Shown: positions 1 through 64,000 of the stretch, one piece after another | Position numbering within the stretch: position 1 is the first letter of the stretch | How the letters are laid out: each line of letters begins with the position of its first letter | NCBI RefSeq assembly: GCF_005405925.1 | Contig: NZ_BJHV01000001.1 | Coordinates: forward strand, 9,486,001-9,550,000 | Origin: Streptomyces antimycoticus | GTDB lineage: Bacteria > Actinomycetota > Actinomycetes > Streptomycetales > Streptomycetaceae | Direction: 5' to 3' | DNA: 64,000 bases | Translations under genes and position numbers: made by a program | The notes under the pieces: generated by a model | Database searches by the model: none | The model's input: only the letters and a program-made list of their open reading frames with translations | Told to the model about the DNA's origin: nothing

Positions 1-1
1 G

Positions 2-1987
2 CAGGCGGCCGCCGTACCGGTGGTGTTCCTCACCGCCTGGTACGGGCTGGTGGACCTGGCCGGGCTGCGGGACGGCGAAACGGTGCTGATCCACGCAGCG
101 ACCGGCGGTGTCGGCATGGCGGCGGTGCAGATCGCCCGCCACTTGGGCGCCGAGGTCTATGCCACGGCCGGCCCCGGCAAGCACGGGGTGCTCGAGGACA
201 TGGGCATCGACCAGGCGCATCGCGCCTCCTCGCGCGACCTGGACTTCGAGGAGGTGTTCCGCGAGGCCACCGGCGGACGTGGCATCGATGTGGTGCTCAA
301 CAGCCTCGCCGGGCCGTACGTCGACGCCTCCCTGCGGCTGCTGGCCGACGGCGGACGGCTCTCCGAGATGGGCAAGACCGACATCCGCGCTCCCGAGCAC
401 CTCGCGGCCACGCATCCGGGCGTCCGCTACCGCGCCTTCGACCTGGTGCCCGACGCCGGGCCGGACCGCATCGGGGAAATGCTGCGCGAAGTGAGCGAGC
501 TGTTCGCGGCCGGAGCGCTGCGGCCCGCCCCCGTACGTCCGTGGCCGCTCAGCCGGGCGCGGGACGCGCTACGGCAGCTGAGCCAGGCCCGGCACACCGG
601 CAAGCTGGTGCTGGACGTACCCGCCGCGGTCGACCCGGACGGCACGGTACTGATCACGGGCGGCACCGGCACCCTGGGCGCCTACATCGCCGAACACCTC
701 GTCCGCACCTGGGGGATCGGCCATCTGCTGCTGGTGAGCAGGCGCGGTCCGGACGCCCCGGGCGCCCGCGACCTGGCCGCCCGCCTGGAGGGGCTGGGCG
801 CGCGGGTGCGCCTCGCCGCGGCGGATGTCACCGACGCCACGGCGGTGGCGGAGCTGGTGGCGGGCATCGACCCCGGGCATCCGCTGACCGGAGTCATCCA
901 CGCCACCGGTGTGCTGGACGACGCGGTGGTGACCTCACAGACCCCCGAACGGCTGGCACGGGTCTGGACGGCCAAGGCCACGGCCGCGGCCCATCTGCAC
1001 ACGGCCACGGCCCATCTGCGGCTCGGCATCTTCGTCCTCTTCTCCTCCGCCGCGGGCACACTCGGCAGCCCCGGACAGGCCAACTACGCGGCGGCCAACG
1101 CCTTTTGCGACGCACTCGCCGCCCATCGGCGCGCCGCCGGGCTGCCCGGCGTATCGATCGCGTGGGGCCTGTGGGCGGACGCCAGCGGAATGACCGGACA
1201 CCTGGCCGAGGCGGATCTGGCCCGCATGTCCCGTACCGGCGTCGCCGCCCTGAGCACCCGGCACGGCCTGGCCCTGCTCGACGCCGCCGTCCAGCACGGC
1301 GGTGACCACCTGGTCGCCGCCCACGTGAACACCCGCACCCTCGCCGGACTGCCCGCCGACAGCCTGCCCGCCACGCTGCGCGCCCTGGCCGCCACGGGCG
1401 GCGGTGGCGGCACCGGGCGGCGCACCGCGGCGGCGGCCGGGGAAGGCCGCCAGGTCGACTGGGGCGCCCGGCTCGCGGGCCTGTCCCCGGCCGAACGGCA
1501 CCGACTCGTGCTCAACCTGGTCCGTGGCCACGCCGCCACGGTCCTCGGACACGCCGATGTGGACGCGGTACAGGCCGAGGCCAGCTTCAAGGAGCTGGGC
1601 TTCGACTCGCTGACCGCCGTCGAACTGCGCAACCGGCTCGCCGCCGCCACCGGTCTGCGGCTGCCCGCCGCCCTCGTCTTCGACTACCCGGAGGCGGCCG
1701 TACTCGCCGACTACCTGCTGGAACGGCTGGCACCCGGCGACGGAGCCGCGCCGGGCCGGGACGCCGTCGACCCGGTCCTCGGCGAGCTGGCCAGGCTGGA
1801 CACCACCTTGGCCACCCTCGTCACGGACGACGAAGGCCGGCAGCGGATCGCCAAACGACTGGGCGCCCTGCTGGCGACATGGAACGGCGGCGAGTCCGGA
1901 GCCCCGGCCGACGCGACCGACTTCGACGCCCTCGAAGCCGCCTCGGACGACGAGATGTTCGAGCTCATTGACCGTGAACTGCCCTGA
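2..1987 (+). CDS. Type I modular PKS, 3' end: partial ER, KR, ACP, docking (predicted module 4)
   Basis: The gene is open at its 5' end because the window begins inside the enoylreductase (ER). Visible in order: the ER with nucleotide-binding motif [19 protein letters not shown] (nt 92-148); a ketoreductase (KR) starting at [10 protein letters not shown] near nt 650, with a B-type HATGVLDD motif and catalytic YAAAN; an ACP with the phosphopantetheine serine in GFDSL at nt 1607-1609; and a C-terminal docking segment (about nt 1770-1984) ending FELIDRELP. The module ends in ER-KR, so the beta-carbon is fully reduced to CH2. In the nigericin scheme this fits module 4 (C23). The stop codon is 16 bp before the next PKS start, so the genes are co-transcribed and the proteins probably dock to each other. 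No frameshift is visible here. The module number is inferred from colinearity. Confidence 0.9.
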
Positions 1988-2003
1988 TGGAGGCGCGGAA
2001 CTG

Positions 2004-5000
2004 ATGTCGGGTACCGAAGAGAAGCTCCGCCAGTACCTCAAGAAGGTCACGGCCGATCTGGGGCAGACGCGTCGACGGCTTCGCGAGATGGAGGAGCGAT
2101 CGCAGGAGCCGGTGGCCATCGTGAGCATGGCCTGCCGGTTCCCCGGCGGGATCGCCTCGCCCGAGGACCTGTGGGAGCTGGTCGCCTCGCGCGGGGACGC
2201 GATCGGGGAGTTCCCGACCAACCGCGGCTGGCACCCCGAGGCCCTCTACCACCCGGACCCCGACCACTCCGGCACCAGCTACGTCCGCCACGGCGGATTC
2301 CTGGACCGGGCCGACGGCTTCGACGCCGCCTTCTTCGGCATCAGCCCGCGCGAGGCCCTGGCGGCCGAACCCCAGCAGCGCCAACTGCTCGAAGTATCCT
2401 GGGAGTTGCTCGAACGCGCCGGATTCGATCCCACCTCGCTGAAGGGCACCCCCACCGGGGTCTACGCGGGCGCCGGAATTCTCGGCTTCGGCACCCCGCA
2501 GATCGAAAAGAGCGCGGAAGGATATCTGCTCACCGGGAACACCCTGAGCGTCGTCTCCGGCCGAGTGGCCTTCACTCTCGGCCTGGAAGGGCCCGCGGTG
2601 ACGGTGGACACCGCCTGCTCGTCATCGCTGGTCGCCATGCACCTCGCCTGCCAGGCGCTGCGGCAGGGCGAATGCACCCTGGCCCTGGCCGGCGGCGTGA
2701 CCGTGATGACCACCCCGAACACTTTTGTGGAATTCTCCCGCCAGCGCGGACTGGCCCCCGACGGCCGCTGCAAGCCCTTCGCCGCCGCCGCCGACGGCAC
2801 GGGCTTCTCGGAGGGCGTCGGGCTCCTGCTGCTCGAGCGGCTCTCCGACGCACAACGCAACGGACATCAGGTGCTCGCGGTGATCCGTGGCTCGGCCATC
2901 AACCAGGACGGCGCGTCCAACGGGCTGACCGCGCCCAACGGCCCGTCCCAGCAGCGGGTGATCCGCCAGGCCCTGATCAACGCCCAGCTCTCCTCCGCCG
3001 AGGTGGACGCGGTGGAGGCACATGGTACGGGCACCACACTCGGCGACCCGATCGAAGCCGAGGCGCTGCTCGCCGCGTACGGCCGGGACCGGTCGGAGGA
3101 CCGGCCGCTGTGGCTCGGCTCGCTGAAGTCCAACATTGGCCATACGCAGGGTGCGGCGGGTGTCGCCGGTGTGATCAAGATGGTGATGGCGCTGCGCCAT
3201 GAACTGCTGCCCGCCACGCTGTACGTCGATGAGCCGACCCCGCACGCGGACTGGTCCGGCGGCGCGGTACGGCTGCTCACAGACCCGGTGGAGTGGCCGA
3301 GGAACGAGCAGCCGCGCCGGGCCGGGGTCTCCGCGTTTGGGATCAGCGGCACCAATGCGCATGTGATCGTGGAGCAGGCTCCTGACGGGGCCGTGCCGGA
3401 GGTGGGTGCGGCTGCTGTTGGCGGTGGGGTGGTTCCGTGGGTGCTCTCGGCCCGGAGTGTGGAGGCGTTGCGGGGGCAGGCGGCGGCGTTGGCTGAGCGG
3501 GTGGGTGGTGCGGCGGAGCTGTCGTCCGTTGATGTGGGGTGGTCGTTGGTGACGACGCGGTCGGTGTTTGAGCATCGGGCGGTGGTGGTGGGTGAGGGCT
3601 GTGGTGAGTTGGTGGCGGCGGTGGAGGCGTTGGCGGGGGTGTGTCGCATCCGGGTGTGGTGGAGTCGGGTGCGGCGGCGTTGGTGGGTGATGTGGGTCCG
3701 GTGCTGGTGTTTCCGGGTCAGGGTTCGCAGTGGGCCGGTATGGGCGCCGAGCTGCTGGAAGTGTCGCCGGTGTTTGCGGCGCGGGTGGGGGAGTGTGAGC
3801 GGGCGCTGGGGCCGTATGTGGAGTGGTCGCTGATGGATGTGTTGCGTGGTGTGGAGGGTGCGGCGGATTTGGGGCGGGTGGATGTGGTGCAGCCGGTGTT
3901 GTGGGCGGTGATGGTGTCGTTGGCTGGGGTGTGGGCGGGGTATGGGGTGCGTCCTGCGGCGGTGGTGGGTCATAGCCAGGGTGAGATCGCGGCGGCTGTC
4001 GTCGCGGGAGCGCTGTCCCTGGAAGACGGTGCCAAGGTGGTGGCGCTGCGGAGCAGGGCGTTGCGGCGGTTGGCCGGTGGTGGGGCGATGGCGTCGCTCG
4101 GTGTGGGTGAGGAGCGGGCGGGCCAGTTGCTCTCCGACCTGGGCGATCAAACCGCTGGTGTAGGCGTGGCCGCAGTCAACGGACCTTCCTCCACAGTGGT
4201 TTCGGGACCACCCCAGCAGGTGGCCGCTGTCGTGGCCGCGTGTCAGGAGGTGGGGGAGCGGGCGCGGTTGATCGAGGTGGATTATGCCTCGCATGGTCCT
4301 CAGGTGGAGGAGATCCGCGATGAGCTGAGCGAGGTTCTGGCCGGTGTTCGTCCGCTTGATACGTCGGGTTCGGGTACGGCGTTCTATTCGACCGTGACCG
4401 GTGGTCGTGTTGTTACCACCGGCCTGGACACGGGCTATTGGGTGGCGAATCTGCGGGAGCGGGTGCGGTTCACCGATGCCGTTCAGGCGTTGCTGGCGGA
4501 CGGGCATCGGGTGTTCATCGAGGCCAGTACGCATCCCGTGCTCACTCTCGGCCTGCAGGAGACCTTCGAGGAAGCGGAGGTCGCGGCCGTCACCGTGCCG
4601 ACTCTGCGTCGTGATCACGGTGGCCGGGCCCAGCTCCTCCATTCGCTCGCCCAGGCGTTCATCGCCGGGGTCGACGTCGACTGGAGGGCCGCGTTCCCGG
4701 ACGACCCCACCCCTCGTACCGTCGATCTACCCACGTACGCCTTCCAGCACCAGCGTTACTGGATGAACGGCTCGGGCGCGGTCGGCGACCCCAGCGGCCT
4801 CGGCCTCGTCGCCGCGGACCATCCGTTGCTCGGAGCCGCCGTGGAGCTGGCCGATGGCAGCACCCACCTGCTCACCGGGCGTATCTCGGCCGGTGGCGGT
4901 GACGATTGGCTTGGCGAACACATCGTGGCGAACGCAGTCCTGGCCCCGGGCGCTGCGCTGGTGGAGTGGGCACTGCGGGCTGCCGACGAGGTCGGCTGCG

Positions 5001-8000
5001 GTGGGATCGAGGAGCTGGCTCTCCAGGTGCCGTTGGTGCTGCCGGAGTCGGGCGGGCTGCGCATCCAGGTGGTGGTGGGCGCCGCGGCGGCGGACGGGCG
5101 GCGCGATGTGCGGATCTACTCTCGTCCGGACGGCGAGGGCGATGCGGGCGCCGATGTGGGCTGGCTGTGCCACGCCGAAGGGGTGCTGAGCCCGGCACCG
5201 GAAGGCGCGGGCCGGTCGGCCGAGGGACTGGGCGGAACATGGCCTCCGGCGGGTGCGAAACCGGTGGATCTGGAGGGGTTTTACGAGCGTTCCGAGGCGG
5301 CGGGCTATGCGTACGGGCCGTCGTTCCAGGGGCTGCGCGCCGTGTGGCGGGACGGCGCCGACCTGCTGGCCGAGGTGGCGCTGCCCGAGGCGGCGGGGGA
5401 CGCCGACGGCTTCGGTATCCACCCGGCCCTACTCGACGCGGCCCTGCACCCGGCCCTCCTGCTCGACACCGGATCCGAGCGGGAGCGGGACGGCGGCGGC
5501 CAGGTGCTGCTGCCGTTTGCCTGGAACGGGGTGTCGTTGTGGGCCGCTGGAGCGAGCACGGTACGCGTGCGGCTCACCCCGCATGGGGACGGCGCCGAGG
5601 GTGAGCGCGGGCTGCGGCTGGTGGTGGCCGATGCCGTGGGCGACCCCGTTCTGACGGTCGACTCCCTGGTGACGCGACCGGCGCCCGTAGAGCAGTTGCG
5701 GGGGGCTGCGGCGGCGCGTGGTGTGGACGGTCTGTTCGTTCTGGACTGGACGCCACTGCCGCAGCCCACAGGGGCCGAGGGGCCGGTGGCCGGTCGCGAT
5801 GATTGGGCGGTGCTGGCGACCGAGGGGGCGCATCCGGATCTGGAGGAGCTTCTCGCGGCACTCGATGACGGGAAGCCGGTCCCGGCCGTGGTTCTCGCCG
5901 AGTTCCCGCGCTCGGACGTCGACGCCGACACCGCGACCGATATGGCGGCTGCTGGTCTGGTGGTGGCACAACACGCCCTGGGACTGGTGCAGAAGTGGCT
6001 GGCCGAGCCGCGGCTGGCCGATGCCCGGTTGGTCGTGGTGACGCGAGGCGCGGTCGCCGTCACCGACGCCGAGGGCGGTACGGATGCGGCTGCCGCCGCG
6101 CTGTGGGGTCTCCTGCGGAGCGCGCAGGCGGAGAACCCGGGACGCTTCGTTCTGCTCGACCTCGGACTGGATCTCGACCTCGGACTGGATCTCGACCTCG
6201 AACTGGATGTAGATCGAGCCCGCGGCCTCCACCTGCGGGACGCCATCACACAGGCGGTGGACCTGGATGAGCCGCAGTTGGCCGTACGGGACGGCCGCGC
6301 GTGGGTGCCACGGCTGGTCCGTGCCTCCGCCGACAGCGGTCCGGAGGAGCGGGACACCCCCGTGGCGCTCGATCCTGACGGCACCGTGCTGGTGACGGGC
6401 GGCACCGGCACCCTGGGCGGCTTGGTGGCCGAGCATCTGGTGCGCACCTGGCAGGTCGGCCATCTGCTCCTGGCGAGCCGTCGCGGGCCGGACGCCCCGG
6501 GGGCCCGCGAACTGGCCACCCGCCTGGAAGGGCTGGGTGCGCGGGTGCGGGTCGCCGCCGTGGATGTCACGGACGCTTCGGCGGTGGCCGAGCTGGTGGC
6601 GGGGGTCGATGCCGAGCATCCGCTGACCGGTGTCATCCATGCCACGGGGCTGCTCGACGACGCGGTGATGACCTCGCAGACACCCGAACGGCTGGCCCGG
6701 GTGTGGGCGGCCAAGGCCACGGGCGCGGCGCATCTGCACGCCGCCACCGCCGACCTTCCGCTGTCCCTGTTCGCGATGTTCTCATCGGCCGCTGGGGTGA
6801 TGGGCAGCCCGGGCCAGGCCAACTACGCGGCGGCGAACGCCTTTTGTGACACCCTCGCCGCCCACCGTCAGGCCCGTGGCCTTCCCGGGCTGTCGGTGGC
6901 CTGGGGCCTGTGGGCCCAGTCCAGCGAGATGACCGGAAAGCTCGCCGCGACGGACCGGGCTCGGATGTCCCGCTCGGGCATCGCCGCGATGTCCAGCGAG
7001 AAGGCGCTGGGCCTGCTCGACGCCGCCTGTGCGCAGGGTGGCCCGTTGTGTGTCGCCGCCGCCGTCGATCCGGCCGGGGTGGCTGGTGGGGATCTTCCTG
7101 CGGTGTTGCGGGGTTTGGTGGCCGGTCGTACCGGGCGGCGGATGGCGGCTGGTGAGTCAGGGGTTTCGGGGTTGGCTGCGCGGTTGGTGGGGTTGGGGGC
7201 TGGTGCTCGGTTGGATGTGGTGGTGGAGGTGGTGCGGGGTGGTGTGGCGGTGGTGTTGGGGTTTGGTTCTGCCGGTGAGGTGCGGGTGGATGCCGCGTTC
7301 AAGGAGTTGGGTTTTGATTCGTTGACGGCGGTGGAGTTGCGTAATCGGTTGTCGGTGGTGACGGGGTTGCGGTTGCCGGCGACGCTGGTGTTCGACTATC
7401 CGACGCCTCGGGTGCTGGCGGAGTATCTGTGCACCCGGCTGACCGGCGAGACCGCCGGGTCGGCCGCGCACGCGCCCGTCGTAACGGCGGCCGACGCAGA
7501 TGAGCCGATCGCCATCGTCGCGATGACCTGCCGATTCCCGGGCGGGGTCAGCTCCCCGGAGGAGCTCTGGAATCTGGTCGCCTCGGGCCGTGACGCCATC
7601 GGGGAGTTTCCGACCGGCCGAGGCTGGGACCTGGACGGGCTCTTCCACCCCGACCCGGACCACCCCGGCACCTCGTACGCGCGCAAAGGCGGGTTCCTGT
7701 ACGACGCCGATGCGTTCGACGCGGCGTTCTTCGGGATCAATCCGCGGGAGGCGCTGGCCACCGATCCGCAGCAGCGGCTGTTGCTGGAGGCGTCGTGGGA
7801 GGTGCTGGAGCGGGCGGGGATCGACCCGGTGACGCTGAAGGGCAGCCCGACCGGGGTGTACGCGGGCGTGATGTATCACGACTACGCGGCCGGGCTCAGC
7901 GGCGGCGACGCGCGCTTGGAAGGCTACGCGATGCTGGCCAGTTCGGGCAGCGTGGTGTCGGGCCGGGTGGCGTACACGCTGGGCTTTGAGGGTCCTGCGG

Positions 8001-11000
8001 TGACGGTGGATACGGCGTGTTCGTCGTCGTTGGTGGCGATGCATCTGGCGGCGCAGGCGTTGCGGCAGGGCGAGTGCACCCTGGCCCTGGCAGGTGGGGT
8101 GACGGTGATGGCCACCCCGGATGTGTTCACCGGTTTCTCCCGCCAGCGCGGTCTGGCTCCCGATGGCCGGTGCAAGCCCTTCGCGGCCGCCGCCGATGGC
8201 ACCGGCTGGAGCGAAGGCGTGGGCGTTCTGCTGCTGGAGCGGCTGTCGGACGCCCGGCGCAACGGTCACGACGTCCTGGCCGTGATCCGTGGCTCCGCCG
8301 TCAACCAGGACGGTGCGTCCAACGGGCTCACGGCGCCGAACGGTCCCTCGCAGCAGCGAGTCATCCGCCAGGCGCTGGCGAGCGCCGGGTTGACGGTCTC
8401 GGATGTCGATGCGGTGGAGGCGCATGGCACGGGTACGACGCTGGGTGATCCGATCGAGGCGCAGGCGCTGCTGGCCACCTATGGTCAGGATCGCCCCGCC
8501 GGGCAGCCGCTGCTGCTCGGCTCGATCAAGTCCAACATCGGCCATGCCCAGGCGGCGGCGGGTGTGGCAGGCGTCATCAAGATGGTGCAGGCCATGCGCC
8601 ACGGCACGCTGCCTGCCTCCCTGCATATCGATGAGCCGAGCCCGCATGTGGACTGGGACAGCGGTGCGGTGCGGCTGCTGACCGAGGCGGTGGAGTGGCC
8701 GAATGGTGAGCGGCCGCGGCGGGCCGGTGTGTCCTCGTTCGGCGCCTCCGGCACCAACGCCCATCTCCTTCTGGAACAGGCCCCCGAGCCGGTCGAGCGT
8801 GTCACCACCGAACCCGTGATCTCCCCCGATATGCGGGCGGTTCCATGGACGCTGTCCGCGCGGAGTGCGGAGGCGCTGCGCGGCCAGGCCGCCGCGCTGG
8901 CCGAACGCATGGCCAACTCCCCCGAGCTGACGGCGGTCGAGGTGGGCTGGTCACTTGCCACCACGCGATCGCTGTTCGAGCACCGGGCGGTGGCGTTGGG
9001 CGATGACCGTGCCGAGGTGTTGGCCGCCGTGGAGGCCCTGGCGAGCGGTGAGCCACATCCGGGGGTGGTGCTCCCCGACCGTGGCGCGGCGACGGGCAAG
9101 ACGGTGTGGCTTTTCAGCGGTCAGGGCAGCCAGCGGCAGGGGATGGGGGCCGGGCTGTACGAACGGTTCCCGGTGTTCGCCACGGCGTTCGACGAGGTCT
9201 GCGGGCTGCTCGACCCCCACCTGGAACATCCCCTTCGCGACGTGGTTTTCCACGGTGTGGCCGAGCGGCCGGGGTTGCTGGACCACACCACCTACGCCCA
9301 GGCCGGACTGTTCGTCCTGCATATTGCCCTGGCCCGCCTGCTCGACTCACTCGGCGTACGCCCCGACGCGGTCATCGGCCACTCCATCGGCGAGATCGCG
9401 GCCGCCCACATCGCCGGAGTCTTCGACCTCCCCGACGCCTGCCGTCTCGTCGCCGCCCGCGCCACCCTGATGGGTGGGCTTCCCGAGGGCGGAGGCATGG
9501 TCACCATCGCGGCCACCGCCGACGAGCTCGCCGAGGACCTGGCCCGATACGACGGCCAGGTGGGCATCGCCGCCCTGAACACCCCCGGCAACACCGTCGT
9601 CTCCGGCCCGGTCGAGCTGGTCGCCGACATCGGCGACGTCTGGGCGGCGAAGGGCCGCAAGACCAGGACCCTGACCGTCAGCCACGCCTTCCACTCCCCG
9701 CTGATGGACTCCATCCTGGAGCCGTTCGCGCAGACCATCGACGGCCTGACCTTCCACCGGCCCACCCTTCCGGTGCTCAGCAACCTCACCGGTGAGCCGG
9801 CCGACGAGGAGATGGCCACCCCCGGCTACTGGGTGCGCCACATCCGCCAACCCGTCCGCTTCCACCCCGCCGTCGCTCATATCGCGCCCGAAACCGGCGT
9901 CTTCCTCGAACTCGGCCCCGACCCCGTCCTCGCCACCGCGACCCAGCACACCCTTCAGCACCTCACCGCCGACGACGCGACGGCCGACGCCGACGCCCAC
10001 GAGGGCGGAGCCGGGGCCGGTCGGCCGACTCCGCTGGTCACCGCCACCTTGAGCCGTAAGCGACCCGATGGTCACGCACTCGGCCACACCCTCGCCCAAC
10101 TGCACACCCATGGCACCGATGTCGACTGGGCCCGCTGGTTCCCGGCCGGCCCGGCGCCCCGGACGGTCGACCTGCCCACGTACGCCTTCCAGCGCGAGCG
10201 CTACTGGCTGGCCCAGGGCGGTGGCGTCGGGGATGTGGGCGCGGCCGGGTTGCAGCGGGTCGAGCATGCGCAGCTGCCGGCGGTCGTCGGGCTCGCCGAT
10301 GGCGGGCTGGTGCTCACCGGCCGGATCTCGGCCGGTGGCGCCGGGGGCTGGCTGGCCGAGCATGTGATGGCGGGCGCCGTGCTGGCGCCGGGCGCGGCGC
10401 TGGTGGAGTGGGCGCTGCGGGCAGCCGATGAGGCGGGTTGCGGCGGGGTGGAGGAGCTGGCGCTCCAGGTCCCGCTCGCCCCGCCCGCGTCCGGTGGGCT
10501 GCGCGTCCAGGTGGTGGTCGGCCTGGCCACCGAGGACGGGCGGCGTGATGTGCGGGTGTACTCCCGGCCCGACCGCGATGTCGAGCCCGGTGCCGAACCG
10601 GGCTGGGTATGCCATGCCGAGGGCGTCCTGAGTCCGCCGTCCCCGCAGAGCCCCGCGCGGGGCCCGGTGGACGAGCCGGGCGGGGTATGGCCCCCGGCGG
10701 GCGCGGAGCCCGTACGGCTCGACGGGTTCTACGAGCGCGCCGCGGCGTCGGGGTACGCCTACGGGCCGTCGTTCCGTGGCCTGCGAGCGGTGTGGCGGAA
10801 TGGCGCGGATGTGTTCGCCGAAGTGGCGCTGCCCGAGGCCGCCGGAGAACCCGAGGGATTCGGTATCCACCCGGCACTGCTGGATGCCGCGCTCCATCCG
10901 GCGTTCCTCCTCGACCGGCCCGCGCAGGAGCACGAGGACGGCCGGGTGTGGCTGCCGTTCGCCTGGAACGGCGTATCGCTGTGGGCGGGCGGTGCCACGA

Positions 11001-14000
11001 CCGTACGGGTCCGGCTCTCGCCCCGGGAGCAGGAGGCGGGTGGCGCCGAGGGCGAGCGGGGTCTGCGGGTCGAGGTGGCCGACGCCCTGGGTGGTCCGGT
11101 GCTGACCGTCGACTCGCTGGTGATGCGACCGGCCGACGTCGACCAACTGCGGACCTCCGCCGGGCCTGAGGTGGACGGGCTGTTCACCCTGGAGTGGACG
11201 CCCCTGCCCGTCCCCGCACCGGACACCGGCGCCGGACATCGGGAGCCGGTTCCGGCGGACGGCGGCGAGTGGGTGGTTCTGGGCTCGCAGGAGCGCGGAC
11301 CGATCGTGCCGGGCGCGGTACACCATCCGCATCTGGAGTCGTTGGTGTCCGCCCTCGACGGTGACGGCCCCGTCCCCTCGGTGGCCATCGCGTATCTGCC
11401 CGCGCTCGGCGGCCCGTCCGGCGGGGACGCGGGTACGGACCTGGCGGCCGCCGGTCTGGCGGCCTCGGAGCGGGTGCTGGAACTGGTACGGGGCTGGCTG
11501 GCCGAGCCACGACTGGCCGACGCCCGGTTGGTGGTGGTCACGCGGGGTGCGGTCGCCATCGACACCTCCGAGGCCGAGAGCACCTCCGAGGCTGAGAGCA
11601 CCTCCGAGACGGGGGGCGCCTCCGAGACGGGGGGCGCCTCCGACACGGACGGCGCCGGAGACGGTGGCCTGGACGTGGCCGGGGCCGCCGTGTGTGGGCT
11701 GGTGCGCAGTGCGCAGGCGGAGAACCCGGGGCGATTCCTTCTGGTCGATCTCGACCCGGACTCCGAGCCGCTCGAAGAGAGTGTGCGCAGCGCCGTGGTG
11801 TGGGCGGCGCACCTGGACGAGCCGCAGGTCGCGCTGCGGGCGGGGCGGCTCCGGGTGCCCCGGCTGATGCGTGCCGGTGGCGTGAGCAGCGGGGGTGTGG
11901 CCGCACTGGTGGGACAGCCCGCATGGCGGCTGGAGCTGACCGGCGCGGCCACGGTGGAGAACGTGAAGCCGGTGCCGTGCCCGGAGGTGCTCGAGCCGCT
12001 CGGACCGCGTCAGGTGCGGTTGGCGGTGCACGCGGCCGGTATCAACTTCCGCGACGCGCTCATCAGTTTGGGCATGGTCCCGGGCCAGACCGGGCTCGGT
12101 GGCGAGGGCTCCGGTGTGGTGCTGGATGTCGGCCCGAGGTGACCGGGCTCGCGGTGGGCGACCGGGTCATGGGGGTCTTCGACCGCGCGTTCGGTCCGAC
12201 GGCGGTGACCGACGCCCGCATGGTGGCGCCCGTTCCCACCGGGTGGACCTCTGCGCAGGCGGCCTCGGTGCCGGTGGCGTTCCTGACCGCCTGGTACGGG
12301 CTCGTGGAACTGGCCCGGCTCCAGGCCGGGGAGACGGTCCTGATCCATGCCGCGACCGGCGGTGTGGGCATGGCGGCCGTACGGATCGCCCGGCATCTGG
12401 GGGCGGAGGTCTACGCGACGGCGAGCCCCGGCAAGCATGGGGTGCTGGAGGCGATGGGCATCGACGAGGCGCACCGGGCCTCGTCGCGGGATCTGGACTT
12501 CGAGGAGGTGTTCCGCGAGGCCACCGGCGGACGTGGCGTCGATGTGGTGCTCAACAGCCTCGCCGGCCCCTTCGTCGACGCGTCGCTGCGGCTGCTGCGC
12601 GAGGGCGGCCGGCTGATGGAGATGGGCAAGACCGACCTCCGCGACCCCGAGCGCGTCGCGGAGCAGCACCCCGGGGTGACGTACCAGGTCTACGACCTCA
12701 TCACCGACGCCGGGCCCGAACACATCGGCCGGATGCTGGGCGAACTGGGCGAGCTGTTCACCACCGGAGCCCTGCGACCGCTGCCGGTGCGGACCTGGCC
12801 GCTCAGCCGGACACGTGAGGCGCTGCGCCATCTCAGCCAGGCCAAGCACACCGGCAAGCTGGTCCTGGACATCCCCGCCCCGGTGGACCCGGACGGCACC
12901 GTCCTCATCACCGGTGGCACCGGCACCCTGGGCGCGCTGGTCGCCGAACACCTCGTACGCGTCTGGCGGATCGGGCATCTGCTGCTGGTGAGCCGCCGGG
13001 GCCCGGAGGCGCCGGGCGCCCGGGACCTCGCCGAGCGGCTGACCGCCCTCGGCACGCGGGTACGGATCGTCGCCGCCGATGTCACCGACGCGGTGGCCGT
13101 GGCCGATCTGGTGGCGGGGATCGACCCGGAGCATCCGCTGACCGGAGTCATCCATGCCGCGGGCGTGCTGGACGACGCGGTCGTCACCGCGCAGACTCCC
13201 GAGCGGCTGGCGCGGGTCTGGGCGGCGAAGGCCACCGCCGCCGCACATCTGCACGCCGCGACGGCACATCTGCGCCTGGGCGCCTTCGTGCTGTTCTCGT
13301 CGGCCGCCGGGGTCATGGGCAGCCCGGGACAGGCCAACTACGCGGCGGCCAACGCCTTCTGCGACGCGCTGGCGGCCCACCGCCAGGCACGGGGCCTGCC
13401 GACGGTCTCGGTGGCCTGGGGCCTGTGGGCCGAATCCAGCGAGATGACCGGCGGCCTGGCCGACCCGGACCTGGCCCGGATGTCCCGCTCGGGCGTCACC
13501 GCGATGACCGCCGACCATGCCCTCCGGCTGCTCGACGCGGCGGCCGAGCACGGCGGTCACCAGCTGATCGCGGCGGACATGAACACCCGTGTCCTGGCCG
13601 CCCAGCCCGCCGACGGCCTCCCCGCCACGCTTCGCGCCCTCGCCGCATCCGGCGCCGGTGGCGCGGCGGCGCGGCGTACGGCGGCGGCGGCCGATGCGCG
13701 GCCGGACGACTGGGCCGGCCGGCTGGTGGGCCTGTCCGCCGCCGAACAGCACCGCGCGGTCCTCCAGTTGGTCCGTGGCCATGTGGCCACCGTGCTCGGG
13801 CATGCCGACGCCGAAACGGTGCAGGCCGACACCAACTTCAAGGAGCTCGGCTTCGACTCCCTGACCGCCGTCGAACTGCGCAACCGGCTCGCCGCCGCCA
13901 CCGGTCTGCGGCTGCCCGCCGCCCTCGTCTTCGACTACCCGGAAGCGGCCGTGCTCGCCGACTACCTGCTGCAACGCATCGCCCCGGCGGTCGGCGCCGC

Positions 14001-14244
14001 CACGGGCCGGGACGGCGCCGACCCGGTCCTCAACGAACTGGCCAGGCTCGAAGCCACCCTGATCGGCCTCGAGATGGAAGACGACGATTCGGGGGCCGTC
14101 ACGGCACGGCTCGAAAGCCTGCTGGCGAAGTGGAAGGCGACACGAAAGCCGGCGGAGGAGGAAATGACCGCCGCGGAGAGGCTGGAGTCCGCGTCCGCGG
14201 CCCAGGTTCTCGACTTCATCGACAACGAACTGGGTGTGTCCTGA
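2004..14244 (+). CDS. Type I modular PKS, two modules (predicted 5 and 6), broken by two 1-bp deletions
   Basis: Two-module PKS of about 4,080 residues if the frame is restored. The ATG at 2004 is chosen because it follows a GGAGG (1989-1993) and starts a typical N-terminal docking coiled coil ([20 protein letters not shown]) before the KS. Module 5 is KS-AT-DH-KR-ACP with a methylmalonyl-type AT. Module 6 is KS-AT-DH-ER-KR-ACP with a malonyl-type AT. The C-terminus is an acidic docking segment ending [10 protein letters not shown]. The open frame breaks at about 3635-3639 (between KS and AT) and at about 12133-12135 (inside the ER). At both places, paralogous modules in this window have one extra base, and adding it back restores all domains. 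As written, the sequence gives three fragments (2004-3833, about 3641-12142, about 12136-14244). Either the deletions are sequencing errors or the gene is inactive. The two-module arrangement resembles monensin's MonAIV. Confidence 0.88.
3430..4770 (+). repeat. AT-region paralogous block, copy 1 (module 5)
   Basis: DNA from the KS-AT linker through the AT to the post-AT motif is nearly identical to 15,710-17,040 (module 7), and from about 3,540 to 21,230-22,365 (module 8), including synonymous positions. This implies recent duplication or gene conversion among the three methylmalonyl AT regions. Confidence 0.85.
3635..3639 (+). other. Single-base deletion (frameshift 1) in the KS-AT linker
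   Basis: The G run here has 5 bases. The near-identical stretches at 15913-15918 and around 21340 have 6 in the same context (ttggc, G run, tgtgtcgcatcc). Losing one G moves the frame by -1 and ends the upstream frame at 3833. The site is not a slippery heptamer, so programmed frameshifting is unlikely. Confidence 0.9.
6161..6214 (+). repeat. 18-bp in-frame tandem repeat, 3 copies (LGLDLD units)
   Basis: Three consecutive 18-bp units (ctcggactggatctcgac and variants) at 6161-6178, 6179-6196 and 6197-6214 encode an LGLDLD-type hexapeptide in the structural half of the module 5 KR. The third copy is degenerate. The length is a multiple of three, so expansion keeps the frame. Confidence 0.9.
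7060..8765 (+). repeat. ACP-KS paralogous block, copy 1
   Basis: The ACP of module 5 and the KS of module 6. 7,060-7,450 matches 19,360-19,750 and 7,605-8,765 matches 19,890-21,055 almost base for base. The ACP-KS linker between them has diverged. Confidence 0.85.
11564..11653 (+). repeat. 18-bp in-frame tandem repeat, 5 degenerate copies ([12 protein letters not shown] units)
   Basis: Five 18-bp units encode two TSEAES copies followed by [12 protein letters not shown] and ASDTDG in the linker between the DH and ER regions of module 6. It is an acidic, Ser/Thr-rich, probably disordered insert. Confidence 0.85.
12133..12135 (+). other. Single-base deletion (frameshift 2) inside the module 6 ER
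   Basis: The sequence reads ggcccgaggtgacc. The paralogous ER at about 24331-24344 reads ggccccgaggtgacc, which encodes GPEVT. Missing one C creates an immediate TGA at 12140-12142. The correct protein sequence ([15 protein letters not shown]) resumes directly in the -1 frame. Confidence 0.9.
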
Positions 14245-14285
14245 ATGTGCCGGGCGCGACGATCGCTGAGGCCGGGTGAAACCTC

Positions 14286-17200
14286 ATGGTGAACGTGAAT
14301 GAAGAGAAACTGGTCGAGTACCTCAAGCGCGTCTCCGCGGATCTGCACGATACGCGCCTGCGTTTGCGCGAGGTGGAGGAGCGCTACCAGGAGCCGATCG
14401 CGATCGTGAGCATCGCGTGCCGGTTCCCGGGCGGAGTGAACACGCCCGAGGACCTGTGGCGGCTGGTCACCGGCGGTGTGGACGCCATCGGGGACTTCCC
14501 ACCGACCGCGGCTGGGATCTCGACAGCCTCTATCACCCGGACCCGGACCACCCCGGCACCACGTATGTCCGCCGGGGCGGATTCCTCTACGACGCCGACC
14601 GATTCGACCCCCAGTTCTTCGGCATCAGCCCGCGCGAGGCGCTCGCCGCCAGCCCCCAGCAGCGACTGCTGCTGGAAACCGCGTGGGAGGCATGCGAACG
14701 GGCGGGAATCGACCCGGTGTCCCTCAAGGGCTCCCGGACGGGCGTCTACGCCGGTACGGCGACCACCGGCGGCGCCACATCGGGTGACCTCCCGCAGAAG
14801 GGATCCGAGGGATACGCGGGCAACGCACCGAGCCTGCTGTCGGGCCGGGTCTCCTACACCTTCGGCCTGGAAGGACCGGCCGTCACGGTGGAGACGGCGT
14901 GCTCGTCATCGCTGGTCGCGATCCATCTGGCCTGCCAGGCACTGCGACAGGAGGAATGCACCCTGGCCCTGGCCGGCGGCGTGACGGTGATGGCTACCCC
15001 CGAGGTGTTCACCGGCTTCTCCCGGCAACGGGGGCTGTCCCCGGACGGGCGGTGCAAGGCGTTCTCGGTGAATGCGGATGGCACGGGGTGGGGCGAAGGC
15101 GTTGGACTCGTCCTGCTGGAGCGGCTCTCCGACGCCCGGCGCAACGGACATGAGGTGCTCGCCCTGATCCGTGGCTCGGCCATCAACCAGGACGGCGCCA
15201 GCAACGGATTCACCGCGCCGAACGGCCCCTCCCAGCAGCGGGTGATCCGCCAAGCCCTCGCCGGCGCCCGGCTGGCCCCGTCCGAGGTGGACGCGGTGGA
15301 GGCGCATGGCACGGGCACCAAGCTGGGCGACCCGATCGAGGCCGACGCGCTGATCGCCACTTACGGCCGGGGCCGGCCGGAGGACCGGCCGCTGTGGCTC
15401 GGCTCGCTGAAGTCCAACATTGGCCACACGCAGGGTGCGGCGGGTGTGGCTGGTGTGATCAAGATGGTGATGGCCCTGCGGCACGGCGTACTCCCGGCCA
15501 CCCTCCATGCCGAGGAGCTGACGCCCCATGTGGAGTGGGACGGCGGCGGGGTGCGGCTGCTGACCGAGGCGGTGGAGTGGCCTGAGGCTGAGCGGCCGCG
15601 CCGTGCCGGTGTGTCGTCCTTCGGGATCAGCGGCACCAATGCGCATGTGATTGTGGAGCAGGCGCCTGAGAGGGATGTGGAGTCGGCGTCCTCCGAGGTG
15701 GGTGGGGTGGTTCCGTGGGTGGTGTCGGGGCGGAGTGTGGAGGCGTTGCGGGGGCAGGCGGCGGCGTTGGTTGAGCGGGTGGGTGGTGCGGCGGAGCTGT
15801 CGTCTGTGGATGTGGGGTGGTCGTTGGTGACGACGCGGTCGGTGTTTGAGTATCGGGCGGTTGTGGTGGGTGAGGGCTGTGGTGAGTTGGTGGCGGCGGT
15901 GGAGGCGTTGGCGGGGGGTGTGTCGCATCCGGGTGTGGTGGAGTCGGGTGCGGCGGCGTTGGCGGGTGATGTGGGTCCGGTGCTGGTGTTTCCGGGGCAG
16001 GGTTCGCAGTGGGCCGGTATGGGCGCCGAGCTGCTGGAAGTGTCGCCGGTGTTCGCGGCGCGGGTGGGGGAGTGTGAGCGGGCGCTGGGGCCGTATGTGG
16101 AGTGGTCGCTGATGGATGTGTTGCGTGGTGTGGAGGGTGCGGCGGATTTGGGGCGGGTGGATGTGGTGCAGCCGGTGTTGTGGGCGGTGATGGTGTCGTT
16201 GGCTGGGGTGTGGGCGGGGTATGGGGTGCGTCCTGCGGCGGTGGTGGGTCATAGCCAGGGTGAGATCGCGGCGGCTGTTGTCGCGGGAGCGCTGTCTCTG
16301 GAGGACGGGGCGAAGGTGGTGGCGCTGCGGAGTAAGGCGTTGCGGCGGTTGGCCGGTGGTGGGGCGATGGCGTCGCTCGGTGTGGGTGAGGAGCGGGCGA
16401 GCCAGTTGCTGTCGGAGCTTGGCGATCAGGCCGCTGGTGTAGGCGTGGCCGCAGTGAACGGGCCTTCCTCCACGGTGGTTTCGGGTCCGCCGGAGCAGGT
16501 GGCCGCCGTTGTCGCGGTGTGTCAGGAGGTGGGGGAGCGGGCGCGGTTGATTGAGGTGGATTATGCCTCGCATGGTCCTCAGGTGGAGGAGATCCGCGAT
16601 GAGCTGAACGAGGTCCTGGCTGGCATCCGTCCGCTCGATACGTCGGGTTCGGGTACGGCGTTCTATTCGACCGTGACCGGTGGTCGTGCTGTTACCACCG
16701 GCCTGGACACCGGCTACTGGGTGGCGAATCTGCGGGAGCGGGTGCGGTTCACCGATGCCGTTCAGGCGTTGCTGGCGGACGGGCATCGGGTGTTCATCGA
16801 GACCAGTACGCATCCCGTGCTCACCCTCGGCCTTCAGGAGACCTTCGAGGAAGCGGAGGTCGCGGCCGTCACCGTGCCGACTCTGCGTCGTGATCACGGC
16901 GGCCGGGCCCAGCTCCTCCATTCGCTCGCCCAGGCGTTCATCGCCGGGGTCGACGTCGACTGGCGGGCCGCGTTCCCGGCCGACCCCACCCCTCGGACGG
17001 TCGATCTGCCCACGTACGCCTTCCAACGCCAGCGCTACTGGGCCACCGCCACCGGCGGAGTCGGCGATGTGAGTGCTGCGGGGCTGCAGCGGGTGGAGCA
17101 CCCGTTGTTGCGGGCGGCGGTGGGCCTTGCCGACGGCGGGCTGGTGCTGACCGGGCGGGTGTCGGCCACCGGTGGCGAGGGCTGGCTCGGTGACCATGTG

Positions 17201-20200
17201 GTCGCCGGGGCGCCGCTGGTGCCGGGTACGGCGTTGGTGGAGTGGGCGCTACGGGCGGCCGATGAGGTGGGCTGCGGCGGCATCGAGGAACTGGCGTTGC
17301 AGGTCCCGTTGGTGCTGCCGTCGTCGGGCGGGCTGCGGGTGCAGATCGTCGTGGGCGAGGCCGCCGAGGACGGGCGGCGCGATGTGCGGGTGTATTCCCG
17401 GCCCGACCGGGACGCCGAGCCCGGCGCGGATCCGGACTGGGTGTCCCATGCGGAGGGTGTCCTGAGCCCGCCGGCCGCGCCGAATGCGGCCGAGGAGCTG
17501 GGGGGAGTCTGGCCTCCCGAAGGTGCGAAGCCGATGGATGTCGAGGGGTTCTACGAGCATGCCGTGGCGGCGGGCTATGCGTACGGGCCGTCGTTCCAGG
17601 GGCTGCGTGCCGTGTGGCGGGACGGCGCTGACCTGCTGGCCGAGGTGGCGCTGCCCGAGGAGGCGGGGGACGCGGATGGCTTCGGCATCCATCCGGCACT
17701 GCTCGACGCCGCCCTGCATCCGATGCTGCTCGCCGCCGACGCCGAGTCGGCCCACGACGATGGAATGCGACTGCCGTTCGCCTGGAACGGTGTCTCCCTG
17801 TGGGCGGCGGAGGCGACCACGGTCCGGGTCCGGCTTTCGCCCCGTCAGCCCTCTCCCCATCAGGACGGTGCGGTGGCGGAGGGCGGGTTGCGGGTGGTCG
17901 TGGCCGATGCCATGGGCGCCCCGGTGCTGACGGTCGACTCCCTGACGATGCGGCCCGCCGACCCTCGTCAGCTGCGGTCCGGGGACGGACGTGGCGTTGA
18001 TGGGCTGTTCACGCTGGACTGGATCCCGATGCCCGACGTGTCGGAGGTGGACACCTCCGACGCCATGGGCTGGGTCGTGCTGGGCGAGGACACCCTGCAC
18101 CTGGCCGAGGAGCCCGGACTCGGTGATGGGGGAGTGGTATGCCATCCGGGTCTCGAAGCCTTGGTCGCCGCGCTCGATGACGGAGCGCCTCCTCCCGCCT
18201 TCGCCGTGACCCACCTGCCCGCAGGCGGTGGCCTGCCGGAGTCCGGAGCCGCGGCGAGGGCGGCTGATGGCCTGGCCGCCGTCGGCCGAGCGCTTGAGCT
18301 CGTGCAGAGGTGGCTGGCCGAACCGCGGCTGACCGATACCCGGTTGGTGGTGGTAACGCGCGGTGCGGTGTCGACCGAAGCTCCTGAAGATGGGGATACC
18401 GGCAACGGAGAGCTGAATGTGGCCACGGCAGGGCTGTGGGGCTTGCTGCGGAGTGCGCAGGCGGAACACCCGGGCCGGTTCGTCCTCCTCGACCTCCACC
18501 AGGCCACCGATCCGACCGCGGGTGATGTGGCGGATGCCGTGGGCCGTGCCGTACGGGCGGATGAGCCACAGGCGGCGCTGCGTGCCGGGCGGCTGATGGT
18601 GCCCCGGCTGATGCGCGCACGCGACACCGAGGACGCCGCCGAGAGCGAATCCGGAGGGCTGACCCCTGGCGGGCTCGACCCCGACGGTACGGTGCTGATC
18701 ACCGGTGGTACGGGCCTGCTGGGCGGTCTGGTGGCCGAGCACCTGGTGCGTACGTGGCAGGTCGAGCATCTGGTCCTGGTCAGCCGACGTGGCTTGGACG
18801 CGCCCGGCGCACCGGAGTTGGTCGAGCGGCTGAGCGACCTGGGCGCGCAGGTGCGAATCACCACGGTGGATGTCACGGACGGTGACGCGGTCGCCGACGC
18901 GGTGGCCGGTATCGACCCGGCGCATCCGCTGACCGGTGTCATTCATGCGGCCGGGCTGCTGGATGACGCGGTGGTCACCTCGCAGACCCGGGAACAGGTG
19001 GCCCGGGTGTGGGCGGCGAAGGCCGCAGCGGCCGCCCATCTGCACACCGCCACGGCGGATCTTCCACTCCGCATGTTCGTGATGTTCTCCTCGGCAGCCG
19101 GGGTCGTGGGCAACGCGGGTCAGGCCGGATACGCGGCGGCGAATGAGTTTGTCGATGCCCTGGTCGCCCATCGCCGGGCGCTGGGACTGCCGGGGCTTTC
19201 GCTGGCATGGGGGCTGTGGGCCCAGGCCAGCGAGATGACCGGGCATGTGGGCCAGGCGGACCTGACGCGACTGCGCGGGATGAGGCCGTTGTCGTCCGAA
19301 CGCGGGCTGGCTCTGCTGGACGCCGCATGCAGGTTCGCGAGCCCGCTGATGGTGGCCGTGGACTTCGATCCGGCCGGGGTGGCTGGTGGGGATCTTCCGG
19401 CGGTGTTGCGGGGTTTGGTGGCCGGTCGTACCAGGCGGCGGACCGCCGAGGGCGGCCCGTCGGCCTCGGGGTTGGCTGCGCGGTTGGTGGGGTTGGGGGC
19501 TGGTGCTCGGTTGGATGTGGTGGTGGAGGTGGTGCGGGGTGGTGTGGCGGTGGTGTTGGGGTTTGGTTCTGCCGGTGAGGTGCGGGTGGATGCCGCGTTC
19601 AAGGAGTTGGGTTTTGATTCGTTGACGGCGGTGGAGTTGCGTAATCGGTTGTCGGTGGTGACGGGGTTGCGGTTGCCGGCGACGCTGGTGTTCGACTATC
19701 CGACGCCTCGGGTGCTGGCGGAGTATCTGTGCACCCGGCTGACCGGCGAGACCGCCGAGTCCCGGGCACCCGTCGTGGCAAGGGCCAATACGGACGATCC
19801 CGTGGCGATCATCGGCATGACCTGCCGTTTTCCGGGAGGCGCGAACTCCCCGAAGCGCTGTGGGACCTGGTCGCCTCGGGGAAGGACGTGATCGGGGAGT
19901 TTCCGACCGGCCGAGGCTGGGACCTGGACGGGCTCTTCCACCCGGATCCCGATCACCCGGGCACCAGCTATGCCCACGAGGGCGCCTTCCTCTATGACGC
20001 CGATGCGTTCGATGCGGCGTTCTTCGGGATCAATCCGCGGGAGGCGCTGGCCACCGATCCGCAGCAACGGCTGTTGCTGGAGGCGTCGTGGGAGGTGCTG
20101 GAGCGGGCGGGGATCGACCCGGTGTCGTTGAAGGGCAGCCCGACCGGGGTCTATGCGGGTGTGATGTATCACGACTACGCGGCCGGGCTCAGCGGTGGCG

Positions 20201-23200
20201 CCGATGTGAAGCTCGAGGGCTATGCGATGCTCGCGGGTTCGGGCAGCGTGGTGTCGGGCCGGGTGGCGTACACGTTGGGCTTTGAGGGTCCTGCGGTGAC
20301 GGTGGATACGGCGTGTTCGTCGTCGTTGGTGGCGATGCATCTGGCGGCGCAGGCGTTGCGGCAGGGCGAGTGCACCCTGGCCCTGGCAGGTGGGGTGACG
20401 GTGATGGCCACCCCGGATGTGTTCACCGGTTTCTCCCGCCAGCGCGGTCTGGCTCCCGATGGCCGGTGCAAGCCCTTCGCGGCCGCCGCCGACGGGACGG
20501 GCTGGGGCGAGGGCGCGGGTGTTCTGCTGCTGGAGCGGCTGTCGGACGCCCGGCGCAACGGTCACGACGTCCTGGCCGTGATCCGTGGCTCCGCCGTCAA
20601 CCAGGACGGTGCGTCCAACGGGCTCACGGCGCCGAACGGTCCCTCGCAGCAGCGAGTCATCCGCCAGGCGCTGGCGAGCGCCGGGTTGACGGTCTCGGAT
20701 GTCGATGCGGTGGAGGCGCATGGCACGGGTACGACGCTGGGTGATCCGATCGAGGCGCAGGCGCTGCTGGCCACCTATGGTCAGGATCGCCCCGCCGGGC
20801 AGCCGCTGCTGCTCGGCTCGATCAAGTCCAACATCGGGCATACGCAGGCGGCGGCGGGTGTGGCAGGCGTCATCAAGATGGTGCAGGCCATGCGCCACGG
20901 CACGCTGCCTGCCTCCCTGCATATCGATGAGCCGAGCCCGCATGTGGACTGGGACAGCGGTGCGGTGCGGCTGCTGACCGAGGCGGTGGAGTGGCCGAAT
21001 GGTGAGCGGCCGCGGCGGGCCGGTGTGTCCTCGTTCGGCGCCTCCGGCACCAACGCGCATATGATCCTCGAACAGGCTCCCGCTCCGCCCGAGGCGGATG
21101 AACAGACGGAGCCGGTCTCCTCCGACACGGGCACGGTTTCATGGGTGCTCTCGGCGCGGAGTGCGGAGGCGCTGCGCGGCCAGGCCGCCGCCCTGGCTGA
21201 ACGTGTGGGCGGCGCATCCGAGCTCTCATCCGTCGATGTGGGGTGGTCGTTGGTCACCACGCGGTCGGTGTTCGAGCATCGGGCGGTGGTGGTGGGTGAT
21301 GACCGCGCCGAGCTGTTGGCCGCGGTGGAGGCGTTGGCGGGGGGTGTGTCGCATCCGGGGGTGGTGGAGTCGGGTGCGGCGGCGTTGGCGGGTGATGTGG
21401 GTCCGGTGCTGGTGTTTCCGGGGCAGGGTTCGCAGTGGGCCGGTATGGGCGCCGAGCTGCTGGAAGTGTCGCCGGTGTTCGCGGCGCGGGTGGGGGAGTG
21501 TGAGCGGGCGCTGGCGCCGTATGTGGACTGGTCGCTCACGGATGTGCTGCGCGGCGTGGAGGGCGCGGCGGATCTGGGGCGGGTGGATGTGGTCCAGCCC
21601 GTTCTGTGGGCGGTGATGGTGTCGCTGGCGGCGGTGTGGGCCGGACACGGCGTGCGTCCTGCGGCGGTGGTGGGTCATAGCCAGGGTGAGATCGCGGCGG
21701 CTGTCGTCGCGGGAGCGCTGTCCCTGGAAGACGGTGCCAAGGTGGTGGCGCTGCGGAGCAGGGCGTTGCGGCGGTTGGCCGGTGGTGGGGCGATGGCGTC
21801 GCTCGGTGTGGGTGAGGAGCGGGCGGGCCAGTTGCTCTCCGACCTGGGCGATCAAACCGCTGGTGTAGGCGTGGCCGCAGTCAACGGACCTTCCTCCACA
21901 GTGGTTTCGGGACCACCCCAGCAGGTGGCCGCTGTCGTGGCCGCGTGTCAGGAGGTGGGGGAGCGGGCGCGGTTGATCGAGGTGGATTATGCCTCGCACG
22001 GTCCTCAGGTGGAGGAGATCCGCGATGAGCTGAGCGAGGTTCTGGCCGGTGTCCGTCCGCTTGATACGTCGGGTTCGGGTACGGCGTTCTATTCGACCGT
22101 GACCGGTGGTCGTGCCGTCACTACCGACCTGGACACCGGCTACTGGGTGGCGAATCTGCGGGAGCGGGTGCGGTTCACCGATGCCGTTCAGGCGTTGCTG
22201 GCGGACGGGCATCGGGTGTTCATCGAGGCCAGTACGCATCCCGTGCTCACTCTCGGCCTGCAGGAGACCTTTGAGGAGGCCGAGGTCGCGGCCGTCACCG
22301 TGCCGACTCTGCGTCGTGATCACGGCGGCCGGGCCCAGCTCCTCCATTCCCTCGCCCAGGCGTTCACCGCCGGGGCCGACGTTGACTGGACCACGCTGTA
22401 CCCGAGTTCCCCGGCACCTCGCGTGGTCGCGCTTCCCACCTACGCGTTCCAGCGCGAGCGCTACTGGCTCGACGGCCACGGTGGACGCGCCGGCGACCCG
22501 GCCGACCTCGGGCTCGTCTCCGCCGGACATCCGCTGCTGGGCGCCGCTGTGGAGCTTGCCGATGGCCGTGGCCATGTGCTGACGGGCCGGATTTCGGCGC
22601 GTATGCATACGTGGCTCGGTGAGCATGTGGTGGCGGACGCGGTGCTGGTCCCGGGCGCGGCGCTGGCCGAATGGGTGCTGCGGGCGGCCGATGAGGTCGG
22701 CTGTGGCGGTGTGGATGAACTGGCCCTGCGGGTGCCGCTGGTCCTGCCGTCGTCGGGCGGGCTGCGGGTGCAGATCGTCGTGGGCGAGGCCGCCGAGGAC
22801 GGGCGCCGCGATGCGCGGGTGTACTCCCGGCCCGCCGGTGAAGGGGACTCCGCCACGGGATGGGTGTGCCATGCGGAGGGCGTGTTGAGCGCACCCTCGG
22901 GCCGTTCCGACGAGGCGCTGGGACTGGGCGGGGCGTGGCCCCCGGCAGGTGCGGCACCGCTCGGCGTCGAGGGGTTCTACGACCGGGTCGCCGCCTCGGG
23001 GTATGCCTACGGGCCGTCGTTCCAGGGGCTGCGGGCCGTATGGCGGGACGGCGCGGATGTGTGCGCCGAGGTGGCCCTGCCCGAGGCCGCCGGGGAGCAG
23101 ACCGGATTCGGCATCCACCCGGCGCTGCTGGACGCCGCGCTGCATCCCGCACTGCTGATCGACCAGCTCGACGCGGACAACACCGAGACCGGTACCGAGA

Positions 23201-26200
23201 CCGGTACCGAGGCCACCGATGGCCGCGTCTGGCTGCCGTTCGCCTGGAACGGCGTGACGTTGTGGGCGGCCGGGGCCACCACGGTCCGGGTTCGGCTCTC
23301 TCCCCAGCAGGAGAATGCCGAGGGCGAGCGCGCCCTGCGGCTGATCGTGGCCGATGCCGTCGGCGCTCCGGTGCTGACCGTGGACTCCGTGGCGATGCGG
23401 CCCGCGAACGTCGATCAGTTGCGGGCGGCGGTGGCCCACGGCAGCCACGGCACGGACAGCCTGTTCACCGTCGATTGGACTCCCCTGCCGCTCGCGGCCG
23501 GGGCCGAAGAGGCGGCGGCCGGGGACGACGGCTGGGCCGTTTTGGGCGTCGGCGGCCACCAGGATCCGGCTGCGCTGGTCGCGGCACTCGGTGATGAGGA
23601 GCCCGTCCCGCCGGTCGTTCTCGCCGATATGACCGTCCTGACCAGCCCCATCGGTGCGGGCGCCGAGGACGCGTCGGCCGAGGCGCTCTCGGCGACGGAA
23701 CGGGCGCTGGAACTGGTGCGGAGGTGGCTCGCCGAACCGCGGTTCGCGGAGGCCAGGTTGGTGGTGGTCACGCGAGGCGCGGTCGCGGTCGACGGCCCCG
23801 AGAGCACCACCCGGGTGGACCTGGCCGCGGCCGCCGTGTGGGGCCTCGTACGCAGCGCACAGTCGGAGAACCCCGGCCGGTTCGTCCTCCTCGACCTCGA
23901 CGACGACCTCGCCGCCCACGCCCACGCCCACGCCGACCCCAACCCCAATGCCGACCCCAACGCCACCCCCCACACCGACGCCATGCGCATCGCCGTGGCG
24001 CGCGCCGTGGAGATGGACGAGCCCCAGCTGGCCCTGCGTCCCGGCCGGGCGCTGGTGCCCCGTCTGGTCCATGCCGGTACCGGCGGCGCCGGGCTGGTGG
24101 GCCCCGTGGAGCAGCCGGAGGCATGGCGGCTGGACACGGCGGGCACGGCGACCCTGGAGAACGTCGTACCCGTGCCCTGCCCCGAGGTGCTGGAGCCCCT
24201 GGGCGCTGGCCAGGTACGGATCGCCGTGCGCGCCGCCGGTGTCAACTTCCGTGATGTGCTGGTCGGTTTGGGCATGGTGCCCGGACAGACCCGACTCGGC
24301 GGTGAGGGCGCCGGAGTGGTGGTGGACATCGGCCCCGAGGTGACCCATGTGTCCGTGGGCGATCGGGTGATGGGCGTCCTCGACCAGGCGTTCGGACCAC
24401 TGGCGGTCACCGACGCGCGGTTGCTGGCGCCGATCCCGGACGGCTGGAGTTTCCGGCAGGCGGCGGCCGTACCGGTGGCCTATCTGACCGCCTGGTACGG
24501 ACTGACCGACCTCGCCGGGCTCCGGCCAGGAGAGTCGGTGCTGATCCATGCCGCGACCGGTGGTGTGGGGACGGCCGCGGTGGGGATCGCGCGTCATCTG
24601 GGCGCGGAGGTCTACGCCACGGCGAGTCCGGGGAAGCATGCGGTGCTGGACGCGATGGACATCGATGAGGCGCACCGGGCCTCCTCACGCGATCTGGACT
24701 TTGAAGCGACGCTCCGGGAGGCCACCGGTGGCCGAGGCGTGGATGTGGTGCTCAACAGCCTCGCCGGGCCCTTCGTGGACGCCTCGCTCCGCCTCCTCCG
24801 TGAAGGCGGCCGGTTGCTGGAGATGGGCAAGACCGATATCCGCGATCCGGAGCTCATCACCGCCGAGCATCCCGGGGTGTCCTACCGGGTCTATGACCTG
24901 ATCACGGACGCCGGTCCGGACCGTCTCGGCCAAATGCTGCGGGAATTGGGCGAGTTGTTCGCCTCCGGACTCCTTGAGCCGCCGCCGGTACGGGCCTGGC
25001 CGCTCAGCCGGGCGCGTGAGGCGCTGCGGTATTTCAGTCAGGCCAAGCACACCGGCAAGCTGGTCCTGGATGTCCCCGCCCCGGTGGACCCTGACGGCAC
25101 CGTGCTCATCACCGGTGGCACCGGCACCCTCGGCCGACACGTCGCCGAACACCTCGTCCGCACCTGGAACATCCGCCACCTGCTGCTGGTGAGCCGCAGC
25201 GGTATGGACGCCCCCGGTGCACCGGAGCTGCTGGCCCACCTCACCGACCTGGGCGCCGAGCCCCGGATCGTGGCCGTGGATGTCACCGATGGCGCCGCGG
25301 TGAACGACCTCGTCGCGGGCGTCGATCCGGCGCACCCCCTGACCGGTGTCGTCCACGCGGCGGGTGTGCTGGACGATGCGATGGTCACCTCGCAGAACCC
25401 GGAGCGTCTGGCACGGGTGTGGGCGCCCAAGGCCACGGCCGCGGCCCATCTCCATGCCGCCACCGCGCGGCTGCGGCTGGGCATGTTCGTGATGTTCTCC
25501 TCTGCCGCGGGGGTGATGGGCAGCCCGGGCCAGGCCAACTACGCGGCGGCCAACGCCTATTGCGACGCCCTGGCCACCCACCGCCAGGCCATGGGCCTCC
25601 CGGCGGTCTCGGTGGCCTGGGGACTGTGGGCCGACGCCAGCGGGATGACCGGGCATCTGGACGAGGCGGACCTGGCCAGGATGTCCCGATCCGGCATCGC
25701 CGCCATGTCCGGTGACCAGGCGCTGGGGCTGATGGACGCCGCCTGCTGGCACGGTACCCCGCAGCCCGCGGCCGTTCAGCTCGACCTCCGGTCCCTGGCC
25801 GCTCAGCCCGCGGACACCCTGCCCGCCCTGCTGCGCACACTCCTCGACAACGGAACGACCACACGTCGTACCGCCGCCACTGGGGCGCCCGCCGCCGGTC
25901 TGGTCGCCCAGCTCGCGGCGGTGCCCGTGGAGGAACAGCACCGGATCCTGCTCACGCTGGTGCGCACGCAGGCCGCGGCGGTCCTGGGCCACACCGACGC
26001 CGGGGCGGTGTCCGCTGACACCCCCTTCAAGGATCTGGGCTTCGACTCGCTGACCGGTGTCGAACTGCGCAACCGGCTCGCCGCCGCCACCGGGCTGCGG
26101 CTCCCCGCCACCGTTGTCTTCAGGCATCCGACGCCCTCGGCCATCGCCGCCGAACTGCGCGAGAAGCTGTGCCCCGCACAGGCGGAGATCTCGGCCTCGG

Positions 26201-26433
26201 CGCCCGTCTTCGGCGAGCTGGAGAGGCTGGAGGCGGCGATGGCGCGCCTCGTACCCCACGACGAGGCCCGCGACCGGCTGGCGAAGCGCCTGGAGGCGCT
26301 GTTGTGGCGGCTGACCGACGACACACCGGCCGAGGCCACCGGCCGGCACCACCCCACCTCGGACGACGGCGCCCTCGACTCCGCGTCGGACGACGAGTTG
26401 TTCGAGTTCATCGACAGGGAACTGCCCTCTTGA
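14286..26433 (+). CDS. Type I modular PKS, two modules (predicted 7 and 8), broken by two 1-bp deletions
   Basis: Two-module PKS of about 4,049 residues if the frame is restored. It starts at ATG 14286, 41 bp after the previous stop, with an N-terminal docking helix ([20 protein letters not shown]). Module 7 is KS-AT-DH-KR-ACP and module 8 is KS-AT-DH-ER-KR-ACP. Both ATs carry GHSQG and YASH, so both should use methylmalonyl-CoA. The C-terminal docking part ends [10 protein letters not shown]. Deletions at about 14498-14500 (early KS7) and about 19852 (early KS8) split the reading frame into 14286-14984, about 14417-19891 and about 19852-26433. Comparison with other KS domains in the window gives the missing base in each case. 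Predicted outputs are the C16=C17 alkene and then a saturated C15 with a C14 methyl. The domain order resembles monensin's MonAV. Confidence 0.88.
14498..14500 (+). other. Single-base deletion (frameshift 3) in the module 7 KS
   Basis: The sequence reads gacttcccaccgaccgc with three C. The equivalent stretch at about 26657-26671 reads gttccccaccgaccg with four C and encodes FPTDRGW. Restoring one C joins the frame starting at 14286 with the frame used downstream to 19891. Confidence 0.9.
15710..17040 (+). repeat. AT-region paralogous block, copy 2 (module 7)
   Basis: Nearly identical to 3,430-4,770. Differences are scattered single bases. The G run at 15913-15918 has the full six bases and provides the reference for frameshift 1. 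Confidence 0.85.
19360..21055 (+). repeat. ACP-KS paralogous block, copy 2
   Basis: The ACP of module 7 and the KS of module 8, nearly identical to 7,060-8,765. The matching junctions show that a whole ACP-linker-KS unit was copied or homogenised between the two bimodular genes. Confidence 0.85.
19848..19854 (+). other. Single-base deletion (frameshift 4) in the module 8 KS
   Basis: The sequence ctccccgaagcgctgtggg should read ctccccggaagcgctgtggg, encoding SPEALW, by comparison with SPEELW at about 7550 in module 6. One G is missing at 19852. The upstream frame then stops at 19891. Confidence 0.9.
21230..22365 (+). repeat. AT-region paralogous block, copy 3 (module 8)
   Basis: Mosaic copy. 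It is nearly identical to the module 5 AT over most of its length (for example 21,650-22,250 against 3,950-4,550), with a more divergent, C-ending codon patch around 21,510-21,655. Confidence 0.8.
23182..23211 (+). repeat. 12-bp in-frame tandem repeat, 2.5 copies (TETG units)
   Basis: accgagaccggt is repeated at 23182-23193 and 23194-23205 with a half copy after. It encodes Thr-Glu-Thr-Gly units inside the module 8 DH region, in a variable loop before LPFAWNGV. Confidence 0.85.
23914..23982 (+). repeat. 6-bp degenerate tandem repeat (AH/AD/PN units)
   Basis: gcccac is repeated three times, followed by gccgac, ccgaac-like and ccccac-like variants. It encodes a run of Ala-His, Ala-Asp and Pro-Asn pairs in the linker before the module 8 ER, at the same domain position as the 18-bp repeat of module 6. 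Confidence 0.8.
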
Positions 26434-26449
26434 TCGTGAGTGAGGACTG

Positions 26450-29400
26450 ATGTCGGGTACGGAAGAGAAACTCCGCCAGTATCTGAAGCGGGTCACGGTG
26501 GATCTCGGGCAGGCTCGTCAGCGGCTGCGCGAGATGGAGGAGCGATCCCAGGAGCCGGTGGCCATCGTGAGCATGGCCTGCCGTTATCCCGGTGGTGTCG
26601 GCTGCCCCGAGGAGCTGTGGGAGCTGGTGGCCTCCGGTGGCGACGGCATCACCGCGTTCCCCACCGACCGGGGTTGGGACCTGGAGGGCCTCTACCACCC
26701 CGACCCCGACCACCCCGGCACCAGCTATGTCCGGCACGGCGGTTTCCTGGACGGCGCCGACCGCTTCGACGCGGAATTCTTCGGCATCAGCCCACGCGAG
26801 GCCCTGGCGATGGATCCGCAGCAGCGGCTGCTGCTGGAAGTGGCCTGGGAGCTGTTCGAACGCGCGGGGCTCGACCCGGTGACGGTGAAGGGCAGCCGGA
26901 CCGGTGTGTACGCGGGCGTGTCCAGCCAGGACTATATGTCCCGGATGCCCCGCGTCCCCGAAGGCTTCGAGGGCTATGCCACCACCGGTAGCCTCACCAG
27001 TGTGGTCTCCGGCCGGGTGGCGTACACCTTCGGCCTGGAGGGTCCGGCGGTGACGGTGGACACGGCGTGTTCGTCGTCGCTGGTGGCGATGCATCTGGCG
27101 AGCCAGGCGCTGCGCCAGGGCGAATGCGATCTGGCACTCGCGGGCGGGGTCACCGCGCTCACCACTCCGACCGCCTTCGCCGAGTTCTCCCGGCAGCGCG
27201 GGCTGGCCCCGGACGGCCGCTGCAAGTCCTTCGCCTCGGCCGCGGACGGCACGGGCTTCTCCGAGGGCGTCGGCCTGGTGTTGCTGGAGCGGCTGTCCGA
27301 CGCGCGGCGCAGCGGGCATCGGGTGCTGGCACTGATCCGGGGCTCGGCCATCAACCAGGACGGTGCCAGCAACGGTCTGACCGCGCCCAACGACGTATCG
27401 CAAGAACGGGTGATCCGTCAGGCGCTGGCCAGCGCGCGTCTCGCCGCCGACCAGGTCGACGCGGTGGAGGCCCATGGCACGGGGACTTCCCTCGGCGATC
27501 CGATCGAGGCACAGGCACTGCTGGCCACCTACGGACAGGACCGGCCCGGTGAACGGCCCTTGTGGCTGGGATCGCTCAAGTCGAACATCGGCCATGCCCA
27601 GGCGGCCGCCGGAGTGGCCGGTGTCATCAAGATGGTGATGGCGCTCCAACACGAGACGCTGCCGGTCACCCTGCACATCGACGAGCCGACCCCTCATGTG
27701 GAGTGGGAAGGCGGCGGCGTACGGCTGCTGACCGAACCGGTGGCGTGGCCGAGGGGCGAACGACCCCGCAGGGCCGGAGTGTCCTCCTTCGGGATCAGCG
27801 GCACCAACGCCCATCTGATCCTGGAACAGGCCCCCGAGCCCAGCCCCTCAGACCAGCCGGAGCCCGCGACACCCGCAGCCGAGGCAGTGGTGCCCTGGGT
27901 GCTGTCCGCCCGTGGCGTCCAGGCCCTGCGGGGGCAGGCGGCGGCGCTCGCCCGGCGGATGGTCGCCGATCCCGGGCCGTCCATCGCCGATGTGAGCTGG
28001 TCGCTGGCCACCACCCGATCGGTGTTCGACCACCGGGCCGTGGCCGTGGGGGAGACCCGCGAGGAGCTGATGGCGGCTGTGGAGGCGCTGGCCACCGGCG
28101 GGACGCACCCGGGCCTGGTCCACCACGGTGGCGCCGCCATGGCGGGGGACCGGGGCCCGGTGCTGGTGTTCCCCGGCCAGGGCTCGCAGTGGGCGGGCAT
28201 GGGCGCCGAACTGCTCGACGTCTCGCCCGTGTTCGCGGCCCGCGTGGCGGAGTGCGAACGGGCGCTGGCGCCGTACGTCGACTGGTCCCTCACCGATGTG
28301 CTGCGCGGTGCCGACGGGGCGGCCGACCTGGGCCGTGTCGATGTGGTGCAGCCCGTCCTGTGGGCCGTGATGGTGTCGCTCGCCGCGGTGTGGGCTGGAC
28401 ACGGCGTACGTCCCGGGGCGGTGATCGGGCACAGCCAGGGCGAGATCGCGGCGGCCGTGGTGGCCGGGGCCCTGTCGCTGGAGGACGGCGCCAAGGTGGT
28501 GGCGCTGCGCAGCAAGGCGTTGCGGCGGCTCGCCGGTGGCGGGGCGATGGCCTCCCTGGGAGTGAGCCGGGAGCGGGTCGGGAAGCTGCTGGTCGGCTTG
28601 GGCGACCAAGCGGCGGCCGTCGGCGTGGCGGCCGTCAACGGCCCCTCCTCCTCGGTGATTTCCGGACCGCCCGAGCAGGTCGCGCACGCCGTGGCGGCGT
28701 GTCAGGAGGCGGGCGACCGGGCGCGGCCGATCGAGGTGGACTACGCCTCGCACAGCCCCCAGGTGGACGAGATCGCCGACGAGCTGGCGGAGGCTCTGGC
28801 GGGTGTCCGGCCGGTCGCATCCAAGGTGGCGTTCTACTCCACGGTCAGCGCCCGCCGGATCGACACCACCGGGCTGGACACCGCGTACTGGGTGACCAAC
28901 CTCCGTGAGCCGGTGCGGTTCGCCGACACCGTCCAGGCGCTGTTGGCCGATGGCCACCGCGTGTTCATCGAGAGCAGCACCCATCCCGTACTGACCGTGG
29001 GAATGCAGGAGAGCTTCGAGGAGGCCGGGGCCGACGCGGTCACCGTACCCACGCTCCGGCGCGACGACGGCGGCCGGGCGCGGCTGATCGAGTCGCTCGC
29101 GCTGGCCTTCACCGCGGGCGTCGCGGTCGACTGGACCACCCTCCACCCCACAGGCCCTGTCGCGCCGCGCACGGTCGCACTGCCCACCTACGCCTTCCAG
29201 CGGGAGCGGTACTGGCTGGCCGACTCGGTGTCCTTCGCCACCGAGTCCCCGGCGGACGAGGAGGAGTCCCGGTTCTGGGCCGCGGTGGAGGGAGAGGACC
29301 TCAGCGCGCTCTCCGAGACGCTGAGCCTCCCGGACGACACCGGCCGCCGGACCTCCCTGGGCACCGTGCTCCCCGCGCTCTCGAGATGGCGTCGCGGTCG

Positions 29401-31458
29401 GCGCGAGCGCTCCGCCGTGGACTCTTGGCGCTACCGCGTCGAGTGGCGGCCCGTCACCGACGCCGCCCCCGCCGCCGTAGGCCGCTGGCTCGTGGTGCAC
29501 CCGAAGGGTGCTGCCGACGGCTGGACAAACGCCTGCGTACGGGCGCTGGGCGCGGATGGCGGCCAGGTGCACAGGCTGGAGCCGGCCGAGGACACCGACC
29601 GGGAGGAGCTCGCCGAGCTGCTGCGCTCCCGGTGGGCCGAGGAGATGCCACCGACCGGCGTACTGTCGCTGCTGGCCCTGGACGACGACGCGCGGCCACC
29701 GCTGCCCGGCGTGGCCCCCGGCCTGACCGGCACGCTCACCCTGCTCCAGGCGCTGGTGGACGCCGCCGTCACCGCCCCCTGTGGTGTGCCACCCGCGGCG
29801 CTGTCGCCATCGACGACTCCGACCTCCTGGACGCTCCCCACCAGGCCCAACTGTGGGGGCTCGGCAGGGTGGCCGCCCTGGAACACCCCGACCGGTGGGG
29901 CGGGTTGGTGGACCTGCCCGCGAGCCCGGACACCCTGGACGCGGAGCGGCTGCGCGCCGTGCTCGCCGGGGCCTGCGGCGAGGACGAGGTGGCGCTGCGC
30001 CCGACCGGTGCGTACGGCCGACGGCTGGTCCCGGACCCGATCGGCGGCCGTGCCCCGCGGCGCACCTGGAAGCCCCGGGGCACCGTGCTCATCACCGGAA
30101 CCGCCGACGGACCCGCCGCCCACGTCGCCCGCCGACTGGCCGCCGACGGCGCCGAACACATCGTGATGCTGGCCCCCGGAGGTGGCGATGCCCCCGGCCC
30201 CGTGGAGCTGAAGGCCGAACTGGAGTTGAAAGCCGAACTGGAGCTGAAGGCCGAACTGGACGCGCTCGGCACCGGACTCACCATGGCGGACCCATCACCC
30301 GCCGACCGGGACGGCACCGCACGCCTCGTCGAGCGAGTGGCGGAGACGAGTGGACGGATCGGGACGATCATCCACACCTCGGCCTCCGGTGAACTGGCCC
30401 CGCTGATGGACCTCACCCCGCAGCGGCTGGCCGAGGAGGTCCGAGCCCATCTCGACGCCACCGGGCGCCGGTTGGACGAACTCTGCGGCATGGGACCCGA
30501 GGACACCGTGGTCTACTTCTCCACCGTCGCCGCGTCCTGGGGCAGCAAGGACCACGGCGCCTACGCGGCCGCCACCGCCTGCCTCGACGCGCTGTCGCAG
30601 CGCGACCGGGCCGACGGCCGCCCCACCGTGTCGATCGCGTGGGGGCTGTGGGATCTGCCGTACGACGGTGACACATCGGACGCGCCGACGGCTCCGCACA
30701 CCGAGCGCTCCCGGCGGCAGGGCCTGTCACCGCTGGAACCAGGGCCGGCGCTGACCGCGCTGCGCCAGGTGCTCGACCACGACGATCCGCACGTCACGAT
30801 CGCCGATGTGGAATGGGAGCGCTTCGCGCCGCTGTTCACCCTCGCCCGCCCCAGCAGGCTCTTCGACAACATCCCGGCCGCGCGCCAGGCCGTCGAGGCC
30901 GCGCGGGGATCGGCGGAGGACACCGGCACCGATGAGGCGTCGGCGCTTCGGCGGGAGCTGGGCGCCTTGGCCGAGGACGAGCGGGTCGAGCGGCTGCTGG
31001 CGCTGGTACGTGCCCATGTGGCCGCCGTACTGCACTATCCGGCGCCGGAGTCGGTCGAGCCGGACCGCCCGTTCAAGGAGCTGGGGTTCGACTCCATCGC
31101 GGCCGTCGAACTCAGGAACCGGCTGCGCGCCGCCACGGGGCTGAGCCTGCCGACGACGGTGGTCTTCGACTATCCGACACCCCGGGCGCTGGCGGGCCAT
31201 CTGCTGGCCGAGATGGACCCGGGAGAGGCCGGCGCCGTACATCCGCTGTCCGGACACCTCGACGAACTCGAGGCCGCACTCGCCGGGCTGCCGACCGGCG
31301 ACCCGCGGCGAGCCGGTCTGGTGAACCGGTTGCAGGCTCTCGTGTGGAAGTACACCGCCACCGCGCAGGAGGCCGACGGACCGGCGGACGAGGAGGACCT
31401 GACGGCGGCCACCGCCGACGAGGTGTTCGCCCTCATCGACCGCGAACTCGGAGTCTGA
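26450..31458 (+). CDS. Type I PKS, one module KS-AT(methylmalonyl)-inactive KR-ACP (predicted module 9), one 1-bp deletion
   Basis: One-module PKS of about 1,669 residues if the frame is restored. ATG 26450 follows gtgaggac and starts a docking helix almost identical to that of the 2,004 gene. KS about 26555-27830. AT about 28155-29060 with GHSQG and YASH. There is no DH. The KR-like region (about 29390-30650) has lost its NADPH motif (TGTADGPA instead of TGGTGxLG), has Thr in place of the usual second Ser ([10 protein letters not shown]), and reads YAAAT instead of YAAAN. It should therefore leave a ketone, as needed for C13, the spiroketal carbon of nigericin. ACP GFDSI near 31090; C-terminal docking ends [10 protein letters not shown] missing C at 29775-29779 splits the frame (26450-30166 and about 29780-31458). 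It is the last gene of the + strand PKS operon and resembles MonAVI in position. Confidence 0.88.
29775..29779 (+). other. Single-base deletion (frameshift 5) in the module 9 KR-like region
   Basis: The run gccccctgtggtgtgcc has five C. The conserved protein sequence APLWC(V/A)T(R/Q)GAVA, seen in the - strand PKSs, requires six. Restoring one C joins both halves of the protein. Confidence 0.88.
30205..30258 (+). repeat. 18-bp in-frame tandem repeat, 3 copies (ELKAEL)
   Basis: gagctgaaggccgaactg and close variants at 30205-30222, 30223-30240 and 30241-30258 encode three ELKAEL units inside the dead KR of module 9. Lys/Glu/Leu spacing suggests an added helix. Confidence 0.9.
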
Positions 31459-31460
31459 CC

Positions 31461-31491
31461 GGTGGTCGCGGGCCCCGCGCCCGCGACCACC
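31461..31491. terminator. Hairpin just after the + strand PKS operon
   Basis: A 12-bp perfect inverted repeat (ggtggtcgcggg / cccgcgaccacc, arms 31461-31472 and 31480-31491) with a 7-nt loop begins 2 bp after the PKS stop codon. No T run follows, as is common for Streptomyces terminators. Confidence 0.65.
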
Positions 31492-31493
31492 GA

Positions 31494-31538
31494 GCACGCG
31501 AACTCCCCGTACGGAGACCGTACGGGGAGTTCGCGTGC
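31494..31538. terminator. Strong bidirectional hairpin between convergent PKS and thioesterase genes
   Basis: A perfect 21-bp inverted repeat (arms 31494-31514 and 31518-31538, core gaactccccgtacgg) with a 3-nt AGA loop. It lies between two convergent genes, so it can stop transcription from both sides. Confidence 0.85.
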
Positions 31539-31598
31539 GGGCAGCCAGCGAGCGCCCCGGGCAGTCAGCGAGCGCCCCGGGCAGTCAGCGAGCGCCGC
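31539..31598. repeat. 20-bp tandem repeat, 3 copies, overlapping the thioesterase stop codon
   Basis: Units at 31539-31558, 31559-31578 and 31579-31598 (gggcagtcagcgagcgcccc, with one change each in copies 1 and 3). On the - strand the third copy contains the last codons and stop of the thioesterase gene (GGCGCTCGCTGA, stop at 31585-31587), so the repeat looks like a triplication of that gene end. Confidence 0.9.
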
Positions 31599-32451
31599 GG
31601 ACCGGCTGGACCCCGCGGGCCAGGTCGAGCAGATCGTCGGCCACCCGCCGCGGACGCTGGGCGTGCAGATCGTGCTCGGAGTCGAGATATTCCCGCATCG
31701 TCGCGTGGCGCAGATCGGCCGTGGTCTCCCTGATGCGGGAGCGGATGCGGTCCGCCCATTTCCCGTCCGCGCCCTTGGGAATGGCGGGCATCAGCAAGGT
31801 GGGCACCGTGATGGCCGCGTACCACGGCCTCGGCGGCTCGTTCCAGATGCTGTGCAGGATCGACATGTGCTGCTCAGTGGACATGCGCCGGGACAGCGAG
31901 CCGTCCGGGTTCACCAGCATCGTGTCCACCGCGGCCTCGATCGCCGCCGGGGACCAGTCCGGGTGGATGGCGCGGAAATACTCGCTCACGCTCTGCACGG
32001 TGGCGCCCTCCAAGGACGCGGGACGCAGGGCTCCGACGAACGCGTCCCAGGAGGCGAACGCCTTGGCCGGCTCCAGCCAGCCGCCGTCCACGAGGGCCAG
32101 CGCGGCCACCAGCTCGGGGTGCTCGGCGGTCAGCCGCACCGAGACATTGCCGCCCCAGGAGTGACCGGCCACCACCACCCGGTCCAGCCCCAGGGCGGCG
32201 GCCGCCGCCACCAGATCCGCCACCGCGGTCGGGGTGTCGTAGCCGGTCTCCGGTGTGTCGGAGTCACCGTGGCCGCGCAGATCCACCGCGTACACCGCAT
32301 GGCCCGCGGCGGCCAGATGGTCGGCCACCTCGTCCCACAGCCGGGCGCTGGAGGCCATGCCATGGACCAGGAGAAAGGGGAGCGACGCCGTTCCCGGCCG
32401 GTGCCGGAAATGCAATTTCACATCGTCGGTTACGGGCACGGAAAGATCCAT
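31585..32451 (-). CDS. nigCII: Alpha/beta-hydrolase thioesterase, MonCII/NigCII-like (polyether release)
   Basis: 288-residue alpha/beta hydrolase without signal peptide, so cytoplasmic. The nucleophile elbow is VVAGHSWGGN (Ser98). The oxyanion region is LVHGMASSARLW at residues 29-40. A late SEHDLHAQRP provides the likely catalytic His (260 or 263). In monensin and nanchangmycin clusters, a discrete hydrolase of this family (MonCII, NanE) hydrolyses the finished polyether from the carrier protein ACPX. The same role is inferred here because neither terminal PKS protein carries a fused TE domain. It is convergent with the + strand PKS genes and divergent from the P450 gene. The ATG at 32451 has no clear Shine-Dalgarno sequence. 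The 3' end lies in a 20-bp triplication. Older literature called this family epoxide hydrolase, so that remains the alternative reading. Confidence 0.8.
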   Translation of the reverse strand: MDLSVPVTDDVKLHFRHRPGTASLPFLLVHGMASSARLWDEVADHLAAAGHAVYAVDLRGHGDSDTPETGYDTPTAVADLVAAAAALGLDRVVVAGHSWGGNVSVRLTAEHPELVAALALVDGGWLEPAKAFASWDAFVGALRPASLEGATVQSVSEYFRAIHPDWSPAAIEAAVDTMLVNPDGSLSRRMSTEQHMSILHSIWNEPPRPWYAAITVPTLLMPAIPKGADGKWADRIRSRIRETTADLRHATMREYLDSEHDLHAQRPRRVADDLLDLARGVQPVRGAR

Positions 32452-32623
32452 GCCGGAATTCTAGCCGGGCTGCCCAATCCGATTCGACCGCTGGGGATGT
32501 GATGTCTGCGCAGATTAGCGGCGCTTAAGCGGGGCGCGAGATGCTGGGCCGCCGGGAGTTTCATTTTCTCATGCCGACCCAACTCTTTTACCGACCGTAG
32601 ACTCCGAGCCGAAGTGAGGCGCT
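32452..32623. promoter_or_regulatory. Divergent intergenic region between thioesterase and P450 genes
   Basis: 172 bp, less GC-rich than its surroundings, and the only divergent gene pair in the window, so it should contain two promoters. A TAGACT at 32598-32603 could be a -10 box for the P450 gene, but I see no convincing -35. A GAGG at 32616-32619 precedes its GTG start. A 10-bp palindrome cgcttaagcg (32522-32531) is present but could be chance. No coding region is supported here. Confidence 0.4.
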
Positions 32624-33883
32624 GTGTATCCCCCGGAATCGAGGTTCGCCCAGGTCGACAACATCGACCTCACCGACTTGTCCTTCTGGGCCCAGCCCTA
32701 CGGCGACCGTGACGCCGCCTTCGCGGCGCTGCGCCGGCGGCCGGAGCCCGTGCTCTTCCGCGAGCCGGTCATGCCCGGGTTCGGGCGTGGGTCCGGCTAT
32801 TACGCGATGGTCAGGCATGCCGATATCGCCGAGGTGAGCCGCCGTCCGCAGGATTTCGGCTCGCTGCCCACCGCGATCAGCATCATCGATCTGCCGGAGG
32901 AGTTCAACAGCTTCTTCGGATCGATGATCAATATGGACAATCCCCAGCACGCGCGGCTGCGCCGACTGGTGTCCCGCGCGTTCGGCCGGGGAATGGCTGC
33001 CGAGTTCGAGGTGGCGTCCCAAAAGGCGGCCCGGAAGATTGTCGACGATCTCATCGCGGACGGGCCGGGCGACTTCGTCCGGAACGTCGCGGCGATCATG
33101 CCGATCGCGGTGCTCAGCGGCATGATGGGGATTCCCGGCGATGACTACGAGTTCATTTACGACCGGTCCAATGTCATCGTCGGCACCTTCGACCCCGAAT
33201 ACGTTCCCCGGGCCGACCAGGCCACCGCCGCCCTGCTGAAGACCTCACATGAACTCGCCGACTACATCTCACGGCTCGCCGCCGACCGCACCCGCAACCC
33301 CACCGGGGATCTGGTCACCCGGCTGGTGCAGGCGCAGATCGACGGTGAGCGGCTGAGCCCCGAAGAGCTCTCCTCCTTCTTCATCCTGCTCGTCGTCGCC
33401 GGCATGGAGACCACCCGTAACGCGATCTCACGTGGTCTGGTGCTGCTCACCGAGCATCCGGAGCAGCGGAAGCTGCTGCTCTCCGACTTCGAGACCTACG
33501 CGCCGGGCGCGGTCGAGGAGATCCTGCGGGTCGCGACCCCCATCAACTGGATGCGCCGCACCGTCAAACGGGACTGCGAGGTGAACGGCCACCGCTTCCA
33601 GGAGGGCGACAAGCTGCTGCTCTTCTACTGGTCCGCCAACCGGGACGAGGACGTCTTCACCGACCCGTATCAGTTCGACATCACCCGGGACCCCAATCCG
33701 CATATGACCTTCGGGTCGGTCGGCCCGCACTTCTGCCTGGGTGCCCATCTCGCCCGGATGGAGGTCACGGTCCTCTTCCGTGAGCTGTTCAGCCGGCTGC
33801 CGGAGATCCGCACCGTGGGGGAGCCCCGGCGGCTGGTGGCCAGCTTCGTCGAGGCCATCAAGCACGTGGACTGCGCGTTCTGA
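32624..33883 (+). CDS. nigD: Cytochrome P450, NigD/MonD-like methyl hydroxylase
   Basis: 419-residue soluble bacterial P450. The I-helix motif is VVAGMETTRN (Glu in place of the common Asp), the K-helix ExxR is EEILR, and the haem loop is TFGSVGPHFCLG with the Cys ligand near residue 371. The two residues between FG and GPHFCLG make this loop one residue longer than the usual FGxGxHxCxG form, as in CYP124/125-type enzymes that oxidise terminal methyl groups. In nigericin biosynthesis NigD hydroxylates the C30 methyl of the starter end, turning a grisorixin-like compound into nigericin. That role fits but is inferred from cluster context. The start is GTG at 32624, four bases after GAGG. An electron-transfer partner is not encoded in the window. 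The gene is monocistronic, ending at a strong hairpin. Confidence 0.85.
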   Translation: MYPPESRFAQVDNIDLTDLSFWAQPYGDRDAAFAALRRRPEPVLFREPVMPGFGRGSGYYAMVRHADIAEVSRRPQDFGSLPTAISIIDLPEEFNSFFGSMINMDNPQHARLRRLVSRAFGRGMAAEFEVASQKAARKIVDDLIADGPGDFVRNVAAIMPIAVLSGMMGIPGDDYEFIYDRSNVIVGTFDPEYVPRADQATAALLKTSHELADYISRLAADRTRNPTGDLVTRLVQAQIDGERLSPEELSSFFILLVVAGMETTRNAISRGLVLLTEHPEQRKLLLSDFETYAPGAVEEILRVATPINWMRRTVKRDCEVNGHRFQEGDKLLLFYWSANRDEDVFTDPYQFDITRDPNPHMTFGSVGPHFCLGAHLARMEVTVLFRELFSRLPEIRTVGEPRRLVASFVEAIKHVDCAF

Positions 33884-33916
33884 CACACCGGCGGATGCCG
33901 CGCACCACCGACAGGA

Positions 33917-33957
33917 AAACGCCGCGCGGGAGGGGGTTCGCCCCTCCCGCGCGGCGT
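33917..33957. terminator. Bidirectional hairpin terminator between P450 and ACPX genes
   Basis: Perfect 18-bp inverted repeat (arms 33917-33934 and 33940-33957, core gccgcgcgggagggg) with a 5-nt loop. The left arm is preceded by AAA and the right arm is followed by a G, so there is only a weak T tract. It sits between convergent genes and marks the end of the long - strand operon. Confidence 0.88.
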
Positions 33958-33975
33958 TGTGCCCTGCAGGCCGGA

Positions 33976-34383
33976 CTAGGCCGTGGCGCCGTCACCGGAG
34001 TTGACAGCGGCGTAGGCCTCGGCGAGGTAGTGGCCGAGCTGGGCGGGGGTGGGGTACTCCAGAATGGCGACGAGGGGGATCTCCACGTCGGTGAGCGTCA
34101 TCAGATTGCGGGTGAGTTCGAGAGCGGTCAGCGAAGTGAGGCCGTTCTCCAGGAAGTTGCTGTCGTCGTCCACCACGGCGGGTGCCAGGATGTCGGCGAG
34201 CTGCGTGCGCACGGTCTCCCGCAGGATGTCCTCGCGCTCCTCGGCCGTGGCGATGGCGAGCGCCTGGTGCAGCGCCGCCCCATCGAGTGCGGTCTCGCTC
34301 TTCTCCGTCTGCATCGCGGATCCGTCTCCTTGAGGGCCGGCGTCGCCGGGGGTGTGGTTGTTGACGGTGGTGTGTGCGTTCAT
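33976..34383 (-). CDS. Discrete acyl carrier protein, ACPX-like
   Basis: Free-standing ACP of 135 residues. A Gly/Asn/Thr-rich tail of about 35 residues precedes a four-helix ACP fold. The phosphopantetheine site reads ENGLTSLTALEL (Ser84), with Thr where the modular ACPs have Asp (DSL). In polyether clusters a discrete ACPX (monensin MonAX) holds the full-length chain during epoxidation and ring closure, and is the substrate of the thioesterase. ATG 34383 is chosen because GGGAG lies 5 nt upstream. An upstream GTG at 34422 would overlap the preceding stop as GTGA but has no Shine-Dalgarno. A third candidate is ATG 34314, behind AAGGAG. It is the last gene of the - strand operon, directly after the KSX gene. 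Confidence 0.85.
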   Translation of the reverse strand: MNAHTTVNNHTPGDAGPQGDGSAMQTEKSETALDGAALHQALAIATAEEREDILRETVRTQLADILAPAVVDDDSNFLENGLTSLTALELTRNLMTLTDVEIPLVAILEYPTPAQLGHYLAEAYAAVNSGDGATA

Positions 34384-34418
34384 CGGTACTCCCGCCTGGT
34401 TGGGGCCGGTCGGCGTGA

Positions 34419-37400
34419 TCACCGACCGTGGTGCGTATGCGACGTGGCCGAAGGGCCGGAAAGGTCATCGAAGAGCCGATCCGTTCCCAGCTCGGAGGCG
34501 TGTGCGGTCATCCAGGTCCAGTCGATGTCCGCGATGACCACGGACGCCGTGTCCGCCATGACCGCCTGCCGCAGCAGAGCGGCGGCCGAGCGGTGGGGCA
34601 GTGCGGGCATCCCGTTGGTCCGGAGCTGCTTGGCGGCGCCGACGGCCGTGTCGGGGTCGTCGATCGAACCCCAGCACACCGAGGTCGCCGGAACCCCCCG
34701 CGCCCGGCACTCCTGGGCGAGCGCGCTCAGATAGGCGTGGGCCGGTGCCTGGTTGCCAAGGCCCGGGCTGGGCAGGACGCCCGCCACCGAGCACCCGAGC
34801 ACCAGGGCCGACAGCTCATGGCTGCTGCCGAGGGCGCAGAGGTTCACCGCACCCGCCACCGTCGCCGCCCACTCGTCCTCGATCCGCGCCGCATCCAACT
34901 GCCCCGTTTCGGCGGCCAGCGGTGCCGTGAGATGCAGAACGGCCGTCAGGGGGAACTCCGCGGGAATGCCCGCGACCGCCGCGGCGAGCGCCTTCCGATC
35001 TGCCACATCGACGGTGGCCACGGACACCCGTACGCCCGAGGCGCTCAGCTCGGCCACCAGGTCGGCGGCCGGTGGTGCGGTGTCGACCAGCAGCAGGTGT
35101 TCGGCGCCGTCCTCGGCCGCCCAGCGGGCGGTGTGCGCGGCCAGGGTAGTGGCCGCGCCCGTGATGAGGACCGTTCCCCGGAGCCGTCGGGCAGGGGTGG
35201 CGAGGGCCGTGGGGATGTCGCGTACCAGGCGCCGGGCGAAGCAGCTGTCGCCGCGTACGGCCACCTCCGCTTCGCCGTACGCCCCGGCCAGGACCGCCGC
35301 GAGCCGCCGCCCCGCCCGGTCGTCGAACCGCTCCGGCAGGTCGACCAGCCCGCCCCACCAGCGTGGGCGCTCGATCGCCAGCGCCCCGCCCAGACCCCAG
35401 AACCGGGCCTGCTCCGGACGGGACATCGGATCGCCCAGGTCGACGCCGACGCCGCCACGGGTGGCCAGCCAGACCGGGGCCTCGATCCCGGCCCGCCGCA
35501 GTGTCTCGAACACGTCGAGGGTGGGAGCGAGCGCCGGGCCGCCCCCGTCCTCGGTCGGCGGCTCCACTGCCGGCAGAGAGAGCACCCCGGCGACCGGCTG
35601 TCCGGCAACGGCCTCCGACATCCGCCGGGCCCCCGCCTCGTCGTCCGGTGGTGTGGTGTCCGGGGCGAACACGATGGCCTCGGCGCCATGGTCGCGCAGC
35701 GCGGCGGTCACCGCGGCCACCATGGTGTCGCCGCTGCTGTCTCCGGACCCGCTGTGGCCGGACGTCACGACCAGCCAGGTGCCGGTCAGCCGTGGCGTCA
35801 GCGGGTCGGCGAGGGGCTTCCAGGCGATGCGGTAGCGCCACTCCCGCTGCCGCCGCCACGTGGCCAGGGCGGGCAGGATCTCCGCGAGCACGTCCTGTCG
35901 GTCGGCGGGGACCTCGAGCGCCCGGGTCAGGGCCGCCGTGTCCGTACGGGCCACGGCGTCCCAGAACTCGGCGTCCGCCACGGTCTCCACCCGGGACACG
36001 GCATCCGCCGGGGCCTCGTTCTCCAGCCAGAAGCGCTGTCGCTGAAAGGCATAGGTAGGCAGGGCGACGGTGCGGGGAGCCGGATCGCCGTCGAACAGCG
36101 CGGCCCAGTCCACGGTGGCGCCCATGGTGTGCATACGGGCCAGGCCGCACATCAGCTTCCGCACCTCGGACTTCTCAGACCCCTCGGCCCACTCGGTCCC
36201 CTCGCCCCGGAAGGGCGACAGCACCAGCGCCGCCGGGGCGGAGGTCAGCATCGCCTCCGGCCCCAACTCCCACACCGCACCGGCCTCATCGAGCGAGGGC
36301 AGGGGCGGCCGCTCGTACTCCACCGTGCTCGGATCGGTGCCGGCGGCGACCAGGCGGCAGGCGTGGGCGAGGTCGAGAGCACCGGCGATGTGCGCCGCGG
36401 CGATCTCACCGACCCCACAGCCCACCACCGCGTCGGGACGCACCCCCACCGAGGCCAGCAGCCGGGCCAGTGCGATGTAGAGGGCGAAGAGCCCCGCCGG
36501 GGAGGACGCGTCGCGGTCCCCCTTCAAGCCCAGCAGCTCACCGGCCTCGTCGAAGGCGGTGGCGAAGACGGGGAACCGGTCGTACAGCTCGGCGCCCGTT
36601 TCCGGGAGGTGGCGACCCTCGCCACCGAAGACGAACACCGCCCCGCCCACCGAGGCCGCCGCGCCGGTACGGGCCACCTCGGGTCCCACCACCGAGGGAT
36701 GCGGCTCACCGGCCGCCAGCGCCGCCAGCCCCGCCCTCAGCTCGCCCAGTTCCCGGCCGACCACGACCGTCCGGTGGTCGAAGGCCGACCGTGTGGTCAC
36801 CAGCGACCATCCGACATCGGCAGGGGACAGCACCGGACCGGCCGCCGCCGTATGCGCGGCCAGCGCACGGGCCTGGCCGCGCAGCGCCGCCGCGCCCCGC
36901 GCGGACAGCACCCACGGCACCACCCCCGGATCGCGGGCGCCACCGTCGTCGGCAGCGGGCTCCACCACCGGTTCGGTGAACTCCTCGAGAATCACATGGG
37001 CGTTGGTGCCGCTGGCGCTGAACGAGGACACCCCGGCCCGCCGCGGCCGGCCCATCCGCGGCCAGTCCATCCGCTCGGCCAGCAGCCGCACCGCGCCCTT
37101 GCGCCAGTGCACCAGCCGGGTCGGCCGGTCGATGTGGAGCGAACGTGGCAGCACGCCCCGGCGCATCGCCATCACCATCTTGATCACACCGGCCATTCCG
37201 GCGGCGGCCTGCGTGTGACCGAGGTTCGACTTGATGGATCCCAGCAGCAGCGGCCGGTCCTCCGGACGGTCCTGGCCGTACGTGGCGAGCAGCGCCTGGA
37301 GCTCGATGGAGTCGCCGAACGCGGTACCGGTGCCATGCGCCTCCACCGCGTCCACGTCCCCCGTGGACAGCCGGGCGTCCGCCAGGGCGTCGCGGATCAG

Positions 37401-38357
37401 TTGCTGCTGGGCGGGGCCGTTGGGAGCGGCCATGCCCGTACTGGCACCGTCCTGGTTGATCGCCGAGCCGCGGATCACGGCCAGCACTGGATGCCCGTTG
37501 CGCCGTGCGTCCGACAGCCGCTCCAGCAGCACCAGACCGGCGCCCTCCCCGTACACCATGCCGTCGGCGGCGTCCGCGAACGACCGACACCGGACATCCG
37601 GGGACAACTGGCGCTGGCTGGAGGCCACTTGGAAAACGCTCGCGGTGTACATGATGGCGGCGCCACCGGCCAGCGCCAGCGTGCACTCGCGCCGCCGCAG
37701 CGATCCGGCCGCCAGATGCATCGCCACCAGCGACGACGAACACGCGGTGTCCAAGCTGACCGCCGCGCCCTGCAGACCGAGGGTGAACGCCACCCGGCCC
37801 GAGGACACACTGCCCGCGTTGCCGTTGCCCACCTGGCCCAGCAGGCCCTCGGGGATCTCGTCCAGACGCGAGGCGTAGTCGTGGTACATCACCCCGGTGT
37901 AGACGCCGGTCCGGCTGCCCCGCAGGGTGTGCGGATCGATGCCCGCGCTCTCCGTCGCCTCCCAGGCCAGCTCCAGCAGCATCCGCTGCTGCGGTTCGAT
38001 GGCCGCCGCCTCCCGGGCGCCGATGTCGAAGAACTCCGCGTCGAAGTCGGCCGCGTCATAGATGAAGCCACCGGCCCGGACGTACGAGGTGCCGTGGTGT
38101 TCCGGATCGGGGTGATAGAGGTTCTCCAGGTCCCAGCCCCGGTCGGTGGGGAAGCTGGAGACGGCGTCCCGCTCGTCGGCCACCAGGTCCCACAGCTGTG
38201 CCGGGGTGCGCACACCGCCGGGAAAGCGGCAGGCCATGCCCACGACGGCGATCGGCTCCGCCAGCTCCGCCTGGACCTCCCGCAGCCGCTGCCGGGTCTC
38301 ATGGAGCTCGGCCGTGGTCCACTTGAGATAGTCGACGAGCTTTTCCTCGTTGCTCAT
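34419..38357 (-). CDS. KSX-type protein: active KS with degenerate AT and KR, no ACP
   Basis: 1,312 residues shaped like a complete module that has decayed except for the KS. An N-terminal docking helix ([20 protein letters not shown]) is followed by a KS with all key residues ([23 protein letters not shown]). The AT relic has lost both its Ser (GCGVG instead of GHSxG) and the GQGSQ motif (now GGEGRH), and about 130 residues are missing between ACRLVAAG and ELGPEAML. The KR relic has TGAATTLA instead of TGGTGxLG, and Gln and His replace the catalytic Tyr and Asn (GNQAPAH). No ACP follows. The next gene supplies one. By analogy to MonAIX/NanA11, it should transfer the completed chain from the last module to ACPX. 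It starts by ATGA overlap with the epoxidase stop. Confidence 0.85.
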
Positions 38358-39784
38358 GAGCCGCCCGCACTCACCGTGCTGCGCGGCGTCAGGTTCACCA
38401 GCGCGAGCTCATCGGCGGTCAGTGGCGGCTCGGTGAGTTCCGGAAGGACCCGGTCCTTGTGCATGAGCGACAGAAAGCGGCTGGACGCCAGCTCGGACTG
38501 CGGGGCGGTCAGGCTGATGACATCGGTCACCACATCACACACCGCCGAGGAACGGATCGACCGGTCGGCGATCAGATCGGAGAAGCGCTGCCGGGCCACG
38601 GCCCCGCCGGTCAGCCGCGGATCCGTCGTGCTCATCCGGCAGTTGACGTACTCCACATCCTTGGACGCCGCCATGATCCATGGATCGTCCACGGTGGCGC
38701 TGATCGCGTGCTGGACCCGGCGGGTCGCTCCCGCGTCGGCCCCGGACCGCTGGAGCTCGGTGTCCAGCGCGGCGGCCGCACGAGCCGCGGAGCTCATCCC
38801 ATGGCCGTAGATCGGGTTGAACGCGGCCAGCGCGTCGCCGAGCACCAGCAGTCCCTCGGGCCAGATGTCCAGCCGCTCCGGATACAGCCGCCGGTTGGCG
38901 CCGACACGCGAGACGGCCACCGAGGTCAGCGGCTTCGCGAGGTCGATGAGATCGGCGACCAGTGGATGGCGCAGCGTTCGGGCGTAGGGCAGGAAGTCGT
39001 CGTCGTGCGCGGGCAGTCCGGCACCCCGGGTGCACGACAGGGTCACCATCCAGGTGCCGTCCTCCTGTGGATACACCACCCCGAACCGGCCCGGCTCGCG
39101 CAGCCGGTGGTCCGCGGCCACGTTGACGGCGGGGAATCCGGCGGCGGCGCCCGGCGGCGCCTGGTAGACGCGGGTGGCGTACGCGATGCCCGCGTCGACG
39201 ATGTCCTCCTCGAGCGGCGGCACCTCCAGCGCCGACAGCCAGTGCCGGAGCCGGGAACCACGGCCGGAGGCGTCGATCACCAGATCCGCCTCCAGCGTTT
39301 CCTGCGCACCGGTGTCCATGTCGCGCACCCGGACCCCGGTGACCCGTTTGGCGTCGCCGACCAGATCGAGGATCTCGGCGCGCGGACGTAAGGTGATCCG
39401 TCCGTTGGCCAGGACGCGATCGCGGACCTTCCAGTCCAGGAACGGGCGGGTGCACATCAGCGCGTACTGCCGCGGTGGAAAGCGGTGTTGCCAGCCGTGG
39501 GACGTCAAGGTCACCAGGTCCTGATGGAAACCGATCCGGCGGGCGCCCGCGTCGAGCAGTTGGTCGATCATGCCCGGCAGCAGCGTGTCCACGATGCGCG
39601 CACCGCTGGACCACAGCACATGGACATGGCGTCCCTGCGGCGACCCCTTACGGTGCCGGGGCCCGTCCGGCAGCACATCGCGCTCCACGACGGTGACGCG
39701 CTCCAGATGGCGGGCCAGCACATGGGCAGCCAGCATTCCCGCCCAGCCTCCGCCCAGAACGATTCCGTGCTTGGGTTCGGTCAT
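38354..39784 (-). CDS. nigCI: FAD-dependent polyene epoxidase, MonCI/NigCI-like
   Basis: 476-residue flavoprotein monooxygenase. The N-terminal Rossmann motif is [18 protein letters not shown] with the ribose-binding glutamate in VVERDVLP. The second FAD motif is [19 protein letters not shown], followed by SSAARAAA. No signal peptide. It belongs to the MonCI/Lsd18 family, which converts the E-alkenes of the polyketide chain to epoxides using NADPH and O2. Its expected substrate here is a chain with three alkenes; the C20=C21 and C16=C17 alkenes are made by modules 5 and 7 in this window. It lies between the cyclase genes and the KSX gene and overlaps the latter by 4 nt (ATGA), so the oxidation, cyclisation and release steps are translated together. 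Confidence 0.9.
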
Positions 39785-39819
39785 GGTTCTGCTTTCGTCC
39801 CTTCACCGCTTACGGCCTT

Positions 39820-40287
39820 TTACATCGGACTGGGGCTGCCCTTGGCCTGGACCATCTTGGCGAGGTTCTGGGTGACCGCCATGAAATGGGCGACACCGCT
39901 GAGTTCGGGGCCGTCGCCCACTTTCGTATCCGTGATGCCCCAGAACGCCTGGGCGTGATGGACCAGACCGTCATCACCGAGTTCGATCACGCCGATGATG
40001 CTGAAGGTGAGTTTCGCCGGTGCGTACACCGTGACCGTGGTCGGCACCGCCACCCTGCGGCCGTCCATCGAGGTGACCGGACGGCCCGGGGTCTCATGCA
40101 CCTGGCATTCGATGGACCAGGCGATATGTCCGCGAAGGGCGTCCTTTCCGATGAGCGGGGGCGCGCCGACCGGGTCTTCGAAGACGATGTCGTCCGAGAA
40201 CAGCTCCAATACGGCCTCGACATCACCGGCGTTCATCCGCCGCGCGTATTCCAGGGCCATCTTCTTGAGGGTCGCCTCATCGGCCAT
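39820..40287 (-). CDS. nigBI: Epoxide hydrolase/cyclase, MonBI-like (SnoaL/NTF2 fold)
   Basis: 155-residue NTF2/ketosteroid-isomerase-fold protein. MonBI and one half of Lsd19 are the closest characterised relatives, and they open polyepoxides regioselectively to form ether rings. Residues matching the catalytic set of that family are in register: Tyr14, Asp38 (in FEDPVG) and Glu65. The N-terminus MADEATLKKMALEYARRMNA and the segment PVTSMDGRRVAVPTTVTV also match my memory of MonBI. The gene has a perfect AGGAGG 5 nt before its ATG. It follows the BII-like gene by 35 bp and precedes the epoxidase gene by 35 bp. The C-terminal 20 residues are an extra Gly/Ser/Pro-containing tail. BI is assigned rather than BII from sequence features and from the monensin gene order. 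Confidence 0.87.
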   Translation of the reverse strand: MADEATLKKMALEYARRMNAGDVEAVLELFSDDIVFEDPVGAPPLIGKDALRGHIAWSIECQVHETPGRPVTSMDGRRVAVPTTVTVYAPAKLTFSIIGVIELGDDGLVHHAQAFWGITDTKVGDGPELSGVAHFMAVTQNLAKMVQAKGSPSPM

Positions 40288-40292
40288 GAACG

Positions 40293-40298
40293 CCTCCT
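40293..40298 (-). promoter_or_regulatory. Shine-Dalgarno AGGAGG of the MonBI-like gene
   Basis: CCTCCT on the + strand reads AGGAGG upstream of ATG 40287, with a 5-nt spacer. It is the strongest ribosome binding site in the operon and fits a need for a stoichiometric small enzyme. Confidence 0.85.
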
Positions 40299-40322
40299 GT
40301 GCGGTGCCGGGGTCGTGGGGGA

Positions 40323-40760
40323 TCAGCCGGTGATGTCAATGTCCGACCTTCCCCAGAACATCTGCAGTTCCTGAATGAGACCGCCGGCCCCCGCGCGCAT
40401 CATCAGGACGAAGTCCCAGGTGATGCGGGAGTTCTCCGGGGTGTCCGGGGCCGTCAGCCAGCCGCGCTCGGCGAATCCGGGGCCTTTGGGCAGATAGTCC
40501 ATGGTGGCCGTCACCGGCACCAGGACATGCACACCGTCCTGCCCCGCGACCGGCTCACCGGGAATCTCGCTGATACCCGCCGCGGCCAGCTCCTCGAAAT
40601 GCTCACGAAGGGCGTCCCGCCCGGCCCTGCGCCCCGATCCGACCGGATCCTCGAACGTGACCTCGTCCGCGTAGAGTTCGAGAAGCCCGTCGATATCCGC
40701 GGCGTTCATCCGGCGGCTGTGCTCGAGGATGAGCTTCTTCCGGCTTCGCTCATCAATCAC
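40323..40760 (-). CDS. nigBII: Epoxide hydrolase/cyclase, MonBII-like (SnoaL/NTF2 fold)
   Basis: 145-residue relative of the neighbouring MonBI-like protein (same NTF2 fold, shared RRMNA..DI and FEDPVG motifs). Asp38 and Glu65 are conserved, but residue 14 is His, not Tyr. The segment [15 protein letters not shown] resembles MonBII. In monensin, MonBI and MonBII act together as a pair to close the rings, and the same pairing is inferred here. Translation starts at GTG 40760, which overlaps the stop codon of the preceding PKS gene (GTGA), so it is translationally coupled to the final PKS module. Confidence 0.87.
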
Positions 40761-43700
40761 CGTGTGCCCCCATGTGCATGCTCTCCGTTGCTGTCGCTTC
40801 GGCCAAGGTCCTGGTCGATGAACTGGAAGATCTCGTCGGCCGTGGCGTCCTGAATACGACCGGCCGCGGGCCCTTCCTCCGTTCCGCCGCCGTGCACGGC
40901 GCCCAATTTCGACAGCGTGCTCTGAAGGCGCTTGAGCAGCGCTTCCCGCGCCGTCTCGTCCCGCGCCACGGAAAGCAGCGCGCTTTCCATCCTGTCGATT
41001 TCGCCCAGCATCGGGGCGAGCGGATCCACGTCCTCGGGTGCCAGTTCCGTATGCAGATGCGCGGCGAGCGCGGCCGGATTCGGATGGTCGAAGATCAGGG
41101 TGGTGGCCAGCCGCAGCCCGGTCACGGCGGTCAGCCTGTTCCGCAGTTCGATCGCGGTCAGCGAGTCGAAGCCGAGCTCCAGGAAGCCGCGCTCGGTCTG
41201 GATCCGCCCGGGGTCGGAGTGGCCCAGCGCCGCCGCGGCATGGGTGAGGACCAGACTGAGCAGCGTGCGGCGCTGCTCCTCCAGTGGCAGCGTGGCCAGA
41301 TGACCGGCCCAGTCGGTGTGCGGCCGGGCGGTGGCCGCGGTACGCCGGGCCGCACCGCCACCGGTGAGCGCCCGCAGGGGAGCGGGCAGGGTGAGCGCCG
41401 GCTGCCCCGCCAGGGCGCGTACGTCCAGATCGATGGCGATCAGATGGTGGTGGCCGTGGCGCACGGCGGCGTCCAGCAGCCCCAGCGCCCGCTCACTGGA
41501 CATCGCCCCGATGCCCGACTGGGCCATCCTGGCCCGGTCCGCCTCCCCCAGATGCCCGGTCATCCCGCTGGCGTCCGCCCATAGGCCCCACGCCACCGAG
41601 AGCCCCGGCAGGCCGAGGGCACGGCGATGGGCGGCCAGGGCGTCGCAGTAGGCGTTGGCCGCGGCGTAGTTGGACTGCCCGGAGGCGCCCAGTGTGCCCG
41701 CCGTGGAGGAGAACATCACAAACAGGGACAGCGGCAACTCCGCGGTCGCGGCGTGCAGATGGGCCGCGGCCGTGGCTTTCGGACACCACACCCGCGCCAG
41801 CCGCTCCGGGGTCTGGGTGGTGAGGACGGCGTCGTCCAGCACTCCGGCCGCATGGACGACACCGGTCAGCGGATGCGCGGGATCGATCCCGGCCACCAGA
41901 CCGGCCACCGCGTCCGGGTCGGTGACATCGACCGCAGCGATCCGCACATGGGCGCCCAACTCCGCGAGTCTATCGGTGAGTTCATTGGCACCGGTGGCCT
42001 CCGCGCCGCTCCGGCTCACCAGCAGCAGATGCCCGACACCCCAGCTGCGCACCAGGTGCTCGGCGACCAGAGCGCCGAGGGTGCCGGTGCCACCCGTGAT
42101 CAGCACGGTGCCATCGGCGGCGAGTCCGAGGGGCGTCTCCTGCTCGTCCTGGTCATCGACGGCCGGTCCCGGCGAGACCGTCGCTGCCGTCGCGCGGACC
42201 AGACGGGGCACCAGCACCCGTCCGTCCCGCACCGCCACCTGGGGTTCATGCGACGCGATCGCGCGCACCACGGCCGCCACGACCGCCTCGCGTCCCTCAT
42301 CGAGATCGAGCAGTACGAACCGGCCCGGGTTCTCCGACTGCGCGCTGCGGATCAGCCCCCACGCCCCGGCACCGGACGGATCCAGCGCGGTGCCATCGGT
42401 GTCCTCGGTGTGTTCGCCCGGACGGCCCGCCGCCATCGCACCTCGCGTGACGACCACCAGCCGCGCGTCGGCCAGGGCCGGCCGCCTCAGCCAGGACTGC
42501 ACCAGCCCCAGCAGCTCCTCGACCGCCCCCAGCCCGTCCCCGTGGCCGCCCTCAGCGGCGTACGGATGGGCCAGGACGACGGCAGGGGCGGGCTCACCCG
42601 CGTCCACGGCCGCGATCAGGGTCTCCAGGTCCGGATGGCACACCGTGGCCTCCGGACCCACCCCGGCCGCGACCGGGTCCGCCAGCCCCAGCCGGTCCTC
42701 GCCCAGCACCACCCAGCCGCCCTCGCCGACCACCGACGTCGGGGACGGTGCGGTGGCCGCGGCGGGCAGCGGCGTCCAGTCCAGGGCGAACAGCCCGTCC
42801 TCGGCACGGGCGGCCGCGGCCGTGCGCAGCCGGTCCGTCGCGGCCGGACGGGTCACCAGCGAATCGACCGTGAGCACCGGAGCGCCCACCGTATCCGCCA
42901 CCGTCAGCCGCAGCGACTGCCGCTCCTCGTCCCGCGACAGCCGGACCCGTACCGTGGCCGCCTCGGTGGCCCACAGGGACACGCCGTTCCAGGCGAACGG
43001 CAACCACACCTGGCCGTCGTCCTCCTGACCCTCGGGCCGGTCCATCAGCAGCGACGGATGCAGCGCCGCGTCCAGCAGCGCCGGATGGATGCCGAAACCG
43101 TCCCGGCCACCCGCCGCATCGGGCAGCGCCACCTCGGCGAGGACATCCCGGCCATGACGCCACGCCGCCTTCAGCCCCTGATACGCCGGGCCGTATCCGT
43201 AACCCGCCGCCATCACCTGCTCGTAGAAGGCGCCGACTTCCAGCGGCTCGGCGCCCGGTGGTGGCCACGCCCCGCCCAGGCCCTCCGCCGGTGCGGGGAC
43301 CTCGGCGACGGGTGCGAGCACGCCCACCGCATGACACATCCACTCCGCGTCCGTTCCGGAATCGAGGACCAGGGCCTGGCCGGGGCCGTCGGGGCCGTCG
43401 AGCCGGTCGGGGCGGGAGTACATCCGCACTTCACGCCGCCCGTCCTCCGCCGCGGCACCCACCACCACCTGCACCCGCAGTCCACCGGACTCGGGCAGCG
43501 CCAGCGGAACCTGCAGCGCGAGCTCCTCCACCCCGCCGCAGCCGACCTCGTCGGCCGCCCGCAGCGCCCACTCGACCAGCACCGCGCCCGGTGCCAGCAC
43601 CGCCCCCGCCACCACATGCTCGGCGAGCCACGGGTGGGACCGCGCGGAGAGGCGGCCGGTGAGCACATGGGTGGTGCCGTCGGCGAGTTCCACGGCGGCG

Positions 43701-46543
43701 CCGAGCAGCGGATGACCCGCGGACGTCAGACCCAGATCGGCCGGATCGCCACCCGGCCCGCCCGCTCCGTCCAGCCAGTACCGCTCACGCTGGAAGGCGT
43801 AGGTGGGCAGGTCGATGACGCGGGGCGCGGGGTCGGTGCGGAACCAGCCGGTCCAGTCGACGGCGACCCCGGCGGCGAACGCCTGCGCCACCGACCGCGC
43901 CAGCTGGTCCGGGCCACCGTGGTCGCGCCGCAGGGTCGGTACGGTCACCGCGTCGACCCCCGCCTCCTCGATGCACTCCTGCATGCCGATGGTGAGGACG
44001 GGGTGGGTGCTGGCTTCGATGAACACGCGGTGGCCGTCGTTCAGGAGTGCTTGTACGGCGTCGGCGAACCGTACTTGTTCGCGGAGGTTGGTGACCCAGT
44101 AGTCGGTGTCGAGTCCGCTGGTCTCCATGCGGGCGCCGGTGACGGTCGAGTAGAACGCCATGTGGCCCGGCACCGGCTTGACCCCGGCCAGAAGCTCATG
44201 CAACTCCTCGGCGATCTCGTCCACTTGGGCGCTGTGGGAGGCGTAGTCGACGTCGATGAGTCGGGCCCGGTGTCCCGCCTCTTCACACGCGGACACCGCG
44301 TGGGCGACCTGCTCCGGCGGTCCGGAGACCACCACGGAGCCCGGCCCGTTGACGGCGGCCACGCCCACCCCCTCGGCGCGTTCGCCGAGCCCGGTCAGGA
44401 ACTCCTTCGCCTGGTGGTGGTTGATGGTGAGGGAGGCCATGGCGCCGTGGCCGGCGAGGCGGCGGAGGGCGTGGGCGCGGAGGGCGACGATGCGGGCGCC
44501 TTCGTCGAGGGAGAGGGCTCCGGCGACGCAGGCGGCGGCGATTTCGCCTTGGCTGTGTCCGACGACGGCGGCGGGGGTGAGGCCGTGGTGGTCCCATACG
44601 GCGGCGAGGGAGACCATGACGGCCCATAGGACGGGTTGGACGACGTCGACGCGGGCGAGGTCGGCGGCGTTGATGCCGCCGCGCAGGACGTCGGTGAGGG
44701 ACCAGTCCACGTGGGGGGCGAGGGCTTGTTCGCATTCGGTGATGCGGGTGGCGAAGGGGGGTGAGGTGTCGAGGAGTCCGGCGCCCATGCCGAGCCACTG
44801 TGAGCCCTGGCCGGGGAAGACCAGCACGGGGCCGATGCTTCCTGGGGTGGTGGTGGTGTCGGGTTCGATGAGGGTGGGGTGTGTGTCGCCGTTGGCCAGG
44901 GCGTTGAGTCCGGCCAGGAGTTCGTCGCGGTGTTGGCCGATGATGACGGCGCGGTGGTCGAAGACGGACCTCGTGTTGATCAGCGACCAGCCGACCTGCT
45001 CGGGGGTGAGCTCGGGGTTGGCGGTCACTCGTTCGGCCAGCGCCGTCGCCTGACCGCGCAACGCCTCACGGCCACGCCCGGAGACCACCCATGGCACCAC
45101 ACCACCCGCCGAAACACCGTCCCGCGAGGTGCCCGGTGCGGGGGTAGTCTCGGTCGGTTCGGGGGCCTGCTCAAGGATCAGATGGGCGTTCGTACCGGAG
45201 ATGCCGAACGACGACACACCCGCACGACACGGCCGTCCGTTCGCCGCCCACTCGACTGGTTCGGTCAGCAGCCGCACCGCGCCCGCGTCCCAGTCCACAT
45301 GCGGTGTCGGCTCGTCGATGTGCAGCGAGGCGGGGAGCAGCCCGCGCCGCAGCGCCTCAACCATCTTGATGATGCTCGCCACTCCGGCGGCCGCCTGGGT
45401 GTGCCCGATGTTGGACTTGACGGAGCCCAGCCACAGCGGACGTCCCTCCGGCCGGTCCTGGCCGTAGGTAGCCAGCAGCGCCTGGGCCTCGATCGGGTCA
45501 CCCAGCGTCGTGCCCGTGCCGTGTGCCTCCACCGCGTCCACTTCGGACGGCGACAGCCCCGCGTTGGCCAGCGCCTGCCGGATCACCCGTTGCTGCGAGG
45601 GCCCGTTCGGCGCCGTGAGACCGTTGCTGGCGCCGTCCTGGTTGACCGCCGAACCGCGGATCACCGCCAGCACCCGATGCCCGTTGCGCCGTGCGTCGGA
45701 CAGCCGCTCCAGCAGCACCAGCCCGACGCCCTCGGAGAAGCCCGTGCCGTCCGCCGCCGCGGCGAACGCCTTGCACCGCCCGTCCGGGGACAGCGCGCGC
45801 TGACGTGAGAACTCGGTGAAGCCACCGGGCGTGGCCATCACCGTCACCCCGCCCGCAAGGGCGAGCGAACACTCGTCCTGCCGCAGGGCCTGCACGGCCA
45901 GATGCGTGGCCACCAGGGACGACGAGCACGCCGTGTCCACCGTGACGGCGGGCCCCTCCAGGCCGAACGAGTACGACACCCGGCCCGAGACGACGCTGCC
46001 GAGGTTTCCGGTGGCCACGTAGCCCGCCGAGTCGCCGGTCGTCTGGCCGATGAGCGACAGATAGTGGTACGAGTCCACCCCGGCGAACACCCCGGTGTCG
46101 CTGCCGCTCAGCGCCTCCCGTGTGAGCCCCGCGCGCTCGAACGCCTCCCACGCCGTTTCCAGCAGCAGCCGCTGCTGCGGATCCATCGCCGCGGCCTCAC
46201 GCGGGTTGATCCCGAAGAACTCGGCGTCGAAATCGGCCACATCGTGCAGAAACCCGCCCTCGCGCGCGCTGCTGGTACCGGCGTGCTCGGGATCCGGGTC
46301 GTAGAGGTTCTCCAGGTCCCAGCCACGGTCCTCGGGAAACGTGGAGATGACATCCACACCCTCGTCCACCACCCGCCACAGGTCCTCGGGGGTCGCCACA
46401 TCGCCGGGGAAGTGGCAGGCCATCCCGATGATGGCGATGGGCTCCCGGGCGCGGTCCTCGACCTCGCGCAACTGCCGCCTGGCCAGACGCAGATCGGCGG
46501 TCGCCCGCTTGAGATAGCTGCGAAGCTTCTCGTCATCCGTCAT
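40757..46543 (-). CDS. Type I PKS, one module KS-AT(methylmalonyl)-DH-KR-ACP (predicted final module 14)
   Basis: 1,928-residue one-module PKS. Docking helix ([20 protein letters not shown]), KS about 46440-45180 (active Cys codon 45926-45928), AT about 44850-43960 with GHSQG and YASH (methylmalonyl), DH about 43780-42850 with the intact motif [13 protein letters not shown] about 42120-41520 with B-type GVLDD and YAAAN, ACP GFDSL near 41163, and a C-terminal docking tail ending FQFIDQDLG plus a short extension. There is no TE domain. The expected product is an alpha-methyl enoyl thioester (C2=C3), the Michael acceptor needed to form ring A (C3-O-C7) of nigericin. It is followed directly by the cyclase, epoxidase and KSX genes, as expected for the last extension. 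ATG 46543 has only a weak Shine-Dalgarno. The 111-bp upstream gap is filled by a tandem repeat. Confidence 0.92.
43960..45190 (-). repeat. AT-region paralogous block, copy A (module 14)
   Basis: The end of the KS, the linker and the AT are almost identical in DNA to 50,690-51,910. The longest uninterrupted identity runs roughly 44,300-45,170. Confidence 0.88.
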
Positions 46544-46566
46544 ATCGCATCAACCCGATCGTCACG

Positions 46567-46658
46567 GCGGTCCTGATTTCGGCGGTCCTGTTAGGGGTCC
46601 TGATTCAGCGGTTCTGATTGAGCGGTTCTGATTGAGCGGTCCTGGTTCAGCGGTTCAT
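46567..46658. repeat. 14-bp tandem repeat, about 6.5 copies, between two PKS genes
   Basis: Consensus gcggttctgatt plus 2 nt. Copies start at about 46567, 46582, 46594, 46608, 46622, 46636 and 46650. The last four are at exact 14-bp spacing; the first three have slipped (15, 12, 14). It occupies most of the 111-bp gap between the 46,655 stop and the 46,543 start and runs into the stop codon of the upstream gene. There are no spacers as in a CRISPR, so this is a minisatellite. Confidence 0.92.
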
Positions 46659-49600
46659 CGGAGGCCCTCGTCGGAGGGGACGGTCAGCTCGTTGTCGAGC
46701 GCCTGGAACAACTCCTCGTCGCTGGCCGACGCCAGATCCCCCGCAGCGGGGTCGTCGCCGTCCTCGCCGTGCCACGGGCCGTCCACCTTGCGCAGCAGCT
46801 CCCGCAGCCGCACCGCGATCCGGGCCCGCTGCTCGCGATCGGCGATTCCCCCGGTCAAGGCGGCGTCGAGGGCGTCGAGACCGGTGAGAAGCGAGGCCGC
46901 CGGCGCCACTCCGGCGGGGACCAGGAGCTCTCCCAGCAGCCGTACCACCGCGGTGGGCGTGGGGTGGTCGAAGACCAGCGTGGCGGGCAGCCGCAGACCG
47001 GTGGCGGCGCCCAGCCGGTTCCGCAGCTCCACGGCGGTCAGCGAGTCGAAGCCCAGCTCCCGGAAGTTCTGGGCGGGGTGGATGGCATCCGCCGTGTCAT
47101 GGCCCAGCACGGTCGCCGTGGCGTTGCGCACCAGCTTGAGGAGCGCCTGCTGCCGGTCCTCCTCGGTCAGACTGGCGAACGCCTCCGCCGGTGCCGCTCC
47201 GCCCGGGCCGGCGGCTCCGGTGGCCGCCTGCGGTGTGGCGCCGCGCACCAGGCTCTTGAAGAGGGGCGGCAGATCGTCGGTGTGGGCCCCACGCCGCAGG
47301 GTGGCCGGATCGAGCTGGATGGGCGCCAGGGCCGGAAGGCCGCTGTCGAGGGCGATGTCGAGGAGTGCGAGACCCTGTTCGGTCTCCAGACCCACCATCC
47401 CGGCCCGCGCCAGCCGCGCCCGGTCGGCGTCGGTCATCCCTCCGGTCATCCCGGTGGTCTGCGCCCAGTACCCCCAGGCCAGGGAGGTGGCGGGCAGGCC
47501 CTGGGCATGACGGTGTGCGGCGAGCGCGTCCAGGAAGGCGTTGGCCGCCGCGTAGTTGCCCTGTCCCGCGGCGCCCAGCAGCCCGGCGGCCGCGGAGAAC
47601 AACACGAACGCCGACAGCCCCGCGTCGCGGGTGAGGTCGTGCAGATTCCACGCCGCGTCGGCCTTCGCCCACAACACCTCATCGAGCTGATCGGACGTGA
47701 GCGCCTCGACCGTGGCATCGCGCAGCAGCCCGGCGGCGTGGACGACGGCGGTGAGCGGATGGCGCTCGGGAACGGTCTCCAGCAGCTTGGCCAGGGCGGC
47801 CCGGTCGGCCGCGTCACACGCCGCGATGGTGACCCGCGCGCCGAGCCCGGTCAGCTCGGCCGCCAGCTCCGTGGCGCCCGGGGCGTCCAGGCCCCGGCGG
47901 CTGATCAGCAGCAGCCGCCGTGCGCCGTGCTGGGCCACCAGATGGCGGGCGGTGGCGGCGCCGAGGGTGCCCGTGCCACCGGTGATGAGCACCGTGCCGT
48001 CCGGGTCGAGGGCGGTGGGGAGCGTCAGCACGATCTTGCCGATATGGCGCGCCTGGCTGAAGTAGCGGAACGCCTCGGGGGCCCGGCGGATGTCCCACAC
48101 GGTGGTGGGCAACGGCCGCAGCGTCCCGTCCTCGAACAGGGCCGACAACTCGGCCAGCATCCGCTGGATACGGTCCGGGCCCGCGCCGCCGACCAGGTCG
48201 AACGCGCGGTAGACCACCCCCTGATAGCGGGCGCCCACCTCCTCGGGGTCGCGGACGTCGGTCCGGCCCATGTCGATGAAGCGACCACCGGGCGCCAGCA
48301 GCCGCAGGGACGCGTCCACGAAGTCACCGGCCAGCGAATTGAGCACCACATCGATGGAACCCGCGGCGGCGCGGAACCCCTCCTCGAAGTCGAGAGTGCG
48401 AGAGGAGGCGATGTGACGGTTGTCGAATCCGCGCTCCCGCAGGGCATGCCACTTGGCGGGGCCTGCCGTGGCAAACACCTCGGCCCGCCAGTGGCGTGCC
48501 AGCTGCACGGCCGCCAGGCCCACCCCTCCGGTGGCCGCGTGCAACAGCAGCTTCTCCCCGGGCCGCAGCCCCCCGAGATCGGCGAGACCGTAGTAGGCCG
48601 TGAGAAACGCGGACGGTGTGGTCGCCGCCTGGGCGTACGACCACCCCGCCGGGATCCTGGTGATCATCCGGACGTCGGTGACGACCAGCGGCCCGGTGCC
48701 GTTGAACAGCCCCATCACCCGGTCGCCCACCGCGAACGCGTCGGTGTCCGGACCCACCTCGACGACCACGCCCGCACCGTCGCCACCCAGCGGCCTGGGA
48801 TCTTCCACCATGCCCAGCGCCACGACCACGTCATGGAAGTTCACCCCGCCCGCCCGCAGCGCCACCCGGACCTCGCCACGGCCCAGCGGCCGGGTGTTGT
48901 CCGGGCAGTCGACCAGCGCGAGCTGGTCCAGGCTGCCGTGGCCGGTCAGCCCCAGACGCCACGCGGCCGACCCCTCCGGCGGGGTGAGCCGCGTGGCCGC
49001 GTCGTCGTGGACCAGCCGCGGGACGTACGCCACACCGTCGCGCAGCGCCAGTTGGGGCTCGTTGGAGGCCACGGCGGTGGCCAAGGCGCGTAGCGAGGCG
49101 TCCCGTTCATCGAGGTCGAGCAGCAGGACCCGGCCGGGGTTCTCCGACTGGGCGCTGCGCACCAGACCCCACACGGCCGAGGCGGGCAGATCATGGACAT
49201 CGTCATGGCTCTGCGGGGCCACCGCCCCACGGGTGACCACCGCCAGCCGGGCGTCGGCGAGTTCGGGGGCGGCGAGGAACTCCCGCAGCACCCCGAGGGC
49301 CTTTTTGCCGAGGTCATGGGTGCGCTCGACCGGATCGCCCGGCCCATTGTCGGGAGAGCCGAAGAAGGCGAACACCACATCGGGGGCCGGGACACCGTCC
49401 GCAACGGCCGCCCGCACGGCGGCGAGATCCGGAAGGCCCGTGGCGTCGGGCAGCGCATCGGCCAGGAGGCCGCCGTCCGGTCCGATCACGGTCGAACGGC
49501 AGGTGGGGGCGCCCTCGGCCGGTGCCATCCGCGTCCAGGCGACCTGGAACAGCGCGTTCCTGCCCGCCGCACGGGCTCGCCCCAGCTGCCCGTCCGGCAC

Positions 49601-52600
49601 CGGGCGCAGGATCAGATCGTCCACGACAGCCACCGCGGCCCCGGTCGGATCGGCCGCGAACAGGGTGAGCCGGTCCGGTGCCGTCGGGGTGATGCGAATC
49701 CGCAGGGTGTCCGCCCCGGTGGCGCGCAGCCGCAGACCGCTCCAGGTGAACGGGAGCAGGATCCGGTGCGCGTCCTCGGAACCGGGGGCGACGTCCAGGG
49801 CCCGGGCGTGGAGCGCGGCGTCGAAGAGGGCGGGATGGATACCGTACGCGGCCGCGCCGTCGCGCTCCCCTTCGGGCAGGGACACCTCGGCGTAGACGTC
49901 GCCGTCCAGCCGCCAGGCGGCGGTGAGGCCCTGGAAGGACGGTCCGTAGTGGTAGCCGTGGTCGGCGAGCTGCCGGTAGAAGTCCTCGACGGGGAGCGGC
50001 GTGGCCCCGGGAGGCGGCCAGGCGCCCTCCAGGGCCGGGGAGTCGGCCGCGGACGAGGTGGCGAGCGCGCCGGTGGCATGCCGGGTCCAGGTCGCGTCGC
50101 CCGTGTCGCCCGCGTCGTTCGCCGGCCGGGAATGCACCGTGATCGGACGCTCCCCGGTGTGATCGGGAGCGGCCACGGCGATCTGCACATCGACCGCCTC
50201 ACCCTGCGGAATCACCAGCGGCGCGTGCAGGGTCAGCTCCGACACCTGGTCACAGCCGGTCCGCGCGGCGGCGTGCAGGGCGAGCTCGGCGAAGGCGGTG
50301 CCCGGGAGCAGAACGGTGTCCAGGACCCGGTGGTCGTTCAGCCAGGAGTGGGTCCGCTGCGAGAGCCGACCGGTGAGTACATGGGCGCCGCCCTCCGCGA
50401 GTTCCACGGCGGCGCCGAGCAGCGGATGACCGGCGGGCCCCAGCCCGAGGTCGCCCGGGTCGCCGCTGTGGCCACCCCGCCCGTCCAGCCAGTAGCGCCG
50501 TCGCTGGAAGGCGTAGGTGGGCAGGTCGATGGGGCAGGGTGCGGGGTCGGTGGGGAACCAGCGGGTCCAGTCGACCGCGACCCCGGCGGTAAACGCCCGC
50601 GCCACCGATCGCATCAGCTGTGCGTGGTCGCCGTGGTCCCGTCGCAGGGTCGGCACCGCGGCAGCGGGCACACCGGCTTCCTCGAAGGTCTCCTGCATGC
50701 CGATGGTGAGGACGGGGTGGGTGCTGGCTTCGATGAATACGCGGTGGCCGTCGTTCAGGAGTGCTTGTACGGCGTCGGCGAACCGTACTTGTTCGCGGAG
50801 GTTGGTGACCCAGTAGTCGGTGTCGAGTCCGCTGGTGTCCATGCGGGTGCCGGTGACGGTCGAGTAGAACGCCACCTCCGCCTGGACGGGTTCAATCCCC
50901 GACAGTACCTCCCTCAACTCAGCGGCGATCTCGTCCACTTGGGCGCTGTGGGAGGCGTAGTCCACGTCGATGAGCCGGGCCCGGTGTCCCGCCTGTTCGC
51001 ACGCGGCCACGGCGTGGGCGACCTGCTCCGGCGGTCCGGAGACCACCACGGAGCCCGGCCCGTTGACGGCGGCCACGCCCACCCCCTCGGCGCGTTCGCC
51101 GAGCCCGGTCAGGAACTCCTTCGCCTGGTGGTGGTTGATGGTGAGGGAGGCCATGGCGCCGTGGCCGGCGAGGCGGCGGAGGGCGTGGGCGCGGAGGGCG
51201 ACGATGCGGGCGCCTTCGTCGAGGGAGAGGGCTCCGGCGACGCAGGCGGCGGCGATTTCGCCTTGGCTGTGTCCGACGACGGCGGCGGGGGTGAGGCCGT
51301 GGTGGTCCCATACGGCGGCGAGGGAGACCATGACGGCCCATAGGACGGGTTGGACGACGTCGACGCGGGCGAGGTCGGCGGCGTTGATGCCGCCGCGCAG
51401 GACGTCGGTGAGGGACCAGTCCACGTGGGGGGCGAGGGCTTGTTCGCATTCGGTGATGCGGGTGGCGAAGGGGGGTGAGGTGTCGAGGAGTCCGGCGCCC
51501 ATGCCGAGCCACTGTGAGCCCTGGCCGGGGAAGACCAGCACGGGGCCGATGCTTCCTGGGGTGGTGGTGGTGTCGGGTTCGATGAGGGTGGGGTGTGTGT
51601 CGCCGTTGGCCAGGGCGTTGAGTCCGGCCAGGAGTTCGTCGCGGTGTTGGCCGATGATGACGGCGCGGTGGTCGAAGACGGACCTCGTGTTGATCAGCGA
51701 CCAGCCGACCTGCTCGGGGGTGAGCTCGGGGTTGGCGGTCACTCGTTCGGCCAGCGCCGTCGCCTGACCGCGCAACGCTTCACGGCCACGCCCGGAGACC
51801 ACCCATGGCACCACACCACCCGCCGAAACACCGTCCCGCGAGGTGCCCGGTGCGGGGGTAGTCTCGGTCGGTTCGGGAGCCTGCTCAAGGATCAGATGAG
51901 CGTTCGTACCGGAGATGCCGAACGCGGACACACCGGCCCGGCGCGGACGCTCGCCACGCGGCCAGGGAACCGGCTCGGTCAGCAGCCGCACCGCACCCGA
52001 CGCCCAGTCGGCGTGGGGCGTCGGCTCGTCGATGTGCAGCGAGGCGGGCAGCAGCTCATGCCGCAGCGCCATCACCATCTTGATCACACTGGCCGCACCG
52101 GCGGCGGCCTGGGTGTGCCCCAGGTTGGACTTGATCGAGCCGAGCCACAGCGGCCCGTCCTCCGGCCTGCCCTGTCCGTACGTGGCCAGCAGCGCCTGCG
52201 CCTCGATCGGATCGCCGAGCGTGGTCCCGGTGCCGTGTCCGTCGACCGCGTCCACCTCGGCGGCGGACACCTGCGCGTTGGCCAGCGCCTGCCGGATCAC
52301 CCGTTGCTGCGAGGGCCCGTTCGGCGCCGTGAGACCGTTGCTGGCGCCGTCCTGGTTGACCGCCGAACCCCGGATCACCCCGAGAATACGGCGGTTGCGG
52401 CGCTGCGCCTCGCACAGGCGCTCCAGGACGATCAACCCGGCGCCCTCGCCCCATCCGGTGCCGTCGGCGGCCGCCGCGAACGGCTTGCACCGGCCGTCCG
52501 GGGCCACGCCACGCTGCCGGGAGAACTCGATGAACGCGCCGGGCGTTGCCATCACGGCCACCCCGCCGGCCAGGGCCAGATCGCATTCGCCGTGGCGCAG

Positions 52601-53257
52601 CGCCTGAGTGGCCAGGTGAATGGCGACCAGCGACGAGGAACACGCGGTGTCCACCGTGACCGCCGGACCCTCGAGGCCGAGCGAGTACGCCACCCGGCCG
52701 GACACCACACTGCCGAGGTTCCCGGCGCCGACGTAGCCCTCCACCTCGCTGGTGATGTTGCCGATGACCGACAGATAGTCATGCGAACCCACCCCGGCGA
52801 ACACCCCGGTGTTACTGCCGCTCAGCGAATCCCGATTGAGCCCGGCGCGCTCGAACGCCTCCCACGCGGTCTCCAGCAGCAGCCGCTGCTGGGGGTCCAT
52901 GGCCTGGGCCTCGCGGGGGCTGATGTCGAAGAAGGCCGCGTCGAATTCGGTCGCGTCGTAGCAGAATCCGCCCTGGTCCACATAGGACTTCCCATAGCTT
53001 TCGGGATCCGGGTCGAACAGCTCCTCGGTGCCCCACCCCCGGTCCGTGGGAAAGCCGGAGACGGCGTCCTCCCCGTCCCGCACCAGCCGCCACAGCTCCT
53101 CCGGCGACCGCACCCCACCCGGATAGCGGCAGGCCATGCCCACGATCGCGATGGGCTCCGGCTCCTCGGACTCGGCCTCGCGCAGACGCTCACGGGTCTG
53201 GCGCAACTCGGCCGTCACCCACTTGAGGTGGTCGAGCAGCTTCTCTTCGTTCGACAT
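46655..53257 (-). CDS. Type I PKS, one module KS-AT(methylmalonyl)-DH-ER-KR-ACP (predicted module 13)
   Basis: 2,200-residue one-module PKS. It starts at ATG 53257, behind AAGGAG (53274-53269), with docking helix [22 protein letters not shown] about 53155-51880; AT about 51570-50660 with GHSQG and YASH. DH about 50500-49620, motif [12 protein letters not shown] with Asp for the motif glycine. ER about 48960-48010 with [20 protein letters not shown] about 48010-47420 with [12 protein letters not shown] instead of LLDD, and YAAAN. ACP GFDSL near 47045. Docking tail ends [17 protein letters not shown]. Full reduction with a methyl branch is predicted, fitting C5H2 and C4-CH3 of nigericin. Its KS-AT DNA is nearly identical to that of the next gene, but its DH-ER-KR half is unlike the other ER-containing modules here, so the gene looks chimeric. 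The upstream PKS ends 47 bp before it. Confidence 0.92.
50690..51910 (-). repeat. AT-region paralogous block, copy B (module 13)
   Basis: Partner of 43,960-45,190. The identity includes synonymous sites, so this is recent duplication or gene conversion between neighbouring genes. Confidence 0.88.
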
Positions 53258-53304
53258 CTAGCGAAGGCTCCTTGGCGCGTCGCGGAGGATGGGGGTCATC
53301 GGGC

Positions 53305-56300
53305 TCACGACTTTCCGAACTCGTCGGAGATGAGGTCGAAGATGTCCTCTGCCGTCGCCGTCTCGAGCTCGCTGTGGGCCGCGGAACGCTCCGTTTCCCG
53401 TTCCGTGTCGTTCCACTTCGCCAGCAGCAGCCGCAGTCGCCCGGTGATCCGCCGACGGGCCGCCTCGTCCACCGCCGAGGGCGCCGAGACCGCGTCCCAC
53501 CGGTCGAGCTCCGACAGCAGATGTCCCTCGGAGGTCAGCTCCCCCTCGACGAGCCGCTCGCGCAGAAAGTCGGCCAGCTCCTTGGGGGTGGGGTGGTCGA
53601 AGACCAGCGTGGGCGGAAGGTCGAGACCGGTGGCGGCGGAGAGCCGATGACCGAATTCGACGGCCGTGAGGGAGTCGAACCCCAGCTCCTGGAACGGCTG
53701 GGTGGGTGGAACGGCATCGATGGTGGGGTGGCCGAGGATCGCCGCGGCATGCGTCTGGATGTGGTGGAGGAGAAGCTGATGCTGCTGGGTGGGGGTGCTG
53801 GTGGCCAGCTGCCGCTGAAGTGAACCGCTCACGGCCGCGGCGTCGTCCGGGGTGGCATCGACGCCCGGCGAAGCCGCGGCGGCCAGGTCGGACAGCAGCG
53901 GGCTGGGCCGCTGCGCGGTGAAACCGGCCGGGAACCTCTCCCAGTCGATGTCCGCGATGGTGACCGTGGTGTCGCCGTGGTCGAGGGAGTGCTGGAGCGA
54001 GGCGATGGCGAGATCGGTGTCCAGGGGACGCATCCCGCGCCGCCGGTAGTACTCGACGACGGCCTCGTCGGCGGCCATCCCCGCATCGCTCCATGGTGCC
54101 CAGGCGAGGCTGGTGGCGGGGAGTCCGCGGGCACGGCGGTGCTCGGCGAGGGCGTCGAGATAGGCGTTGGCGGCGGCGTAGGAAGGCTGTCGGCTCCCGC
54201 CCCACGCGGCCGCGCCGGACGAGAAGAGCACGAACGCGCTGAGGTCGAGACCCTCCGTGAGTTCATGGAGCAGGGCGGCCGCGAGCGCCTTCGGCCGCAG
54301 CACCGCCTCGATCCCCGGAAGATCCAGCTCGGCGAGCGGGGTGTTCTCCGCGATACCGGCGGCGTGGATGACGGTGGTGAGGGGGTGTTCCGCCGGGATG
54401 GTGTCGAGGAGGTGTTGGAGTGCGGTGCGGTCGGTGGCGTCGCATGCGGTGATGGTGACGGTGGTGCCCAGGGTGGTGAGTTCTTGGGTGAGTTGGGTGG
54501 CGCCGGGGGCGTCGGGGCCGGAGCGGCTGATGAGGTGGAGGTGGGGTGCGCCGTGGTGGGCGAGCCAGCGGGCGACGTGGGTGCCGAGACCCCCGGTGCC
54601 GCCGGTGATCAGGGTCGTCCCGGTGGGGCGCCACGCGGTAGGGGCGTTGTCCGGGCAGGCGGCGCGCTCCAGCCGGCGGGCCAGGGCGGTGGAGCGGATG
54701 GCCACCTGGTCCTCGGGCTGCCCGGGCACCAGCACGGAGGCGATACGGGCGGCGGTGCGGGCGTCGACGACGGTCGGGAGGTCGATGAGGCCGCCCCAGA
54801 GGTGAGGGTGTTCCAGCGCGGCGACCCGGCCCAGACCCCAGACCTGGGCCTGGTGGGGGTGGGGGAGCGGATCGGTGGCGACGGCGGCCACCGCCCCCTG
54901 AGTGACACACCACAGGGGCGCGACCGGCGCCGTTTGGCTGAGGGCCTGGACGAGCGCGGCCGTCGCGGCCAGTCCCAGGGGGACGGCGGGGTGGTCGGGG
55001 TGGGGCGTCTGGTCGAGCGCGAGCAGACTCAGAATGCCCTCGGGTGTGCTGCCGTCGGGCAGATGCGAGACAAGTGGCGCAAGGCCGTCGCGCCGGGCGT
55101 CCGCACCATCGACCGACAGAAGCTCATGGGCCGCGCCATGGGCGTCGAGCGCCTGGACGGCGGCGCGGACGGCCGGATGCTCCTCCCGCCCGGACGGGAC
55201 GAGCAGCAGCCAGGTCCCGCTGAGCGTCGGCGCGGTGGCGGGGTCCGGCAACTGCCTCCACGCGACGCGATAGCGCCAGGAGTCGATGGTGGACCGTTCG
55301 CGGTGCCGACGCCGCCAAGTCGACAGTACGGGGAGCGCGGGCAGCAGGGCGTCGATGCCCGGGCTGCCCTTCTCCAGCTGGAGTGTGCAGGTGAGGGCGT
55401 CGACATCGAGCTCTTCGATGGCATGCCAGAGCTGCGCCTCGGCCGGGTCGTGGCCATGGGCATTGGCGTCGGCGCGCGGAGCGGGCGGGGCGAGCCAGTA
55501 GTGCTGGTGTTGGAAGGCGTAGGTGGGGAGGTCGATGGTGCGGGGGGTGGGGGTGGCGGGGTACCAGCTGGTCCAGTCGATGGTGGTTCCGCTGGTGTGG
55601 AGTTGGGCGAGGGTGTGGGTGAGGGCTTGGGTGTCGGGTTGTTTGTGGGTGAGGGTGGAGGTGGTGAGGGGGGTTGGGCGGTTGGTGGGGTTGTTCTGCT
55701 TGGTGTTGGTGGTGGTGGTGTGGTGGTGGAGGGTGTGGTGGGTTGCGGTGGTGAGGATGGGGTCGGGGCCGAGTTCGAGGTAGGTGCTGGTGTGGGGTGC
55801 GGTGTGGGTGATGGCGGGGTGGAAGTGGACGGGTTGGCGGATGTGTTGGGTCCAGTAGTCGGGGGTGGTGATGTGGTTGTCGGCTGGTTGTCCGGTGAGG
55901 TTGCTGATGAGGGGGATGGTGGGTGGGTGGTAGGTGAGTCCGCTGATGGCTTCCTTGAAGGGCTCGAGGATGGGGTCCATCAAGGGGGAGTGGAAGGCGT
56001 GGCTGACCGTGAGGGTCCTGGTCTTACGGCCTTTGGCCGCCCAGGTGGCGCTGATGTCGGTGACGGTCTCGAGGGGGCCGGAGATGACGGTGTTGCCGGG
56101 GGTGTTGAGGGCGGCGATGCTCACTTGGCCGTGGTGTCGGGCCAGGTCCTTGGTGAGTTCGTCGGGGGTGGCGGCGATGGTGGCCATGCCTCCGCCGTCG
56201 GGGAGTCCTCCCATGAGGGTGGCGCGGGTGGCGACGAGGTGGCAGGCGTCGGGGAGGTTGAAGACTCCGGCGATATGGGCGGCGGCGATCTCGCCGATGG

Positions 56301-59300
56301 AGTGGCCGATGACGGCGTCGGGGCGTACGCCGACCGAGTTGAGCAGGCGGGCCAGGGCGATGTGCAGGGCGAACAGTCCCGCCTGGGCGTAGGTGGTGTG
56401 GTCCAGCAGCCCGGCACGCTCTGCATCAGTGTCGAAAACCACCTGCCGTAGCGGGCGTTCGAGATGCGGATCGAGGAGGGCGCAGACCTCGTCGAAGGCT
56501 TCGGCGAAGACGGGGAAGCGGTCGTAGAGTTCGGCGCCCATGCCGGGGCGCTGGCTGCCCTGTCCGCTGAACAGGAACACGGTCTGCCCGGCGGCCTCGG
56601 CGGCCTGTCCGGGGTGCACCAGACTCGGATGGGGGTCCCCGGCGGCCAGGGCTTCGAGGCCCGCCACCAGTTCGTCGCGGTCCTGGCCGATGACCACGGC
56701 CCGGTGGTCGAGGAGCGTCCTCGTCCGCAGCAGCGACCAGCCCACCTCGGCCGGTGTCACTTCCGGGTCGCCGACGATGTGCCCGGTCAAGGCTCGCGCC
56801 TGGCCCCGCAACGCCGCGTCGCTCTGTGCGGAGATCACCCACGGAGTAACACCAGCGGCGTTCGATACCTGGGTGGGCTCGATCGGCTCGGGGGCCTGTT
56901 CAAGGATGAGATGGGCGTTCGTACCGGAGATGCCGAAGGAGGAGACCCCCGCCCGCCGGGGCCGTTCGCCCTGGGGCCATGGGACGGGTTCGGTGAGTAG
57001 GCGCAGGTCGCCCGCGTTCCAGTCGACATGCGGGGTCGGTTCGTCGATGTGCAGTGATGCGGGCAGCATCCCGTGGCGCATTGCCATCACCATCTTGATG
57101 ACACCGGCCACTCCGGCGGCGGCCTGGGTGTGCCCGATATTGGACTTGATGGAGCCGAGCCACAGCGGCCGGTCCTCCGGTCGGTCCTGTCCGTACGTGG
57201 CCAGCAGCGCCTGCGCCTCGATCGGGTCACCCAGCGTCGTGCCCGTTCCGTGTGCCTCCACCGCGTCCACCTCGGACGGCGACAGCCGGGCGTTGGCGAG
57301 CGCCTGCCGGATCACTCGTTGCTGCGAGGGTCCGTTCGGCGCGGTGAGGCCGTTGCTGGTGCCGTCCTGGTTGACGGCCGAGCCACGGACGACAGCCAGC
57401 ACTCGGTGCCCGTTGCGGCGCGCGTCCGACAGCCGTTCCAGCAGTACGAGACCGGCGCCCTCGCCCCACACCATGCCGTCCGCCGCGGCCGCGAACGGCT
57501 TGCACCGCGCGTCGGGCGCCAGACCACGCTGGCGGGAGAACTCGATGAACGCGCCCGGGGTGGCCATCACCGTCACGCCGCCCGCCAGCGCCATCGTGCA
57601 TTCGCCCTGCCGCAGTGCCTGGGCCGCCAGATGCATCGCCACCAGCGAGGACGAGCAGGCCGTATCCACCGTCACCGCGGGCCCTTCGAGGCCGAACGAG
57701 TACGCCACCCGGCCGGACACCACGCTGCCGATATTGCCCGTGGCCACATAGCCTTCGACGTCGCTCGCCGTATCGCCGGTGAGGGAGAGATAGTCCTGGG
57801 ACGTAACCCCCGCGAACACTCCCGTGTTGCTGCCCGCGAGCGTGTCCCGGTCCAGGCCCGCGTTCTCGAAGGTCTCCCAGGCGGTTTCCAGGAGCAGGCG
57901 CTGCTGGGGGTCCATGGCGACCGCCTCGCGCGGGCTGATGCCGAAGAACCCGGGGTCGAACTCGGCGGCCTGATAGAGGAAACCGCCCTCCCGGACGTAG
58001 CTCGTCCCCGCACGGTCGGGGTCGGGGTCGTAGAGCGCGTTCAGATCCCAATTGCGGTCGGTGGGCATCTCCGCGATGGCATCGCGGTGGGCGATGACCA
58101 GGTCCCACAGATCCTTCGGGGAGTGTGCGTCGCCGGGGTAGCGGCAGGCCATGCCGACGATCGCGATCGGCTCGTCCTGGGCGGCCGTGGTGGGGGTGTG
58201 AGCGGCGACGGCGATCTGCTGGCCCGTGAGTTCGGCGCGCAGGTAGGTCGCGAGGGCGTTGGGCGTGGGGTGGTCGAAGACGAGCGCGGGCGCGAGGTCG
58301 ATTCCGGTGGCGGTGGCGAGCTGATTGCGCAGCTCCACGGCGGTCAGGGAGTCGAACCCGAGCTCCTGGAAGGGCTGGGCGGGCGGAATGGCGTCCGGCC
58401 CGGAATGCCCCAGGATCGAGGCCGCGAGGGACTGGATCCGTTCGAGCAGGAGTTGGTGCTGCTGCTCGGGGGTGCCGACGGAGAGCCGCCGCTGGAGCGA
58501 GGTGCCGGCGGACGCGCCCGTCGATGCGCTGTTGGTTCGCTCGGCGGGGTTCTCGGTGGTCGTGATCAGGTCGTCGAGGAGCGGGCTGGGGCGCTGGGCG
58601 GTGAAGGCCGCCGGGAACTTCTCCCAGTCGATGTCCGCGACGGTGATGGTGGTGTCACGGTGGTCCAGGGAGTGCTGGAGCGATGCCACGGCCAGTTCGG
58701 GGCTCAGCGGAGACAGCCCACGTCGGCCGTAGAACGCGAGCGCCGTCTCGTCGGCGGCCATGCCCGCGTCGCCCCAGGGGCCCCAGGCGAGGCTGGTGGC
58801 GGGCAGTCCCCGGGCGCGGCGGTGCTCGGCGAGGGCGTCGAGATAGGTGTTCGCGGCGGCGTAGGCGCCTTGCCGACTGCCGCCCCACGCGGCCGCGCCG
58901 GACGAGAAGAGCACGAAGGCGCTGAGGTCGAGCCCCTGCGTCAGCTCATGCAGATGAGTGGCGGCCAGGGCCTTGGGTCCGAGCACATGCTGTAGTCGCT
59001 CCGGCTCCAGATCGGCGATGAGCTCGGTGTCCGACGTTCCGGCGGCGTGGATGACGGTGGTGAGGGGGTGTTCCGCCGGGATGGTGTCGAGGAGGTGTTG
59101 GAGTGCGGTGCGGTCGGTGGCGTCGCATGCGGTGATGGTGACGGTGGTGCCCAGGGTGGTGAGTTCTTGGGTGAGTTGGGTGGCGCCGGGGGCGTCGGGG
59201 CCGGAGCGGCTGATGAGGTGGAGGTGGGGTGCGCCGTGGTGGGCGAGCCAGCGGGCGACATGGGCGCCGAGACCCCCGGTGCCGCCGGTGATGAGCGTGG

Positions 59301-62300
59301 TACCCGTGGGCTGCCAGGTCCTGGGCGCGGTGGCGGGGGCACCGGCCGTACGGAGGCGCCGGGCGTAGCTGCCGGTGGCGCGGATGGCGGTCTGGTCCTC
59401 CGGTCGACCGGGGGTGAGCAGGGCGGCCAAACGGTCGGAGGTGTGGTGGTCCATGACGGTCGGGAGGTCGATCAGGCCACCCCAGCGGCGAGGGTGTTCC
59501 AGGGCCGCGGCGCGGCCCAATCCCCATGTCTGCGCCTGCCGCGGGCTCGGGAGCGGATCGCCGGGACCGGTGGCGACGGCGCCCTGAGTGAGGCACCACA
59601 GGGGCGCCGGGATCTCGGCGTCGCCGAGGGCCTGGACGAGTGCGGTGGTCGCGGCCAGCCCGAGGGGCACGGCGGCGTAGCCGGGGTGCGGCTCCTCGTC
59701 GACGGAGAGCAGGCTCAGCACTCCGGCGGGTTCGGCCTCCGAGGTGAGACGGGTGAGCTGGTCCGCCAAGGCGTCGCGATCGACGGTGTGGGTGTCGAGC
59801 ACATGGCGGAGCGGGGTGGCACCGTGGGCGGTCAGGGCCTGCTCGGCGGTTGCCACGGCAGGATGGTCGGACTGACCGGCGGGGACGATCAGCAGCCAGG
59901 TGCCGGAGAGGGCCGGAGGTGCGGAGGAAGCGGAAAGGCGCTTCCATGTGGCCTGATACCGCCAGGAATTGATGACCGACTGCTCCCGGTGATGCCGCCG
60001 CCAGGCGGACAGCGTCGGGAGGACGGCGCTCAGCATGGGCTGCTGGTCGGCCGGTGAGTCGATGGTCGCCGCGAGCGCTTCCAGATCCTCCCGCTCCACC
60101 GCCTCCCAGAACTCCCTGTCGACCAGAGCCGCCTCGGTGGGCGCAGCAGGGCCCGAGGACGAGGCCGACGACAGCCAGTAGTGCTGGTGTTGGAAGGCGT
60201 AGGTGGGGAGGTCGATGGTGCGGGGGGTGGGGGTGGCGGGGTACCAGCTGGTCCAGTCGATGGTGGTTCCGTTGGTGTGGAGTTGGGCGAGGGTGTGGGT
60301 GAGGGCTTGGGTGTCGGGTTGTTTGTGGGTGAGGGTGGAGGTGGTGAGGGGGGTTGGGCGGTTGGTGGGGTTGTTCTGCTTGGTGTTGGTGTTGGTGTTG
60401 GTGGTGGTGTGGTGGTGGAGGGTGTGGTGGGTTGCGGTGGTGAGGATGGGGTCGGGGCCGAGTTCGAGGTAGGTGCTGGTGTGGGGTGCGGTGTGGGTGA
60501 TGGCGGGGTGGAAGTGGACGGGTTGGCGGATGTGTTGGGTCCAGTAGTCGGGGGTGGTGATGTGGTTGTCGGCTGGTTGTCCGGTGAGGTTGCTGATGAG
60601 GGGGATGGTGGGTGGGTGGTAGGTGAGTCCGCTGATGGCTTCCTTGAAGGGCTTGAGGATGGGGTCCATCAAGGGGGAGTGGAAGGCGTGGCTGACCGTG
60701 AGGGTCCTGGTCTTACGGCCTTTGGCCGCCCAGGTGGCGCTGATGTCGGTGACGGTCTCGAGGGGGCCGGAGATGACGGTGTTGCCGGGGGTGTTGAGGG
60801 CGGCGATGCTCACTTGGCCGTGGTGTCGGGCCAGGTCCTTGGTGAGTTCGTCGGGGGTGGCGGCGATGGTGGCCATGCCTCCGCCGTCGGGGAGTCCTCC
60901 CATGAGGGTGGCGCGGGTGGCGACGAGGTGGCAGGCGTCGGGGAGGTTGAAGACTCCGGCGATATGGGCGGCGGCGATCTCGCCGATGGAGTGGCCGATG
61001 ACGGCGTCGGGGCGTACGCCGACCGAGTTGAGCAGGCGGGCCAGGGCGATGTGCAGGGCGAACAGCCCCGCCTGGGCGTAGGTGGTGTGGTCCAGCAGCC
61101 CGGCACGCTCTGCATCAGTGTCGAAAACCACCTGCCGTAGCGGGCGTTCGAGATGCGGATCGAGGAGGGCGCAGACCTCGTCGAAGGCTTCGGCGAAGAC
61201 GGGGAAGCGGTCGTAGAGTTCGGCGCCCATGCCGGGGCGCTGACTGCCCTGCCCGCTGAACAGAAACACGGTCTGCCCGGTCGCATCGGCAGTCGTCTCC
61301 CCGGGCCCCACCAGGCCCGGATGAGGCTCTCCGGAGGCCAGGGCTTCCAGCCCCGCCACCAACTCCTCACGGTCCTGGCCGATCACCACCGCGCTCTGGT
61401 CGAAGAGTGTCCTGGTCCGCAGCAGCGACCAGCCCACCTCCGCAGCGGTCACCCCCGGGTCGGCGTTCACCCGTGCGGCCAGCGCCCGCGCCTGGCCGCG
61501 TAGTGCCTCCGTACCGCGCGCCGAGACCACCCATGGCACCGGCCCGCCTACCGGCTCCGCCTCGATGGCCTCGACCGCCGCCGGCGGCTCCTCGGGGGCC
61601 TGCTCCACGATGACATGCGCATTGGTCCCGCTGATGCCGAAGGAGGAGACCCCCGCCCGACGAGGATGTTCGTCCCCCGGCCACTCCCGCGCCTCGGTCA
61701 GCAGGTGGACTTCGCCCGCGTTCCAGTCGACATGCGGGGTCGGTTCGTCGATGTGCAGTGATGCGGGCAGCACCCCATGCCGCATCGCCATCACCATCTT
61801 GATGACACCGGCCACTCCGGCGGCGGCCTGGGTGTGGCCGATGTTGGACTTGATGGAGCCGAGCCACAGCGGATGCCCACCCCGCCGCTCCTGCCCGTAC
61901 GTGGCCAGCAGCGCCTGTGCCTCGATCGGATCGCCGAGGGTGGTCCCGGTGCCGTGCCCCTCCACCACATCGACCTCTGCGGGCGACAGCCGCGCGTTGG
62001 CGAGCGCCTGGGCGATGACCCGTTGCTGGGAGGGCCCGTTCGGTGCGGTCAGCCCGTTGCTGGTGCCGTCCTGGTTGACCGCGGAGCCCCGGAGGACGGC
62101 CATCACCCGGTGGCCGTTGCGGCGCGCGTCCGACAGCCGCTCGAGCAGCAGAAGCCCGGCCCCCTCGCCCCAGCCGGTGCCGTCGGCCGCCGATGCGAAC
62201 GGCTTGCACCGGCCGTCGGCCGCCAGACCTCGCTGGCGGGAGAACTCGATGAAGGTGGTCGGCGTGGCCATCACCGTCACGCCGCCCGCCAGCGCCATCG

Positions 62301-64000
62301 TGCATTCGCCCTGCCGCAGTGCCTGGGCCGCCAGATGCATCGCCACCAGCGAGGACGAACACGCCGTGTCCACCGTCACCGCGGGCCCTTCGAGGCCGAA
62401 CGCGTACGCCACCCGACCGGACATGACACTCGGCGTACCGCCCGCGAGCAGATACCCCTCGACCTCCCGCGCCGAGGAGCTTCCGGAGGCGCCGTAGCCC
62501 TGATAGGTGCCGCCCGCGAAGACGCCGGTGACGCTTCCGGCGAGCGTGTCCCGGTCCAGGCCCGCGTTCTCGAAGGTCTCCCAGGCGGTTTCCAGGAGCA
62601 GGCGCTGCTGGGGGTCCATGGCGAGCGCTTCGCGCGGGCTGATGCCGAAGAACGCCGCGTCGAACCCGGCCGCATCGTGGAGAAAGCCGCCCTCGCGCGC
62701 ATAGCTGGTGCCCAGACGCTCGGGGTCGGGGTCGAAGAGGGTGTTCAGATCCCAGCCACGGTCGGTGGGCATCTCCCCGACGGCGTCCCGGCCCGCGGCG
62801 ACCAGCTCCCACAGCTCCTCAGGTGAGCGCACGCCGCCCGGGTAGCGGCAGGCCATGCCGACGATCGCGATCGGCTCGTCGTCGGCGGCCGCGAACGCCG
62901 TATGGGTGGTGACGGCGGGCTTGCGCCCCGTCAGTTCCGCGCCCAGATAGGTGGCGAGCGCATTCGGCGTCGGATGGTCGAAGACCAGCGCCGGGGCGAG
63001 CGGGAGGCCGGTGGTGGTGGCGAGCTGGTTGCGCAGCTCGACCGCGGTGAGGGAGTCGAAGCCCAGCTCCTGGAAGGGCTGTGCGGGGGGAATCGCGTCC
63101 AGGCCGGGGTGACCGAGGATCGTCGCGGCCAGGGTCTGGATATGGCGGACGAGGAGCTGGTGCCGCTGTGCGGCCGGCGCCGCGCTGAGCTGCTGCCGCA
63201 ACGGATTGTCGTCGGCGGTGTCCGTGGACGTGGCGGGCTCGGCGGCCGACGGCATCAGCCGGGTGAGGAACGGACTCGGGCGCTGCGCGGTGAACGTACT
63301 GCCGAACCTCGCCCAGTCGACATCCGCGATCGTGACGGCCGTGTCGTGGTGGGTCAGGGCGTGGTGCAGCGACGCGATGGCGAGGTCGGTGGGGAGAGGC
63401 GACAGACCGCGCCGCTCGAGGTGGGAGAGCGTGTGCTGGTCGGCGGCCATGCCTGCCTCGCCCCACGGGCCCCAGGCAAGGCTGGTGGCGGGCAGGCCCC
63501 GGGTGCGGCGGTGCTCGGCGAGTGCGTCCAGGTAGGTGTTCGCGGCGGCGTAGGCGGCCTGTTGCCCGCTGCCCCAGGTGGCGGCGTTCGACGAGAAGAG
63601 AATGAAGGCCGTCAGATCGAGGTGCTGGGTGAGGTCGTGCAGATGAGCGGCGGCCAGGGCCTTGGACCGCAGAACGGACTGCAACCGCCCGGGATCCAGT
63701 TCGCCGATCTGCCCGAGTTCCATCGTGCCGGCGGTGTGGAAGACGGCGGTGAGGGGGTGTTCGGCGGGGACGGTGTCGATGAGCTGCCGGAGCGCGGCGC
63801 GGTCGGAGGCGTCGCAGGCGGTGATGGTGACATCCGTCCCCAGAGCGGTGAGCTCCTCGCTGAGCTCGGACGCACCGGGCGCGTCGGGTCCGGAACGGCT
63901 GATGAGGTGGAGATGGGGCGCGCCCCGGTGAGCCAGCCAGCGGGCGATCTGGGCGCCGAGACCCCCGGTGCCACCGGTGATGAGCGTGGTCCCCGACGGC
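53305..64000 (-). CDS. Type I modular PKS, KR-ACP end of one module plus two complete modules (predicted 10-12), 5' end outside window
   Basis: The reading frame is open from 64,000 to the TGA at 53305 (at least 3,560 residues). Order from the N-terminal side: KR-ACP of a first module, KS-AT-KR-ACP, KS-AT-KR-ACP, then a docking tail ending FDLISDEFGKS. Both visible ATs carry GHSIG and HAFH, so both should use malonyl-CoA. No DH or ER is present, so each unit ends as a hydroxyl. All three KRs lack LDD and have Trp in the catalytic region (AAAWGG or AATWGS), the A-type signature, unlike the B-type KRs elsewhere in the window. This fits the C11, C9 and C7 oxygens of nigericin, made by modules 10-12. 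No frameshift is seen. The promoter and docking N-terminus lie beyond 64,000. Confidence 0.9.
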   Translation of the reverse strand, partial: PSGTTLITGGTGGLGAQIARWLAHRGAPHLHLISRSGPDAPGASELSEELTALGTDVTITACDASDRAALRQLIDTVPAEHPLTAVFHTAGTMELGQIGELDPGRLQSVLRSKALAAAHLHDLTQHLDLTAFILFSSNAATWGSGQQAAYAAANTYLDALAEHRRTRGLPATSLAWGPWGEAGMAADQHTLSHLERRGLSPLPTDLAIASLHHALTHHDTAVTIADVDWARFGSTFTAQRPSPFLTRLMPSAAEPATSTDTADDNPLRQQLSAAPAAQRHQLLVRHIQTLAATILGHPGLDAIPPAQPFQELGFDSLTAVELRNQLATTTGLPLAPALVFDHPTPNALATYLGAELTGRKPAVTTHTAFAAADDEPIAIVGMACRYPGGVRSPEELWELVAAGRDAVGEMPTDRGWDLNTLFDPDPERLGTSYAREGGFLHDAAGFDAAFFGISPREALAMDPQQRLLLETAWETFENAGLDRDTLAGSVTGVFAGGTYQGYGASGSSSAREVEGYLLAGGTPSVMSGRVAYAFGLEGPAVTVDTACSSSLVAMHLAAQALRQGECTMALAGGVTVMATPTTFIEFSRQRGLAADGRCKPFASAADGTGWGEGAGLLLLERLSDARRNGHRVMAVLRGSAVNQDGTSNGLTAPNGPSQQRVIAQALANARLSPAEVDVVEGHGTGTTLGDPIEAQALLATYGQERRGGHPLWLGSIKSNIGHTQAAAGVAGVIKMVMAMRHGVLPASLHIDEPTPHVDWNAGEVHLLTEAREWPGDEHPRRAGVSSFGISGTNAHVIVEQAPEEPPAAVEAIEAEPVGGPVPWVVSARGTEALRGQARALAARVNADPGVTAAEVGWSLLRTRTLFDQSAVVIGQDREELVAGLEALASGEPHPGLVGPGETTADATGQTVFLFSGQGSQRPGMGAELYDRFPVFAEAFDEVCALLDPHLERPLRQVVFDTDAERAGLLDHTTYAQAGLFALHIALARLLNSVGVRPDAVIGHSIGEIAAAHIAGVFNLPDACHLVATRATLMGGLPDGGGMATIAATPDELTKDLARHHGQVSIAALNTPGNTVISGPLETVTDISATWAAKGRKTRTLTVSHAFHSPLMDPILKPFKEAISGLTYHPPTIPLISNLTGQPADNHITTPDYWTQHIRQPVHFHPAITHTAPHTSTYLELGPDPILTTATHHTLHHHTTTNTNTNTKQNNPTNRPTPLTTSTLTHKQPDTQALTHTLAQLHTNGTTIDWTSWYPATPTPRTIDLPTYAFQHQHYWLSSASSSGPAAPTEAALVDREFWEAVEREDLEALAATIDSPADQQPMLSAVLPTLSAWRRHHREQSVINSWRYQATWKRLSASSAPPALSGTWLLIVPAGQSDHPAVATAEQALTAHGATPLRHVLDTHTVDRDALADQLTRLTSEAEPAGVLSLLSVDEEPHPGYAAVPLGLAATTALVQALGDAEIPAPLWCLTQGAVATGPGDPLPSPRQAQTWGLGRAAALEHPRRWGGLIDLPTVMDHHTSDRLAALLTPGRPEDQTAIRATGSYARRLRTAGAPATAPRTWQPTGTTLITGGTGGLGAHVARWLAHHGAPHLHLISRSGPDAPGATQLTQELTTLGTTVTITACDATDRTALQHLLDTIPAEHPLTTVIHAAGTSDTELIADLEPERLQHVLGPKALAATHLHELTQGLDLSAFVLFSSGAAAWGGSRQGAYAAANTYLDALAEHRRARGLPATSLAWGPWGDAGMAADETALAFYGRRGLSPLSPELAVASLQHSLDHRDTTITVADIDWEKFPAAFTAQRPSPLLDDLITTTENPAERTNSASTGASAGTSLQRRLSVGTPEQQHQLLLERIQSLAASILGHSGPDAIPPAQPFQELGFDSLTAVELRNQLATATGIDLAPALVFDHPTPNALATYLRAELTGQQIAVAAHTPTTAAQDEPIAIVGMACRYPGDAHSPKDLWDLVIAHRDAIAEMPTDRNWDLNALYDPDPDRAGTSYVREGGFLYQAAEFDPGFFGISPREAVAMDPQQRLLLETAWETFENAGLDRDTLAGSNTGVFAGVTSQDYLSLTGDTASDVEGYVATGNIGSVVSGRVAYSFGLEGPAVTVDTACSSSLVAMHLAAQALRQGECTMALAGGVTVMATPGAFIEFSRQRGLAPDARCKPFAAAADGMVWGEGAGLVLLERLSDARRNGHRVLAVVRGSAVNQDGTSNGLTAPNGPSQQRVIRQALANARLSPSEVDAVEAHGTGTTLGDPIEAQALLATYGQDRPEDRPLWLGSIKSNIGHTQAAAGVAGVIKMVMAMRHGMLPASLHIDEPTPHVDWNAGDLRLLTEPVPWPQGERPRRAGVSSFGISGTNAHLILEQAPEPIEPTQVSNAAGVTPWVISAQSDAALRGQARALTGHIVGDPEVTPAEVGWSLLRTRTLLDHRAVVIGQDRDELVAGLEALAAGDPHPSLVHPGQAAEAAGQTVFLFSGQGSQRPGMGAELYDRFPVFAEAFDEVCALLDPHLERPLRQVVFDTDAERAGLLDHTTYAQAGLFALHIALARLLNSVGVRPDAVIGHSIGEIAAAHIAGVFNLPDACHLVATRATLMGGLPDGGGMATIAATPDELTKDLARHHGQVSIAALNTPGNTVISGPLETVTDISATWAAKGRKTRTLTVSHAFHSPLMDPILEPFKEAISGLTYHPPTIPLISNLTGQPADNHITTPDYWTQHIRQPVHFHPAITHTAPHTSTYLELGPDPILTTATHHTLHHHTTTTNTKQNNPTNRPTPLTTSTLTHKQPDTQALTHTLAQLHTSGTTIDWTSWYPATPTPRTIDLPTYAFQHQHYWLAPPAPRADANAHGHDPAEAQLWHAIEELDVDALTCTLQLEKGSPGIDALLPALPVLSTWRRRHRERSTIDSWRYRVAWRQLPDPATAPTLSGTWLLLVPSGREEHPAVRAAVQALDAHGAAHELLSVDGADARRDGLAPLVSHLPDGSTPEGILSLLALDQTPHPDHPAVPLGLAATAALVQALSQTAPVAPLWCVTQGAVAAVATDPLPHPHQAQVWGLGRVAALEHPHLWGGLIDLPTVVDARTAARIASVLVPGQPEDQVAIRSTALARRLERAACPDNAPTAWRPTGTTLITGGTGGLGTHVARWLAHHGAPHLHLISRSGPDAPGATQLTQELTTLGTTVTITACDATDRTALQHLLDTIPAEHPLTTVIHAAGIAENTPLAELDLPGIEAVLRPKALAAALLHELTEGLDLSAFVLFSSGAAAWGGSRQPSYAAANAYLDALAEHRRARGLPATSLAWAPWSDAGMAADEAVVEYYRRRGMRPLDTDLAIASLQHSLDHGDTTVTIADIDWERFPAGFTAQRPSPLLSDLAAAASPGVDATPDDAAAVSGSLQRQLATSTPTQQHQLLLHHIQTHAAAILGHPTIDAVPPTQPFQELGFDSLTAVEFGHRLSAATGLDLPPTLVFDHPTPKELADFLRERLVEGELTSEGHLLSELDRWDAVSAPSAVDEAARRRITGRLRLLLAKWNDTERETERSAAHSELETATAEDIFDLISDEFGKS
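54370..54605 (-). repeat. KR paralogous block, copy A (module 12)
   Basis: Coding for the Rossmann part of the KR. Nearly identical to 59,050-59,300, with more divergent sequence on both sides, which gives sharp conversion-type borders. Confidence 0.85.
55495..56560 (-). repeat. AT-region paralogous block, copy A (module 12)
   Basis: About 1.07 kb covering the AT and post-AT linker, almost base-for-base identical to 60,175-61,245. Visible differences include the (gtt/ggt)n stretch near 55,705. A second matched block of about 240 bp lies in the KRs (54,370-54,605 against 59,050-59,300). Confidence 0.92.
59050..59300 (-). repeat. KR paralogous block, copy B (module 11)
   Basis: Partner of 54,370-54,605. 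It starts at the HAAG codons and ends near the TGGTGGLG codons. Confidence 0.85.
60175..61245 (-). repeat. AT-region paralogous block, copy B (module 11)
   Basis: Partner of 55,495-56,560. It differs mainly by a short in-frame expansion of the Asn-Thr repeat near 60,385-60,405. Confidence 0.92.
62930..64000 (-). other. PKS module 10 (partial): KR-ACP
   Basis: KR about 64000-63440, with LITGGTGGLG at the window edge, A-type features (HTAGTMEL, NAATWGSG) and catalytic AAYAAAN. ACP with PFQELGFDSL near 63060. The KS and AT of this module are beyond the window, so the extender unit cannot be read. Malonyl is expected from the nigericin model. Confidence 0.85.

Follow-up and report, generated by a model that had tools for sequence, protein, structure and literature searches.

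The monensin (mon) cluster encodes the same kinds of epoxidase, B-type hydrolases, free acyl carrier protein (ACP) and release thioesterase as the locus described here, but monensin is assembled by fewer modules than our 14 and contains an ethylmalonyl unit. The nig cluster of Streptomyces sp. DSM 4137, known to us via citations, was reportedly published by Harvey et al. in 2007. As far as the accessible portions of the literature describe them, nigericin clusters have been published for several strains of the S. violaceusniger clade (PMC9312159 and PMC9045263 among the sources), and disruption of nigR in S. malaysiensis F913 abolished nigericin, which complementation restored (PMC9312159).

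Our window, a stretch of 64,000 nucleotides from Streptomyces antimycoticus, was read together with 60 kb of flank on each side (184 kb fetched) and holds the central two thirds of what is almost certainly the nigericin (nig) cluster of a Streptomyces that most likely belongs to the S. violaceusniger clade. Because nigericin clusters of several members of that clade are in the literature, the cluster is already known and our locus adds one more carrier. Judged by published description, it resembles nig of DSM 4137 and F913, for which a SARP regulator, nigD, nigE, nigCII and nigA are named. The F913 cluster measures 97.9 kb with one SARP regulator (PMC9312159), compared to about 95 kb here (94.7 kb when counted from the SARP gene to where the M10-M12 frame ends).

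Pfam matches and a domain map of the window and its flanks resolve the synthase into a decarboxylating loading module and 14 extension modules (M1 to M14), of which the window alone holds nine whole and two in part (M4 and M10). The loading module, KSQ-AT(malonyl)-ACP, lies in the flank of the same genome, and the upstream flank also encodes M1 (methylmalonyl, with a DH present and without KR), M2 (methylmalonyl, DH-ER-KR) and M3 (malonyl, DH-KR). AT domains were typed by their motifs, GHSQG/YASH for methylmalonyl and GHS[VI]G/HAFH for malonyl. Among 16 AT matches in the window and flanks, one is a remnant without motifs and the 15 complete domains divide 9:6 into methylmalonyl and malonyl types with none ambiguous, which leaves 5 malonyl and 9 methylmalonyl units for the 14 modules. 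Set against the nigericin structure, extender and reduction pattern fit in 14/14 steps, and the carbon tally (30 backbone, 9 methyl branches and 1 O-methyl) gives C40. A preliminary description, made from the letters of the window, had read a string of eleven modules (M4 to M14) and named the cluster nigericin; the domain map, AT motifs and relatives' genes bear out all eleven readings, and the loading module, the 14/14 modules and the tailoring set support the name. As a test set beforehand, it had asked whether M1 to M3 fit C30-C23 of nigericin, and they do (ketone, saturated, alkene; methylmalonyl, methylmalonyl, malonyl), while the malonyl-type AT that it expected in M10 is confirmed by the motifs GHSIG/HAFH. 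A natural product can thus be named correctly from the order of modules in raw sequence, and the locus now has a complete domain map with relatives.

The window opens with the end of the M3-M4 gene (1..1987, + strand; Pfam, domain map, frames), which carries most of the ER plus the KR and ACP of the fully reducing M4; the KS, AT, DH and ER start of this module lie upstream of base 1, and the gene begins near -10226, with one frame break in M3 between DH and KR. It is followed on the + strand by the M5-M6 gene (1968..14244; Pfam, domain map, AT motifs), encoding a methylmalonyl DH-KR module that leaves an alkene and a malonyl DH-ER-KR module that leaves a saturated unit, with two breaks (in the KS5/AT5 interval and from DH6 to mid-ER6). 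Loss of DH5, suspected from a missed motif pattern, was rejected when its His and Asp motifs were found; one glycine is replaced by asparagine, and genome G068 is identical there. The M7-M8 gene (14391..26433, + strand, the first coordinate being the first KS7 match; Pfam, domain map) encodes methylmalonyl modules of DH-KR (alkene) and DH-ER-KR (saturated) type and is broken twice, near the starts of KS7 and KS8. The M9 gene (26450..31458, + strand; Pfam, domain map, motifs) has a single break in the AT-KR interval. Its methylmalonyl module contains a KR that lacks the GGTGxLG NADPH motif in 4/4 genomes compared and is predicted to be inactive, matching the need for a ketone at C13, the spiroketal position. 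The - strand carries the M14 gene (40757..46543; methylmalonyl, DH-KR, alkene) and the M13 gene (46655..53257; methylmalonyl, DH-ER-KR, saturated), both defined by Pfam, domain map and AT motifs, as well as the M10-M12 gene with its three malonyl, KR-only modules (53305..64000; Pfam, frames, domain map, motifs). Within the window, this last gene includes M11, M12 and the KR-ACP of M10; its open frame runs on to 67806 and contains KS10 and AT10, the latter with its motifs at 65089-65946, beyond the window end.

Between the two arms of the synthase lie most of the accessory genes. An α/β hydrolase with a GHSWG motif (31585..32451, - strand; Pfam) is a putative NigCII/MonCII-like thioesterase, its proposed role in chain release following from its position and from published analogy in the accessible part of PMC4147253. 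The cytochrome P450 (32624..33883, + strand; Pfam) is, by analogy, probably a NigD/MonD-like C30 hydroxylase and is the only one of 45 genomic P450 matches to fall in the fetched 184 kb; its orthologues are 94-99% identical in G068 and G001-G005 and 82-84% in G007 and G008. A free ACP (33976..34383, - strand; Pfam PP-binding, GLTS serine motif) is followed by a KS with an eroded AT and a dead KR (34419..38357, - strand; Pfam, motifs). We rejected this protein as a fifteenth module because its AT is shortened and without the GHSxG serine motif and its KR lacks both the NADPH and the tyrosine motif; the KS keeps its Cys-His-His motifs, and the protein is probably a chain-transfer KS. A literature search on KSX with polyether and thioesterase found nothing.

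The FAD epoxidase of the MonCI family (38354..39784, - strand) has MonCI itself as best solved-structure match (E 3.7e-192), and alignment over residues 2-467 of 476 indicates a full-length relation. Of 28 loci found, 14 carry its gene at 87-97% identity; all 14 are titled Streptomyces, and none of the 28 is titled DSM 4137 or F913. Two B-type SnoaL-like epoxide hydrolases/cyclases are encoded alongside on the - strand (39820..40287, by Pfam; 40323..40760, by Pfam and homologues), the first 90-99% identical in 6 other clusters compared and the second closest to MonBI/MonBII (E 1.8e-64) and LasB (E 2e-50). Pfam places one methyltransferase and the SARP regulator upstream. Against NCBIfam, none of nine accessory proteins reached the curated cut-off of a listed family, as judged for two of them from the best 25 of 41 and the best 25 of 27 matches.

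While gene content, domain order, motifs and conservation carry the identification, the chemistry and product proposed here follow established polyether biosynthesis and named homologues. The KSQ loading module would decarboxylate malonyl to an acetyl starter, which the 14 modules would extend with 5 malonyl and 9 methylmalonyl units, leaving three alkenes for epoxidation (C24=C25, C20=C21 and C16=C17), a ketone at C13, hydroxyl groups at C11, C9 and C7, and an enoyl terminus (C2=C3). The KS without functional AT and KR may then pass the chain to the free ACP as its carrier during epoxidation and cyclisation, where the MonCI-type flavoenzyme would epoxidise all three alkenes and the resulting epoxides would be opened by the two SnoaL-type enzymes to form the ether rings. 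Release of the acid by the α/β hydrolase, methylation of the C11 oxygen and P450 hydroxylation at C30 would be the last steps to nigericin.

An identical string of loading module and 14 modules is found in unbroken genes of S. endocoffeicus (G002), Streptomyces sp. S465 (G005) and G068, where the ten cluster proteins of the window that were compared are 84-99% identical; S. endocoffeicus differs in that a stretch of about 8 kb with other genes separates the M9 gene from the thioesterase gene. By contrast, four of the six + strand synthase genes are broken here, with six frame breaks (one in M3, ahead of the window start, and the others in M5 to M9) that are all absent from these three relatives. 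If real, they would stop production, and a decaying, product-less cluster, which is compatible with its identity as nig, seems rather unlikely to us. It is suggested by the confinement of all breaks to four adjacent genes, with the other two + strand and all - strand synthase genes intact, and by the absence of internal stops from all 45 P450 matches of the genome. The latter control is weak, because a broken frame would appear as a partial match, and one of the matches sits in a 158-aa open frame. However, the third-position bias of broken genes (0.70) equals that of unbroken ones (0.68 and 0.72), and no domain is wholly missing, even if the M7 break splits KS7 near its start and profile matches begin late in KS8 (position 12) and ER6 (position 43). 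Repeated synthase modules are also difficult to assemble, and similar fragmentation is seen in the records of S. violaceusniger and S. himastatinicus. The breaks are probably assembly errors or very recent, given that the broken genes show no relaxed selection. Homogenisation of modules is not supported as their cause, because AT pairs of >95% nucleotide identity also occur in unbroken G068 and S. endocoffeicus and in M11/M12 here. We also hold as rather unlikely, taken together, two readings: that the synthase genes are truly and freshly broken, a conserved ionophore cluster being caught just as its loss begins, or that the trimmed chain-transfer protein marks a step in a graded conversion of an extension module into a pure transfer enzyme across polyether clusters.

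For the product of this nig cluster, colinearity settles the skeleton and its oxidation level but does not extend to late oxidations or to every stereocentre, and by itself cannot separate nigericin from congeners of the same skeleton such as abierixin, 30-deoxynigericin (grisorixin), an epimer or a product that is oxidised further. PMC9045263 describes, next to nigericin, a peak that is much smaller and is presumed to belong to abierixin. Such a congener as main product is nonetheless very improbable, as P450 and methyltransferase both stand in open frames here and are conserved in G068 and G001-G005 (the methyltransferase at 90-98%, with an internal stop in the G004 copy). Another polyether such as monensin, to whose MonCI and MonBI/MonBII the epoxidase and B-type protein are related, is practically ruled out, in line with the preliminary description, by the 14 modules, the three malonyl modules following the ketone and the lack of an ethylmalonyl AT candidate, since all 15 complete ATs show YASH or HAFH motifs.

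A nig-type cluster is also present in a record whose title names S. himastatinicus ATCC 53653. In a comparative paper whose genomes included this strain, the accessible part ascribes clusters considered to be for nigericin (and meilingmycin) to iranensis, S. violaceusniger and S. rapamycinicus. Literature searches (grisorixin with gene cluster; nigericin with himastatinicus) found nothing on a P450-less cluster in the text accessible. Orthologue comparison finds the P450 absent from the S. himastatinicus cluster, so that its pathway should end at 30-deoxynigericin (grisorixin), a testable side prediction.

The synthase fits nigericin in all 14 of its extension modules, as read from a domain map of the window (bases 9486001-9550000 of contig 1 in an 11.17 Mb genome of three contigs) with 60 kb of flank added on each side. 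The main reading frames of the window were first scanned against Pfam; the mapping itself used profiles made from the window's own modules. The loading module is KSQ-AT(malonyl)-ACP (KS motif VDTAQSSS; AT motifs GHSVG/HAFH), followed by M1, a KS-AT(methylmalonyl)-DH-ACP module with no KR. A methylmalonyl AT is combined with DH-ER-KR in M2, M4, M8 and M13, with DH-KR in M5, M7 and M14, and with a KR devoid of the NADPH motif in M9; the malonyl modules are M3 (DH-KR), M6 (DH-ER-KR) and M10, M11 and M12 (each with KR). These assignments use the established meaning of AT and loading-KS motifs in modular synthases, and the 16 AT matches in window and flanks comprise 9 with YASH, 6 with HAFH and one remnant. 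The LDD motif is present in KR2-8 and KR14, reads LRD in KR13 and is absent from KR10-12, which therefore probably belong to another stereochemical class than the LDD-bearing KRs.

Counted from the starter, the units of the nigericin structure call for ketone level at C29, saturation at C27, an alkene at C25, saturation at C23, an alkene at C21, saturation at C19, an alkene at C17, saturation at C15, a ketone at C13, hydroxyls at C11, C9 and C7, saturation at C5 and an alkene at C3, with methyl branches at C28, C26, C22, C20, C16, C14, C12, C4 and C2. All 14 modules match this pattern in both reduction level and methyl branching, and the carbon tally (30 plus 9 methyls plus one O-methyl) comes to 40. 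The preliminary description had read M4-M14 and, from their colinearity, named nigericin or a very close congener; this string is confirmed within the full map, and the interpretation is supported by M1-M3, read from the flank, which agree with C30-C23 (methylmalonyl without KR; methylmalonyl DH-ER-KR; malonyl DH-KR), and by the malonyl-type motifs of the module 10 AT.

The nigericin cluster is already known and recurs in this clade. Scanning the species-genome collection with the epoxidase, a single-protein query that reaches close relatives only, gave 28 loci with identities of 87-97% (14 loci), 81% (2; S. buecherae and S. zagrosensis) or 45-71% (12). When 100 genomes were searched as relatives, a set that includes the window's own, 23 matched with an E value of at most 1e-100, and only G068 (97%) and G044 (82%) exceed 80% identity besides the genome itself. 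The module order is identical in the S. violaceusniger NBRC 13459 draft, but fragmented by frame breaks, and the M1-M14 string is the same in the fetched part of the S. buecherae locus (L056-L060), which does not include the loading module. M1 of S. buecherae retains a KR remnant without NADPH motif; the M1 modules of the window's genome, of G068, of S. endocoffeicus and of Streptomyces sp. S465 showed no KR. In S. endocoffeicus (L045-L050), ~8 kb of other genes separate the M9 gene from the thioesterase gene. One study describes the cluster as highly conserved among different Streptomyces (PMC9045263).

In the window's genome, four of the six + strand synthase genes are disrupted, by six frame breaks in total: in M3, upstream of the window (between DH and KR), M5 (between KS and AT), M6 (between DH and ER, where ER begins out of frame), M7 and M8 (each near the KS start) and M9 (between AT and KR). 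Its - strand synthase genes have none, and G068, S. endocoffeicus and Streptomyces sp. S465 carry the whole string in intact genes. We favour assembly error. The third-position share of differences from G068, compared over KS, DH, ER and KR domains with AT and ACP left out, is similar in broken genes (0.70; 23 domains), unbroken + strand genes (0.68; 7 domains) and - strand genes (0.72; 15 domains, including KS and KR of the chain-transfer-like protein), so that selection on the broken genes is not visibly relaxed. The breaks may instead be real damage of very recent date. The 45 P450 matches of the genome are all free of internal stops (frame breaks there would appear as partial matches), which is slight evidence against errors throughout the genome.

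Among the tailoring genes, the closest solved structure to the flavoenzyme epoxidase (38354-39784) is MonCI (E 3.7e-192), followed by the lasalocid epoxidase. Both small proteins beside it are SnoaL-like, and the one at 40323-40760 matches MonBI/MonBII and LasB. A P450, an alpha/beta hydrolase and a free ACP complete the set, with a methyltransferase and a SARP regulator upstream. Earlier work describes the monensin roles of MonCI, MonBI/BII, MonCII, MonD and MonE (PMC10560226), and also how the polyether chain is passed to a free ACP and then released by thioesterases of the MonCII/NanE type, with a similar action proposed for NigCII (PMC4147253).

The protein at 34419-38357 (1312 residues), with a putative chain-transfer role, retains the cysteine motif and the two histidine motifs of its KS; its AT is shortened and lacks GHSxG, and its KR lacks NADPH and tyrosine motifs. 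It is 84-93% identical over almost its full length in four relatives (G002, G003, G005 and G068). Its best matches in seven others (G007-G013), putative orthologues, lie in open frames of 786 to 1447 residues, a size range that would agree with a relict module being lost by degrees.

A nig-type cluster is also present in S. himastatinicus (L061-L064, C2:10050001-10130000), at a partly fetched and badly fragmented locus whose map lacks parts of M7. The methyltransferase is there (85% identity), and no P450 orthologue was found in the genome at 1e-120 or in the 80 kb fetched at 1e-20. The predicted product is 30-deoxynigericin (grisorixin). This cluster disagrees with a narrower list in passages of PMC8137480, where only four studied strains (the new isolate, iranensis, S. 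violaceusniger and S. rapamycinicus) and not S. himastatinicus are given a nigericin cluster.

The methylmalonyl ATs (window, L070-L074) appear homogenised separately genome by genome, suggesting gene conversion among modules: AT5 is 85.8% identical between the window's genome and G068, compared with 89.7-96.4% for other ATs and 93-97% for KS domains, and within genomes AT5 and AT8 are 96.0% identical in the former and AT2 and AT5 98.8% in G068.
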